Position numbers and translations under genes: made by a program. Below, piece after piece: positions 1 through 64,000 of a DNA stretch of 64,000 bases (positions are counted from its first letter, which is position 1; each line of letters opens with the position of its first letter). Under the pieces are notes generated by a model that ran no database searches, was not told the DNA's origin, and saw nothing but the letters and a program-made list of their open reading frames with translations. Origin of the DNA: Eutreptiella sp. 'Long Island Sound 2002' (Eukaryota > Euglenozoa > Euglenophyceae > Eutreptiales > Eutreptiaceae); assembly GCA_964036045.1 (NCBI GenBank), contig OZ038381.1, positions 106,025,367 to 106,089,366 of the forward strand. Direction: 5' to 3'.

Positions 1-97
1 GTTCATTCGCCATTACTGAAGCCATCACGATTGCTGTCTCTTCCTCTGCCAAGTGATATGCTTAAATTCAGCAGGTAGCTCTCTGTGCTTCAGGTCG
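1..97 (-). rRNA. 28S rRNA, 5' end only (unit A, runs off the window)
   Basis: The reverse complement contains the near-universal start of eukaryotic 28S (CTGAATTTAAGCATATCA, about 47-68). The gene runs leftward out of the window, so only the first hundred or so bases are visible. The same stretch is present in unit C (about 42,940-43,035) and missing from unit B. The exact 5' border is an estimate placed about 25 nt upstream of the conserved motif. Confidence 0.85.
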
Positions 98-564
98 CCA
101 GCCGATGGCATTGCGAAGCAACGCAACCTGATGAATCATCCATCAGAGGCGTGCACCGGGAGTGTCAAACCCATCACCCGCGGCCGGAGAAGGCCCAACA
201 CCAGCGCCGCGTGCCATGATGGTTCCAGCGCTGTGCAGGGCTTGGCCGCGGGTGATGCGACGGTTCAAATAACTCCACAATGCAGCATGCTCCAACGGTT
301 CTCATCAACGGGCGTCGGAAGGCCAATCGGAGGGCAACACCACGGGTCTCTGTCTCCAGAGGCCGTTGGCACCGCCCCGCTCTGAGCCCGCGGAGTCGCG
401 GCTGGGCCGCGGTCTGTGGGCTCCATGATCAAGCCTCTGCGCGCGGATAGGTGAAGGACACCCCTCCGCGCTGCTCTGCAAGCCAAATGACCCCATGATG
501 AACATGGGATCCCGTGGCATCATTGCAGTCGTATTGGATAACGATTCCGACTCAGACACTGAAG
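98..564 (-). other. ITS2 (unit A)
   Basis: Spacer between the inferred 3' end of 5.8S and the conserved 28S start. It is near-identical to the unit C copy. Borders are approximate because they rest on the neighbouring rRNA motifs. Confidence 0.6.
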
Positions 565-736
565 CATCGAAAGGGAGAAACCGGCATTGAACCGCTGGTC
601 TCCACTTGCCTGTTGCGTTCAAAGGTAGTCATCTCCACAAAGCTCACGAGTCTCTGCATTTCGCAATTCCCGTATCGAAGGCTACTCCGTTCTTCCACAT
701 CACATGGACCAAGGCATCCACTGCAGCAGGTTGGAC
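565..736 (-). rRNA. 5.8S rRNA (unit A)
   Basis: On the minus strand the core GAAGAACG (689-697 region), the GAATTGCGAAATGCAGA block and CTTTGAACGCAAC (608-624 region) follow each other as in eukaryotic 5.8S, where they read GAAGAACGCAG, AATTGCAGAAT and TTTGAACGCA. The sequence is divergent, like the 18S. Ends were set by the usual distance of these motifs from the 5.8S termini and may be off by 10-20 nt. Confidence 0.75.
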
Positions 737-832
737 ATCAACAACCATCTATCTCTGCTCCCTGGCGCGGGAGAGCCCTCAGCGCCGTCACCCACTGGTT
801 GACCAGCAGGTGGCGTTGCACAAAGCTTCGAC
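737..832 (-). other. ITS1 (unit A)
   Basis: Short spacer of about 95 bp between the 18S 3' end and the inferred 5.8S 5' end. Nothing else is seen in it. Confidence 0.55.
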
Positions 833-3047
833 AATGATCCTGCTGCAGGTTCACCTACAGCAACCTTGTTACAACTTTTGCTTCCTCTAGCAACAGAACA
901 TCGCCCAAATTCCATGACAAGACATTGATGTGCACGAGTGCCAATCAGCTTGAGTTCCTGAGGCCTTTATCATTCTGCCATCAGTAGCAACGATGGGCGG
1001 TGTGTATAAATGGCATCTGTGCAAGCTGATGACGTGCACATACCAGGCATTCCTTGTTCATGACAGATAGTTGCAAGCATCAATCCCAAACACGCACTCA
1101 CAGCTGCAAAGGTTGCCCGCCCACTTCTGGGCAGGACGGTCCCATGGATGGGACACCAAGGCTTGTTCACTGGACCAGTGAAGTGCGCGTGCGGCCCAGA
1201 ACATCTAGGAGCATCACAGACCTGCTGTTGGCTCTGGCTTGCGTGCACTTGGTAAACATGCACGGCACCCGAGAGAAGCAGCATACCCGGCACTCTCAGA
1301 CGGGTAATCCACGAGCCCCGGTGGGACCCGCAAGCCGACCCACGGGTCAGGTGTTCCGTCCTACATGAATGCGAGACCAGGGACTATTCAGAGGCAGAGG
1401 TCTCACTCGTTATCGGAATCAACCAGACAAATCACTCCACCAATCAGGAGCGGCCATGCACCACCGTCCAGAGGATCAAGAAAGAACCCTCAATCTGTCT
1501 ATCCCGACTGCGTCCGAACCTGGTAACATTCCCCGTGTTGAGTCAAATTAAGCCCCATACTCCACGCCTTGTGGTGCCATTCCATCAATTCCTTTAAGTT
1601 TCAGCCTTGAGACCGTACTCCCCCCTGAATCCGTAAGCTTTGATTTCTCGCTGCAGAGGAGTGGAACCGATGGCATCCTGTTGAAGAGATTATGGCCCAC
1701 CGACACCGAGCTGACATAGTTTACAGCGGTAGACTACGATCGTATCTGATCATCTTCGCTCCCCACACTCTCGTTCTTGATCGACGAACATGCTCCAGTG
1801 GAATGCCTTTGCCGCAGTTGATCCCACAGCGGTCTGAGAATTTCACCTCTGGCGTGTCAATATCCATCACGACGAACAGACCCATCACTGCCGTTCAGAG
1901 CCAGCACCGCCCAGCTGCCCGGTGAAGGCCACCGCCGGAGCGGATAGCCTCCGGCCATCTGGGGGCACCAGCACTGCGTTGCCCTTTGCGGACCCTGAGA
2001 CTCAGCAGAACAGCTGTGTCCACATATGGTCAATCCTTTGCCATCCCGTGCTGAATCATGCAATCAAGTCACGTTTGCTTTGGACGCGCTGAGTTGTTCA
2101 CAGTGGCATCCATGGAGGGCTCCGAGGTCGGGTCGCAAGTGACCCGCGCCCATGTCAGAGGCATGACCGCATCAGCCACCACTGAAGGAGGCTTCTTGCC
2201 GGAGTGGTCCGAACCCATGCAAAGCGGGCACGGGGACCATCTGCAGGGGGTTTGAATCCAGCAGCGCATCCACGGAGGCCGCCACCCGGCCTGACGGCCG
2301 GAAGACTGCCCCAGCAGAGCGGCCGGACGCCCTGCAGCCCCATGCCCAGGGGTTGACTACGAGCTTTTCAACGGCAGCAACATTTGTATACGCTCTTGGA
2401 GCTGGAATTATCGCAGCTGCTCGCACCAGACTTGCCCTCCAGTTGATACTCATTGCTGCGTTAGGATAGCATTCATTGCGGAGTCCCACCAACCACACAG
2501 GGTGAGCAGGGCTGCTATGGCTTGTCGCTGTCTCGCCAGACCAGTGTCGGCAGTGGACAATTTGCGCGCCTGCTGCTCGCCTTGGCAATGGTAGCCGTTT
2601 CTTAGGCTCCGTCTCCGGAATCAAACCCTGATCTCCCGTTACCCGTGATAGCCATGGTGGTCCACTACACCACCCAGCAGAGCTGATAGGTCAGAGACTC
2701 ACACTGTGGAGCATTCATGGTAGAACCATCTTTGCCATCACAGAAAACGGCCTGAATCACCCTTGCACGCTGCCCTGTACGGGCGCAGGTCTTGATATCG
2801 GCCAACTGCCAGTGACCCTGAACGGGCCACAGCTCTGAGGTTCCATGTATTAGCCACCCAGTTGAGGTGAATATCCGGACCGATGTCACAGGGGACCACG
2901 AGGGCCCCAAGCAACCAGTGCACAGTCATCAGATTGTCGCCGGTGTAATGAGCCATTCACAGATTCACTCTCAATCCCATGTATTCTGACACTTGCATGG
3001 CTTAGTCCCTGAGGGAAGCATATGACAACTGGCAGGATGAACCAGAA
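833..3047 (-). rRNA. 18S rRNA (unit A), about 2.2 kb, probably a degenerate copy
   Basis: The 3' end is marked by CTGCAGCAGGATCATTG (about 833-850) with ACACACCGCCCATCG upstream (about 986-1,003). The 5' end is marked by TTCTGGTTCATCCTGCCAG (about 3,030-3,047), followed by CATATGCTT and the ATTCCAGCTCC motif (about 2,400-2,411). At about 2.2 kb it is longer than the usual 1.8 kb, with expanded variable regions. Compared with units B and C it carries two changes inside the universal 530 loop (positions 2,411 and 2,422: GCCAGCAGCTGCGGTAA becomes GCGAGCAGCTGCGATAA), a 9-nt deletion near 1,012 and a change in the 5' terminal motif (3,039). Such changes suggest a non-functional copy; a consensus error is the alternative. 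Confidence 0.93.
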
Positions 3048-3076
3048 TCACTCGACTGCATCATGCCGAGGAGCGA

Positions 3077-3107
3077 CCATTGACACCCCATGAAGGGGCG
3101 TCAATGG
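3077..3107. repeat. Inverted repeat just upstream of 18S
   Basis: Arms 3,077-3,089 and 3,095-3,107 (CCATTGACACCCC / GGGGCGTCAATGG) match over 13 bp with one G.U-type mismatch and a 5-nt loop. It lies about 30 bp upstream of the 18S start and is conserved at 11,673-11,703, so it may be an rRNA processing hairpin in the external transcribed spacer. Confidence 0.6.
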
Positions 3108-3216
3108 CCCCTCCACGGTGGCTTGCCGTGAGCCACGCCTCTCTAAAGGACGCCCCGTGGAGGAGCCAATCTGTCGGTGACTGCATCAAACCACGGAGAA
3201 CCGAAGCTCTCCAAGC

Positions 3217-3240
3217 GCCCGTGCATATGCATGCACGGGC
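3217..3240. repeat. Perfect 10-bp inverted repeat in spacer
   Basis: GCCCGTGCAT and ATGCACGGGC flank a 4-bp centre, making a 24-bp near-palindrome. It is conserved in the second spacer near 11,815-11,838. Function unknown. Confidence 0.6.
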
Positions 3241-4520
3241 CGTGTCTCGGAACCCGCCGGAGATGGACTCTGGCGGGGGGGCGATCTCGGATCCATCGCC
3301 AGAGGTGGCGCGCACTCCATGGCCGACAGCCAGGGCTGTACCAACTCACGATCGAATGCCTCTGCATCATCTCCGTTGCCCCGCCGCAGGGCAGCCTCGC
3401 GAGGCTGCGCCGCAGCGGGATCGATACAACCAGAACAGGTCTTATCCACGTGGGGGCTGGGTTGATTTGTATAGCGGAGGTTGCAGCCTGCCTCATGCTG
3501 TGACCCCGGCTCGCCTTTGGCGGTCTCGATCGCCTCCGGCGGTCTCGGGGCCGGGGCGCCATGCGACGCCGCCAGGGGCCTCCCCTCATGTATTAACAAA
3601 CGGGCCCCGCGAAACGGGAGCTTTCCCCGCACGATTCGGCCGGGCGAGCCGAAACGGGGATTAATGAAGGCTGCACATGACATCCGTCTGGGATGGTGAC
3701 AGGCTGCACTGGGCAAGCACTGGAATCACCACGTGGAGTCGTGCTCTAGAGGCAGATCCGATTGCCAGCCCTTGACCAGAGGCAGAGAACCCACAGCATG
3801 CGGGGCCACTGCGGCTCACAGGCTCGGACCGGTCCAAGTCTCATACGATTCATCTCCGGTGAAGCAACTTCCTCGCCTTAGTACACCAGCCCATGAGAGT
3901 CACGTGATATGCATGCGGGACCATGTCCAAAGAGGCATGCACAATGGTAGGCCGGAGCCCTCGACGTCTCACGCTATCTCATGCAACCTTGCCGCGGAAT
4001 GTTTCGACTGCATCACTGCTGACTGGAGGGCGATGCCTCGGATCCAAAACCATAGAAAGCCATGCGATTGTCCAATCACGTCATCTTGCCTCCTCCGACC
4101 GGAGGCGTGCGCTGCTCTCGCTGTGCCGCGGCGAGGCCTCCGTGGGCCCTTCGAAGGACGTCACCAGAGACTGAAGCCAAAGCCACTTCACGGCATTCGA
4201 GACGCACGCCCCGGCATTGGCCATCGGAGATCCAACCCCGCGCGGAACGCAGGGCACGCTAGCCTTATTTGACAGTGCTTGTCCAAAGTTCGGTATGCGG
4301 AGGCGATCGGGCACTGAGCCCCATGGGGTGTTTGTCAGACACTCTGGTACAGGATGCACCGAGTCGCAAGAAGCCATGCGCTCGGATGCTGCTGCCCCAT
4401 GGGGTGTGCACACGCCGGGTGCCCGGTTCAGACTTAGATGCTTTCAGCCAATATCCGCCATGTGTAGACTAGCAAGCCCCGGCCGCTCAGCCGATCACAG
4501 AAACAAGAGGCATGGCACGA

Positions 4521-4540
4521 GGGTTCCTCTCGTAGTACCA
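4521..4540 (-). other. Sarcin-ricin loop of unit B 28S, with altered bulged G
   Basis: The minus strand reads ACTACGAGAGGAACC where the universal loop reads AGTACGAGAGGAACC. The difference falls at the position of the universally conserved bulged G (plus-strand 4,535). The corresponding stretch is deleted from unit C, so it cannot be compared inside this window. Confidence 0.8.
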
Positions 4541-4672
4541 CGCGCTGCCGTCGTCAAACCCAATCATCACAAGTGTGAAGGCAATCGCGAAGGATCGCCG
4601 TCGAGAAGCAAACCGTGCTCATCGGGAGTTCTGAAGACAGATAAGCGGCCGTTGCAGGAGGGTAAAACCAAG

Positions 4673-4709
<37 letters not shown>

Positions 4710-4758
4710 GTTGGTGGGTGAACAATCCAACTCTTCTACTCGGCTGCAGGTGGAAAGC

Positions 4759-4790
<32 letters not shown>

Positions 4791-5560
4791 AACGTCGCTC
4801 CGAACGCTTGGCTGCCACAAGCCAGTTATCCTTGTGGTAATTTTTCTGACACCTCTGGCTTCAATATCCGGAACTCGCGTGCTTGACCAAATGATCGCAA
4901 GGCCACGCTTGCACATTGTGGACTCTTACTGAAAGTGACTGCATCAGCAGTGCCTTTGACCTGCTCCTCTGTGAGGGGTTTCCATCCCGCCTGAGCAGTG
5001 CTTCGGGACACCTGGGTTGTCCTGTAACAGGTGTGCCGCCCCAGCCAAACTCCCCATCTGAGCAGTGTCCCGAAGCTGCGGCGAACAAAGCACCTGGGTC
5101 GCACACGGGCCCGAGGGCCCGGAACTGTGCTTGGCACACGAAGCTGTGAGGCCGTGAGGCACGACGCAAGGGACGTGCCTCTAGGTCGGGCACCAAGAGG
5201 TGCCAGCGGCTGCCGTACCCGAATCATCCGGTTAGTAAAGCGGCTGTGGAGGTAGTGGTATTTCATTGCAAGCTTGCGCGTAGCAGCGCGAAGCCTCATC
5301 ATCCAGAAGGAAGGAAGAGCCGACAGTCCAGATGGCCGCGAAGGCCATGATCAATGCCATGAGTTGGCGCGCATTTCTCACCTGTGCTACACCTTCCATG
5401 CTGCTGCACTCTGTCAGACTAGAGTCAAACTCAACAGGGTCTTCTTTCCCCGCTGGAACACCCAAGCCCGTTCCCTTGGCGGTTGGTTCACCAGCCAGCA
5501 TCTAGGGACAGCAGGAATCACGTTGATCCATTCATGCGGGTCAATAATCAGTCGACGAGG

Positions 5561-5577
5561 CATTTGGCTACCTTAAG
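5561..5577 (-). other. Unoccupied R2 target motif in 28S (unit B)
   Basis: CTTAAGGTAGCCAAATG is the site cut by R2 retroelements in many eukaryotes. It is empty here and in unit C (39,261-39,277). The R1 site about 60 bp away (near 5,500-5,520) is also empty. It serves as a landmark showing that the giant element uses a different site. Confidence 0.85.
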
Positions 5578-5579
5578 AA

Positions 5580-5613
<34 letters not shown>

Positions 5614-8600
5614 GCTAAATCTCTTTGCATTGACAATCAGAGCACTGGGCAGAAGTCACCTCGCGGAACCAGCCAGCAGGTCCCATCCCAAAGCTGTGTT
5701 TCAATTAAACAGTCAGATTCCTCTGCGTAGTACACAGTTCCGAGTAGACCACAGGTGGTTGCCACGGATGGGGCGGACGTCTCAGGTCGGCCATCTCCCC
5801 GCCCACGGGAACTGAAGCCAGGCCGCACCCGAAGGCACAGCCTCTCTTCTTTGCACACCCAAAGCTGCGTGCCTCCACCCAAGAGCCGCGGCGGGGCGTG
5901 CTTGGCCGTTCCGAGGCACAAGGATCACGCCCGCTGGAGAAGCGGCCTTCGGCTGAGGTGGGGCCTGGACGCCCACGGCCAGAGGACGGCTGGGAAGCCA
6001 GCCCTGGCACAGGACAGCCAAGCCCCGGAGGGTTCCGTGCAATCCCGACGGGCAGGCCTGACACCCTGGCCCTTGGAGCCACCGCATCTTCCGAAGGTAC
6101 ACAACCAGTGTGCCGATTTACCTTAGCTGCATTTGCACTGTTGACCAGCGGCGTCTAGCCGAGGAGACCAGCTGCGGTGATTCGGTACGGAGCCATTCCA
6201 ATCGGATCTGAGCCCCCAGATGGGGGCTTGTCCCGGTTTGGTCACCAAGGGTTCACGCTTTGTTGCACAACTTCGCAGGGCGTTCCATGGAGTCGATGGC
6301 CACCAAAGGCATGGCGCATTCCGGGTTGGCCGAGGCCAAACCCTCAGAGCAGGGCACGCGTAAGTCCAATGGTACCAATGCAGCACCATCTTGCCAAGCA
6401 GAGAGCTATGTCGCCATGCAGCATGTCAGTGGATAGCCCAAACACTCCAGCTGTCAGATGGAAAAGACAACTCCACAGGGGCACCACCGGGACGCGGCCC
6501 CGCAGCACCGGACTTGAGAACACCAGCGTTGCCACTGGCCCTTCCCAGCAATCTCTCCGAGAAAGCGTTCTGAGTATCATCAGCCAAGACCCTGGTACCA
6601 GCGTGTCGGAATATTAGATTCGTCTGCCTGTTCGCCACTCCTGCAAGGCAGAGCCCTGGCATTGAGCTTCACCTGAAGGGCACAGCGCCGCGCACCCCAT
6701 GGCACCCAGTGGGGGACCAGCACGGCGCCAGCCGCGGGACGGGCGACCCGGAGCCAGAGGCCCCGAACTTTGCAGCCTTTGCCGTATCCGTGAGCATTGC
6801 CATCTGGCTTACAATCGACTGACCCATATTCAACGGCTGTTGGTATGGAAGCCTGCTCCACTCCAGTCCTCAACCACTCAGGCCAGCAGCAGGCCTCTGC
6901 AGGAGAGAGCCTGCATGAGCCACCAGAAAGAATACTCGCTACTGCAACCAAGACCTGCACCAAGGGATACTTCCCTCCGGGTCACCCCGGAGCCAGCACC
7001 GCGAACCCTTGCGTCTCGCCTACGCACTGCTGCACCTGCCCTGCTGCCACAGCAGCGGCGCGGTGTAAGTCAAACAACGCCTCTGGCTTGAGCATCATCC
7101 ATTTTCGAAGCTGCCTGCTTCGGCAGGTGGGTTGTTACACACTCCTAAGCGGATTCCAAACTTCATGGCCACCGCCCTGCTATCTCTAGCGGACAACATC
7201 CTTTGTGGATTCTATGTATGAGCCAGCACTTGAACCCTGCAACCGCGCTCTCGGATCATCCCGCATCGCCAGCACTGCTTACCAGTAATGGCCCACATGG
7301 GGCTGCACACTGTTCCGGGTTGGGCCCCAGCGGCCTCAGCGGATGCCCGGGCAGAATGCCCCACCCCGCTGAGGCCAGAAGGCTGCCACCATCTCTCAAA
7401 CACACTCAGGCACAGCGGACTGCGTTGGGCACGCCGTCGGCCAGGGATGGCCTTTGACGCGCCACACACAGACGCCGGATGCAGAGAAGTGTGCCTCCGA
7501 TGCTTGCCGATTCACAGTTTGAGAATATGTTGAGGACTGATAGACTCCTCAGAATGCCTCTCATGCATTGCTTTACCGGCCAAAAGCCGCATCACGATCG
7601 ACGAGTTCGGACACACTCCAAGCCCCAGCTATCCTGAGGGAAACTTGGGCAGAAACCAGCTACTAGATGGTTCGATTGGCCTTTCACCCCTATGCCCCGC
7701 TCAGACAACACGATTTGCACGTCAGGATTGCGACCGGCCTCCACCGCAGTTTCCCACGGCTTCGCCGTAGCCAGGTATAGTTCACCATCTTTCGGGTCCC
7801 ATGGAGGACACCTCGCACTCAGAACCAGTGTCCATTGGATTCAGGCTCGGCAGCTCTTGCATCAGATCGGTTTGCCATTGCACGCCATGGAGAAACATGC
7901 AGCACGCAGCACCATAGATCCCGCATGGATCCAACAGGCAGCACCGCGGCGCAGAGTCCCCAGAGGCATGGCCACACGCTCTTCAGAGTCCCCAAAGGCG
8001 CGGTGAAACACAGTAGCACCGTGGAGAAAGTGGTCCGTTCGCTTTAACCAGGCAACGTTCGGGAGAATCGGCAGCTGCGGCCACTGCTGCATGCCACGCC
8101 TGGGTCGGGTCGCGGAGGCCGAACCCGGCCAAGGCGGCGGCACAGCGGGCCCCACCACCAGTTGCTCTGTACCAGCTTTGACTACACGCACAGCATTGCC
8201 TGCGGCCTCCGATAGACTCCTTGGTCCGTGTTTCAAGACGGGCAGGGGATGTCCCTGCCTTGCCAAGCCACTCTTGACACCTTTGCACGACTGTGCACCA
8301 ACCGGGGTACCGAGAGCCGGGATGAGAGACCTGGAGGGCCTGCACACCACTAGCTCTCCCACTGATTGCACCCGGCGCGGTTGGTAGGCACATGCATCTG
8401 GTGCACCACACAGGGGCACACCGGACACCCACAGGGCCATTCTGCCTTGCCACATTTGCCCTCTCGAAGGATGATGCTCCGTGACATGAATTACAGCTCC
8501 GGGCGGGACAGCAGAGCACCAAAAAGCAAAGCCAAGCCCGGAAGCCATCCAGAATCCCAGCCAATGAAGCCTCTTCTCCGTTGGGGCATAGGTCACAGCG

Positions 8601-8750
8601 ACCAAATGCATGTTCCCAGGTCCAGACAGGCGGAGTACCTCTGCCAGAATGCCACTGCGAATCGATCCCACCAGAGAGTGGGGCTCTGCAGCCAGCCGCA
8701 GGCCAGACCCGAGGTCGCTTGTCCAAAAGCCGGGAAGGGCCCCAAGACCG

Positions 8751-9152
8751 TGTCAAACCCATCATCCGCGGCCGGAGAAGGCCCCACACCAGCGCCGTGT
8801 GCCATGATGGTTCCAGCGCTGTACCGGGCTTGGCCGCACGTGATGCGACGGTTCAAATCACTCCACAATGCAGCATGCTCCAACGGTTCTCATCAACGGG
8901 CGTCCGAAGGCCAATCAGAGGGCAACACCACGGGTCTCTGTCTCCAGAGGCCGTTGGCACCGCCCCGCTCTGAGCCCGCGGAATCGCGGCTGGGCCGCGG
9001 TCCGAGGGCTCCATAATCAAGCCTCTGCGTGCGGAGAGGTGAAGGACACCCCTCCGCGCTGCTCTGCAAGCCAAATGACCCCATGATGAACATGGGATCC
9101 CGTGGCATCATTGCAGCCGTATTGGATAACGATTCCGACTCAGACACTGAAG
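8751..9152 (-). other. ITS2 remnant (unit B)
   Basis: Matches the 5.8S-proximal part of ITS2 in units A and C. The 28S-proximal part is lost in the 648-bp deletion whose junction is at 8,750/8,751. Confidence 0.6.
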
Positions 9153-9324
9153 CATCGAAAGGGAGAAACCGGCATTGAACCGCTGGTCTCCACTTGCCTG
9201 TTGCGTTCAAAGGTAGTCATCTCCACAAAGCTCACGAGTCTCTGCATTTCGCAATTCCCGTATCGAAGGCTACTCCGTTCTTCCACATCACGTGGACCAA
9301 GGCATCCACTGCAGCAGGCCGGAC
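9153..9324 (-). rRNA. 5.8S rRNA (unit B)
   Basis: Same motifs as the unit A copy, at a constant offset of 8,588. Borders are estimated in the same way. Confidence 0.75.
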
Positions 9325-9419
9325 ATCAACAACCATCTATCTCTGCTCCCTGGCGCGCGAGAGCCCTCAGCGCCGTCACCGACTGGTTGACCAGCAGGTG
9401 GCGTTGCACAAAGCTTCGA
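9325..9419 (-). other. ITS1 (unit B)
   Basis: About 95-bp spacer between 18S and 5.8S, near-identical to units A and C. Confidence 0.55.
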
Positions 9420-11645
9420 CAATGCTCCTGCTGCAGGTTCACCTACAGCAACCCTGTTACAACTTTTGCTTCCTCTAGCAACAGAACATCGCCCAAATTC
9501 CATGACAAGACATTGATGTGCACGAGTGCCAATCAGCTTGAGTTCCTGAGGGCTTTATCATTCTGCCATCAGTAGCAACGATGGGCGGTTTGTATAAATG
9601 GCAGGGACATAATCTGTGCAAGCTGATGACGTGCACATACCAGGGATTCCTTGTTCATGACAGATAGTTGCAAGCATCAATCCCAAACACGCATTCACAG
9701 CTGCAATGGTTGCCCGCCCACTTCTGGGCAGGACGGTCCCATGGATGGGACACGAAGGCTTGTTCACTGCACCAGTGTACTGCGCGTGCAGCCCAGAACA
9801 TCTAGGAGCATCACAGACCTGCTGTTGGCTCTGGCTTGCGTGCACTTGGTAAACATGCACGGCACCCGAGAGAAGCAGCATACCCGGCACTCTCAGACGG
9901 GTAATCCACGAGCCCCGGTGGGACCGCCAAGCCGACCCACGGGTCAGGTGTTCCGTCCTACATGAATGCGAGACCGGGGACTATTCAGAGGCAGAGGTCT
10001 CACTCGTTATCGGAATCAACCAGACAAATCACTCCACCAATCAGGAGCGGCCATGCACCACCGTCCAGAGGATCAAGAAAGAACACTCAATCTGTCTAAC
10101 CCGACTGCGTCCCGACCTGGTAACATTCCCCATGTTGAGTCAAATTAAGCCGCATACTCCACGCCTTGTGGTGCCATTTTATCAATTCCTTTAAGTTTCA
10201 GCCTTGAGACCGTACTCCCCCCTGAATCCGTAAGCTTTGATTTCTCGCTGCAGAGGAGTGAAACCGATGGCATCCTGTTGAGGAGATTATGGCCCACCGA
10301 CACCGAGCTGACATAGTTTACAGCGGTAGACTACGATGGTATCTGATCATCTTCGCTCCCCACACTCTCGTTCTTGATCGACGAACATGCTCCAGTGGAA
10401 CGCCTTTGCCGCAGTTGATCCCACAGCGGTCTGAGAGTTTCACCTCTGGCGTGTCAATATCCATCACGACGAACAGACCCATCACTGCCGTTCAGAGCGA
10501 GCACCGCCCAGCTGCCCGGTGAAGGCCACCGCCGGAGCGGATAGCCTCCGGCCATCTGGGGGCACCAGCACTGCGTTGCCCTTTGCGGACCCTGAGACTC
10601 AGCAGAACAGCTGTGTCCACATATGGTCAATCCTTTGCCATCCCGTGCTGAATCATGCAATCAAGTCACGTTTGCTTTGGATGCGCTGAGTTGTTCACAG
10701 TGGCATCCATGGACGGCTCCGAGGTCGGGTCGCAAGTGACCCGCGCCCATGTCAGAGGCATGACCGCATCAGCCACCACTGAAGGAGGCTTCTTGCCGGA
10801 GCGGTCCGAACCCATGCAAAGCGGGCACGGGGACCATCTGCAGGGGGTTTGAATCCAGCAGCGCATCCAAGGAGTCCGCCACCCGGCCTGACGGCCGGGA
10901 GACAGCCCCAGCAGAGCGGCCGGACGCCCTGCAGCCCCATGCCCAGGGGTTGACTACGAGCTTTTCAACGGCAGCAACATTTGTATACGCTCTTGGAGCT
11001 GGAATTACCGCAGCTGCTGGCACCAGACTTGCCCTCCAGTTGATACTCATTACTGCGTTTGGATAGCATTCATTGCGGAGTCCCACCAACCACACAGGGT
11101 GAGCAGGGTTGCTATGGCTTGTCGCTGTCTCGCCAGACCAGTGTCGGCAGTGGACAATTTGCGCGCCTGCTGCTCGCCTTGGCAATGGTAGCCGTTTCTT
11201 AGGCTCCCTCTCCGGAATCAAACCCTGATTTCCCGTTACCCGTGAAAGCCATGGTGGTCCACTACACCACCAACAAGAGCTGATAGGTCAGAGACTCACA
11301 CTGTGGAGCATTCATGGTAGAACCATCTTTGCCATCACAGAAAACGGCCTGAATCACCCTTGCACGCTGCCCTGTACGGGCGCAGGTATTGATATCGGCC
11401 AACTGCCAGTGACCCTGAACGGGCCACAGCTCTGAGCTTCCATGTATTAGCCACCGAGTTGAGGGGAATATCCGGACCGATGTCACAGGGGACCACGAGG
11501 GCCCCAAGCAACCAGTGCACAGTCATCAGATTGTCGCCGGTGTAATGAGCCATTCACAGATTCACTCTCAATCCCATGTATTCTGACACTTGCATGGGTT
11601 AGTCCTTGAGAGAAGCATATGACAACTGGCAGGATCAACCAGAAT
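9420..11645 (-). rRNA. 18S rRNA (unit B), about 2.2 kb
   Basis: Full-length 18S by both end motifs: GGTTGATCCTGCCAG at about 11,625-11,640 and CTGCAGCAGGAGCATTG at about 9,420-9,437. The 530 loop is intact here (GTGCCAGCAGCTGCGGTAATTCC, about 11,004-11,026). Small oddities are GGAGCATTG instead of GGATCATTG at the 3' end and ACAAACCGCCC instead of ACACACCGCCC near 9,585-9,592, both at normally invariant positions. This is the best-preserved 18S in the window but may still be a non-functional copy. Confidence 0.93.
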
Positions 11646-12339
11646 CACTCAACTGCATCATGCCCAGGAGCGACCATTGACACCCCATGAAGGGGCGTCA
11701 ATGGCCTCTCCACGGTGGCTTGCCGTGAGCCACGCCTCTCGAAAGGACGCCCCGTGGAGGAGCCAATATGTCGGTTACTGCATCAAACCACGGAGAACCG
11801 AAGCTCTCCAAGCGCCCGTGCATATGCATGCACGGGCCGCGTCTCGGAACCCGCTGGAGCTGGACTCCGGCGGGGGGGCGATCTCGGATCCATGGCCAGA
11901 GGTGGCGCGCACCCCATGGCCGACAGCCAAGGCTGTACCAACTCACGATCGAATGCCTCTGCATCATCTCCGTTGCCCCGCCGCAGGGCAGCCTCGCGAG
12001 GTGCGCCGCAGCGGGATCGATACAACCAGAACGGGTCTTATCCACGTAGGGGCTGGGTTGATTTGTATAGCGGAGGTTGCAGCCTGCCTCACGCTGTGAC
12101 CCAGGATCGCCTTCGGCGGTCTCAATCGCCTCCGGCGGTCTCGGGGCCGGGGCGCCATGCGACGCCGCCGGGGGCCTCCCCTCATGTATTAACAAATGGG
12201 CCCCGCGAAACGGGAGCTTTCGCCGCGCGATTCGGCCGGGCGAGCCGAAACGAGGATCCATGAAGGCTGCACATGACATCCGTTTGGGATGGTGACAGGC
12301 TGCACTGGGCAAGCACTGGAATCACCACGTGGAGACTTG
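11646..12339. other. Short intergenic spacer between unit B 18S and unit C 28S
   Basis: Near-identical to 3,048-3,739 and shares both inverted repeats (about 11,673-11,703 and about 11,815-11,838). No promoter or terminator motif is recognised. Confidence 0.6.
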
Positions 12340-13023
12340 CTCCAGAGGCAGATCCCAGTGACTGCCCTTGACCAGAGGCAGAGAACCCACAGCATGCGTG
12401 GCCACTGCGGCTCACAGGCTCGGACCGGTCCAAGTCTCATACGATTCATCTCCGGTGAAGCAGCTTCCTCGCCTTAGTACACCAGCCCATGAGAGTCACG
12501 TGATATGCATGCGGGACCGTGTCCAAAGAGGCATGCACAATGGTAGGCCGGAGCCCAACACGTCTCACGCTATCTCATGCAACCTTGCCGCGGAATGTTT
12601 CGACTGCATCACTGCTGACTGGAGGGCGATGCCTCGGATCCAAAACCATAGAAAGGCATGCAATTGTCCAATCACGTCATCTTGCCTTCTCCGATCGGAG
12701 GCGTGCGCTGCTCTCGCTGTGCCGCGGCGAGGCCTCCGTGGGCCCTTCGAAGGACGTCACCAGAGACTGAAGCCCAGGCCTCTTCACGGCATTCGAGACG
12801 CACGCCCCGGCATTGGCCATCGGAGATCCAACCCCGCGCGGAACGCAGGGCACGCTAGCCTTATTTGACAGTGCTTGTCCAAAGTTCGGTATGCGGAGGC
12901 GATCGGGCACTGAGCCCCAATCATCACAAGTGTGAAGGCAATCGCGAAGGATCGCCGTCGAGAAGCAAACCGTGCTCATCGGGAGTTCTGAAGACAGAAT
13001 AGCGGCCGTTGCAGGAGGGTAAT

Positions 13024-13066
<43 letters not shown>

Positions 13067-13115
13067 GTTGGTGGGTGAACAATCCAACTCTTCTACTCGG
13101 CTGCAGGTGAGAAGC

Positions 13116-13147
<32 letters not shown>

Positions 13148-13580
13148 AACGTCGCTTCCAACGCTTGGCTGCCACAAGCCTGTTATCCCTGGGGTAATTT
13201 TTCTGACACCTCTGGCTTCAATATCCGGAACTCGCGTGCTTGACCAAAGGATCGCAAGGCCACGCTTGCACATTGTGGACTCTTACTGAAAGTGACTGCA
13301 TCAGCAGTGCCTTTGACCTGCTCCTCTGTGAGGGGTTTCCGTCCCGCCTGAGCAGTGCTTTGGGACACCTGCGTTGTCCTGTAACAGGTGTGCCACCCCA
13401 GCCAAACTCCCCATCTGAGCAGTGTCCCGAAGCTGCGGCGAACAAAGCACCTGGGTCGCACACGGGCCCGAGGGCCCGGAACTGTGCTTGGCACACGAAG
13501 CGGTGAGGCCGTGAGGCAGGACGCAAGGGACGTGCCTCTAGGTCGGGCACCAAGAGGTGCCAGCGGCTGCCGTACCCGAA
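12340..13580 (-). rRNA. 28S rRNA 3' part (unit C), interrupted and missing the sarcin-ricin loop
   Basis: Aligns with unit B 3,740-5,223. Between 12,919 and 12,920 a 239-bp stretch (unit B 4,324-4,562) is missing, with CCCA microhomology at the breakpoint. The lost part contains the sarcin-ricin loop, so any 28S made from this copy could not work in translation. The gene is then interrupted at 13,580 by the giant retroelement and resumes at 38,910. Confidence 0.88.
13567..13580. repeat. Target-site duplication, left copy (14 bp)
   Basis: CTGCCGTACCCGAA is the last 28S sequence before the element and is repeated at 38,910-38,923, where 28S resumes. Uninterrupted unit B has it once (5,210-5,223). 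This is the direct proof of insertion. Confidence 0.93.
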
Positions 13581-13588
13581 GTGCGCGC

Positions 13589-13685
13589 GTGTGACTGCCG
13601 CACTCCCCTCCCAAGCTCAATGATACCCTTGTACCATTGGGCTGAGCCACAGTTTGTTTGTTATATAAAAGAGTGGCAGTCACAC
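13589..13685 (+). promoter_or_regulatory. Element 5' terminal nested inverted repeat with TATA-like box
   Basis: An 11-bp perfect inverted repeat (GTGTGACTGCC 13,589-13,599; GGCAGTCACAC 13,675-13,685) encloses a second hairpin (arms 13,614-13,626 and 13,631-13,643, 12 of 13 paired, loop CCTT) and TATATAAAA at 13,663-13,670. It begins 8 bp inside the element. It could be an internal promoter, needed because the antisense element cannot ride on rRNA transcription, or a structured RNA 5' end. Function is inferred only. Confidence 0.5.
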
Positions 13686-14024
13686 CCAAAAGCTTTGACA
13701 ACCAAAACAAAACTGATATTGTCTTTTCATGCAAAAAAAATTTTTCATGTTGCATGTTTGTATACCACCGGTTCCACTGTTTTCTTGTAATGGGTGTCTT
13801 TGGTGATGGGGATCCGATGCTGATCGCAGCAGAAAAATAATACAAAACTAAGAAAACGACGCACCGCCAGCAAAAATAAAGCGCAAAATCGTTTTTTCCG
13901 ACCTCAGAAACCCCCCAAAAAATTTTACGCCGCTGTTTGGCGAGGTCGCAAAATTTAGGACACTCACAAAACAAAGACGAACAATAGAGTCGCGACGGCG
14001 AAGAACCTGAGCGTTGCATGCTCC
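13686..14024 (+). other. Element leader, AT-rich segment without recognisable gene
   Basis: This stretch is clearly richer in A and T than the rest of the element and has short A and T runs. It has no convincing coding potential. Confidence 0.5.
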
Positions 14025-15260
14025 AAAACACCTAGCAAAGTGCGTGTCCTAGACGCTAGGGACTTGTGCGCGCTCCACAAACAAAGAAGAAGAAAAGAGG
14101 CGAACACCAAAAACCAGCAAGCCACGACGACGAAGACAAGAATAAAGCGACCGCCGAGCCACCTAGCAAAGTGCGTGCCATAGGAGCTAGGCGGCATGTG
14201 CGCGTCAAAAAAAAAAAAAAAGAGAGAAGGAGACGCAACAAAAAGAGAAACACCAAACCACAAACAAAAAAGACGCGACCACGGACCACGGGAAAGCGAG
14301 GTATGGCAACCAAGTATGTTACGGCCCCATGCGTCATACATATCGTATCCACCGCTACATATACGTGGATGAGAAAACCAAGTATGTTGCGAAGGAGGGC
14401 GCCCAAGGGACAACACCGCGCGCAAAAAAAAAAAAAAGAACGACGAACCGCCACGCACGTCAAAAGGCACGCCCGCAAACACAAACCACAACCATATATC
14501 CCCCATATTTATTCCTCCATAGGCCCCGACCGCCGCGAGAAAAAAAAAAAAAAAAATTCCACAAAAGCGCAAAAGGTATGGGGCGGCCACGGACAAAGGG
14601 GAAACAATGAAAAGGCGAACAAGCGAACGTTCACCAACCACGAGGAAACAACGGTACGGCGAGCAAGTATGTTAACGATACGAGGGAGGGCGCCAAAGGG
14701 ACGGACCACGCACACACGCACACACATAAACAAGACCGCAAGGAGCGAGAAGACGGAGACAAGAGCAAGGAAAAAAAAGGTATGAACCCCACACCGCCCC
14801 GCCCGCAAACACACACACGCTCTCGCTATAGGGAATGACCACGTACCACGGGGAAACAATGGTATGGAGGTATGACGAACAAGTATGTTAAAAATGCGAG
14901 GGAAGGCGCCAAGGGGACGAAAACACAAACGCACACAAAGCCGCAAGATGCACGAAGACGGAGACGAGACAAAAGAAAGTCATGGTATGCAACCCCATCC
15001 CCGCCCCACCCACAAACAAACACACGCTTTCTCCATAGGGGACGGCAACAAGAAGCGGCACAAGGTACAACAAGTATGTTGAAAAAAAAAAAAAAACACG
15101 AAACCGCCATCCACGCCCTCTCTATAGGGGAAACGAAATGCGGAGAGGTATGTTATCGAAGATGCAGCGAGAAAAAAAAAAAAAAACACGAGGGAGAAGA
15201 CACAAACCACAACACGCAAAAAAAAAAAAAAACAAAAAAAAAAAGGACCTGCGCACGCTC
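14025..15260 (+). repeat. Leader repeats with AAGTATGTT motif and oligo(A) cassettes
   Basis: A loosely repeated block ends in AAGTATGTT (about 14,311, 14,380, 14,667, 14,882, 15,074) or GGTATGTT (about 15,148), often preceded by CCACGGGGAAAC-like sequence and followed by a GGGCGCC-AAGGGGAC-like stretch. Oligo(A) runs of about 13-16 recur at about 14,207, 14,425, 14,541, 15,080, 15,174 and 15,219. A pair of CACCTAGCAAAGTGCGTG segments lies at 14,028 and 14,160. Oligo(A) runs and AAGTATGT recur in the 3' region (37,770-38,120 and 38,722). Frames read Lys/Arg-rich peptides, but composition explains this. Confidence 0.6.
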
Positions 15261-15599
15261 TTTCTCAACAGGGGAAGAAAACATGATGGGACGAAAGGAC
15301 AGGTACGTACTACGCATCACACATGCCACGCATCTCTGCTACGCATCTACAGGACCTCTTCTTCTGCCTTTTGAAACATGCCGACGACCGACGACGAGAA
15401 CCAGCCAAGGTATGACACACCCCACCCCACCAACCACACACCGCGAGCACACGCACGCGCACGCACGACAGCCACACCGAGCGCGACCCCCCCCCCCCCC
15501 AGGCCACCCACACCAACACGAAGGGCCACACAGCGCACACACACACACCAGGGCCAAGGGGAAGGGCACCCGGAAGACACACCCACCGCAACACCACAC

Positions 15600-18020
15600 C
15601 ACACCACCACCGGCAGCGAAACCCAGCCAGGAGTGGCGGGGAGTAGCACACAGGAACCTCCGCCAGGAGAGGCGAGGGACCAACCACACCAGCCACAAAC
15701 CCACCACACACGCCACCGCCGCACGCCACACGCCGCACACCACACACCGCACACCACGCACCACCGCCGACAGCGAAACCCAGCCAGGAGTGGCGAGGGA
15801 CCAACAACCAACACACCACCGCCACACACCACACACCACCGCCGCCAGCGGACCCCAGCCAGGAGTGGCGGGGACCGCCCACCACCACCGGCAGCGAAAC
15901 CCAGCCAGGAGTGGCGGGGAGTAGCACACGGGAACCTACGCCAGGAGTGGCGAGGGACCAACAACCAACACACCACCGCCACACACCACACACCACCGCC
16001 GCCAGCGGACCCCAGCCAGGAGTGGCGGGGACCGCCCACCACCACCGGCAGCGAAACCCAGCCAGGAGTGGCGGGGAGTAGCACACAGGAACCTCCGCCA
16101 GGAGTGGCGAGGGACCAACCACACCAGCCACAAACCCACCACACACGCCACCGCCGCACACCACACGCCGCACACCACACACCGCACACCACGCACCACC
16201 GCCGGCAGCGAAACCCAGCCAGGAGTGGCGGGGAGTAGCACACAGGAACCTCCGCCAGGAGTGGCGAGGGACCAACAACCAACACACCACCGCCACACAC
16301 CACACACCACCGCCGCCAGCAGACCCCAGCCAGGAGTGGCGGGGACCGCCCACCACCACCGGCAGCGAAACCCAGCCAGGAGCGGCGGGGAGTAGCACAC
16401 AGGAACCTCCGCCAGGAGTGGCGAGGGATCAACAACCAACACACCACCGCCACAAACCACACACCACCGCCGCCAGCGGACCCCAGCCAGGAGTGGCGGG
16501 GACCGCCCACCACCACCGGCAGCGAAACCCAGCCAGGAGTGGCGGGGAGTAGCACACAGGAACCTCCGCCAGGAGTGGCGAGGGACCAACCACACCAGCC
16601 ACAAACCCACCACACACGCCACCGCCGCACGCCGCACGCCACACGCCGCACACCACACACCGCACACCACGCACCACCGCCGGCAGCGAAACCCAGCCAG
16701 GAGTGGCGGGGAGTAGCACACAGGAACCTCCGCCAGGAGTGGCGAGGGACCAACAACCAACACACCACCGCCACACACCACACACCACCGCCGCCAGCGG
16801 ACCCCAGCCAGGAGTGGCGGGGACCGCCCACCACCACCGGCAGCGAAACCCAGCCAGGAGTGGCGGGGAGTAGCACACAGGAACCTCCGCCAGGAGTGGC
16901 GAGGGACCAACAACCAACACACCACCGCCACACACCACACACCACCGCCGCCAGCGGACCCCAGCCAGGAGTGGCGGGGACCGCCCACCACCACCGGCAG
17001 CGAAACCCAGCCAGGAGTGGCGGGGAGTAGCACACAGGAACCTCCGCCAGGAGTGGCGAGGGACCAACCACACCAGCCACAAACCCACCACACACGCCAC
17101 CGCCGCACGCCACACGCCGCACACCACACACCGCACACCACGCACCACCGCCGGCAGCGAAACCCAGCCAGGAGTGGCGGGGAGTAGCACACAGGAACCT
17201 CCGCCAGGAGTGGCGAGGGACCAACAACCAACACACCACCGCCACACACCACACACCACCGCCGCCAGCGGACCCCAGCCAGGAGTGGCGGGGACCGCCC
17301 ACCACCACCGGCAGCGAAACCCAGCCAGGAGTGGCGGGGAGTAGCACACAGGAACCTCCGCCAGGAGTGGCGAGGGACCAACAACCAACACACCACCGCC
17401 ACACACCACACACCACCGCCGCCAGCGGACCCCAGCCAGGAGTGGCGGGGACCGCCCACCACCACCGGCAGCGAAACCCAGCCAGGAGTGGCGGGGAGTA
17501 GCACACAGGAACCTCCGCCAGGAGTGGCGAGGGACCAACCACACCAGCCACAAACCCACCACACACGCCACCGCCGCACGCCACACGCCGCACACCACAC
17601 ACCGCACACCACGCACCACCGCCGGCAGCGAAACCCAGCCAGGAGTGGCGGGGAGTAGCACACAGGAACCTCCGCCAGGAGTGGCGAGGGACCAACAACC
17701 AACACACCACCGCCACACGCCACACACCACTGCCGCCAGCGGACCCCAGCCAGGAGTGGCGGGGACCGCCCACCACGACCGGCAGCGAAACCCAGCCAGG
17801 AGTGGCGGGGAGTAGCACACAGGAACCTCCGCCAGGAGTGGCGAGGGACCAACAACCAACACACCACCGCCACACACCACACACCACCGCCGCCAGCGGA
17901 CCCCAGCCAGGAGTGGCGGGGACCGCCCACCACCACCGGCAGCGAAACCCAGCCAGGAGTGGCGGGGAGTAGCACACAGGAACCTCCGCCAGGAGTGGCG
18001 AGGGACCAACCAAACCACAC
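15600..18020 (+). repeat. Tandem array of about 157-bp monomers in trimeric higher-order units
   Basis: The marker CAGCGAAACCCAGCCAGGAG recurs at about 15,612, 15,771, 15,890, 16,048, 16,203, 16,361, 16,518, 16,682, 16,837, 16,995, 17,152, 17,308, 17,467, 17,624, 17,781 and 17,938, giving a period near 157 bp. Two monomer types alternate as long-short-short, giving a higher-order period near 471 bp. Every monomer carries several GCCAGGAGTGGC hairpin motifs. The very long Trp/Gly/Val-rich minus-strand reading frames across this region are products of the repeat. Confidence 0.9.
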
Positions 18021-18240
18021 ACCACCCACAACCCCGCCAACACACCACCACCGCACACCACACACCACACACCACGCACCACCACCGCAGGACCAGAGGA
18101 GGGGGCGACACGCCCGCAAGCAACACAGCCAGGAACAGCGAACACCCCCCCCCCCCACCACCACCACCCCACCCCGGAGAGACGGGACACCAACCACCGC
18201 AAACCGCACAGCGAAAAGGGGGGCGGGACGAAAAGGGCCC
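18021..18240 (+). other. Low-complexity C/A-rich link after tandem array
   Basis: CACCA-rich sequence with runs of C. No gene recognised. Confidence 0.4.
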
Positions 18241-18660
18241 ACGGGGGGCGCCGGCGAGGGACCCAACCTCAGGGGTTTGGGGGCCCCCCCGGTGACCGTA
18301 TCGGCCCCACCTGAGCACACGCAATAAGGTGGGATACGCCCGGGACCGTTGGTCAGCGGCCCGCGGTGGCACCGGCCTGGGGGGGTGACCAATGGGCCTG
18401 ACCAAGAGCACTCCCCACGGCACGTACTGCGGTTCGGGCCCAGCGAGGGGCTGCGGGTAGGGCACACCGTCCATCGGGGCAGGCAAGAGACGCGCCTGTC
18501 CCGCGAGGACTCCCCAGCGACCCACAGTGTACCCGACCCCGGTGTGGGGAACGGCTGGAGTACCTGGCTACGGAACAGGTCCATGGACGGCATCCGTACA
18601 ACAGAGTTACACCCTGACGGGGAGTGCAAGCACCGGCTCCCCCACGGGGAAACACCAGGG
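18241..18660 (+). other. Unique balanced-composition block in leader, possibly structured RNA
   Basis: Unlike the C/A-rich sequence on both sides, this block has normal use of all four bases and no internal repetition. It contains self-complementary stretches, for example TTGGTCA (about 18,349) with TGACCAA (about 18,386) enclosing a GC-rich stem. This fits a folded RNA or a conserved leader segment. I do not recognise a ribozyme or protein in it. Confidence 0.35.
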
Positions 18661-21600
18661 GAAGGGACCCGAGCCGGCGACAAGGACCCCCCCCCACACA
18701 CCACAGCCGGGAAGGCCCGGGCACGACACCGCCCCAAGCGACACGGAAAAGAGACAGAAGGAGGAGGGCACACGCAAAGGGGACAGCAAGGGGACGCACC
18801 ACCAACAGACCCCAGCCAAGGGGGGCGGGGAACCACACAGCCGAGACAGGGGGGGGGGGAGCACGACACACAGCCCCCACACCAAACAGGGCCGCCAAAC
18901 CACGCCCGCAAAGGCGAGGGCAGGCGCCCCAACGCACCACCAACACACCGCACACACGCCCGAGCGTGCACACAACACACACCCCCACAACCGCCACCGA
19001 CACGGCCCCACAAGCGCACACCACACACCAAAGCACAGGCGCCGCCCGCACCATACACGCAACACACACAAACCCAAACAACAGGAACCCAGCAACCCGC
19101 CAGGGGGACTGCAGGGCCGCCAGAAGCCGCTAGGACGCAAAGGAGGACCCACCAAGCCCGCAGCCAGGAGTGGCGAACGGCCACACCCAGTAACACCCGA
19201 ACGGCCACGCCCAACACCAGGACCGGGCACTACGACACCCACACCAGCACCGCCACCAACGCCCAAACCGGACGCCACGACACCCTCACCAGCGGACACA
19301 CCCGAAACCAGCGGAAGCACCATCGGCAACACCAGCGACCCCAGCACCCACCAACAACAAACCAACACAAAAAGCCACCCAACACTGCCCAACGACCGCA
19401 CCCAACCGATCCGGTCCCCCACCGGCTCGCACCCAGAACCACCGCCACCGACATCCACGCCATCGGAAACACCAACACCGCCAAAAATCAAGCCAGCACA
19501 ACACCCTCACCAACACCGTCACCACCGGCACCAACGCCTACGACACCTACGCATGCCACCGCCGGTTCCAGCACCTACATCACCCAAGCCAACGGCATCA
19601 AGCACACCATCGCCGGCAACACCCCACCATCAGCGTCGCCACCAGCAACCTCTGCCACCGGAGGACACCGAAACCGCCACAGCCACCGCCACCGCCACAG
19701 GTGAGCCAACAAACCACCAAGCCCCGGCCAGGGGAAGCGAGGGCACGCGCCCGAGACCACCATGCAATCCCCGGCGACACCCACACCACCGGCGCCGCCA
19801 ACACCACCCTCACCCACGACACCACCCGGAGCAACACCTACGCCACCTACACCAACAGCAGCACCAGCAGACCACACCACCTACTGCACACCCCCCCAGA
19901 CAGAGCCACAGAAACCGACCACCGCCCTGAACGCAAGCCGCGGACCACCCACACACAGACCCACGCCAACCACCACCAGCATCGGCAGCGTCCGAGACGC
20001 CGAGAACCATAGCGACACCCACAACGACCTCACCACCGGCATCACCGACACCGACACCGGCAATACGGCCTCAGCACCGACAAACCAGAGTGTCAACGGC
20101 AATCGCCACGGCAACACCGCCCGGTACGACACCATCGGCATCAACAACACCAAGGGAGCCAACACACAGGCCAGCGACACCCATGGGTACCTCCACCAGG
20201 AGTGGCGAGGTCCCACCCCCGCCGTCAGAACACCACCATCCACCAGGGCAACACCTGCAGCGCCCACATCGGCGGCCGCAGCTCCACCGGCGGCGCCCTC
20301 GCCAACACCGTCACCAACACCGCGACGGCCAGCCACGAGTGGCACGCCCGGAACCGCCGACCACCCAAACACAGGCCGCGCCCAGCACCAACACCAACAA
20401 CGCCCACGCCAACAGACCACCACAACACACGCCAGCCACCAAGTAACACATAAGGCACCCTCGCCTTCGGCAACACCAACGCCACCAACACCCACGGCAC
20501 TATCCACACCACCACCAACCCCACCAACGACGGGCCGAGGTGCCGTCACCTACAACACCCACAACACCACCACCACGGCCCCGCCACCTAGGGCAACCCC
20601 ACCAACGGCGTCACCAAGGACGCCAGCACGGCTAGCGAACGAACGCCACCGAGCCCTCAGCCAGGAGAGGCGAACGCCCGCACCCAGCAACACCCGAACG
20701 GCCACGCCCAGACCCAGGGCCAGGAACTGCGACACCCGCACCGCCGCCAGCACCCAAACCGAACACCACAGCACCCTCACCAACGGGGACGCCCGGAACC
20801 AACAACGGACCAACAGCGGCCAAGTTACACCCAAGGCGTTCCAACCGCGCCACCCACCGGCCCGCACCCAGAACCACCACCACCACCAGCAACAGCCACT
20901 GACAACCCACACACAGACCCACACCAACCACCAGCAGCATCAACAACATCAGCGACACCGTGAACCATAGCAGCGCCCGCAACGACCTCACCACCGGCAC
21001 CACCGACGGCGCCACCGGCAGTGCGACCTCACCGACAGCAACCCGGAGCATCCCCCATCCCGCGTCCCGGTGAGACACCATCGGCAGCAAGGACACCGAG
21101 GGGGCCAAGGCCAACCCACCAGCCAACGACGCACGTGGGAACCTCCGCCAGGAATGGCGAGGTCCCCCCTCCGCCGTCAGAACACCGCCAGGGCAGCACT
21201 TACAACACCCTACAACGCCAACACACACAGCTCCCCCGGCAGCACCCCCACCAACGCCAACACCGGCACCACCGACAGCGGCAACACGGCGACACCACCA
21301 CCCAACCGCAGCAAGGTCACCCTAAACCGCAACCGCAGCAACACCTGTTACTACGGACCCACGGACAGCCGACACCACCAGGACCACAGACCGGCCAAAC
21401 ACCAGCCACGAATGGCACGCCCGGAACCACCGAACACCAGCACACAGGCCACCGGACCACCGCGAGACACACCACCGCCCCTAACACCCCTAACACCACC
21501 ACCACGACCCCGGCACAGAGTAACACCTAGGGCGCCCCCATCGACGACACCACCCAGGACACCACCACGGCTGGCGAACAAACGCCACCAGCGCAGCCCA

Positions 21601-23070
21601 CCAGGCCCCCAACCAAGGGTAGAAACAACAACGCCACACGCCATCGCACCCACCGCATCGAAATCACCCGGAGCAACGTCAACATCAACCAGGGGTCCCC
21701 ACCACCCACCCAAGCAGCACAAAACACCACAGCAACACCACCACACCCTCACCACCAGCGACACCACCGCCAGCACCCTCCGCCAGGAATGGCGAGGAGA
21801 AGGCCCAACAGCGCGGACCCACCCAACGTCCCCGGCACCCTCACCATCGGACCGTCACCACCGGCGCCGACCCCCAACACACCACCGTCACCAACGCCAC
21901 CGACCCCGGACGCAAAAATCACACAGCCCGCACACACGGCACCAGCCAGAGCAACGCCGACACCACTCCCGGCCAACTCACACGAACACCACCGGAAGCA
22001 CCACCGTCGACCGAACACCACGGCGACCCCAGGGTACGAGTCCTCCCACCATCTGCACGGCCAGCGACGCCGTCACCGGCACCAACCGGAACACCGACAA
22101 CGACAGCCTCACCAACAACCGACACCCCCCTACCGCTGCCACCCACCAGTCACGCCACCCGCCGTCAAAGCCACCCACCAATGCCGCACCCCGAACCACA
22201 CTTACACCCGAAACCGGCACCAGCACGCCCGGCCGAACCGTCAATGGCACCACCGCCATGGCACCGCCTACGCTCACCACCGCCACCACCACCCCACGCG
22301 AGACCAGGAACCCCCGCCGTCGCCAACGGCCTCAACGAGCACCGACACCACCAACACCACCACCGCCGGACAGGGACTACCCACAAACCAGGAACATCTC
22401 CACCACCAACAACCAATACACCACCCGCGGCACCCCACCATCGCCGACACCACCACGGCACCCATCACATCTCCACCACCGGAGGCGACGTGGGCCACAC
22501 CACCCGTCAACTACAGCACCCTCGCCACCACCGCCACATCCGGCCCACGAACGTTACCGCCGACAACACCACATACGCCCATACGTCACCCACGCCATGC
22601 TCACCGACCATCACCTCGTCATCAGAGACACCAACACCACCGGCGACGACGACAGCGACAACAGCTGACCCACCAGCTAACCACCATCAATCATAGCCCA
22701 GCACCAGCTTCATCTACTCTAACGCCCATACCACCCTCGCCAACAGCGCCGCCACCGACACAATCATCCACTCCGGCGCCCACACCACCCTCACCACCAA
22801 CATCACCAACACCACCACCCCCAGGGTCAGGGCCCGCGGGAAAAAGAACGGCAGAGCGAGCACGCCACCACCCGCACGCGTCGCCCACCCTATCGTACAC
22901 CGCTCCGCAACACGCCCCCCCCCGCTTCCCCTGACAGGGCGTGCGCTCCAGCCCACTGCTGGGAAGACGACTTCGACATCCTCCCGGCCATCCGACACCT
23001 ACTGGCAGCCACGGCCCCGCGCCCACAAGCCCACCAGCAACCCACGGAACCGCAAGAGCCCGACCACCCC
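18661..23070 (+). repeat. C/A-rich, T-poor element leader with diverged long tandem repeats
   Basis: Long frames exist on plus (for example 18,349-19,704 and 21,070-22,668), but they are Thr/Pro/His-rich, present in several frames at once, and best explained by scarcity of T. Diverged repeats are visible: the stretch around 19,950-20,230 matches about 20,908-21,190 (period about 0.96 kb), and about 19,158-19,310 matches about 20,655-20,810. The GCCAGGAGTGGCG-type hairpin recurs singly at about 19,162, 20,198, 20,662, 21,146 and 21,785. Short Asn/Thr/Gly-rich phrases continue across frame changes, so a decayed coding region is possible. Confidence 0.5.
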
Positions 23071-26000
23071 ATGCCACCACGCTCCATATCCCCCGCGTCC
23101 ACCGCAGACCGGAACGCGGAACACCAGCGAGAGGAGCCCGACCCCGGCCGCGCCGCCACGCCCCCACCGCCCCCCCCCCCAAAGGACATCTACGCCACGC
23201 TGGCCAGCACCCTAGCCCCCATGGACGCCGAGCAGTACTACCAGTCCGTCCAACGAGACCTCCCTGAGGACCACGCGACCCTCCAGGGGTGGAAGCAGGA
23301 GAAAAGGTACGACAACGAGTGGGACACAGAGGAAGACCTTCTCTGGGACGACACCTGGAAAGGCACCGCGGACACCTTCCTGGAGGCAGCAGCCGAAACC
23401 TACCCCCGCCCGCCCGGGGACACCAGACACGGCCTCCACGCCCTCCTAGCGTTCCACAGCTGGAAACACCGCCACACCGTCACCCTCCACCCCCTCGACC
23501 ACAATCCGCACCGATGGACACCTGAAGACGACGCCACAGCCACCATCACCGTACAACAAAGCCCCGAGAACCCGGAGGAATACCACATCACCTGGGACGA
23601 TCCGGCACCCCACCCCCCCACCTCCCCCACCCTCCCAGATGTCTTCGCCGCCATCAGTGCAGAGCTCCAGGAGGCCAAAGCCCCCCACCAACTGGACGAA
23701 GACATGCCCCAGGCACCATCACCATCAACCACACAAGACCAACCCCGCACAGAGCCCCTCACCCACCCCATCACCACAATGGAGCTCCCCCCACAACACC
23801 GCACCACCCCAGACCGAAACGGGTTTCGAGACCTGCCGCGGGAATGGGCGGTCCACAACGGCACACTCCGATGGGACGAAATCACACCGGGCCTCCAGGC
23901 CATCCGCCTCCACTCAATCGCAGAGCCCACCACCACCTGGGCACTACCGACGGACCGCCACCACCTCCTCCTCACCGTCCAAGGCGATGCCACGATCACA
24001 CCCACGGAAGGAGACCCCGTAACAGCAGCCGCCGCCCACGCCGTCCACATACCCCCGCAAGCATCGTCGGCACCTATGACGGTGCATCCAGGCCCCACCC
24101 CTTGGCAGGCCATCGTCGTCACCTACCCCGCCCCCAATGACCACACACATACCTGGCAGCAACGATGGGAGGACATCCGAGGGGACCTCCTCCAAGAACA
24201 CCTAGGGCTCACACGCACCCACCACACCCTACAACCGATACGAGGAGTAGGCCAAGCGTCACACGGCATACACGCCCCGGGAGTATGGGCCTACGCCACA
24301 CCCATAAACCCACAAGCAGCGGAGGACATCAAGACCGCCCTATCCATCCAGCAAGCCCAGACCCAAACCCCGCACCGCAACACCCAACGAGGCTACACAA
24401 TTTGGTGGGCGTACCAAGACCATGACACCCTCACCCCCCAACCGGGGGCCCCCCCTCTAGACACCAACACCACCGCCCTCCTCCAAGCCGCAACAGCGGC
24501 AGCCACACAGGTAGGGGCCCCGGAAACCTGGGGCCCACAATACCTGGTCGAAACCAAAGTGGCGCCCCACGCGAAGGGCCAAGACAAGCCCCCAACACCG
24601 AAGCCGCTCCACCCCCCGCTCAAGCTAGACCCGACGGAGCACACCCCCCAGGATGAATGGGCGACCCACTACATCATCCCCCACACCACCACCCGCAAGA
24701 ACGACGCCGCCAAGATCACCGTCACCCGCCACCTCCCCCACACCACACAGGTGTATGAGCTGACGGCCCCCAACGTCCTCGTCACCCGTCGCCGACACGA
24801 CGAGCGATACACCATACAGGCGGAAGGAGCCGCCGCGACCACCCTGTACACATGGGCAACACGGGGAGACCTCCCACACCCCACCCTCCACCACGCCCCC
24901 TCCTGGCCCACCCCCTTCCACACAGCGGACCGCCCCAACAAGAAGCCCAAACACACGGGTGTGCACACCCACGCCCAGGAGGCCCAGCACCGACACGAAG
25001 CGAGGCGCAAGGCCCGCACCCTCCACGACGACCACACCATCCCCCGCATCGGCGCCCCCCCCGCCAGGGTATCAGATACCACCCACAACCGCACGATCAC
25101 AGGCATCACCACGGACTGCCTGAACCCAGCGGCGTCGCGGGCAGACGCCGTATGGATCAGCGAAGGGCGCTCCCACACACGGGCGGTGGCGCGCCTCCAC
25201 AACATCCAACCCCACAAACTCCAGCGCGCCGTTGGACCCTTCGCCGTACACGTCACCCCGTACGGCATCGACCACCCCCGGTGTGAGCACCATGACCCGC
25301 CCTGCTCCACCCCATGCACCTCGCCCCTCCGCCAACCGCTGCCGGCCCCCACCATCACGGGCAACATGTACCTGGGCACCGTACCGGGAGACCCGGGCAT
25401 ATACATCCTGCCCAACAGGTCCAGGGAACACGCCATCCCCCTCCACTGTGTGGAGTCCCTCGCCCTGGAACCACCCCCACCAAAACACCAACACCAACAC
25501 ATCCCGGGGGACAAACGGACACAGGCCCCAGACGGGGGAAAAAAGGCCCACCAACGCGCCCTGGCCCACATCACCCTCCACCCCGCAGCCCACCTACCAA
25601 AGGACTTCGGCACGGAGCGCCACATCGTCCTGGAGGGCCAAGCCCACCACATCATCACCGCCGCCCTGTACACCCTCGCCGCCCACGAACGCCACTGGGA
25701 CCCCACAACCATCCCAGCAATGCCCCCACCGCCCCAAGGCCCCAACGATCCCGTCACCCCCTTCCACATCGATCAACTCCTAAGCCGCAAGGCCCCCCCA
25801 CACCTCCACCCCTCCAGGATACCACTAGCCATTGCATCGTGGGACACCCTGGACACCCCCCCCCAACAACCCGCCATCCACATCCTCAAAGCGGACACCC
25901 AATGGTGGGTCCTCCACTGGGCACACGGAGTCCTCATGGCGGCCCAGGCCTATACCCCGGAAATGGACCCGGAAGACCCCCCACGGGGCCAGCAGCGACT

Positions 26001-26958
26001 CCTCCAAGCCACCACCCTCACAGGCCGCGAAGGCGCCCCCTGGGAAGCCCTCCACACAGCACTCTACTGGGCTCAAGGCTCCCCCAACGGCCCGGACACA
26101 CCGGAACCCACAGAGGCCTGGGTCAGGCAGGCCAAGGCCATGAGGAACTACCACCTACACCACCCCTTCGACGACAGCCCCGCCGCACTGCCATGGCCAA
26201 CAGATCCCCCCGAGACCGTACGCAAGCTCGCCGACATCGTACGCAGCCACGCGAAAGCGAAAATGCAAACACCGGCAGAACCCCCACTGAGGGATCCAGA
26301 CCAGCAAGCAACGCACCCCTTCTTCCAACCCCATGCCCCCCCAGCCCCGCCACCTCCAGTCCCACCCAAGCGAACGAGACGACAAAAGGGCGCACCCGCC
26401 CCCAGCCAAGCCGGAAAAGCAGCAACCTCCCGACCCCCCGCATCCCACCCGACCCACCCGATGAACCCAGACCAAGCATCCTCGTCATCCTCCCTCCCAC
26501 CACTACCACCGCCCCACCCGGACCAGGCATCCTCATCATCCTCCCTCCCGCCACCAGCACAGGCCCCGCCCAAAGCGTACCCAGGGTTCGAAAAAGGTGC
26601 GAAGGTCCAACAGCCCTTCCGCAACGACCACACAGGCGACTGGATCTGGTGTGAGGGCACGATCCAGTACCGCCTCAAGGGACAAGGGGACAACGGGGGG
26701 CCACAGATCCGGGTAATCTGGCACCGCCAAAAGGAGCTAGACCAGGGCAACAGCGCCCCGGACAAACCACTCGGCGACACCCTGGAACTCACCAGCGCCC
26801 ACCCCATCCGGCTCCGCACCGAAGAGAACAAGGCCCACACAGGCACCAAATACACTGGGGAGCTCCCCCCGGAGTGGAGCCAAGGCCTCCCCCCGCCGCG
26901 CCTACCCAAACGCCCACAAACCGGCAAAAAGTCCCCAACCCCCAGTCCCCCTCCCTGA
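23071..26958 (+). CDS. Retroelement ORF1, 1295 aa, unknown function with possible cupin-like and Tudor-like folds
   Basis: A 1295-codon frame with strong C preference at third positions, as in ORF2 and ORF3. It starts at the first in-frame ATG after a stop at about 22,666. It does not look like a standard LINE ORF1: no RRM, esterase or classical CCHC knuckle is seen. Residues about 290-345 have the alternating beta pattern of a cupin (LLLTVQGDATITP, then HAVHIPPQA). A Cys/His cluster (RCEHHDPPCSTPC) lies near residue 735. Residues about 1115-1165 are a Pro/Ser linker with a duplicated DQASSSSSLPP motif and a basic KRTRRQKG patch before it. Residues about 1170-1250 (GAKVQQPF, then DWIWCEGTIQYRL, then IRVIW) resemble an SH3-like Tudor or chromo barrel. 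The only stop before ORF2 is a UGA followed by CGG, in the same frame, so part of the product may be an ORF1-ORF2 fusion. Domain names are fold guesses. Confidence 0.8.
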   Translation: MPPRSISPASTADRNAEHQREEPDPGRAATPPPPPPPKDIYATLASTLAPMDAEQYYQSVQRDLPEDHATLQGWKQEKRYDNEWDTEEDLLWDDTWKGTADTFLEAAAETYPRPPGDTRHGLHALLAFHSWKHRHTVTLHPLDHNPHRWTPEDDATATITVQQSPENPEEYHITWDDPAPHPPTSPTLPDVFAAISAELQEAKAPHQLDEDMPQAPSPSTTQDQPRTEPLTHPITTMELPPQHRTTPDRNGFRDLPREWAVHNGTLRWDEITPGLQAIRLHSIAEPTTTWALPTDRHHLLLTVQGDATITPTEGDPVTAAAAHAVHIPPQASSAPMTVHPGPTPWQAIVVTYPAPNDHTHTWQQRWEDIRGDLLQEHLGLTRTHHTLQPIRGVGQASHGIHAPGVWAYATPINPQAAEDIKTALSIQQAQTQTPHRNTQRGYTIWWAYQDHDTLTPQPGAPPLDTNTTALLQAATAAATQVGAPETWGPQYLVETKVAPHAKGQDKPPTPKPLHPPLKLDPTEHTPQDEWATHYIIPHTTTRKNDAAKITVTRHLPHTTQVYELTAPNVLVTRRRHDERYTIQAEGAAATTLYTWATRGDLPHPTLHHAPSWPTPFHTADRPNKKPKHTGVHTHAQEAQHRHEARRKARTLHDDHTIPRIGAPPARVSDTTHNRTITGITTDCLNPAASRADAVWISEGRSHTRAVARLHNIQPHKLQRAVGPFAVHVTPYGIDHPRCEHHDPPCSTPCTSPLRQPLPAPTITGNMYLGTVPGDPGIYILPNRSREHAIPLHCVESLALEPPPPKHQHQHIPGDKRTQAPDGGKKAHQRALAHITLHPAAHLPKDFGTERHIVLEGQAHHIITAALYTLAAHERHWDPTTIPAMPPPPQGPNDPVTPFHIDQLLSRKAPPHLHPSRIPLAIASWDTLDTPPQQPAIHILKADTQWWVLHWAHGVLMAAQAYTPEMDPEDPPRGQQRLLQATTLTGREGAPWEALHTALYWAQGSPNGPDTPEPTEAWVRQAKAMRNYHLHHPFDDSPAALPWPTDPPETVRKLADIVRSHAKAKMQTPAEPPLRDPDQQATHPFFQPHAPPAPPPPVPPKRTRRQKGAPAPSQAGKAATSRPPASHPTHPMNPDQASSSSSLPPLPPPHPDQASSSSSLPPPAQAPPKAYPGFEKGAKVQQPFRNDHTGDWIWCEGTIQYRLKGQGDNGGPQIRVIWHRQKELDQGNSAPDKPLGDTLELTSAHPIRLRTEENKAHTGTKYTGELPPEWSQGLPPPRLPKRPQTGKKSPTPSPPP

Positions 26959-26961
26959 CGG
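26956..26961 (+). promoter_or_regulatory. Leaky stop context UGA-CGG between ORF1 and ORF2
   Basis: ORF1 ends CCC TGA CGG, and the frame then stays open without interruption into ORF2. UGA followed by CGG or CUA is the known type II readthrough context of several RNA viruses. The predicted endonuclease fold begins (EATINLLDLNH) at about 27,010, upstream of the first ORF2 ATG (27,094), so readthrough explains the layout better than independent initiation. UGA reassignment is an alternative. Confidence 0.6.
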
Positions 26962-27093
26962 GGCAAGGGCCGAGGGCACAAGCCTCCACAGCCCCGGCCC
27001 GCCCCCACCGAGGCCACCATCAACCTCCTCGACCTCAACCACCCGGCCGTCACATACTCCAAGGACGCCACAACCGCCCTCCAAGAGCTCCCG

Positions 27094-30000
27094 ATGGCAC
27101 AGGGGCCGGGGTGGGTCCCCCACCTCCTCACCTTCCAGGAACAAGGCCTACAGCGCGACGACCCCCCGGAAACCACCCCCATGTATACCCCGGACCAGAA
27201 AGCGTACAAATGCTACTGGCACAAGGGGACCCCCCTATACGCCCAAACCGGCATCCACGTCCACCTCGTCCACCACCTCAGCGTCCCAGGGAGGCTAGGT
27301 GTCTATGAGGTCGTCGGGGACGGATGGCAACTCAACGTCATCAACACCCACGTCCCCTTCGGCGAAGCCACGGAACCCTTCCTCCAGGCCCTGGCCGAGG
27401 CGTACCGCCAAATGGCCATGCTCGCCCCCACAGTCATCATCGGCGACATGAACGCCGCCCCCACCCCAGCGGACCGAGGAGGACAGGCCACACCCCAGGA
27501 CCAAGCAGTCCGCGACACCATCGAAATGCTGGGGCTCGTGGACCTAACAGCCAGCCTCGAAGGCCAACCATCCCACTTCCCCCACCAAACGGATGCCGCC
27601 CCATCCCGCATCGACGTATGCTATGGCGACCCCACCACCATCATCCGAGCGGAGGCCCGATATGGACCCCTCCCGCTGGGACCCACAGGCCATAGCCCCC
27701 TGCACATCCGCCTCACCATCCCCAACCTTCCTCCCAGCCCCCCAGAAGATGCGGACCAAGGCCTACCACCCCCCCTGAAGATGCCCCCGCTGCATGACAA
27801 GCATGCCTGGTCCCAATATCACAGGGCCATAGACCGCGCCCGGCGCATCCAACCAGACCCCACCGACCTACTCACAGCCATGCGCACGGCCGCCGTCGCC
27901 TGCGGCTTCCAGCAACACCCCCACACAGACGACGACCAACCACCCACGGCCCTGGGGAACGTGCTCCATGACCTCTGGCATGCGAAACAACAACTGGCGA
28001 CCCTCCTCCACACCGACACCCCCCAAACCCGCCGCCAGATACACCACTGCAGGACACACATAGCCCAAATCAGGGCGGACCTGCAGCGGTGGCACATCCA
28101 CAGGCAACAGCGCATCGCCCAGGAACACGAACGGTATGCGCAACACGAACTCCCCTACAAGGCCATCCGCCACCTCAACGACGCCATGACCGATACCGGC
28201 CACCGCACCATCACCACGGTCCGGCAGGAGGACGGCTCCCTCAGCAACGACCCAGCCACAGTGCTCCAAGCCACCCAAGACAGCTTCCTCCGGCAACACA
28301 CCCCCACCCAAGACACACTGGACCCGGACACCCAGGCCAAAATCGACCGCCTCCCTCGGGTCTTCAACCACGCCCAGAGGAGGCACCTGGAAAAACGCCC
28401 CTTCACCATCCACGAAGTCCGGAAGGCCATCCACAGTCTCCGGCAACACAAAACCCCAGGCTACGACGGCCTCCCTGCAGAGGCATACTACCACCTCCCC
28501 GCCCACCTCCTCCGCGTCCTCGCCCACCGCCTCTGGGACATCGTCACGGGGCGGACCCCCCTGCCACCAGACTGGGCAAACGTTGTCCGCCCCCTCTACA
28601 AAAAAGGGGACTGGGCGAACCCGGACAACTGGCGCCCCATAGTCTGTGCGGTCACGGAGGTCAAAATCGTCTGGACCATCCTCCTGCGCCGCATCCGCCC
28701 CCACCTGGACCCCCACATACCAGCGAGCCTCTGGGGGGCCATCCCAGGCCGCTACCCACACGAGGCCATCTTCCTCCAGGACACCATCGCGGACATGGAC
28801 CCGGTGGACCTCATCATCGCCTCCCTCGACGTCAAGGGAGCCTTCCCGAACACCCCCTGGCTCCTTCTAGAAGCGGTGTGGAAACGCCTAGGCCTCCCCT
28901 TCTACAACTTCACCTCCGACTACATCCGCACCCGCAAATACACGGTCCGCACAGGAGCAGGCCTCACCCCCTTCCTCGAGCCAGGCAGCGGGGTCCCCCA
29001 AGGGGGAGCAGAGGGCCCCTTCCTGTACCTTCTAGTGACGCTCCCCCTGGCCCTCGCAATCGAGCAGGATTACCCGGCCTACGCACCCTACCCCCTCCTC
29101 TCCCCCCTGGTCGGCTTCGCGGACGACACCAACCTCACCGTCGCGCACACCCCACACGACCCCCATGCCCCGGACCCCGGACCAACGGTCACCCAACAGG
29201 CCAACGACTTACTGGACGTGACCGTCTCCTACCTCTCCCACAACAACCTCATCGTCCACCCCACAAAGTCAGTGGCCATGATCAAGGGGTCTGCCACACC
29301 TCCCACCCTGGGGCCACAAGGGCCCCCCATGCAAGTCGTGACGACCACCACCCACCTGGGGGTAGTCCAGGCCGCCAACCCTGAGGACGCCACCCTCCCT
29401 CCCAAGTTGCAGTCACACCTCGCCCATCTCCCCAGATATGCGTCCCCGACCACCAAGGCCCTCTCCCTGTCCCACCAGAGCCTGGCGTACTACCTCACCG
29501 GGGTCTTGAACGCCTCCATAGGCTTCCAAGCACTCCACCTAACACACCCCACCACCGCCCTCCAGCCGGCCACACGCGCCGTGACCAAGGCATGGGCAGC
29601 ACACGGGGGCTGGCCCACCTCCATACCCACCCGCGCCATCCGAGCGGCATGGCCCCACTATGGAGACGCCATAGGGGACGAGGTGAAAGCGGCCTATACC
29701 AGACACACCGCCCTCCTCCTTCACCGCATGACCCACAACCACTCACCGGAGGTCCGCGAGGTCACCGCCATCCGCCTCCAAGCCGCACAACGGGCCCGCA
29801 ACACATGCCCGCGCTGGGTACTCCACCAGACGGGCATGCCCACCAACATGAACACCCGCCTGTGGAACCACCTGCAGCTTCTGCTCCCATCCCCACACCA
29901 CGCCATACTCACCAACCACACGTGCCCAGAGAAAGGGCCACTGGCGGTCCTCTGCGGAGACCTCCACCACCACCCCAAGGGCACCATCCACACCATAGAC

Positions 30001-32307
30001 CTTGTCGGGGCCTCCATCACCGTAGTATACGTCACCCTCGCCCAAATGCGGGTCCTGCACCACAGCGGGGCACACCACACCCCCTTTCTACAGCTACCCG
30101 AATGGCCACAATACCGCCTCTTCCACCACTACCTCACACAGACAGCACGAACAGCGGGACACACTCTACCGGGCAGCAAAGACATGCGCAAAGCCTACCG
30201 AGAATTCACAAGACAACACCCGCGACCCATCCCAGAGACACCGCCCTACGCACCCACCGGATCGAAACACGAACCCGTCCCCCCAGTAACGGGCCCAGTC
30301 CCACCACTAACCCTACTACTGGCCCCGAATGAAGCCAAACCCACGCAGACCACCGTCATCCACCACGGGGCAAAATGGCGCATACCGAAACACCACATGA
30401 CCGCCCGAGACCTACCAAAGGTCCCCCAAAATTCCCAGAGCATGCCACGCACATGTTGGGCCTGTGACCCCGAGGCACCAACCGCACCATGGCCCGTGCT
30501 ACACCTCATAGCACGCCACCACACCCACCCCACGACCCACCTACCACCACAGGCCTACGCATGGATAGCCCCATGGTTCCACCGCACCGACACTAACCCC
30601 ACGGTAGCATGGAACCCCGACCACGCGCCCAAATGGCTCTTCACCACTACACCCACATGGCCCCGCCCCGACCCGGCAGGGGTCGCCATCCGTTACAGCA
30701 TGTACGAACCAGGCAGAACGGGCAAACACGAGCACCCCTACTATCCACTCCACCACTCCTGCCACACACCGGAGCACCGAACACAAACCCTCACATGCCA
30801 CGACCTAAACCCCGACACAGCCTACATCCTCCACTACATCTACTCCTACCTCACACAAGGACAGCCGGAGCAGGGACTCATAGCCCTGTCCCCCCAAGCA
30901 AAGCACATCATCTCCAAAGGAATAGGGGTGTACGCCACCCCCATCCTACAGCCCACAACCCCAGTAGCCCACCTCGCCACGGGCCTTGCCATATACGCCT
31001 ACCTGCCCATGAACCCATGCCGCCTCCCACAACCATCACCGGCGGACCGGCTCTTCTTCACCGACGCCTCAGGCGAATCCGCCCTCACGCCCATCACCGG
31101 GGGGGCCACCCTGCAACTAACCCACACCGGGGAACACTACCACATGGACCACCACACGGGCCACACCACCTATGGGGCCTCTTCCCACGGGGAGCTAGGG
31201 GCCATGGCCGACGCCATCACCGAGGTCGCGGCCCACCTACCCGCCCACTCCCCGCACATCGTCCGGGTCTGGTTCGTGGTAGACGCCACTGTCGACACGC
31301 ACCTGCTCCTCCGCATAGCAAGGCAACCACTTCACAAAGCAACCGCGACGAGCCTCGGCACCCAGGCACTGCTACTCTGGAAAGCCCTACGCAGCCTTCC
31401 CCCCTACGTCCAACTCCACATCGTGAAACAAGAGTCCCACAGGCACCAATACGGAAATGGTAAGGTCGACAACCAGGCAGTACACCAGCGCACAACACAC
31501 CTACCAGCCCTCCAGATCCCTGACCTCGGCCGCAACCACACACACCTCCAACACGTGCCCCCTGTACCCGAGCCCCATCAGACCCCGGACTGGGTACCAG
31601 AGGACGCCCCCTATTCCTCCCACGACAGAGCGTACCACTACCCCAACCCCGTCCAACATCTAGCCCGCGTCCTCGGCGACGCAGACAGCCGGGCGCACAT
31701 CCAGGAGCTCCAGGACAGACTGCAAGTCCCCCTCTACCACTCAGCGCTCCGCCCAGCAAACGTCCCAGCCCACCTCCAGAAACGACGCATCCAGCTCCTC
31801 AGGGAGCAACTGCCTTCCCTCACCAGGGTCGCCAGATGGCTCGCCCGCAAGCACATCCACGTCCCCGACGAACACACCCGTTGCCCATGCGACCACACCA
31901 CCCCGGAGGACTGGGAACACTTCAAGAAATGCCCCCTCCATACGGACAGGGACACCCTAGTGGGCTGGTCCCCGGCGGAAACCCTGCGGCAACACGAAGG
32001 ATGGCCACCCCACAGCCACGCACACCAGGCCACCGAACACCTCTTCCGGGACCCCCTGATCAAAGAAGCCACCATGAGAGGGTCAGTGACACAGGCCCTG
32101 CACCGACACCTCACCAAACACACGGAAAGCCCCATGGAAGCAGCAGCACACCTCCAGCTAGAAGCGGTCCGCAGAGCAGCAGCCCAAATGGTACACCGCA
32201 AACACCTCCTGCTAACACACGCGGAACAACTCACCGACCCCACCGCCAGGGAACACATGCAGCGTCTCATCCATTACCATGCCGTGCATGACCCAGACGT
32301 CCACTAA
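27094..32307 (+). CDS. Retroelement ORF2: APE endonuclease, reverse transcriptase, RNase H, zinc finger
   Basis: Polyprotein for target-primed reverse transcription. Residues count from the first ATG, but coding is open back to 26,959 and the domain starts there. Endonuclease (about 1-210): TFQEQGL holds the metal-binding Glu, then VINTHVPFG, IIGDMNAAP (117-120), PSRIDVCYG and TGHSPLHI, matching APE-type LINE nucleases. Reverse transcriptase (about 440-740): RPLYKKGD with NWRPI, SLDVKGAFPNTPW (motif A), GVPQGGAEGPF (motif B), GFADDTNL (motif C, FADD 675-678) and NNLIVHPTKS (motif D). RNase H (about 1320-1465): FFTDASG, SHGELGAM, WFVVDATVD and GKVDNQAV provide the acidic residues and the late His/Asp region. 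A CPCDHTTPEDWEHFKKC finger (about 1595-1612) matches the C-terminal finger of LINEs. All catalytic motifs look intact. It ends with TAA and overlaps ORF3 by 29 nt. No restriction-like endonuclease is seen. Confidence 0.95.
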   Translation: MAQGPGWVPHLLTFQEQGLQRDDPPETTPMYTPDQKAYKCYWHKGTPLYAQTGIHVHLVHHLSVPGRLGVYEVVGDGWQLNVINTHVPFGEATEPFLQALAEAYRQMAMLAPTVIIGDMNAAPTPADRGGQATPQDQAVRDTIEMLGLVDLTASLEGQPSHFPHQTDAAPSRIDVCYGDPTTIIRAEARYGPLPLGPTGHSPLHIRLTIPNLPPSPPEDADQGLPPPLKMPPLHDKHAWSQYHRAIDRARRIQPDPTDLLTAMRTAAVACGFQQHPHTDDDQPPTALGNVLHDLWHAKQQLATLLHTDTPQTRRQIHHCRTHIAQIRADLQRWHIHRQQRIAQEHERYAQHELPYKAIRHLNDAMTDTGHRTITTVRQEDGSLSNDPATVLQATQDSFLRQHTPTQDTLDPDTQAKIDRLPRVFNHAQRRHLEKRPFTIHEVRKAIHSLRQHKTPGYDGLPAEAYYHLPAHLLRVLAHRLWDIVTGRTPLPPDWANVVRPLYKKGDWANPDNWRPIVCAVTEVKIVWTILLRRIRPHLDPHIPASLWGAIPGRYPHEAIFLQDTIADMDPVDLIIASLDVKGAFPNTPWLLLEAVWKRLGLPFYNFTSDYIRTRKYTVRTGAGLTPFLEPGSGVPQGGAEGPFLYLLVTLPLALAIEQDYPAYAPYPLLSPLVGFADDTNLTVAHTPHDPHAPDPGPTVTQQANDLLDVTVSYLSHNNLIVHPTKSVAMIKGSATPPTLGPQGPPMQVVTTTTHLGVVQAANPEDATLPPKLQSHLAHLPRYASPTTKALSLSHQSLAYYLTGVLNASIGFQALHLTHPTTALQPATRAVTKAWAAHGGWPTSIPTRAIRAAWPHYGDAIGDEVKAAYTRHTALLLHRMTHNHSPEVREVTAIRLQAAQRARNTCPRWVLHQTGMPTNMNTRLWNHLQLLLPSPHHAILTNHTCPEKGPLAVLCGDLHHHPKGTIHTIDLVGASITVVYVTLAQMRVLHHSGAHHTPFLQLPEWPQYRLFHHYLTQTARTAGHTLPGSKDMRKAYREFTRQHPRPIPETPPYAPTGSKHEPVPPVTGPVPPLTLLLAPNEAKPTQTTVIHHGAKWRIPKHHMTARDLPKVPQNSQSMPRTCWACDPEAPTAPWPVLHLIARHHTHPTTHLPPQAYAWIAPWFHRTDTNPTVAWNPDHAPKWLFTTTPTWPRPDPAGVAIRYSMYEPGRTGKHEHPYYPLHHSCHTPEHRTQTLTCHDLNPDTAYILHYIYSYLTQGQPEQGLIALSPQAKHIISKGIGVYATPILQPTTPVAHLATGLAIYAYLPMNPCRLPQPSPADRLFFTDASGESALTPITGGATLQLTHTGEHYHMDHHTGHTTYGASSHGELGAMADAITEVAAHLPAHSPHIVRVWFVVDATVDTHLLLRIARQPLHKATATSLGTQALLLWKALRSLPPYVQLHIVKQESHRHQYGNGKVDNQAVHQRTTHLPALQIPDLGRNHTHLQHVPPVPEPHQTPDWVPEDAPYSSHDRAYHYPNPVQHLARVLGDADSRAHIQELQDRLQVPLYHSALRPANVPAHLQKRRIQLLREQLPSLTRVARWLARKHIHVPDEHTRCPCDHTTPEDWEHFKKCPLHTDRDTLVGWSPAETLRQHEGWPPHSHAHQATEHLFRDPLIKEATMRGSVTQALHRHLTKHTESPMEAAAHLQLEAVRRAAAQMVHRKHLLLTHAEQLTDPTAREHMQRLIHYHAVHDPDVH

Positions 32308-35300
32308 CCCGCTCCGCGCCCCGCACGCGCCCCCCGTCTCCATCCACAGGTCTCCAAGGCACCACCACAGCGCCCCGAGACCCGTCTCGCACCCAAGAAG
32401 CCACCCGGCACCGCCCAGTCCGGCCGAACCCAGCCAGGGCCAACCATCCATCGACGTAGACGCGCAAGACCCCGGCAGCCCATCCAGCCCGACCCCCCCG
32501 GACCCGGGACACCCTCCCCTCACACCGGCCACCATCCGCGACCCCGACCTCCTCCGAGCGACCCTCCAAGACAGGGCCCCGACCACCCCCCTGGGCTGGT
32601 ACCGCCTACAAGAGGACTGGACCAAGCTCACCGTCAAAGCCCTCCGGGACCTGACCACCCCAGGCAGCGGCCTCCACGAGACCATAGTAGACCTCGTGCT
32701 CTGGCGAGCCCGCAAACACACCCAGGGCCAGCCCATCTGGATCCCCCCCATCGAGTGGGGCCAGGCCCTGACGCACGACACCGGCAGCAACGTCACGCGT
32801 CGAGGGACCGTACGCCTACGGCGGGCCCAAGCGGAGACGGACCACCCAGCGGACCCGAACCACCCGGAGCAGTGGGAACAGGCCACCGCGCCCAACCGCG
32901 ACACCGCCCTCCGCGCCGCCGGCCTCCGCACCCCGGACGACGACCTCCCCCCCCCACCTACAGACAGTGACCACCCCCCGCCGGAGGTCTGGGTTACAGT
33001 CCTCGAGCGCGGCCACTACTACGTGATAGCTGCTATGACTACGTCCCACGGCCCGCAATGGATCATCCAGGGGACAGACACCATGTTCGCCCCGGAGACC
33101 GCCCCACCAGGGGCAGTGGGGGACCCCACCACCCAGCACAGGATCCTCAGGGGTCTCCTCCAGCCAGGGGAGACGCCCCCAGCCCGCGCCCTGGCCCAAA
33201 TCACCTCAGGGAAGGCGGGCTACCACCTGGGATTGTCCATGCTCTGCCTAACCCACTGGATCCAGCGCCACTGGCCACCCACGGGGACCGTGCCCTGGGT
33301 TTGGGCCATCCCCACCGCCCACACACAAGTCGAAGCAGGCCCGGACACACGACCAAACCCCCCCCCCAGGCCGCAGCAGTGCCTCACCTGCGGGTACCAC
33401 GCCATCCACAGGGTCCTCAACCGCGCGGGTCTTAGCCCAAAGCTAGCATGCCCCCTTCCCACCACTGACCAAGAGGTCCACCAGATACGAACGCTCGTCT
33501 GCGAAATCCTTGCCGCGGCAGCAGAAGACGGCAAGCTTCTCCTCCAAACCGCCCGGCCTACAACTGCCCACGCAAGCGCGCAGCAAGCGGACACATACAC
33601 CGGCGCAGCACAACCCCCCGCACAATCCCCGCCCATGCCCCCCCCCTCTCGCTGCTCAACCGGAGACCCACACACGCCCACTATCGCGCGCACCCCCGGG
33701 CCCCGCGACACGGGCCTCCCCCACCCGCCCGAACACCAGCACACGCCCGCCACACACCCACCCACCGGCCACCCTTCACCGCCCCCCACACTCGACAACC
33801 CACACACACCCGCCAAGGGGAGCCCCACGCCCCGCGGCACGCCCACCCCACCCAGTGGCCCGCCCACGCCCCCCACACACACCCCAGAGGACCCAGGCCC
33901 ACCCCCCCCGGCCCCTGAATGCAGCCCACGCGAACTGTTCCCCCCCGCTGACACAAACCCACACGACCTCGCACATTGCAGGACCCGGGCCCAGCCGAGC
34001 CCAGAAAGAGAAGGCCGCAGCCCCGCGCCTCCCTCCCCCGCCGCAGCCGACCAGATCGGCCCGCCGGGCCGCCAGGTCACGACCGGGCCCCCCCAGCCGC
34101 CCGCCCCCAACCTACAACCCGGGGACATGCCCTCCATCCTCCCCGCCGTGGCCGCGGCAGAAGCCGCCGCCCGCAAGCCCGCCCGCATCACAGCCCAACC
34201 CGCGTCCACCACCTCCTCCTCGTCCTCAGCCTCGTCCACCTCCTCCACCTCATCCTCCGACCCCCCCCTCCCCGCCAAACTCATCCTCAAGGCCACGGCG
34301 AAAGCCAAAGCCGCGGCCGCACACACCAACCCCCCAACCCCCACACAGGCGACTCAGGCACCCCGGCAACCCACCGGGACGACCCCCGACCCGGCATCGA
34401 CGCCCTCACACCTCCGGACAGAGGTACTCCTCAACCTGGAACCGGACCCCAACCCCAAACCCGACCCCAGACCCAAACCGGACCCCAACCCCAAACCCAA
34501 CCCCAAACCCAAGCCGGCGCCCACGCGACCACACACAACACCGCATACGCAACGACACAAAACCACCCGATACAACCCCCGCCCAGGCGCTCGCCCAAGC
34601 CAGGACCCCCCACCCACCACGACCCGCGCCCCCCTCCCGCCGGCATCCACCACCACCGCGGAGACGGCCACCCAGCACGACCCCCTCCAAACCCTCGTCA
34701 AAATCCCCGTCATCAAACGCCCCGTCATCCATCCCCCACAAACCACCACCACCGCCGGCCAAACCGACCCAGGGACGTGGGACCCCTCAACCATCGTCAC
34801 CGTCAAGCCCGCCCCCCAACCCTTCCTCCATGCCCACCACATAGTGCAGCCCCGGGGACTGCCAACGATGCCCAACCCCCCACCCCCACAAGGGGGACCG
34901 GAAAACCCACAAGGACTCCATGGGCCATACCCGCAACACCAACCCCACCACTACACACACCACCACCACCAGCGGCCCCACCACCACCACTACCAACACC
35001 ACCCCCACCACTACCACTGCCCACCGCCCTACCCCACCGGGCCGCAACCCCCCGTACACCAACAGCACCAGCGGACGGGATGGCAGCCGCCGAACGCCCC
35101 GCTCGCATACCCACCCCCCCCGTACCAGCCACCACCCCCGTACCAGCCGTACCCCCGCGGCCACCATCCGATGGCCGAGGGGGCCCCATGGACGACGGGG
35201 GATCTCCCCCCCCAACCAGCACCGCGTGACGCCCCGTACCCCCCCGGCCACCATCCGATGGCCGAAGGGGCCCCAAGGACGACGGGGGACCTCCCCCCCC

Positions 35301-36382
35301 AAGCGGCGCCGCGCGAGCCCCCCCAGAGGCCGCCGACGCTTCCGGACTGGCCCGACTCGAGCGACGAGGGCCGGTCCCGCAAGCGGCGGCGCTCCCGCTC
35401 CCCCCCCGCACGGCACACTCGCCCACGGCGCCCACACTCCCACCGCGCCTCAACCACCCACTCGCGCCGCTCCAGCTCCCCCAGGTACCACCACGACCCC
35501 CAGGGACCCCGCTCCCGTCGCTCCCGCTCCCCCGGGCTCCACCACGAGCGCCACAGCCGCCCCATGTCCCCCTCCCCCTCCCCCCACCGGCCACCCAGCC
35601 CCCGCCACCACCACTCCCGCTCCCCCCGACGCAGCCAGGCACGCCGCCACCGCCCCACGTCCACCTCCCCCTCCCCCCACACGCCCCGCCGGGCTCCCCG
35701 TTCCCCCCGCCACCAGTACCCATCCACCACCCCCAGCCCCCGCCACCACCACTCCCGCTCCCCCGGACGCCACCGAGCGCGCCACCGCCGCCCCATGTCC
35801 ACCTCCCCCTCCCGCTCCCCCCTCCGCCCGTACCCGTCCTCCACCCCCAGCACCCGCCGCCGCCGCTCCCGCTCCCCCGGGCACCGCCACCCCCGCCACC
35901 ACCGCAGGTCCACATCTTCCCCCCGCCGCTCCAGGACCCCAGGCACGGACCCCTCCCCCCCCCGGGCCCCCGCCTACCTCGCCTGGTGGTCTCCCTCCGC
36001 TCTGCAGGAGCTCCGCCGCTGGGTGAAATGGGCCGGGGGAGCGGGAAGACACAGAGGGGTACACACGGTGCATACCTTCGAGGAGGTGCGCACCCGCACC
36101 CCCGCAAACCCCAATGAGGCCGCCCCGGAGGCCATCATGCCGCAAGCGGCATGGGAGGCCCTCCTCCGCGATGCGGTCCAGGGCCTCCGCCCCCCCTACA
36201 CCCCCCAAGCCCTCCGCCGGTGGCTCCAGGCCACCCACCCCCAAGCCTGGGCCACCGGCGCCCCCTCCCCACCCCGCCCCTCCCACCACCACCACACCAG
36301 GAAGGGGCAGGACAAGGGCAAGGGAAGGGCAAGGGACACCAAGGACCACACAGGCAAGAGGGCACGGAAGGACCCCAAGTGA
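32279..36382 (+). CDS. Retroelement ORF3: possible Ulp1/C48-like cysteine protease with C-terminal RS domain
   Basis: A 1367-codon frame starting inside the end of ORF2 (first ATG 32,279, another at 32,288), suggesting reinitiation coupled to ORF2 termination. Residues about 105-420 look folded: LHETIVDLVLWRAR and IWIPPIEW resemble the start of Ulp1 proteases, GHYYVIAAM (His 246) with PQWIIQGTD (Asp 267) the His/Asp part, and PQQCLTCGYHAIHRVL (Gln 366, Cys 371) the Gln/Cys part. The Asp-to-Cys gap is longer than usual, so this is tentative. Residues about 430-860 are a Pro/Ser/Thr linker with poly-Ser and an NPKPDPRPKPD-type repeat. About 865-1015 is rich in His, Tyr and Pro with a duplicated GHHPMAEGAP motif. 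About 1030-1225 is a long Arg/Ser domain (RRRSRSPP, RRSRSP, HHHSRSP) like SR splicing factors. The last 140 residues contain a Trp-rich helical patch and a basic tail. RandI/Dualen LINEs are known to carry a cysteine protease; the RS domain is unusual. Confidence 0.82.
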   Translation: MPCMTQTSTNPLRAPHAPPVSIHRSPRHHHSAPRPVSHPRSHPAPPSPAEPSQGQPSIDVDAQDPGSPSSPTPPDPGHPPLTPATIRDPDLLRATLQDRAPTTPLGWYRLQEDWTKLTVKALRDLTTPGSGLHETIVDLVLWRARKHTQGQPIWIPPIEWGQALTHDTGSNVTRRGTVRLRRAQAETDHPADPNHPEQWEQATAPNRDTALRAAGLRTPDDDLPPPPTDSDHPPPEVWVTVLERGHYYVIAAMTTSHGPQWIIQGTDTMFAPETAPPGAVGDPTTQHRILRGLLQPGETPPARALAQITSGKAGYHLGLSMLCLTHWIQRHWPPTGTVPWVWAIPTAHTQVEAGPDTRPNPPPRPQQCLTCGYHAIHRVLNRAGLSPKLACPLPTTDQEVHQIRTLVCEILAAAAEDGKLLLQTARPTTAHASAQQADTYTGAAQPPAQSPPMPPPSRCSTGDPHTPTIARTPGPRDTGLPHPPEHQHTPATHPPTGHPSPPPTLDNPHTPAKGSPTPRGTPTPPSGPPTPPTHTPEDPGPPPPAPECSPRELFPPADTNPHDLAHCRTRAQPSPEREGRSPAPPSPAAADQIGPPGRQVTTGPPQPPAPNLQPGDMPSILPAVAAAEAAARKPARITAQPASTTSSSSSASSTSSTSSSDPPLPAKLILKATAKAKAAAAHTNPPTPTQATQAPRQPTGTTPDPASTPSHLRTEVLLNLEPDPNPKPDPRPKPDPNPKPNPKPKPAPTRPHTTPHTQRHKTTRYNPRPGARPSQDPPPTTTRAPLPPASTTTAETATQHDPLQTLVKIPVIKRPVIHPPQTTTTAGQTDPGTWDPSTIVTVKPAPQPFLHAHHIVQPRGLPTMPNPPPPQGGPENPQGLHGPYPQHQPHHYTHHHHQRPHHHHYQHHPHHYHCPPPYPTGPQPPVHQQHQRTGWQPPNAPLAYPPPPYQPPPPYQPYPRGHHPMAEGAPWTTGDLPPQPAPRDAPYPPGHHPMAEGAPRTTGDLPPQAAPREPPQRPPTLPDWPDSSDEGRSRKRRRSRSPPARHTRPRRPHSHRASTTHSRRSSSPRYHHDPQGPRSRRSRSPGLHHERHSRPMSPSPSPHRPPSPRHHHSRSPRRSQARRHRPTSTSPSPHTPRRAPRSPRHQYPSTTPSPRHHHSRSPGRHRARHRRPMSTSPSRSPLRPYPSSTPSTRRRRSRSPGHRHPRHHRRSTSSPRRSRTPGTDPSPPRAPAYLAWWSPSALQELRRWVKWAGGAGRHRGVHTVHTFEEVRTRTPANPNEAAPEAIMPQAAWEALLRDAVQGLRPPYTPQALRRWLQATHPQAWATGAPSPPRPSHHHHTRKGQDKGKGRARDTKDHTGKRARKDPK

Positions 36383-36576
36383 GGGCAGGCACACGCAGGG
36401 ACAGGGCGCCGGAAGCGGCACCACATGGGGTCAGGACACCACCCAAGAACCAGGAAGGAACGGGAACGGGGACCAAGACACGGAGGAAAAGGGCACCACG
36501 ACAGCCCCAGAGGACACGAGACCGAGGCACAGGCCCCCAGGGAGGGCAACCCCACGGACCGTCACGCGACCACACC

Positions 36577-37205
36577 ATGGGCTATAAGGGCCGGGCTGCG
36601 CTACCGTCGCGGTTTGACGCAGAGTATTGCTACGGGGGCTTGATCTCGGCTGGTCTCACGTCCGTGAGGGCGTCCGTCACCAACCTGTTGCGTCCAGTGG
36701 AGGAATGGCACTGCGGCGGCGCACCGATCCCGTCCATGATGAATATCGAGCATCGCAAGGGGAAGCGAAACGCTGTGATCGATCGCGAAGGCTTTGGTGC
36801 TGCTGGACGGTGCCCCCCTTCAACGCCATCTCCGAGCGCCGTGAAGACTGGAAGTACCAAGGATACTACCGATGCCCCGGACCCCAGCAGTCCAGCACCG
36901 GAGATATGGACATCCCCCTGACCCTACAGTGTGAGCTCATCCCTACCGGCGGCACCGACCCGGACCCTGCCAGCGCAGCCGAGCTGCAGTGAAAGCCATT
37001 CGCCACTCAAACAGCGTTCGGAAGCCACCTCCACCGTCCGACTCCTGATGTCTGTTTGTCTGCCTTGGAGAAGGAACGCTTTTCCTACACCCCGAGTACA
37101 CCTGCCTGTCTGCGAGGCCCGGTGAAGATTGAGTCCATGGGTGAGAGTCAGTGTGCACGCCCCAAGGACACCGTGATCATTCAGCAGAATTTCCCGAAGA
37201 CCTAA
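36577..37205 (+). pseudogene. Decayed fragment of PPi-dependent phosphofructokinase, junction of a double-domain enzyme
   Basis: The translation starts GYKGRAALPSRFDAEYCY and continues with LLRPVEEWHCGGAP and MMNIEHRKGK, closely matching the conserved C-terminal half of PPi-phosphofructokinase (plant beta subunit: PVEEWTVGGTALTSLMDVERRHGK). Homology then moves frame twice: a 4-bp ATCG duplication near 36,777-36,785 and an extra C in the C run near 36,811-36,817. It continues through PFNAISERREDW and DIPLTLQCELI, meets a TGA at 36,990-36,992, and reads on in that frame into FSYTPSTPACLRGPVKIE and QQNFPKT, which resembles the start of a second phosphofructokinase domain. That order fits a fused double-domain enzyme. 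Codon use is balanced, unlike the C-biased element ORFs, and no introns are seen, suggesting a captured cDNA-like piece. Family call is from memory of the family's motifs. Confidence 0.72.
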
Positions 37206-37769
37206 CGGACCCACACAGGCCAGGCTGACCTCCGCTGACCCACCGCGGCACCACGCGAGACCACGGCACACCACACCACAGCGCGCCACAGAGCAACGCA
37301 CCACAGCACGACGCGACGCGACGCGGCACAGAGCGGCACAACACGACACAACTGACCCTAACCTGAGGGACTAACCGAAGCCAGCCACCGCACACCCGGG
37401 AAGGCGCCGCGCCACCACGCCACACACCGGCACCACAGGCCACACACGGGACCACAGAGCGCCAGGCGACAACGGTGACGGACCACCCAGAAGATTACAG
37501 CCGGCACCGCGGAGGGGTAAGGACACGAGCAACCCCAGCCCCCTAACCCAAAACCACAAGCAGCCGCCTGGCGCAGCCGCCCAGCCGGCAGAGCCAGGAC
37601 CTAACCCAGCAAGAAGGGGCGCCGAGCCCACAGTGTACAGAGCCCACCCGACCCATGGGGCCGGAACATGGCCACACAGAACGCAACTGAAAACACCAGC
37701 CCGGAAGACAACACTGAATACAGGCCAGTGCGTGCGCCAGCCCAGGGAAGGCAGAGGGAGGAACAGGCA

Positions 37770-38120
37770 AGCCCCCCCCCAAAAAAAAAAAAAAAAAGGA
37801 GGGGGGAAGGGGAAAAGGCACGAAAACAGCCCACAGCCGCCCAACCACCCGCCAACACCACCACAGGCGGCCAGGCCCCCCCCCCAGAAAAAAAAAAAAA
37901 AAGGGGGGGGACCCCCGCAGAGGCACAGGCGAACCACCCACCCAAAACCGGCAACACCAAGCCAGTAACAGCGGACCACGGGGAAAAGGGACAGAAAAAA
38001 AAAAAAAAAGAGAGCCACCAGCCCAGCCCGAAAGAAAGGGGATGGAGGGACAGCGACCACAAAGCCCAGAAAAAAAAAAAAAAAAGAAAAGAAAAAACCA
38101 AAGCAAAAAAAAAAAAAAAA
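37770..38120 (+). repeat. Oligo(A) cassettes in element 3' region
   Basis: Runs of about 14-17 A occur at about 37,781, 37,888, 37,996, 38,070 and 38,106, separated by C- or G-rich segments. They resemble the oligo(A) cassettes of the leader (14.2-15.2 kb). They could be relics of polyadenylated ends or slippage-prone tracts, and their lengths are uncertain in any assembly. Confidence 0.6.
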
Positions 38121-38894
38121 CACACCCCGACAACCCAGCCAAGACGGACTGGGGACAGGCGAGACCCGGGCCCGGCACACACGCCCACACCGCGCGCCGG
38201 AACCGGAAACGGCGGGGGGCAAGCAGGGCGCCCACGAAACCACACACGTCCCAAAAGCAGACCGAAACCGAAGCCCAACCACGAACACCACAAATAGCCG
38301 ACACTAGGGGGACAACACCACAAATCGAGCCCAAAAACACCCACCCTAAACCCCAGCCAGGACAGACGGGGTTAACAAAACCCGCACCCAACCGCCAACC
38401 GGACCCAAACACAAACACCACACAACAGTAGGAAACCCAGTGCCCACAGCCCGGGCACTGAGGCAGCCCGTGCCATGCAGGTGACCCGGCCAAACGAGAT
38501 CCGGAGCCCGGGGGTAAGGCTGCATCCTAAGGCCTGCGCTGCTTTGGGACTCGAGGCGGAGCGTGCGACACCCAAGCGCCTCGGAACCCTAGTACCAGGA
38601 ACGTGCATGCACGCCTTGGGAACGGGATACGCCAGGAAGTCCGGTGAACCCCTAGGGTTCCGCCCAAAGGAGGGGACGTGCGCAAGCACGGGGGCACACC
38701 CTCCCGGCGAGACAAGTATGTCACGCTGGCGGCGATCAGCCCTCCCGGCGTAGCCCGGGGCCGCTTTGTTGGGGGCCAACAGTCAGGTCTAGCGGGAAGT
38801 AAGCCGCCTCCCCTCTTCACGCGCGAAGCCTCTTCCTGTTCGTCACAGGGGCGACGCCAGGGGGAACCATGGGGCGCCTCTCCACGACCGAGTG

Positions 38895-38909
38895 CACCTA
38901 CCTACCTAC
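38895..38909 (+). repeat. Short tandem (ACCT)n-like tail at element 3' end
   Basis: CACCTACCTACCTAC, just over three copies of a 4-bp unit, abuts the right target-site duplication. Short simple-repeat tails are common at the 3' ends of non-LTR elements and confirm the plus orientation. Confidence 0.7.
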
Positions 38910-38923
38910 CTGCCGTACCCGAA
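38910..38923. repeat. Target-site duplication, right copy (14 bp)
   Basis: CTGCCGTACCCGAA, identical to 13,567-13,580, is followed directly by the 28S sequence that follows it in unit B. Confidence 0.93.
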
Positions 38924-39253
38924 TCATCCGATTAGTAAAGCGGCTCTGGAGGTAGTGGTATTTCATTGCAAGCTTGCGCGTAGCAGCGCGGAGCCTCATC
39001 ATCCAGAAGGAAGGAAGAGCTGACAGTCGAGATGGCCGCGAAGGCCATGATCAATGCCATGAGTTGGCGCGCACTTCCCACCTGTGCTACACCCTCCATG
39101 CTGCTGCACTCTGTCAGACTAGAGTCAAACTCAACAGGGTCTTCTTTCCCCGCTGGAACACCCAAGCCCGTTCCCTTGGCGGTTGGTTCACCAGCCAGCA
39201 TCTAGGGACAGCAGGAATCTCGTTGATCCATTCATGCGCGTCAATAATCAGTC

Positions 39254-39302
<49 letters not shown>

Positions 39303-42300
39303 GCCCGCGCTTGGCTAAATTTCTTTGCATTGACAATCAGAGCACTGGGCAGAAGTCACCTCGCGGAACCAGCCAGCAGGTCCCATCGCAAAGCTGTGTT
39401 TCAATTAAACAGTCAGATTCCCCTGCGTAGTACACAGTTCCGAGTAGACCACACGTGGGTGCCACGGATGGGGCCGACGTCTCAGGTCGGCCATCTCCCC
39501 GCCCACGGGAACTGAAGCCAGGCCGCACCCGAAGGCACAGCCTCTCTTCTTTGCACACCCAAAGCTGCGTGCCTCCACCCAAGAGCCGCGGCGGGGCGTG
39601 CTTGGCCGTTCCGAGGCACAAGCATCACGCCCGCTGGAGAAGCGGCCTTCGGCTGAGGCCGGGCCTGGACGCCCACGGCCAGAGGACGGCTGGGAGACCA
39701 GCCCTGGCGCAGGACAACCAAGCCCCGGAGGGTTCCGTGCAATCCCGACGGGCAGGCCTGACACCCTGGCCCTTGGAGCCACCGCATCTTCCGAAGGTAC
39801 ACAACCAGTTTGCCGATTTCCCTTAGCTGCATTTGCACTGTTGACCAGCGGCGTCTAGCCGAAGAGACCAGCTGCGGTGATTCGGTACGGAGCCATTCCA
39901 ATCGGATCAGAGCCCCCAGATGGGGGCTTGTCCCGGTTTGGTCACCAAGGGTTCACGCTTTGTTGCACAAATTCGCAGGGTGTTCAATGGAGTCGATGGC
40001 CACCAAAGGCATGGCGCATTCCGGGTCGGCCGAGGCCAAACCCTCAGAGCACGGCACGCGTAAGTCCAATGGTACCAATGCAGCACCATCTTGCCAAGCA
40101 GAGAGCTATGTCGCCATGCAGCATGTCAGTGGATAGCCCACACACTCCAGCTGTCAGATGGAAAAGAAAACTCCACAGGGGCGCCACCGAGACGCGGCCC
40201 CGCAGCACCGGACTTGAGAACACCAGCGTTGCCACTGGCCCTTCCCAGCAATCTCTCCGAGAAAGCGTTCTGAGTATCATCAGCCAAGACCCTGGTACCA
40301 GCGTGTCGGAATATTAGATTCGTCTGCCTGTTCGCCACTCCTGCAAGGCAGAGCCCTGGCACCGAGCTTCACCCGAAGGGCACAGCGCCGCGCACCCCAT
40401 GGCACCCAGTGGGGGACCAGCACGGCGCCAGCCGCGGGACGGGCGACCCGGAGCCAGAGGCCCCGAACTTTGCAGCCTTTGCCGTATCCGTGAGCATTGC
40501 CATCTGGCTTACAATCGACTGACCCATATTCAACGGCTGTTGGTATGGAAGCCTGCTCCACTCCAGTCCTCAGCCACTCAGGCCAGCAGCAGGCCTCTGC
40601 AAGAGAGAGCCTGCATGAGCCACCAGAAAGAATACTCGCTACTGCAACCAAGATCTGCACCAAGGGATACTTTCCTCCGGGTCACCCCGGAGCCAGCACC
40701 GCGAACCCTTGCGTCTCGCCTACGCACTGCTGCACCTGCCCTGCTGGCACAGCAGCGGCGCGGTGTAAGTCAAACAACGCCTCTGGCTTGAGCATCATCC
40801 ATTTTCGAAGCTGCCCGCTTCGGCAGGTGGGTTGTTACACACTCCTAAGCGGATTCCAACCTTCATGGCCACCGCCCTGCTATCTCTAGCGGACAACATC
40901 CTTTGTGGATTCTATGTATGAGCCAGCACTTGAACCCTGCAACCGCGCTCTCGGATCATCCCGCATCGCCAGCACTGCTTACCAGTAATGGCCCACATGG
41001 GGCTGCACACTGTTCCGGGTTGGGCCCCAGCGGCCTCAGCGGATGACCGGGCAGAATGCCCCACCCCGCTGAGGCCAGAAGGCTGCCACCATCTCTCAAA
41101 CACATTTAGGCAGAGCGGACTGCGTTGGGCACGCCATCGGCCAGGGATGGCCTTTGACACGCCACACACAGACGCCGGATGCAGAGAAGTGTGACTCTGA
41201 TGCTTGCCCATTCACAGTTTGAGAATAGGTTGAGGACTGGTAGACTCCCCAGAATGCCTCTCATGCATTGCTTTACCGGACAAAAGCCGCATCACGATCG
41301 ACGAGTTCGGACACACTCCCAGCCCCAGCTATCCTGAGGGAAACTTGGGCGGAAACCAGCTACTAGATGGTTCGATTGGCCTTTCACCCCTATGCCCCGC
41401 TCAGACAACACGATTTGCACGTCAGGATTGCGACCGGCCTCCACCGCAGTTTCCCACGGCCTCGCCGTAGCCAGGTATAGTTCACCATCTTTCGGGTCCC
41501 ATGGAGGACACCTCGCACTCAGAACCAGTGTCCATTGGATTCAGGCTCGGCAGCTCTTGCATCAGATCGGTTTGCCATTGCACGCCATGGAGAAACATGC
41601 GGCACGCAGCACCATAGATCCTGCATGGATCCAAGAGGCAGCACCGCGGCGCAGAGTCCCCAGAGGCATGGCCACACGCTCTTCAGAGTCCCCAAAGGCG
41701 CGGTGAAACACAGTAGCACCGTGGAGAAAGTGGTCCGTTCGCTTTAACCAGGCAACGTTCGGGAGAATCGGCAGCTGCGGCCACTGCTGCATGCCACGCC
41801 TGGGTCGGGTCGCGGAGGCCAAACCCCGCCAAGGCGGCGGCACAGCGGGCCCCACCACCAGTTGCTCCGTACCAGCTTTGACTACACGCACAGCATTGCC
41901 TGCGGCCTCCGATAGACTCCTTGGTCCGTGTTTCAAGACGGGCAGGGGATGTCCCTGCCTTGCCAAGCCACTCTTGACACCTTTGCACGACTGTGCACCA
42001 ACCGGGGTACCGAGAGCCGGGATGAGAGACCTGGAGGGCCTGCACACCACTAGCTCTCCCACTGATTGCACCCGGCGCGGTTGGTAGGCACATGCATCTG
42101 GTGCACCACACAGGGGCACACCGGACACCCACAGGGCCATTCTGCCTTGCCACATTTGCCCTCTCGAAGGATGATGCTCCGTGACATGGGTTACAGCTCC
42201 GGGCGGGACAGCAGAGCACCAAAGAGCAAAGCCAAGCCCGGAAGCCATCCAGAATCCCAGCCAATGAAGCCTCTTCTCCGTTGGGGCATAGGTCACAGCG

Positions 42301-43035
42301 ACCAAATGCATGCCCCCAGGTCCAGACAGGCGGAGTGCCTCTGCCAGAATGCCACTGCGAATCGATCCCACCAGAGAGTGGGGCTCTGCAGCCAGCCGCA
42401 GGCCAGACCCGAGGTCTCTTGTCCAAAAGCCGGGAAGGGCCCCACGACCGCCAATGCCTGTGCGAGAACCATGGATGGTCTCGCCAGCCACTTCACGGTC
42501 CGGGGCCGCATCGCAATCCTCTGTGTCAGGGAAGCATCCACCACCGGTCGCCTGCCGCAGCTTCAGGCACTTTGAACCCTCTTTGCAGAGTCCTTTGCAC
42601 GTTTCGATCAGTCTACTTGTTAGCTATCTGTCCCATGTCTGTATGCAGCCTTGCCGTGGACATGCCTGGCTGTTTGACCTACAGTTTCAAGCAGCTCTAC
42701 TCCAGGGTCTGGCGTGTGTGCACACCATGGCTAAGAACACCGACCAGTCCTCTTGACAGGAGGGCTGTAGCCCGGGTATCGCGGACCATCCCAGGCCACT
42801 CTGACTCTGGATCGGCGCCATAGTAGGTCTGTGCAGCCGTGACAGCCATCCCCATGCCAGCATTGCATCCCGGAGTGCACCCAGTGCTCACCGCATCAGG
42901 TGACCAACAACGATACGGGTAGACCGTGTCAATCTGGTTCATTCGCCATTACTGAAGCCATCGCGATTGCTCTCTCTTCCTCTGCCAAGTGATATGCTTA
43001 AATTCAGCAGGTAGCTCTCTGTGCTTCAGGTTGCC
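38910..43035 (-). rRNA. 28S rRNA 5' part (unit C), separated from its 3' part by the element
   Basis: Matches unit B 5,210-8,750 at a constant offset of 33,700 and then continues through the 5' end that unit B lacks, to CTGAATTTAAGCATATC (about 42,991-43,008). The R2 motif here is canonical (CTCTCTTAAGGTAGCCAAATG, 39,261-39,281). The first 14 bp (38,910-38,923) are the right copy of the target-site duplication. The 5' border is estimated. Confidence 0.9.
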
Positions 43036-43500
43036 AGACGATGGCATTGCGAAGCAACGCAAACCGATGAATCATCCATCAGTGCCGTGCACCGGGAGTG
43101 TCAAACCCATCACCCGCGGCCAGAGAAGGCCCAACACCAGCGCCGCGTGCCATGATGGTTCCAGCGCTGGGCAGGGCTTGGCCGCGGGTGATGCAACGGT
43201 TCAAATCACTCCACAATGCAGCATGCTCCAACGGTTCTCATCAACGGGCGTCCGAAGGCCAATCGGAGGGCAACACCACGGGTCTCTGTCTCCAGAGGCC
43301 GTTGGCACCGCCCCGCTCTGAGCCCGCGGAGTCGCGGCTGGGCCGCGGTCCGTGGGCTCCATGATCAAGCCTCTGCGCGCGGAGAGGTGAAGGACACCCC
43401 TCCGCGCTGCTCTGCAAGCCAAATGACCCCATGATGAACATGGGATCCCGTGGCATCATTGCAGCCGTATTGGATAACGATTCCGACTCAGACACTGAAG
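43036..43500 (-). other. ITS2 (unit C)
   Basis: Complete ITS2, near-identical to unit A. Borders are estimated from the flanking rRNA motifs. Confidence 0.6.
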
Positions 43501-43672
43501 CATCCAAAGGGAGAAACTGGCATTGAACCGCTGGTCTCCACTTGCCTGTTGCGTTCAAAGGTAGTCATCTCCACAAAGCTCACGAGTCTCTGCATTTCGC
43601 AATTCCCGTATCGAGGGCTACTCCGTTCTTCCACATCACATGGACCAAGGCATCCACTGCAGCCGGTTGGAC
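43501..43672 (-). rRNA. 5.8S rRNA (unit C)
   Basis: Same motifs as units A and B at offset 42,936 from unit A. Confidence 0.75.
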
Positions 43673-43768
43673 ATCAACAACCATCTATCTCTGCTCCCTG
43701 GCGCGGGAGAGCCCTCAGCGCCGTCACCCACTGGTTGACCAGCAGGTGGCGTTGCACAAAGCTTCGAC
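43673..43768 (-). other. ITS1 (unit C)
   Basis: Short spacer between 18S and 5.8S, as in the other units. Confidence 0.55.
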
Positions 43769-45804
43769 AATGATCCTGCTGCAGGTTCACCTACAGCAAC
43801 CTTGTTACAACTTTTGCTTCCTCTAGCAACAGAACATCGTTCAAATTCCATGACAAGACATTGATGTGCACGAGTGCCAATCAGCTTGAGTTCCTGAGGG
43901 CTATATCATTCTGCCATCAGTAGCAACGATGGGCGGTGTGTAGAAATGGCAGGGGCATAATCTGTGCAAGCTGATGACGTGCACATACCAGGCATTCCTT
44001 GTTCATGACAGATAGTTGCAAGCATCAATCCCAAACACGCATTCACAGCTGCAAAGGTTGCCCGCCCACTTCTGGGCAGGACGGTCCCATGGATGGGACA
44101 CCAAGGCTTGTTCACTGGACCAGTGTAGTGCGCGTGCGGCCCAGAACATCTAGGAGCATCACAGACCTGCTGTTGGCTCTGGCTTGCGTGCACTTGGTAA
44201 ACATGCACGGCACCGAGAGAAGCAGCATACCCGGCACTCTCAAACAGGTAATCCACGAGCTCCGGTGGGACCGGCAAGCCGACCCACGGGTCAGGTGTTC
44301 CGTCCTACATGAATGCGAGACCAGGGACTATTCAGAGGCAGAGGTCTCACTCGTTATCGGAATCAACCAGACAAATCACTCCACCAATCAGGAGCGGCCA
44401 TGCACCACCGTCCAGAGGATCAAGAAAGAACCCTCAATCTGTCAATCCCCACTGCGTCCGAACCTGGTAACATTCCCCGTGTTGAGTCAAATTAAGCCGC
44501 ATACTCCACGCCTTGTGGTGCCATTCCATCAATTCCTTTAAGTTTCAGCCTTGAGACCGTACTCCCCCCTGAATCCGTAAGCTTTGATTTCTCGCTGCAG
44601 AGGAGTGAAACCCGAGGCATCCTGTTGAGGAGATTATGGCCCACCGACACCGAGCTGACATAGTTTACAGCGGTAGACTACGATGGTATCTCATCATCTT
44701 CGCTCCCCACACTCTCGTTCTTGATCCACGAACATGCTCCAGTGGAACGCCTTTGCCGCAGTTGATCCCACAGAGGTCTGAGAATTTCACCTCTGGCGTG
44801 TCAATATCCATCACGACGAACAGACCCATCACTGCCGTTCAGAGACAGCACCGCCGAGCTGCCCGGTGAAGGCCACCACCGGAGCGGATAGCCTCCGGCC
44901 ATCTGGGGGCACCAGCACTGCGTTGCCCTTTGCGGACCCTGAGACTCAGCAGAACAGCTGTGTCCACATATGGTCGATCCTTTGCCATCCTGCGCTGAAT
45001 CATGCAATCAAGTCACGTTTGCTTTGGACGCGCTGAGTTGTTCACAGTGGCATCCATGGACGGCTCCGAGGTCGGGTCGCAAGTGACCCGCGCCCATGTC
45101 AGAGGCATGACCGCATCAGCCACCACTGAGGGAGGCTTCTTGCCGGAGCGGTCCGAACCCATGCAAAGCGGGCACGGGGACCATCTGCAGGGGGTTTGAA
45201 TCCAGCAGCGCTTCCACGGAGGCCGCCACCCGGCCTGACGGCCGGGAGACTGCCCCAGCAGAGCGGCCGGACGCCCTGCAGCCCCATGCCCAGGGGTTGA
45301 CTACGAGCTTTTCAACAGCAGCAACATTTGTATACGCTCTTGGAGCTGGAATTACCGCAGCTGCTGGCACCAGACTTGCCCTCCAGTTGATACTCATTGC
45401 TGCGTTTGGATAGCATTCATTGCGGAGTCCCACCCACCACACAGGGTGAGCAGGGCTGCTATGGCTCGTCGCTGTCTCGCCAGACCAGTGTCGGCAGTGG
45501 ACAATTTGCGCGCCTGCTGCTCGCCTTGGCAATGGTAGCCGTTTCTTGGGCTCCCTCTCCGGAATCAAACCCTGATTTCCCGTTACCCGTGATAGCCATG
45601 GTGGTCAACTACACCACCAACCAGAGCTGATAGGTCAGAGACTCACACTGTGGAGCATTCATGGTAGAACCATCTTTGCCATCACCGAAAACGGCCTGAA
45701 TCACCCTTGCACGCTGCCCTGTAGGGGTGCAGGTCTTGATATCGGCCAACTGCCAGTGACCCTGAACGGGCCACAGCTCTGAGCTTCCATGTATTAGCCA
45801 CCCA
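43769..45804 (-). rRNA. 18S rRNA (unit C), 5'-truncated at the array edge
   Basis: Standard 18S from its 3' end (CTGCAGCAGGATCATTG at about 43,769) through an intact 530 loop (about 45,350-45,372) to GTATTAGCCACCCA at 45,791-45,804. The following sequence differs completely from units A and B. About the first 200 nt of 18S and the whole upstream spacer are absent, so the gene cannot be expressed as a normal unit. Confidence 0.93.
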
Positions 45805-45875
45805 CGCCGGCTGGGGTTTTCCGGGTTTTACCCACGTGAAATCGCCCTGAACGACTAATTATTTCTGGTTCAATT
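45805..45875. other. rDNA / non-rDNA junction and leader of the following ORF
   Basis: Immediately after the broken 18S the sequence changes to CGCCGGCTGGGGTTTTCCGG and then an AT-richer stretch ending at the ATG of the 546-codon ORF. No second rDNA edge is seen to the right, so this could be a recombination breakpoint or the 5' end of another inserted element. Confidence 0.7.
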
Positions 45876-47516
45876 ATGGCGCGCCTACGCGCGGCTGCAG
45901 CGACGCAGGAACAATTTCTGGAGTTATTAATGCAGACTGTGGCGCTGCAGTCTGCACAAATCAACGCGCTGCTTACTTGGGAGCTGTCCTCTATTTACAC
46001 GTCCGCGCTAGCTCGGCGTGTTTCCCTTTTTCCTCGTCCTCCACAGGAGTCTTGGGCATCACGCCATGATGCTACAGCACCTAGCAGACACTGGTTCATC
46101 CCGCGATGGGACGAAGACATTCAACTCCAAACGTACGGGGACGAAGGCCTGTGCCAGACTGCCTACGTGAGCCAAGGGTTCGAATCCCTCCCACATGTGT
46201 ATATGCCCGCAACCAACGATCGGACTACGGACGGGACGGACCAGTCGCATGCCTATGCTCCTGCAGCAAGTTCTGATGAGGCTATAGGGCATGAGCTACC
46301 ACTACAAGGACCGGTAAACGAGCAAGAGAGCCCTACCGGTGAGTCTGCCTTGACATTACCATGGTGCCACAATCCCTACGCGCCGGGCTCTGCAGTGGCC
46401 CACGGGGACTCCGCGGAGCAACATTTTGACTACGATAACTCTCCCGTAAAGATTCGGGTGCACCCAGCTTCTATTGCCGAGACCCACAATACGCCGGCCG
46501 TCTCCACCTGTGAGCCCCCGCCGGGTTCATCTGTGTGCAGCAGTGTCACAAATGCCCCGGACGCTGGCCATCAGCGACTCAGTACCAGTGCCGCCGCTGC
46601 CACCCAATTACCCAAGTGCTGTTCCCAGGACAAGGAGTCTGACACCGAATCTATCTTTGGATCAGCCTTTGCGTCTGCAAATTACTGGTCGTCGCTGGAC
46701 GCTACAAACGCCCTTGCTACAGCTCGACAAGATACGACCGTCTCTGAAGCTGGTGAATCTGAGCACGAGATTGACCGTGAGTCCCTTCCTGCACCCGTAA
46801 CCTGTGGGGCGACGTTCGACGGCGATACAACCGCCCAGGGACATTGGTACCCAGCGCGGATTAAGCGGTGCAGACGGTTCACGCCCACGTGTACGAGGGA
46901 ACATTTCAGCACTCAAATTCCTAGAGATGTTCCTACACACGCCCGGTTTCATCGGCGGCACTATTGCGCTGCGAAGAAAGTGCGAGCTCAACGTGTACGT
47001 GTAACGGTGTATGGCACGGTCCCTCCGCCGAATCGAGACGTATGGGGACAAGCCTCCACACTTCTCCCTGACGACAGTACACTTGAACCTACGCGATGCC
47101 TCCATTCTACAGAATCCGGCGATACCCCTCCTCTTTCCGACAACAATTCTGACACGAGCTCAGGAGTACATGGCCGTTTCTGGGATACCGATTCTTTGGC
47201 CTCATCCATGAGCAGCGCTCACTCCCTCGCTAATGGGGGGTCGGCTAATGGCTATTCATTTTGTGGGCAATCGTGTGCAACATCGGTGTTGGAGGACTTG
47301 GACTGGCTAGATGATGCCTGTTTTTCTGCCCACCGCCACTTATGTAACGACACCATTGTGAAGGGGCACGGCTATCAAACTACCTGCAGCTATCCAAAGT
47401 GCGACTGCAACTTTCTTTGGCGCCGTGTGCAAGGCATTGAGCGCAGCGCTATCTGCTGCCCTCGTTGGCATGACCGGCAGGGAGACAAACGTTCTACCAT
47501 GCTCTCCTCTTCGTGA
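45876..47516 (+). CDS. Hypothetical protein, 546 aa
   Basis: A single long frame beginning at the first ATG after the broken 18S and ending TGA. The codon choice is mixed, unlike the element ORFs, and the amino-acid composition is normal, which supports real coding. I recognise no family. The N-terminus (ATQEQFLELLMQTVALQSAQ) looks helical. The middle is Ser/Thr/Asp-rich and probably disordered. A basic patch (RIKRCRRF, HARFHRRHYCAAKKVRAQRVR) lies at about residues 325-380. The C-terminal 100 residues are Cys/His-rich (FCGQSCATS, CFSAHRHLC, TTCSYPKCDC, AICCPRWH) and may bind zinc. This is compatible with a nucleic-acid-binding ORF1/gag-type protein of another mobile element inserted in 18S, or with a host gene. 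No reverse transcriptase follows within reach. Confidence 0.6.
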   Translation: MARLRAAAATQEQFLELLMQTVALQSAQINALLTWELSSIYTSALARRVSLFPRPPQESWASRHDATAPSRHWFIPRWDEDIQLQTYGDEGLCQTAYVSQGFESLPHVYMPATNDRTTDGTDQSHAYAPAASSDEAIGHELPLQGPVNEQESPTGESALTLPWCHNPYAPGSAVAHGDSAEQHFDYDNSPVKIRVHPASIAETHNTPAVSTCEPPPGSSVCSSVTNAPDAGHQRLSTSAAAATQLPKCCSQDKESDTESIFGSAFASANYWSSLDATNALATARQDTTVSEAGESEHEIDRESLPAPVTCGATFDGDTTAQGHWYPARIKRCRRFTPTCTREHFSTQIPRDVPTHARFHRRHYCAAKKVRAQRVRVTVYGTVPPPNRDVWGQASTLLPDDSTLEPTRCLHSTESGDTPPLSDNNSDTSSGVHGRFWDTDSLASSMSSAHSLANGGSANGYSFCGQSCATSVLEDLDWLDDACFSAHRHLCNDTIVKGHGYQTTCSYPKCDCNFLWRRVQGIERSAICCPRWHDRQGDKRSTMLSSS

Positions 47517-48139
47517 TTCATCTTTTGCCAGCGCAAGGTTTCGGAAACCACTCGACTTTCTGCCACTTGGTGCTATTCTGCTGGTATTTCTCAGCTTCTC
47601 TGCACATTGATGTGCCTTGATGTCTTATCTTGTCTACCGTGCTGCAATCTGCCTGTGTCCTTTTCCCCTAGGGGTGAAAGCAAGGCTTTTTGCAAACTGC
47701 AGAGTGGACAGGAAAACCAACCCACCTTTGGTGCAGAGACGCTGTGCCTACATCTATCTTTTTTTGTAAAGTCCTTTTAATTTTCCACAGGTCCTCACTC
47801 CTTTCACTTCATCGACAGACCACATGCTACACCACCAACACAACAGACAACACACACCAGCACACTTCTTCACTGAATTCCCACGTACAGAAAGTACACA
47901 CATAACCAACACCACACACACACCAGTGCACACAGCAGACCACACGACATCTAGGCGAGTTCCATTTGGGTCTCTGACCCTGAATTCTGCTCCGGGGTCC
48001 TCAACCCTTTACTTCTCTGACCTGCGTCCATTTCACAGCTACAACTAACGTCTGTAAATTTCTGGACGTCTTCCTTAGGGGGACGTCAGCCCCTGAACAA
48101 GTTGATGCGGTTAAGAACATTAAAAAGGAATAGTTTTTT
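47517..48139. other. No recognisable gene
   Basis: Contains T-rich stretches, a CA-rich segment (about 47,820-47,940) and an intron-end-like TTTTAATTTTCCACAG (about 47,776-47,791). This may be the 3' untranslated part of the preceding ORF. Confidence 0.4.
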
Positions 48140-48740
48140 TTTGTGAAGTGTTGTGACATGCATGAAACGGAGGGTCAAGGGGCAAAGAAACAACCCGAAA
48201 TCCAATCCACTGCCATCTGTCTTCTAATGCCTCCCATAAAAATGTAAATAAACCATGATTAACGTAATGGTTCAAATGTGCTGTAACATGCAGTTGCCCA
48301 GTAAGACCTTTTCTTTTTCTTTTATGAGATCATGTGACATGCATGCAATCGAAGGGAAGAACGAATTTTGCAGCCAACAATTTATCTTTTGATATGCCAT
48401 GACATGCATGCAAGGAGCAAACAAACGATAGGAGATCTAACTGCACTACCATGTCCTGTCCATTGTCTCCAAGCAAGCACTACGAGGTGCTGTAACATGC
48501 ATGAAGTGGGCGGGCAAACGGCAAAGACAGAATGGTGCAACATGCATGCAAATGGCAGGGGGGAAAGACCTTTTGTTTTCTTTTTAAAGAGATATTGTGA
48601 CAAGCATGCAATCAAAGGGAAGAAGGAATTTTGCAACAAACAACTTATCTTGTGATGTGCCATGACATGCAGAGAAACTAACTCCACTACCACGTCCTCT
48701 CCATTGTCCCCAAGCAAGCACTAAGAGGCAGCATAAACAA
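48140..48740. repeat. About 264-bp tandem repeat with ACATGCATG motifs
   Basis: TGTGACATGCATGCAATC at about 48,333 recurs as TGTGACAAGCATGCAATC at about 48,597, and the following stretches (GAAGGGAAGAAC / CAAAGGGAAGAAGG, TTATCTTTTGATATGCCATGACATGC / TTATCTTGTGATGTGCCATGACATGC, then CCACTACCACGTCC-like) align. A partial, more diverged copy starts near 48,155. The palindromic ACATGCATG recurs at least five times. Confidence 0.7.
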
Positions 48741-50696
48741 AAAAGGACAAACGCGGCCACTCACTTTGCAGACAACCATTGAGACTTTTTAGGAACCAAT
48801 GCTGAAGACCCCAAAGACAAAGCCCCAAGACTCAAATACCACGGTCACAGTCATACTAATTTCAATTTGGAAATACAACATAAATTTTGTTGCAAATTGA
48901 TGCTTTAAACTTCCAAACTTGAGGGCAAGGGGCAAACAAATTTGCTGAAAATATTTCATTTCGTCATGCCAAGGGGCAAATATCTGCGGACCTGGGATGA
49001 TACCGCGGCGGTACTTGGGGAACCTTGCAGTTGTGGGCACCACCGGGATACTTGGAATTGGATTCATGGATTCCTTTGGGTGGTCAGTACCGCGGGGCCC
49101 CTGGGGGGGGGGGCTCATCATTACACGAGTTTCCTCGTGGGAGTGGTGTTGTGGTCTGAGGCAGATTCACGTTTTACTCAGAGGGAAGGACTAGGCGCCA
49201 TGCGATGAAAAGAGAGCAATTATCACCAAGAATTCTACCAAAGCTGATAAATTTGTGCCAGTGGGGAATGAGTAGGTGGCAAAGAAGGTGATGGCGAACG
49301 TACCCCACGCAGATGTGTTCAACAACAGCAGAGAGAATGGTTGCATTTTGGCATCTCGAGGGGTAGGGAAAATGTTTGCGTTGCTGGTTATGAGCACACA
49401 GCTGCACCATGGGATGGGGTATGGAGGATCAGGAACTGTTACTCACTGAAGCAGAATGAGGGTGTTCAATAACACAGGGCTTCCGTAAAGTGGCACTGGC
49501 AATGGGCAATTGCACAACCCATGCAGCCAGAGTGGTAGTTGCGGAAATGAGCAAGCAATGAGCAAGTAGTGACAACACAAGATGGGAGGAGATGGCTGCC
49601 TGACGTATGAAACGGACCTAACCCTAAACTTACCGCACTCACTCACCTAAGCAGCAGCAGCTTGATAGATCTGGGACTATAGATCGCAGATGGTATTGTG
49701 GTCACACCATATGCTGCTGGTATGGATATACTATCCATTCTTGTCAGACTATACGGCCATTCTTCTCACAAATGGGATGGTGGCCACTTCATACACAGAT
49801 GCTATGCCCGGCCGTTAGAGTAGATGGACTAGTAATTGACTTATATGTGGTCCGCTCAGCATTTATAAACAGAAGAGGCAACAACAATTGTTGCAATAGA
49901 AGGGTCACAAGTTGGTGAGAAAGCCAGGACTTGCGTGGAGACCAGGGGAGTTGTGAAGTGCCAGCCATGGATGTATTAGGGATGGTGGCCTTGGATGCGT
50001 ATGATTGGACAAGGGGAGAATGGTAGGCATGGGGGCAGGAACCACACTTGTGGATCTAGTTGGTGGGACGCGGGAGATGAATAGGACAGACCAGAGATGC
50101 AAGGACAACAACAACAGGGACGGGGACACGGACACATCTCGTTGATACAGCTTCGCGGGCACAGCGTCCACTGAGTTGCAAGATACTTTATGTGTATGGG
50201 CTGCGGCCACTTGAAGGACCTGTCTGTGTCGTGGAGTGTTGTTGTATGGAAGCCATTGTACATGGACAACATGATGTCCACTCTATATATACAGAAAGCA
50301 ACGTATGTTGCAATAGCTGAGACCATGTCACAGAACTTGGGTGGAGACCCTAAAAGATAGGAAGTGCACCAAACCATTGGAAATTGTGGCGTTAGAGACG
50401 TTGGTTTCGCGAGGTTGCGTAGGGTGCCGAAAGCGGGTGAATGTTAGCCATGGGCGCATGATATACACTCCCCGCAGGTGGTGCAACATGGGACACACAC
50501 AATGCACGACAAAAATGTGTGAAGAGTCTTTGAGCTGTGTACAAACATACCTTGGGCATACACATGGATGCATGCCCCATTTAGTGCGACAAGCTAGGGC
50601 GTGCACTGATATGCAGGGGTATGGGCCCATAGTTGTACTTACCACCAAGAGAAGATAAATGACCCATCACCGTGCTTCACAGAAGTAGAAGACAAT
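48741..50696. other. No recognisable gene
   Basis: About 2 kb of roughly balanced composition. Open frames are short and on both strands, with no recognisable domain. No RNA gene was identified. Confidence 0.4.
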
Positions 50697-51170
50697 GTGC
50701 CATCCACCCTTGTACAACCGTAGCTGTACCAGCAGAAGTCCTAGCTGCAGACTTGTACGCATTGCACGTTTTTGAGTGCAAGACTTTGTTGTGATCCCGC
50801 CCTCCATGGGTGATTGAGCAGGCAAACAAAGTGCCCGTTGAGCATCCCTACAAGCGAATGCTAGGAAGGAGGAGAAGGTCCGCGTGGGTTGAGACTGTTG
50901 TTGCCGATGCTTGCAACGACGCTGCGAATTTTTGTGCCATCCACCCTTGTACAGCTGTAGCTGTACCAGCGGAAGTCCTAGCTGCAGACTTGTACGCATT
51001 GCACGATTTTGAGTGCAAGGCTTCGTCGTGATCCCGTCCCCCATGGGTGATTGAGCAGGCAAACAAATGTCCCAGTTGAGCATCCCTACAAGCAAATGCT
51101 AGGAAGAAGGAGGGGGCCCGCGTGGGTTGAAACTGTTGTTCGGGAGCTTGGCACGACGGTGCGAACGTTT
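50697..51170. repeat. Two-copy tandem repeat, period about 237 bp
   Basis: GTGCCATCCACCCTTGTACA at 50,697 recurs at 50,934. Both copies continue in parallel through GTAGCTGTACCAGC, GAAGTCCTAGCTGCAGACTTG, CATGGGTGATTGAGCAGGCAA and GCGTGGGTTGA, then fade near 51,170. Confidence 0.8.
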
Positions 51171-52969
51171 GCCAACTTTGGCGCACTTAACATAGGGGGA
51201 AGCTAGCCGCATACTTGGACATTGTACAAGGTGGTCCCGCCCGCCGTGGGTCACTCAGCAGACAATGCATAGGAAGGAGGACAACCACACTAGGTCAGTG
51301 TGGGGTGAAATAGGTAATAGCAAAGAAGGTTTCAAAAAAGTAGCGGCCCAAAGGTGTGATCTGAGCAAATTGTCATGCAATTCAGATGCCCCATCATCAC
51401 ACTCCCTGCGCTAAGGCAGGAGAGGTCCACACAATATCAGTGGGTGCAATATCAACATCCCAACGGTCCCCCACGCTTGGCCTTCTGAGTAGCATCGAAC
51501 GTCCTTTGCAGTGATGCCACAGTCAACCGTGACGACGGCTGTGTCGTGATGCCTGCCGTGGTTCGAGGCGTGCTCCGCTGCTCAACCAGCGACGCAACTC
51601 TGCCGTGGTCCATTGCGGGTCCGGTACAGATTCCTCATGTTCAGAATCGAATCCTGAAAAAAGAGGCCGTTATGGCATCGAATGTGTGCATGGGAGAGGG
51701 GGTTGCGGGGGGCTCAGTTATGGCATTGGGGAAGCAGTGCAGGAACACGGAACACTGCATGAACACATATCTTGGCCTGTGAAAGCTGCAGAAAGTCAAC
51801 GAAAGGCTGCCAGTTCAGTTACATGGTGAATTTCTGGGACTATTTGGGGAATTTCCGCAATTGGCCCATGAAATTTGGCGAGTGAATCTCCATATGATTG
51901 CACCATGTGCATTCATGGGCCTGCCTATACCCTATACCTTGGTATAGGGTAGCTGCATGACGCACCCCAAAGGGCGAAGCATGTTGCCACCACAATGCGG
52001 GGATTGTAGCAATTAGCACAATCGGTGTGAACTCTAGGCGGGAAGAATGAGGAATGGTGGCAAGGGTGCCGCGAGGGCGGGGTCGGGGCGGCGCATGCCC
52101 CCCCCCCCTCATGCCGACCCCGCCCTCATGTTGTGCCGAAGGTTGTGAGGCAACGCACAAGTAAGCAGGAAAAGACCTGTACATTGATGACCGGAGCCAG
52201 AACTGGCTCGACCGCCATCTTCAACCCCTCGCCGGTGTGGCGGCGTTTGAGGGCGGGTGCCAAGGAGGGGGCAGCCTGGCTTGCCATTGGTGTCGGTGAA
52301 GGGGTCGGACGCACGCTTGGGGGGACCGAAGGGGCAGATGGCTTGTTTTGCACCAACAGTTGCAGATCCATGTCCAAGGGTGGGCCATGGCGGACCGTGT
52401 CCCACCGCCATGCCTCTGTACACCCATCCACGGTACATTTCCGCTTGCAAAAATGTTCCCTTACAATCCTGCCGCCTTTCCATCGTGCCGTGGGGTGGTG
52501 CGGGCAATGCGCAATGCCCAACCGTATAAAGGGAATGAAAAGAAGGGTGGGGGGATGGAGCGTAGCTCGGCACCAGCAAACAAGCGGTCTCCACACAGCA
52601 GCACGGCAACATAGTGCCACTGGCACCGGGCCAATGACTGGTGCTAGCATTCCCATTGGCGGAGTACTGTACGATGTGTGGAAGGTGCAAATGTCCAACT
52701 TCTCCCACCGTTTTCGGGGCAGTTTTGGGGGTTGTTAGGACCGACACCATTGCAAGGCATGCAGGGATAGAAAGGAGGAGCATGCCTTGCATTTTTGTGC
52801 CACTTGGCGGGGGTGTTGTAGGCGTGGGCTTAGCGTCCATGACGGTGGCCACGGGGTCTACAGCACAGATAGGGAGCGGCTATTCATGGAAACGGAGGAG
52901 ACGTGTGAGGGGAGTAGACAAGGAATGCAATTTTTGTGCAACTTGTACATTCATCATCTAGGTGTTCCT
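51171..52969. other. No confident gene
   Basis: Overlapping open frames exist on plus (52,133-52,738, 201 aa) and minus (52,109-52,852, 247 aa) over the same GC-rich stretch; neither has a recognisable domain. A tight GC-rich inverted arrangement (GCGAGGGCGGGGTCGG, C run, CCGACCCCGCCCTC) lies at about 52,070-52,127 and could form a strong hairpin. Confidence 0.35.
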
Positions 52970-53850
52970 AAAGATCAACAACGAAGTGCAGCCCCTTCAC
53001 CATGGCACCCGTGCATGAATGGAGGGGGAAGCATGCCGTTCCCATGTACAGCACAGTGGTGAGCGTGTACCGGACCATCAAATGCTGCGCCGGTCTTGGT
53101 TGGCGTAAGCGTGGGCACAGGTATGCGGACAACAGTGTAATGACTCCCGTTGGTAAGCACGAACTCCGTTGTGCCACGTGCGTCACAGGGGATGGTGCTG
53201 CCGCTGACGTCTGCACCAGAGGACAATGACATGGGGTGAACCAGTAGCAAGAGGGGAGCTACAAAGGGGGCTGCAACTTTGGGACCCAATTGGCGAGTAG
53301 TTGAGCACGCAGTTGAGCACGTAGTTGAGCACGCACGGAGCATGAGTACAACTATGCCACATACCGCGAAGCAACACTTCATTCCCAAATGTGCCTGCCA
53401 TGTTCAATTTGCCCTGGCCATTCAGATAGACCTTCATGCCGTTGACGACTACTAGATTCAGTTGAAGAGGCATGGGAGAAAAAGATGCAGAGACCTGAGG
53501 CATGTACGTATGAGACATGTAGGTTTGCATGTAGAAAACATGAGGACAAGGGCATATCTGTGCAGAGATGGATGGTAGTGTTGCTGCAAAGATTATCTGG
53601 TCCAAGGACTTGGGGGTAGTTGCACCAAAGGGAGATTGATGGGATAGTCATAGGCAATTCCAGCCGTTAGTGCAGTTTCTAGTCCGGTCCTAACAAACGA
53701 ATTGCTTGCTGCGGGGTTGGGGTATGAACTTCGAGGTATGGGATGCCGGTATTGCCTTGGGGCAACGGAGTGTACCATGTAATGGCCCATCCACCCCTGT
53801 CGAGGTCGGAGCTGTCACTGGTCGGGAATTCCCTGTCTAGCACGTCTGAA
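52970..53850 (-). pseudogene. Possible minus-strand gene or gene remnant with coding-like pieces in several frames
   Basis: Reading leftward, protein-like pieces follow one another in different minus frames: MLFSDVLDREFPTS to GIPYLEVHTPTPQQAIRLLG (about 53,840-53,680), GLETALTAGIAYDYPINLPL (about 53,700-53,610), ASFSPMPLQLNLVVVNGMKV to GTFGNEVLLRGMW (about 53,490-53,360) and SSGADVSGSTIPCDARGTTE to RIPVPTLTPTKTGAAFDG (about 53,230-53,070). They have normal amino-acid composition and a common direction. Either introns or decay would explain the frame changes. A 12-bp direct repeat (TTGAGCACGCAG-like, 53,298-53,334) interrupts it. No family recognised. Confidence 0.3.
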
Positions 53851-54054
53851 AAGAGCATGTTGGGGGGGGGCAGGGCATTGTGGAGAAAATGAAAAGATGG
53901 CCCCCGTTTGGGAATAAAGGGGCTACGTAATGCTTGCTATTGGGGGGTGTACACGAAAATGAAGCACTATGGACACCTCCCTGCCCTGTGCCAGCATTCA
54001 CAGCATGGACGGTTTTTTTTATGAAACATTTTTCACGGCAAATTCACGGCATGG

Positions 54055-54480
54055 ATGATTTTCGATACCAACCATTTGAATCTTTCACGTCATGTAGGTG
54101 GTATTGATGCCACGCACACTGAATCCGCAACAACATGCCGCCTTCAGCCATGGCTTCTTGCCATTCCAACCCTAATATCAGTGAGTGGCCATGACCTGGG
54201 ACTACCCGGCGGTGACGTGTTGGTAACATCCTTGCCCGCGAATGTTGCAGTGCCTGGACCCCAATGTTGCAATCTTGACGCACCAACGGAGCCGCAGTCA
54301 GGGTGTTGCAGAAGCACAAGAAAACACCTATCGGTTCTACAATTTCACATCCCATCATCGCCCTCCTGTATGAGCATTTGTCATTTGGAGTATGATACGT
54401 TGTCGTCCGCTTCATTGACGACCTCCGGCATCCCAAATTTGGAGTTTGGTAGCCGGTCGTCCAGGGTCTCGGATGCTGAA
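54055..54480 (+). other. Weak open frame before the satellite, unknown
   Basis: An open plus frame from 54,055 (to 54,645) has fairly normal composition up to about 54,480 and then runs into satellite sequence. An overlapping minus frame (54,044-54,436) is nearly as long, so coding is uncertain. Confidence 0.25.
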
Positions 54481-54519
54481 AATTATCTATTGCCCACCGC
54501 TACACTTGCTGCCGTCTTG

Positions 54520-54850
54520 CAAGGTCCTGGAATCGGGGAACAAATTAAAGCGTGGCCCACATGTGGACAAAGTGGCTACGCAAAACGTGCTGTGTGGGGG
54601 TCCCGACATGGCAAGGGTGGTGGCTGCAGAAAACGTTGCGTCTAAGGGGCCCTCGGAATCAGGGAGGAAACTAATACGTGGCCCACGTGTGGCCAAAGTG
54701 GCTGCGTAAAATCCGCTGTGTGGGGGACCCCACATTGCAGGGGCCATGTCTGACTTGTGTGCAAAGTGGCTACATCACCCCTGCTGTCCCGGTGGTTCCC
54801 AAATCGGGGAGGCTCATATGTGGGCAAAGTGGCGACATATCGCCTGTGCA
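54520..54850. repeat. First, diverged satellite monomers
   Basis: Four or so units carry the GTGGCCCACATGTGGACAAAGTGGCTAC-type core and GGGGGTCCC-type core of the main satellite (55.7-64 kb), but are more diverged. They precede the gene-like segment at 54,850-55,460. Confidence 0.7.
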
Positions 54851-55460
54851 TCTTGAAGAACCTTCCTTCCCCCTTGCCAAGTTCTTGCCGTATTTCATGA
54901 ATAATGGACTGTTGGAGTTTGTACGCGGCGTGGGGCACATGGGTAATCCAAGAGTGGTCTTCTCTCGCTCGCACGTCCTACAAGGGTTGCGACACGAGTG
55001 TTATGGCGCACGGATTGGCCTTGAAATCTTCTGTCACCTCCGCACTATGTCACTCGTGGTGAGGCACCCAGTGTACAAGCAAGTGATGGAGCTATTTCGC
55101 ATGAAGGGCAGAGAGGAATCGGCAGAGACAGGCTGCTTTAACATTATTAACTACATTGACTCTTGGTGGTGCTTATGCTTTTGTCGTAGCACCCGCACCA
55201 TGCACCTCTTCATTGCAAGGGACAAGGTCCCCTTGCGCCACACAATACTCGGTTTTGACCTAAATGTGGTGCAAAACTACTACAATGGGTCTTCATTATT
55301 TTGTGCTTTTCAGACGCCTTTTTCACCAAACGGATGCCGTGGTTCGATGGCACAATAATGCAGTGGGACCGCATTTCAAGGTTCATTGCCCAGGGGTATA
55401 GTTTTGATCACAGCCATGTCAGCAATCACACGCCCAACCATATGCCCATCGGTGACGCAC
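54850..55460 (+). pseudogene. Coding-like segment from which part of the satellite unit appears to derive
   Basis: A plus frame with normal protein composition runs from about 54,850 to 55,315 (for example GLLEFVRGVGHMGNPRVVF, GLEIFCHLRTMSLVVRHPVY and ILGFDLNVVQNYYN). A frame change near 55,310, next to an intron-end-like TTTTGTGCTTTTCAG, brings in FFTKRMPWFDGTIMQWDRI and then the FIAQGYSFDHSHV segment, which is repeated in every satellite higher-order unit. The longer form here may be the parent gene fragment; the satellite carries only its end. No family recognised. Confidence 0.4.
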
Positions 55461-58400
55461 GGACACCTTCATCCAGTGTGACAAGCATGCCGTGTCCCCC
55501 CAGCCACGACATTGGGGGTATACTCCTGATGCGAACGTCTTTCAGCCAGCTTCCTCGCCGGGGGGCTCTTATAACTTTTGCCCACATTGGCTCCGTGCAC
55601 TTCACAACCTCATGGTTGCCCTTTCTACGCAGTACTACGCCGAACACCTTTTTTCATCTCCCGCCAATGCACATTTCTTGCAATCAAATGTGTTCACGAT
55701 CTTGGGGGTCCCCACATGGGGAGAAACATAAAAACGTGGCCCACATATGGACGGCGTGGCTACATAACCAGTGTTGTCTTGGGGGTCCCCATATTGGAGA
55801 GGAAAAAAAATTTGGCCCACATGTGAGCAGATTGGCTACATAACCCCTGCCATCTTGGGGGTCCTCATATCGGGGACTAAATCAAACCGTGGCCCACATG
55901 TGGGCAAAGCAGGTGCATAACCTTTGTTGTATTGGTGGTCCCCACATCGGGCAGGAAAGAAAAGCTTGACAAACATGTTGGCAATGTGGCTACATAACTC
56001 CTGATGTCTTGGGGGTCCCCATATCGGCGAGGAACCAAAAATGTGGCCCACTTGTGAGCAGAGTGGCTACATGACCCCTGTTGTCTCGGGGGTCCCAAGA
56101 CGTGGGCAAAGTGGCTACGTAACCCTTGTGTCTTGGGGGGTCCCCATATCGGGGAGGAAACAAAAATGTGGCCAACATGTAAGCACAATGGCTACATAAG
56201 CTATGTCATCGAGAAGTAGCAAGGTGGGCAAATTGGCTACATCACCACTGCTTTCTTGGGACCCCACATTGGGGATGAAACCAAAATGGGCCAACATGTT
56301 GCAACGTTCATTGCCCAGGGGTATAGTTTTGATCCCAACCATGTGAGCCATCACACGCCCAACCATATGCTCATTGGTGAAGCACGGACGGCTTCATCCA
56401 GTGTGACAAGCATGCTGTGTCCCTCCAGCCATGACATGGGGGGAATACTCCTTATGAGAACGTCTTTCCGCCAACTTCCTGGACCACCAAGGCCTCTTAA
56501 GGGTGCACATGCTTGTGGAAAACGTAGTTGCCACGGGGATCTTATAACTCTTGCCTGGATTGTGCCTCGTGCACTTCACAACCGCATTGTTGCCCTTTCT
56601 ACGCAGTACTACGCCGGAATCCTTTTTTCATCTCCCGCCAATGCACATTTTTTGCATCCTATTGTGTTCATGTTCTTGGGGGTCCCCACATGGGGAGCAG
56701 CATAAAAATGTGGTCCACATGTGGACAACGTGGCTACATAACCCCTGTTGTCTCGGGGGTCCCCATATCGGGGAGGGAAAAAAAATGTGGCCCACTTGTG
56801 AGCAGATTGGCTACATAACCCCTGCCATCTTGGGGGTCCCCATGTCGGTGACTAAATCAAAACGTGGCCGAGATGTGGGCAAAGCGGGTGCATAACCGCT
56901 GTTGTCTTGGTGGTCCCCACATTGGGGAGGAAACAAAAGCCTAAGCAACACGTGGGCGAATCGGCTACATAACCCCTGTTGTCTTGGGGGTCCCCATATC
57001 GGCGAGGAACCAAAAATGTGGCTCACTTGTGAGCACAGTGGCTACATAACCCCTGTTGTCTTGGGGGTCCCAAGATGTGGGCAAAGTGGCTACGTAACCC
57101 TTGTGTCTTGGGGGGTCTCCATATCGGGGAGGAAACAAAAATGTGGCCAACATGTAAGCACAATGGCGAGATAAGCGATGTCATCGAGAAGTAGAAAGAT
57201 GGGCAAAATGGCTACATCACCACTGCTTTCTTTGGACCCCACATTGGGGAGGAAACCAAAATTGGCCCACATGTTGCAAAGTTCATTGCCCAGGGGTATA
57301 GTTTTGATCACAGCCATGTCAGCCATCACACGCCCAACCATATGCTCATTGGTGACGCACGGACACCTTCATCCAGTGTGACAAGCATGTTGTGTCCCTC
57401 CAGCCATGACATTGGGGGTATACTCCTTATGAGAACGTCTGCCGGCCAACTTCCTTGACCATGGGGCCTCGTAAGGGTGCACACGTCTGTGGAAAACATC
57501 GTCGGACACCTTATCACTCTTGCCTACATTGTGCCTCGTGCACTTCACAACCTCATGGTTGCCCCTTCTACGCAGCACTATGCCGGACTCCTTCTTTCAT
57601 CTCCCGTCAATGCACATTTTTTGCAATCAAATGTGTTCACGATCTTGGGGGTCCCCACATGGGGAGCAACATAAAAATGTGGCCCACATGTGGGCAACGT
57701 GGCTACATAACCCCTGCTGTCTTGGGGGTCCCCATATCGGGGAGGAAGCAAAAATGTGGCTGACTTGTGAGCAGAGTGGCTACATAACCCCTGCCATCTT
57801 GGGGGTCCCTATATCGGGGACTGAATCAAAACGTGGCCCACATGTGGGCAAAGGCGGGTGCATAACCGTGGTTGTCTTGGTGGTCCCCACATTGGGGAGG
57901 AAACAAAAGCCTAACCAACATGTGGGCAACGTGGCTACATAACCCCTGTTGTCTTGGGGGTCCCCATATCGGTGAGGAAACAAAAATGTCGCCCACTTGT
58001 GAGCAGAGTGGCTACATAGCCCCTACTGTTTCGGAGGTCCCAAGATGTGGGCAAAGTGGCTACGTAACCCTTGTGTCTTGGGGGGTCCCCATATCGGAAA
58101 GGAAACAAAAATGTGGCCAACATGTAAGCACAATGGCTACATAAGCCATGTCATCGAGAAGTAAAAAGGTGGGCAAATTGGCTACATCACCACTTCTTCC
58201 GTGGGACCCGACATTGGGGAGGAAACCAGAATTGGCCCACATGTTGCAACATTCATCGCCCAGGGGTATAGTTTTGATCACAGCCATGCCAGTCATCACA
58301 CGCCCAACCATATGCTCATTGGTGACGCACGGACACCTTCATCCAGTGTGACAAGCATGCTATGTCCCTCCAGCCACGACACCTGGGGGGAGACCCCTGT

Positions 58401-61400
58401 CTTTCGGCAAACTTCCTGGATCACCAGGGCCTCGTAAGGTTGCACATGCTTGTGGAAAACATCGTTGCAACGGGGATCTTATAACTGTTGCCTGCATTGT
58501 GCCTTGTTCACTTCACAACCTCGTGGTTGCCCTTTCTACGCAGCACTATGCTGGACTCCTTCTTTCTTCTCCCACCAATTCACTTTTTTTGCATCCCATT
58601 GTGATCATATTCTTGGGGGTCCCCACATGGGGAGCAACATAAAAATGTGGTCCACATGTGGGCAACGTGGCTACATAACGCCTGTTGTCTTGGGGGTCCC
58701 CATATCGGGGAGGAAAAAAAAATGTGGCGCACTTGTGAGCAGAGTGGCTACATAACCCCTGCACTCTAGGGGGTCCTCAGATCAGGGAGTAATTTAAAAC
58801 GTGCGCCACATGTGAACTAGGTGGCTACAAAACCGTCATGTCTTGGGGGGTCCCTGCATCAGGGAGGAAACAAAAATGTGGCCAACATGTAAGCACAATG
58901 GCGACATAAGCGATGTCATCGAGAAGTAAAAGTGGGGGCAAACTGGCTACATCACCACTTCTTTCTTGGGACCCCACATTGGGGAGGAAACCAAAATTGG
59001 CCCACATGTGGCAACGTTCATTGCCCAGGGGTATAGTTTTGATCACAGCCATGTCAGCAGTCACACGCCCAACCATATGCTCATTGGTGACGCACGGACA
59101 CCTTCATCCAGTGCGACAAGCATGTTGTGTTCCTCCAGCCACGAAATCGGGGGTATACTCCTTATGCGTACGTCTTTCGGCCAACTTCCTTGACCACCAG
59201 GGCCTGGTAAGGGTGCACATGCTTGTGGAAAACATCGTCGCCACGGGGATCCCCTAACTCTTGCCTAGATTGTGCCTCGTGCACTTCACAACCGCATGGT
59301 TGCCCTTTCTATGCAGTACTACGCCGTATTCCTTCCTTCATCTCCCGCCACTGCACATTTTTTGCAATCAATTGTGATCATATTCTTCGGGGTCCCGACA
59401 TGGGGAGCAACATAGAAATGTGGCCCACATGTGGGCAACGTGGCTACATAACGCCTGCTGTCTTGGGGGTCCCCATATCGGGGAGGAAGCAAAAATGTGG
59501 CCCACTTGTGAGCAGATTGGCTACATAACCCCTGCCACCTTTGGGGTTCCCATAGCGGGGACTAAATCAAAACGTGGCCCACATGTGGGCAAAGCGGGTG
59601 CATAAACGCTGTTGTCTTGGTGGTCCCCACATTGGGAAGGGAACAAAAGCCTAACCAACAAGTGGGCAACGTGGCTACATAACCCCTGCTGTCTTGGGGG
59701 TCCCCATATCGGGGGGAGAACAAAAGTGTGGCCCACTTGTGAGCAGAGTGGCTACATAACCCCTGCTATCTCGGGGGTCCCAAGATGTGGGCAAAGTGGC
59801 TACGTAACCCTTGTGTCTTGGGGGGTCCCCATATCGGGGAGGAAAGAAAAATGTGGCCGACATGTAAGCACAATGGCTACATGAGCTGTGTCATTGAGGA
59901 GTAAAAAAGTGGGCAAATTGGCTACATCACCACTGCTTTCTTCGGACCCCACATTGGGGAGGAAACCAAAATTAGCCCACATGTCGCAAACTATATTCCC
60001 CAGGGGTACAGTTTTTATCACAACCATGTCAGCCATCACACGCCCAACCATATGCTCATTGGTGACACACGGACACGTTCATCCAGTGTGACAAGCATGC
60101 TGTGTCTTTCCAGCTACAAAACTGGGGGTATACTCCGTCTATTGGCCAACTTCCTAGACCACCAAGGCCTCGTAAGGGTGCACATGCTTGTGAAAAACAG
60201 CGTCCCCACGAGGATCTTATAACAGTTGCCTACATTCTGCCTCGTTCACTTCACAACCTCATGGTTGCTGTTTCTACGCAGCACTATGCGGGACTCCTTC
60301 TTTCATCTCCCGCCAATTCACATTTTTTGCAATCAATTGTGTTCATGTTCTTTGGGGGTCCCCACATGGGAAGCAACAAAAAACGTGGCCCACATGTTGG
60401 CAATGTGGCTACATAACGCCTGTTGTCTTGGGGGTCCCCATATCGGCGAGGAAACAAAAATTGGCCGACATGTAAGCACAATGGCTACATACGCCGTATC
60501 ATCGGGGAGTAAAAAGGTGGGCACTACTTTGCGGTCCCCGCATTGGGGAGAAAATAAAAGTGTGGCCCACATGTGAGCAGAGTGGCTACATAACCCTTGC
60601 CATCTTGGGGGTCCCCGTATCGGGGACTAAATCAAAACGTGGCCCACATGTCGGCAAAGCCTCTGCATAACCGCCGTTGTCTTGGCGGTCCCGACATCGG
60701 GGAGTAAACAAAAGCCTGACCAACATGTGGGTGAAATGGCTACATAACCCCTACTTTCTTTGGGGGCCTACCATTGAGGACGAAACAAAAGTGTGGGCAA
60801 AGTGGCCAGATAACCCTTGGTGTCTTGGGGGTTCCCACATCAAAGAGGAAAGAAAAAATGTGGCCAACATGTGCGCATAGTGGCTACATAACCCCTGCCG
60901 TCTCTGAGGTTCCCTCATTGGGGAGGGAGCACATGTGGGCAAAGTGGATGCATAACCCCTGCTGGCCTGGGGGTTCCGTCATCAAGGAGGAATTCGAAAA
61001 CGTGGCCCTCATGTGGGGAAAATGGCTACATAGCCCTTGCTTTTTTGGGGGGCCCGGCATAGGGGACAAAATGAAAGTGTGGGCAAAGTGGCCACTGGTG
61101 TCTTGGAGGTTCCCACATCGGGGAGTAACGAAGAATTGTGCCCCACATGTGCCCAAATAACCCCTGCTATCCTGGGGGGCCCTGCATTGGGGACGAAACA
61201 TACATAACCCCTGCTCTTGTGGGGGTTCCCACATTGCGGAGTCATCCAAAGTCCACATGTTGGCATGGTGGCTACACAAACCTTGTTGTCTTGCGCTCCC
61301 CCGCATTGGGCATGAAATAAAAGCGCCAGCTCCATAACTCCCGGTGTCTTGGGGGTCCCACATCACGGAGGGAATGAAAAACGTGGCCCACATGTGGGCA

Positions 61401-64000
61401 TCGTGGCTACATAACTAGCATAACCCAGGCTCTCTTGGGGGTTCCCACGTCGGGGAGTAATTCAAAAGTGTGGCCCACATGTGGGCAAGGTGGTTACATA
61501 ACCCCTGCCGCCTAGGGGCTCCCCACCGCTTCGGAGGGGGGGGCAGCATCAGAGGTGGCCCAGGAGTTGGCAAGGTGGCTACATAACCCCGGCCGCCTAG
61601 GGGGTCCCCACCGCTTCGGAGCGGGGTGCAGCATCAGAGGTGGCCCAGAAGTGGGCAAGGTGGCTACATAACCCCTGCCGCCTAGGGGGTCCCCACGGCT
61701 TCGGAGCGGGGGGCAGCATCAGAGGTGGCCCACAAGTGGGCACGGTGGCTACATAGCCCCTGCAGCCTAGGGGGTCTCCACGGCTTTGGAGCGGGCCGCT
61801 GCATCAGAGGTGGCCTACAAGTGGACAAGGTGGCTACATAACCCCTGCCGCCTAGGGGGTCCCCACGGCTTTGGAGCGGGGGGCAGCATCAGAGATGGCC
61901 CACAAGTGGGCAAGGTGGCTACATAACCCCTGCCGCCTGGGGGGTCCCCGGCGCTTTACAGCGGGGGGCAGCGTCAAAAGTGGCCCACAAGTGGGCAAGG
62001 TGGCTACGTAACCCCTGCTGCGTGGGGGGTCCCACATCGGGGAGAAAATGAAAAATGTAGCCCACATGTGGCACCGTGGCCACATAACCCGTCTTGTCTT
62101 AGGGGTTCCCACATCGGGGAGGACAGAAAGAACGTGGCCCACAGCTGGGCAAACTAGAGACGTAACCCCTGCTATCTTGGAGGCTGCCACATCGGCGAGG
62201 AATTCAAAAATGTGGCCAATACGTGGGCAAAGTGGCCACCCCTGCTGTCTTGGGGCCCCCCGCATTGGGGGACAAAAAAAAGCGTGGGCCAGGTGGCTAC
62301 ATAACCCCTGCAGACTTTGGGGTCCCCATATCGGGGAGGAAACAAAAATGTGGCCCACATGTGAGCAGAGTGGCTAGATAACCCCTGCCATCTTGAGGGT
62401 ACCCAAAGCGGGGACAAAATCAAAGCGTGGCCCACATGTGGGCAACGCAGGTGCATAACCTCTGTTGTCTTGGCAGTCCCCACATCGGGCAAGAAACAAA
62501 AGCCTGACCAACATTTGGGCGAATTGGCTACATAATCCCTGTTGTCTTGGGGGTCCCCATATCGGCGAGGAAACAAAAATGTGGCCCACTTGTGAGCGGA
62601 GAGGCTACATAACCCCTTCCATCTTGGGGGGCCCCATATCGGGGACTAAATCAAAACGTGGCCCACATGTGGGCAAAGGGGGTGCATAACGTCTGTTGTC
62701 TTGGCGGTCCCCACATCGGGCAGGAAACAAAAGCCTGACCAACATGTGGGCAACATGGCTACATACTCTGTGCTGTCTTGGGGGGTCCCCATATCGGGGA
62801 GGAAACAAAAATGTGGCCGAAATGTAAGCACAATGGCTACGTAAGCGAGGAGTAAAAAAGTGGGCAAATTGGGTACATTGCCACTTCTTTCTAGGGACCT
62901 CACATTGTGGAGGAAACCACAATTGGTCAGCATTTTGCAACGTTCACTGCCCAGGGGTATAGTTTTGATCACAACCATGTCAACCATCACACGCAGAACC
63001 ATATGCTCATTGGTGACGCACGGACACGCTCATCTAGTGTGACAAGCATGCTTTGTCCCTCCAGCCATGACATTGGGGGTATACTCCTTATGCGAACGTC
63101 TTTCGGCCAACTTCCTTGACCACCAAGGCCTCGTAAGGGTGCACATGCTTGTGGAAAACATCGTGGCAACAACGATCTTATAACTCTTGCCCTGTTTGTG
63201 CTTCTTTCACTCCACAACCTCATGGTTGCCCTTTCTATGCAGCACTACGCTGGACTCCCTTTTTCATCTCCCGCCAATGCACCTTTTTTGTATCCCATTG
63301 TGTTCACAATCATGGGGCTGCCCACATGGGGAGCAACATCAAAATGTGGCCCACATGTGGGCAACGTGGGTACATAACCCTTGCTGTCTTGGGGGTCCCC
63401 ATACCGGGAGGAAACAAAAATGTGGCCCACTTGTGAGGAGATTGGCTACATAACCCCTGCCATTTTGGGGGTCCCCACATCGGGGACTAAATCAGAACGT
63501 GGCCCACATGTGGGCAAAGCAGGTTGGTAACCGTTGTTGTCCTGGTGGTCTGCACATCGGGCAGGAAAAAAAAGCTTGACCAACATGTGGGCAACGTGGC
63601 TACATAACCCCTGTTGTCTCCGGGGTCCCCATATCGGCAAGGAAACAAAAATGTGGCCCACACGTGAGCAGAGTGGCTACATAACCCCTGCTATCTCGGG
63701 GGTCCCCGAATTTGGGCAAATTGGCTACGTAACCCTTGTGTCTTGGGGGACCCCATATCGGGGAGGAAACAAAAATATGGCCAACATGTAAGCACAATGG
63801 CTACCTAAGCTGTGTCATCAAGGAGTTCGGCTAATTGGCTACATCACCACTGCTTTCTTGGGACCCCACATTGGGGAGGAAACCACAATTGGCCCACATG
63901 TTGCAATGTTCATTGCCCGGGAGTATTGTTTTGATCACAGCCACGTCAGCCATCACACGCCCAACCATATGCTCATTGGTGAAGCACGGACACCTTCATC
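55375..64000. repeat. Satellite: about 78-bp monomers in about 970-bp higher-order units
   Basis: Monomers read GTGGCTACATAACCCCTG, then CTTGGGGGTCCCCATATCGG, GGAGGAAACAAAAATGTGG and CCCACATGTGAGCAGA, repeating about every 78 bp with variants. A non-monomer segment starting CAGGGGTATAGTTTTGATC recurs at about 55,391, 56,316, 57,291, 58,261, 59,026, 60,001, 62,952 and 63,917, giving mostly 965-975 bp spacing, one shortened unit (765) and a gap of about three units (60,001-62,952) where only monomers are present. The array continues beyond the window. The short plus and minus frames here are repeat products. Confidence 0.92.
61500..62040. repeat. GC-rich satellite subfamily, about 84-bp monomers
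   Basis: CCTAGGGGGTCCCCACGGCT-type starts at about 61,512, 61,597, 61,680, 61,766, 61,849 and 61,934 (period about 84 bp), each followed by GGAGCGGGGGGCAGCATCAG and GTGGCCCACAAGTGGGCAAG. These six copies are closely alike and lie in the part of the array without the coding-like segment, indicating a recent local expansion. Confidence 0.85.

Follow-up and report, generated by a model that had tools for sequence, protein, structure and literature searches.

The insert and its host rDNA

The window (the whole stretch of 64,000 nucleotides that was analysed) contains an rDNA island, one 28S gene of which is interrupted by a very large retroelement of the LINE type. The features of the island and of the insert are the following:

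1-45,804, minus strand: relic rDNA island of three incomplete units with the LINE in unit C; 495 bp more precede the window
5210-5223, plus strand: empty target site in unit B
13,567-13,580, plus strand: 5' target site duplication CTGCCGTACCCGAA (28S)
13,581-13,821, plus strand: 241-bp segment from the interior of a different dispersed repeat, joined to the 5' end of the LINE
13,822-38,909, plus strand: LINE, 25,088 nt, near full length
15,783-18,087, plus strand: 157-bp tandem array, about 14 copies, in the LINE 5' region
38,896-38,909, plus strand: (ACCT)n 3' tail
38,910-38,923, plus strand: 3' target site duplication

The sequence CTGCCGTACCCGAA has three occurrences in the window (5210, 13567 and 38910), always on the plus strand. 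Since it forms a perfect 14-bp duplication on both sides of the insert and is single in unit B, the insert corresponds to positions 13,581-38,909 (25,329 bp), and the original prediction of a 25.3-kb insert within a perfect 14-bp 28S duplication, with one target copy in the uninterrupted unit B, is confirmed. On either side of the insert, the adjoining 28S sequence agrees with unit B at 97%. As the reverse transcriptase (RT) ORF is on the plus strand and the rRNA genes are on the minus strand, the insertion is antisense to 28S, which had also been predicted. Read in the direction of the rRNA, the target is found 280 nt beyond an R1-like motif and 343 nt beyond an R2-like motif, which we take to be the R1 and R2 sites. 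Both motifs are uninterrupted in units B and C, in agreement with the predicted empty R1 and R2 sites and with a position about 280 nt past the R1 site.

The host rDNA is an island of approximately 46.3 kb and not a normal rDNA array. Unit A is cut within the LSU, unit B is without 648 bp of the LSU, and in unit C about 239 bp are missing close to the 3' end of the LSU. Moreover, the match of unit C to units A and B stops at 45,804, so that about 188 nt of the SSU 5' end and everything upstream are missing. Counter-evidence comes from Rfam, which gives the SSU of unit C an end-to-end match to the microsporidian model (43,768-45,870). Judged from its sequence, the rDNA struck by the LINE is a decayed relic island. 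The long SSU, together with the size of the genome, may point to a euglenid-like protist.

A usual LINE has roughly one fourth of the size of the window LINE. The predicted size far above that of a typical LINE is not peculiar to this insert, since all eight copies whose paired ends were measured are 24.78-25.09 kb long. The window LINE is without about 7 nt (GTCGCGC) found just upstream in other copies, and its sense strand contains 8% T. No direct repeat of at least 60 bp joins the insert ends, the internal matches being tandem or low-complexity only. The hallmarks of an APE-type LINE were all observed, namely an RT, an APE endonuclease, target duplications of variable length (10-17 bp), 5'-truncated copies and no long terminal repeats.

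Coding capacity and the joint between ORF1 and ORF2

The coding features of the LINE are listed below:

23,071-26,958, plus strand: ORF1, 1,295 aa counted from its first Met, in a frame that is open from 22,723
26,956-26,958, plus strand: the one in-frame UGA that separates ORF1 from ORF2; CGG comes next, as in type II readthrough contexts
26,959-32,307, plus strand: ORF2 frame, first Met at 27,094 and 1,737 aa from there, with APE, RT, RNase H-like and C-terminal Cys/His motifs
26,960-27,005, plus strand: RNA stem-loop predicted directly downstream of the UGA (z -2.68 for a 130-nt stretch)
27,220-27,651, plus strand: APE endonuclease (PF03372, 25.6 bits against a cut-off of 24.5)
28,603-29,283, plus strand: reverse transcriptase (PF00078, 54.1 bits against a cut-off of 29.6)
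31,060-31,440, plus strand: RNase H-like motifs TDAS, SHGEL, VVDATVD and VKQESH, by eye
32,279-36,382, plus strand: ORF3, 1,367 aa, in another frame, with a 29-nt overlap with ORF2

No recognised domain was found in ORF1. The best PDB match of the RT protein was human L1 ORF2p (E 9.1e-13). The PF03372 match was obtained with 26,959-28,300 as query and was not reported at E 0.1 in the 1,737-aa ORF2; the same domain is above the cut-off in the sister proteins P0005 and P0006. The RNase H-like and C-terminal Cys/His motifs of ORF2 were picked by eye, and the four RNase H-like strings are common to the window ORF2 and P0006, with no Pfam RNase H match. A by-eye pattern in ORF3 resembling a Ulp1-like cysteine protease was dropped, as there was no Pfam or PDB match and the mean pLDDT of the model was 32.7. 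Two copies of the LINE diverge by 0.49% in ORF1 and 0.59% in ORF2 versus 1.38% in 18,000-23,070, and the differences in both ORFs include no indels and are in excess at codon position 3.

The window LINE presumably groups with the RNase H-bearing APE-type LINEs (I, R1, Tad, ingi and similar). It has in common with these the APE, the RT, the putative RNase H-like motifs and the C-terminal Cys/His motif seen by eye, as well as variable-length target duplications, 5' truncation and a simple-repeat tail. Unlike them, it is about 25 kb long, with three ORFs, a 9-kb 5' region holding a tandem array and an extreme scarcity of T, and its ORF1 and ORF2 form one frame split by UGA-CGG.

This last feature suggests stop-codon readthrough, because ORF1 and ORF2 share a frame, a single UGA-CGG separates them and a predicted stem-loop comes after it. 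The sequence UGA-CGG is present in all seven other copies whose stretch covers the joint, all of one subfamily. Type II readthrough is described in PMC3542737 as UGA followed by CGG or CUA, with a stem-loop whose start is some 8 nt downstream of the stop; the predicted stem-loop of the window LINE starts closer, one unpaired C past the UGA. In a sister LINE (in L055; ORF2 31% identical to P0006) the joint reads UGA-CAAUUA with no stem-loop. The one-frame ORF1-UGA-ORF2 layout is thus found in two divergent families, and homology between the ORF1 ends of the window family and of this sister was not significant (E 1.2).

There is a somewhat less than even chance that ORF2 is translated instead through reinitiation or from a codon other than AUG. 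Reinitiation has been reported in SART1 and proposed for LINE-1 (PMC5972666), and in the sister LINE an AUG follows 9 nt past the first base of its UGA. In the window LINE, however, no in-frame AUG was seen by eye from the UGA to the APE start, the first being at 27,094. A non-AUG start could be provided by GCCACCAUC at the APE start in the window LINE family, but its AUC is replaced by GUC in three of ten copies, and an AUC start for ORF2 is disfavoured on this ground. Moreover, the UGA-CGG and the predicted stem-loop fit type II readthrough and argue against both kinds of start.

With readthrough, the LINE would probably yield ORF1 together with an ORF1-ORF2 fusion, for which Gag-Pol readthrough in some retroviruses is an analogue, and ORF3 would probably be made from the overlapping frame. 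More broadly, there is an about even chance that giant LINEs of some 25 kb form a clade in which programmed readthrough of one UGA yields the endonuclease-RT as part of an ORF1-ORF2 fusion, and in which the RT is processive enough to give a ratio of 5' to 3' ends near 1:4 at such a length. The ORF1-UGA-ORF2 layout makes this a specific and easily tested claim on the translation of such LINEs.

The 5' end of the insert and the proposed mechanism

The original prediction treated the whole insert as one LINE. This is correct for 13,822-38,909, but the first 241 bp (13,581-13,821) belong to another dispersed repeat, and the insert is a chimera of this piece followed by a near-complete LINE of 25,088 nt. 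The piece has GAA in common with the target at one joint and GA in common with the LINE at the other. All 29 fetched copies of the donor repeat run on into other sequence at both sides. A search of Rfam with one copy of this repeat (L010) gave nothing above the gathering score and one match with E 0.21.

A 5' transduction, in which the donor LINE lay within the other repeat and was transcribed from a start further upstream, could also place the 241-bp piece against the LINE 5' end within the same duplication. It is unlikely, as the joint between piece and LINE occurs once in the assembly (up to two mismatches allowed) and, among 40 scored matches to the 5' query, only the window's own continues into the LINE, the 39 others stopping at query position 324. 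The chimera can be explained instead by a mechanism whose steps are taken from the LINE class, the hallmarks of which are those observed in the window. The endonuclease of the LINE would nick the 28S target and the (ACCU)n tail would serve target-primed reverse transcription, the RT then copying nearly the entire 25-kb RNA. Near the 5' end of this RNA, the RT would switch to another RNA (the 241-nt stretch of dispersed repeat) by means of two shared nucleotides, and the far end would join the target through three shared nucleotides (GAA), giving the 14-bp duplication. The 5' chimeras of LINE-1 with other RNAs described in PMC13174262 likewise have a foreign RNA-derived 5' piece within one duplication; they differ in the LINE concerned and in the partner, here a piece of dispersed repeat.

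Repeats on either side of the insert make a false join possible in principle. Nevertheless, it is very improbable that misassembly brought the LINE into the rDNA, because the duplication of usual length, the (ACCT)n tail abutting the target, the correct order of the 28S on both sides and the bases in common at both 5' joints are traces of retrotransposition not expected of an assembly chimera.

Copies in the genome and the choice of target

Near-identical copies (97-99%) are present on 18 contigs among the 39 matches listed, which leave out the window's own match and one short match. In the assembly (2.28 Gb) there are 1,305 five-prime ends and 5,172 three-prime ends of the LINE, the former being about one quarter as frequent, and the reversed-pattern control gave 0 for both. 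Clear target duplications of 10-17 bp, with differing sequences and the same (ACCT)n tail, were found in 13 of the 28 dispersed copies examined, a set that excludes C682 (no 3' end in its stretch) and a second C24 copy (5' stretch only). The remaining 15 comprise nine without a clear duplication, five without the 3' end in the stretch and one tandem-repeat artefact. No match to the window's rDNA was found in the stretches of other copies (L002-L008 and L010-L101). The junction between LINE and 28S occurs once in the 2.28-Gb assembly, with up to two mismatches allowed, and the insertion site is unbroken in each of the 40 copies of 28S that were scored, among them unit B. As these are only 40 of 652 candidates and interrupted copies would score lower, insertions elsewhere in 28S are possible.

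These results point very strongly to a chance event, in which a giant APE-type LINE that is genome-wide and high in copy number entered a single unit of a decayed rDNA island. The perfect 28S duplication and the clean insertion had favoured an analogue of the rDNA specialists with a new, antisense target site in 28S; this is hardly credible given the single junction, the 40 unbroken copies, the thousands of ends elsewhere, the differing targets and the relic host unit, and the junction search of the genome proposed as a check has thus refuted site specificity. Such a specialist would have meant a new target site, a reading that fails. Membership of R1 or R2 was also rejected, on the 280 and 343 nt that separate the target from the respective motifs, the antisense orientation and the single junction. 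The likeness to R1, R2 and other 28S-specific LINEs lies in the location in 28S and the presence of an RT, whereas the window LINE differs in having no site specificity, another position and orientation, and thousands of ends elsewhere.

The LINE family is about four times the usual size and is still spreading as full-length copies, which opens the processivity of the RT, and what the additional sequence is for, to testing. Burro and Ogre (LTR) and the Terminons (Penelope-like) are giant retroelements which, like the window LINE, are far over the usual size of their own class, whereas the window element is a LINE; no giant LINE is among those treated in the available part of PMC6431247. One 24.9-kb copy sits nested inside another copy of the same LINE.

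Insertion into relic rDNA

Within the window, the 14-mer CTGCCGTACCCGAA is confined to three positions, 5210, 13567 and 38910, always on the + strand. Its last two occurrences bound an insert of 25,329 bp (13,581-38,909), whose 28S flanks are 97% identical to rDNA unit B on either side, while in unit B itself the target site is empty. The insertion in 28S put forward in the original prediction is therefore real, and it is antisense as had been proposed, because the RT ORF is encoded on the + strand, opposite to the rRNA genes on the - strand. The target was also correctly placed away from the R1 and R2 sites: in rRNA sense it lies 280 nt beyond an R1-like motif and 343 nt beyond an R2-like motif, which we take to be these sites, and both motifs are intact in units B and C (the unit carrying the insert).

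The further reading of this LINE as an rDNA specialist at a new 28S site did not survive. The search for 28S/element junctions gave a single tail/28S junction in the assembly (up to 2 mismatches), whereas the element ends occur in it 1,305 times for the 5' end (631 + 674) and 5,172 times for the 3' end (2,579 + 2,593), counts that were obtained with patterns of 18 and 20 nt, respectively, at up to 1 mismatch each and that may include related subfamilies. Reversed-pattern controls gave 0 for both ends. A 701-bp 28S query spanning the site returned 652 candidates, and the site was unbroken in all of the best 40, which were scored and include unit B; in this scoring interrupted copies would rank lower, so insertions elsewhere in 28S may exist. 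Moreover, the window's rDNA had no match at E 1e-5 in the stretches fetched around other copies and repeats (L002-L008 and L010-L101). The unique junction and the unbroken scored copies exclude repeated insertion at this 28S site. No 28S preference is visible, and in the window a dispersed LINE has inserted into relic rDNA by chance.

The rDNA hosting the insert is a relic. Upstream of the window start there are just 495 bp more of LSU, and the 9,967 bp preceding the window contain no Rfam match at gathering score. In unit A the LSU is cut, and 648 bp of LSU sequence found in unit C and in a unit on contig C257 are missing from unit B. Unit C is without about 239 bp of unit B sequence near 12,919, and also about 188 nt of the SSU 5' end with everything upstream, since its match to units A and B ends at 45,804; against this truncation, its SSU is an end-to-end match of the microsporidian Rfam model. 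Regular rDNA arrays are found on C257, C249 and C4 (at 42.7 Mb), with spacings of, for instance, 9,382 and 9,557 bp. Among the best 40 of the 652 28S candidates, C6:47.7 Mb, C12:19.0 Mb, C6:9.79 Mb and C4:23.5 Mb have one to three matches each, in contrast with longer runs such as that at C4:42.7 Mb (among the matches listed). Several blocks of 77-bp tandem repeats (55700-63707) adjoin the rDNA island of the window.

Dispersed copies and their mode of insertion

The insert is in two parts, 13,581-13,821 coming from another dispersed repeat and 13,822-38,909 being the LINE (25,088 nt). A query of 13,500-14,500 gave at least 41 listed matches (best 40 of 2,922 candidates scored), namely the window's own, 39 at 97-99% identity on 18 contigs, which start at or near 13,822, and a shorter one at 91%. 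Eight copies with both ends measure 24.78-25.09 kb, and the 1,305 5' ends, if each is taken as a copy of about 24.9 kb, would by themselves account for about 32 Mb. On C24 a 24.9-kb copy lies inside another copy of the same LINE. Two copies seem to be arranged tail to tail in L075, where the 3' flank of the copy looks like another LINE 3' end in inverted orientation.

We searched 28 copies for both element ends, taking 8 of 10 aimed at in one set and 20 from further sets; left out were the C682 copy (3' end not found in its stretch) and a second C24 copy (3' stretch not fetched). Perfect duplications of 10-17 bp, differing in sequence, flank 13 of the 28, and the remaining 15 comprise nine without a clear duplication, five whose fetched stretch did not include the 3' end and one tandem-repeat artefact. 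All 13 start with GTCGCGCGATCGCAG, separated from the duplication by 0-40 nt of extra bases. These can be inherited, as three C7 copies share theirs: L046, L056 and L058 have a common 5' extension, (GGCA)n before GTCGCGC, yet different target duplications, which suggests that a former filler was incorporated into the 5' end of the element. The LINE tail is (ACCT)n. Nine of 14 duplications, the 28S copy included, start with TG or CTG, a boundary made ambiguous by the final CCT of the tail. The duplications, extra 5' bases and (ACCT)n tail are hallmarks of target-primed reverse transcription, and the choice of target is loose.

Unlike these 13 copies, the rDNA copy has a 241-bp filler taken from another repeat. 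The match to 13,578-13,823 recurs at 39 further places at 94-99% (best 40 of 529 candidates, the window's own counted), and in none of these 39 does it continue into the LINE. In all 29 fetched copies of the donor repeat its own sequence continues on both sides, and their alignment places the piece within a longer conserved unit. With up to 2 mismatches allowed, the assembly contains the joint between piece and LINE a single time; GAA is common to the piece's source and the target, and GA to the piece and the LINE. The filler can be likened to the 5' chimeras that LINE-1 is reported to make with other RNAs via RNA ligation or template switching (PMC13174262). The donor repeat (L010-L038) starts near L010:1301 and extends past the fetched end; Rfam gave no match above gathering score on L010.

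Coding capacity

Open reading frames of the window LINE
23,071-26,958, + strand: ORF1, in the same frame as ORF2
26,956, + strand: the single UGA that splits ORF1 and ORF2
27,094-32,307, + strand: ORF2, in the same frame as ORF1, with RT and APE endonuclease by Pfam
32,279-36,382, + strand: ORF3, in a different frame, overlapping ORF2 by 29 nt

Pfam found the RT, and the APE endonuclease at 25.6 bits, just over the cut-off. The LINE shares RNase H-like motifs with the sister protein P0006, and ORF2 has a C-terminal Cys/His motif by eye. The RT ORF cluster, P0001, has 758 member sequences, and its two sister clusters at 55-56% have 425 and 469. Divergence from the C24 copy is 0.49% in ORF1, 0.59% in ORF2, 0.88% in ORF3, 0.95% in the 3' region and 1.38% in 18,000-23,070. 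ORF1 and ORF2 have no indels between these two copies; codon position 3 accounts for 10 of 19 substitutions in ORF1 and for 17 of 31 in ORF2. ORF3 is putatively coding, an assignment resting on its length and one 77-78% relative (P0025), since it has no position 3 excess (11/36) and the C24 copy has a 1-bp gap. A Ulp1-like protease in ORF3 (32279-36382), based on a His and Cys pattern seen by eye, was rejected, as no search or model supports it.

The sense strand of the LINE is 26% A, 43% C, 23% G and 8% T, with T at 3-4% of codon positions 3, and the right flank (48-64 kb) has a balanced composition. Long open frames are cheaper than usual in such a T-poor strand; ORFs of 1,295-1,737 codons are still far beyond this effect. 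Base composition of LINEs is known to vary between clades and hosts (PMC7140322). This LINE is set apart by its size and perhaps also by its translation.

Translation of ORF2

By eye, the APE domain starts at TINLLDLNHP, which precedes the first ORF2 Met, and the interval from the UGA to this start has no in-frame AUG; the sister LINE in L055 has a similar stretch at that position. The UGA is followed by CGG, described as a type II readthrough context, in which a stem-loop lies about 8 nt from the stop (PMC3542737). A stem-loop is predicted after the UGA (130-nt stretch, -43 kcal/mol, z -2.68; an equally good fold in 3 of 200 shuffles), nearer to the stop than in that description. UGA-CGG is present in 7/7 other copies whose stretch covers the site (two more stretches start downstream), which is weak evidence of constraint because all copies belong to one subfamily. 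We infer that ORF1 and ORF2 may be joined by readthrough of the UGA.

The sister LINE (L055:4500-9001) is G-rich and T-poor, and its ORF2 is 31% identical to P0006, with a further stop at 7,791 in this copy. The ends of its ORF1 and that of the window LINE have no significant similarity. Here too a single UGA separates ORF1 from ORF2 within one frame; it is followed by CAAUUA, which fits the type I readthrough motif CARYYA (PMC3542737). No stable structure is predicted after this UGA (z +1.75) and an AUG follows its context at once, so in this family reinitiation is an equal rival to readthrough.
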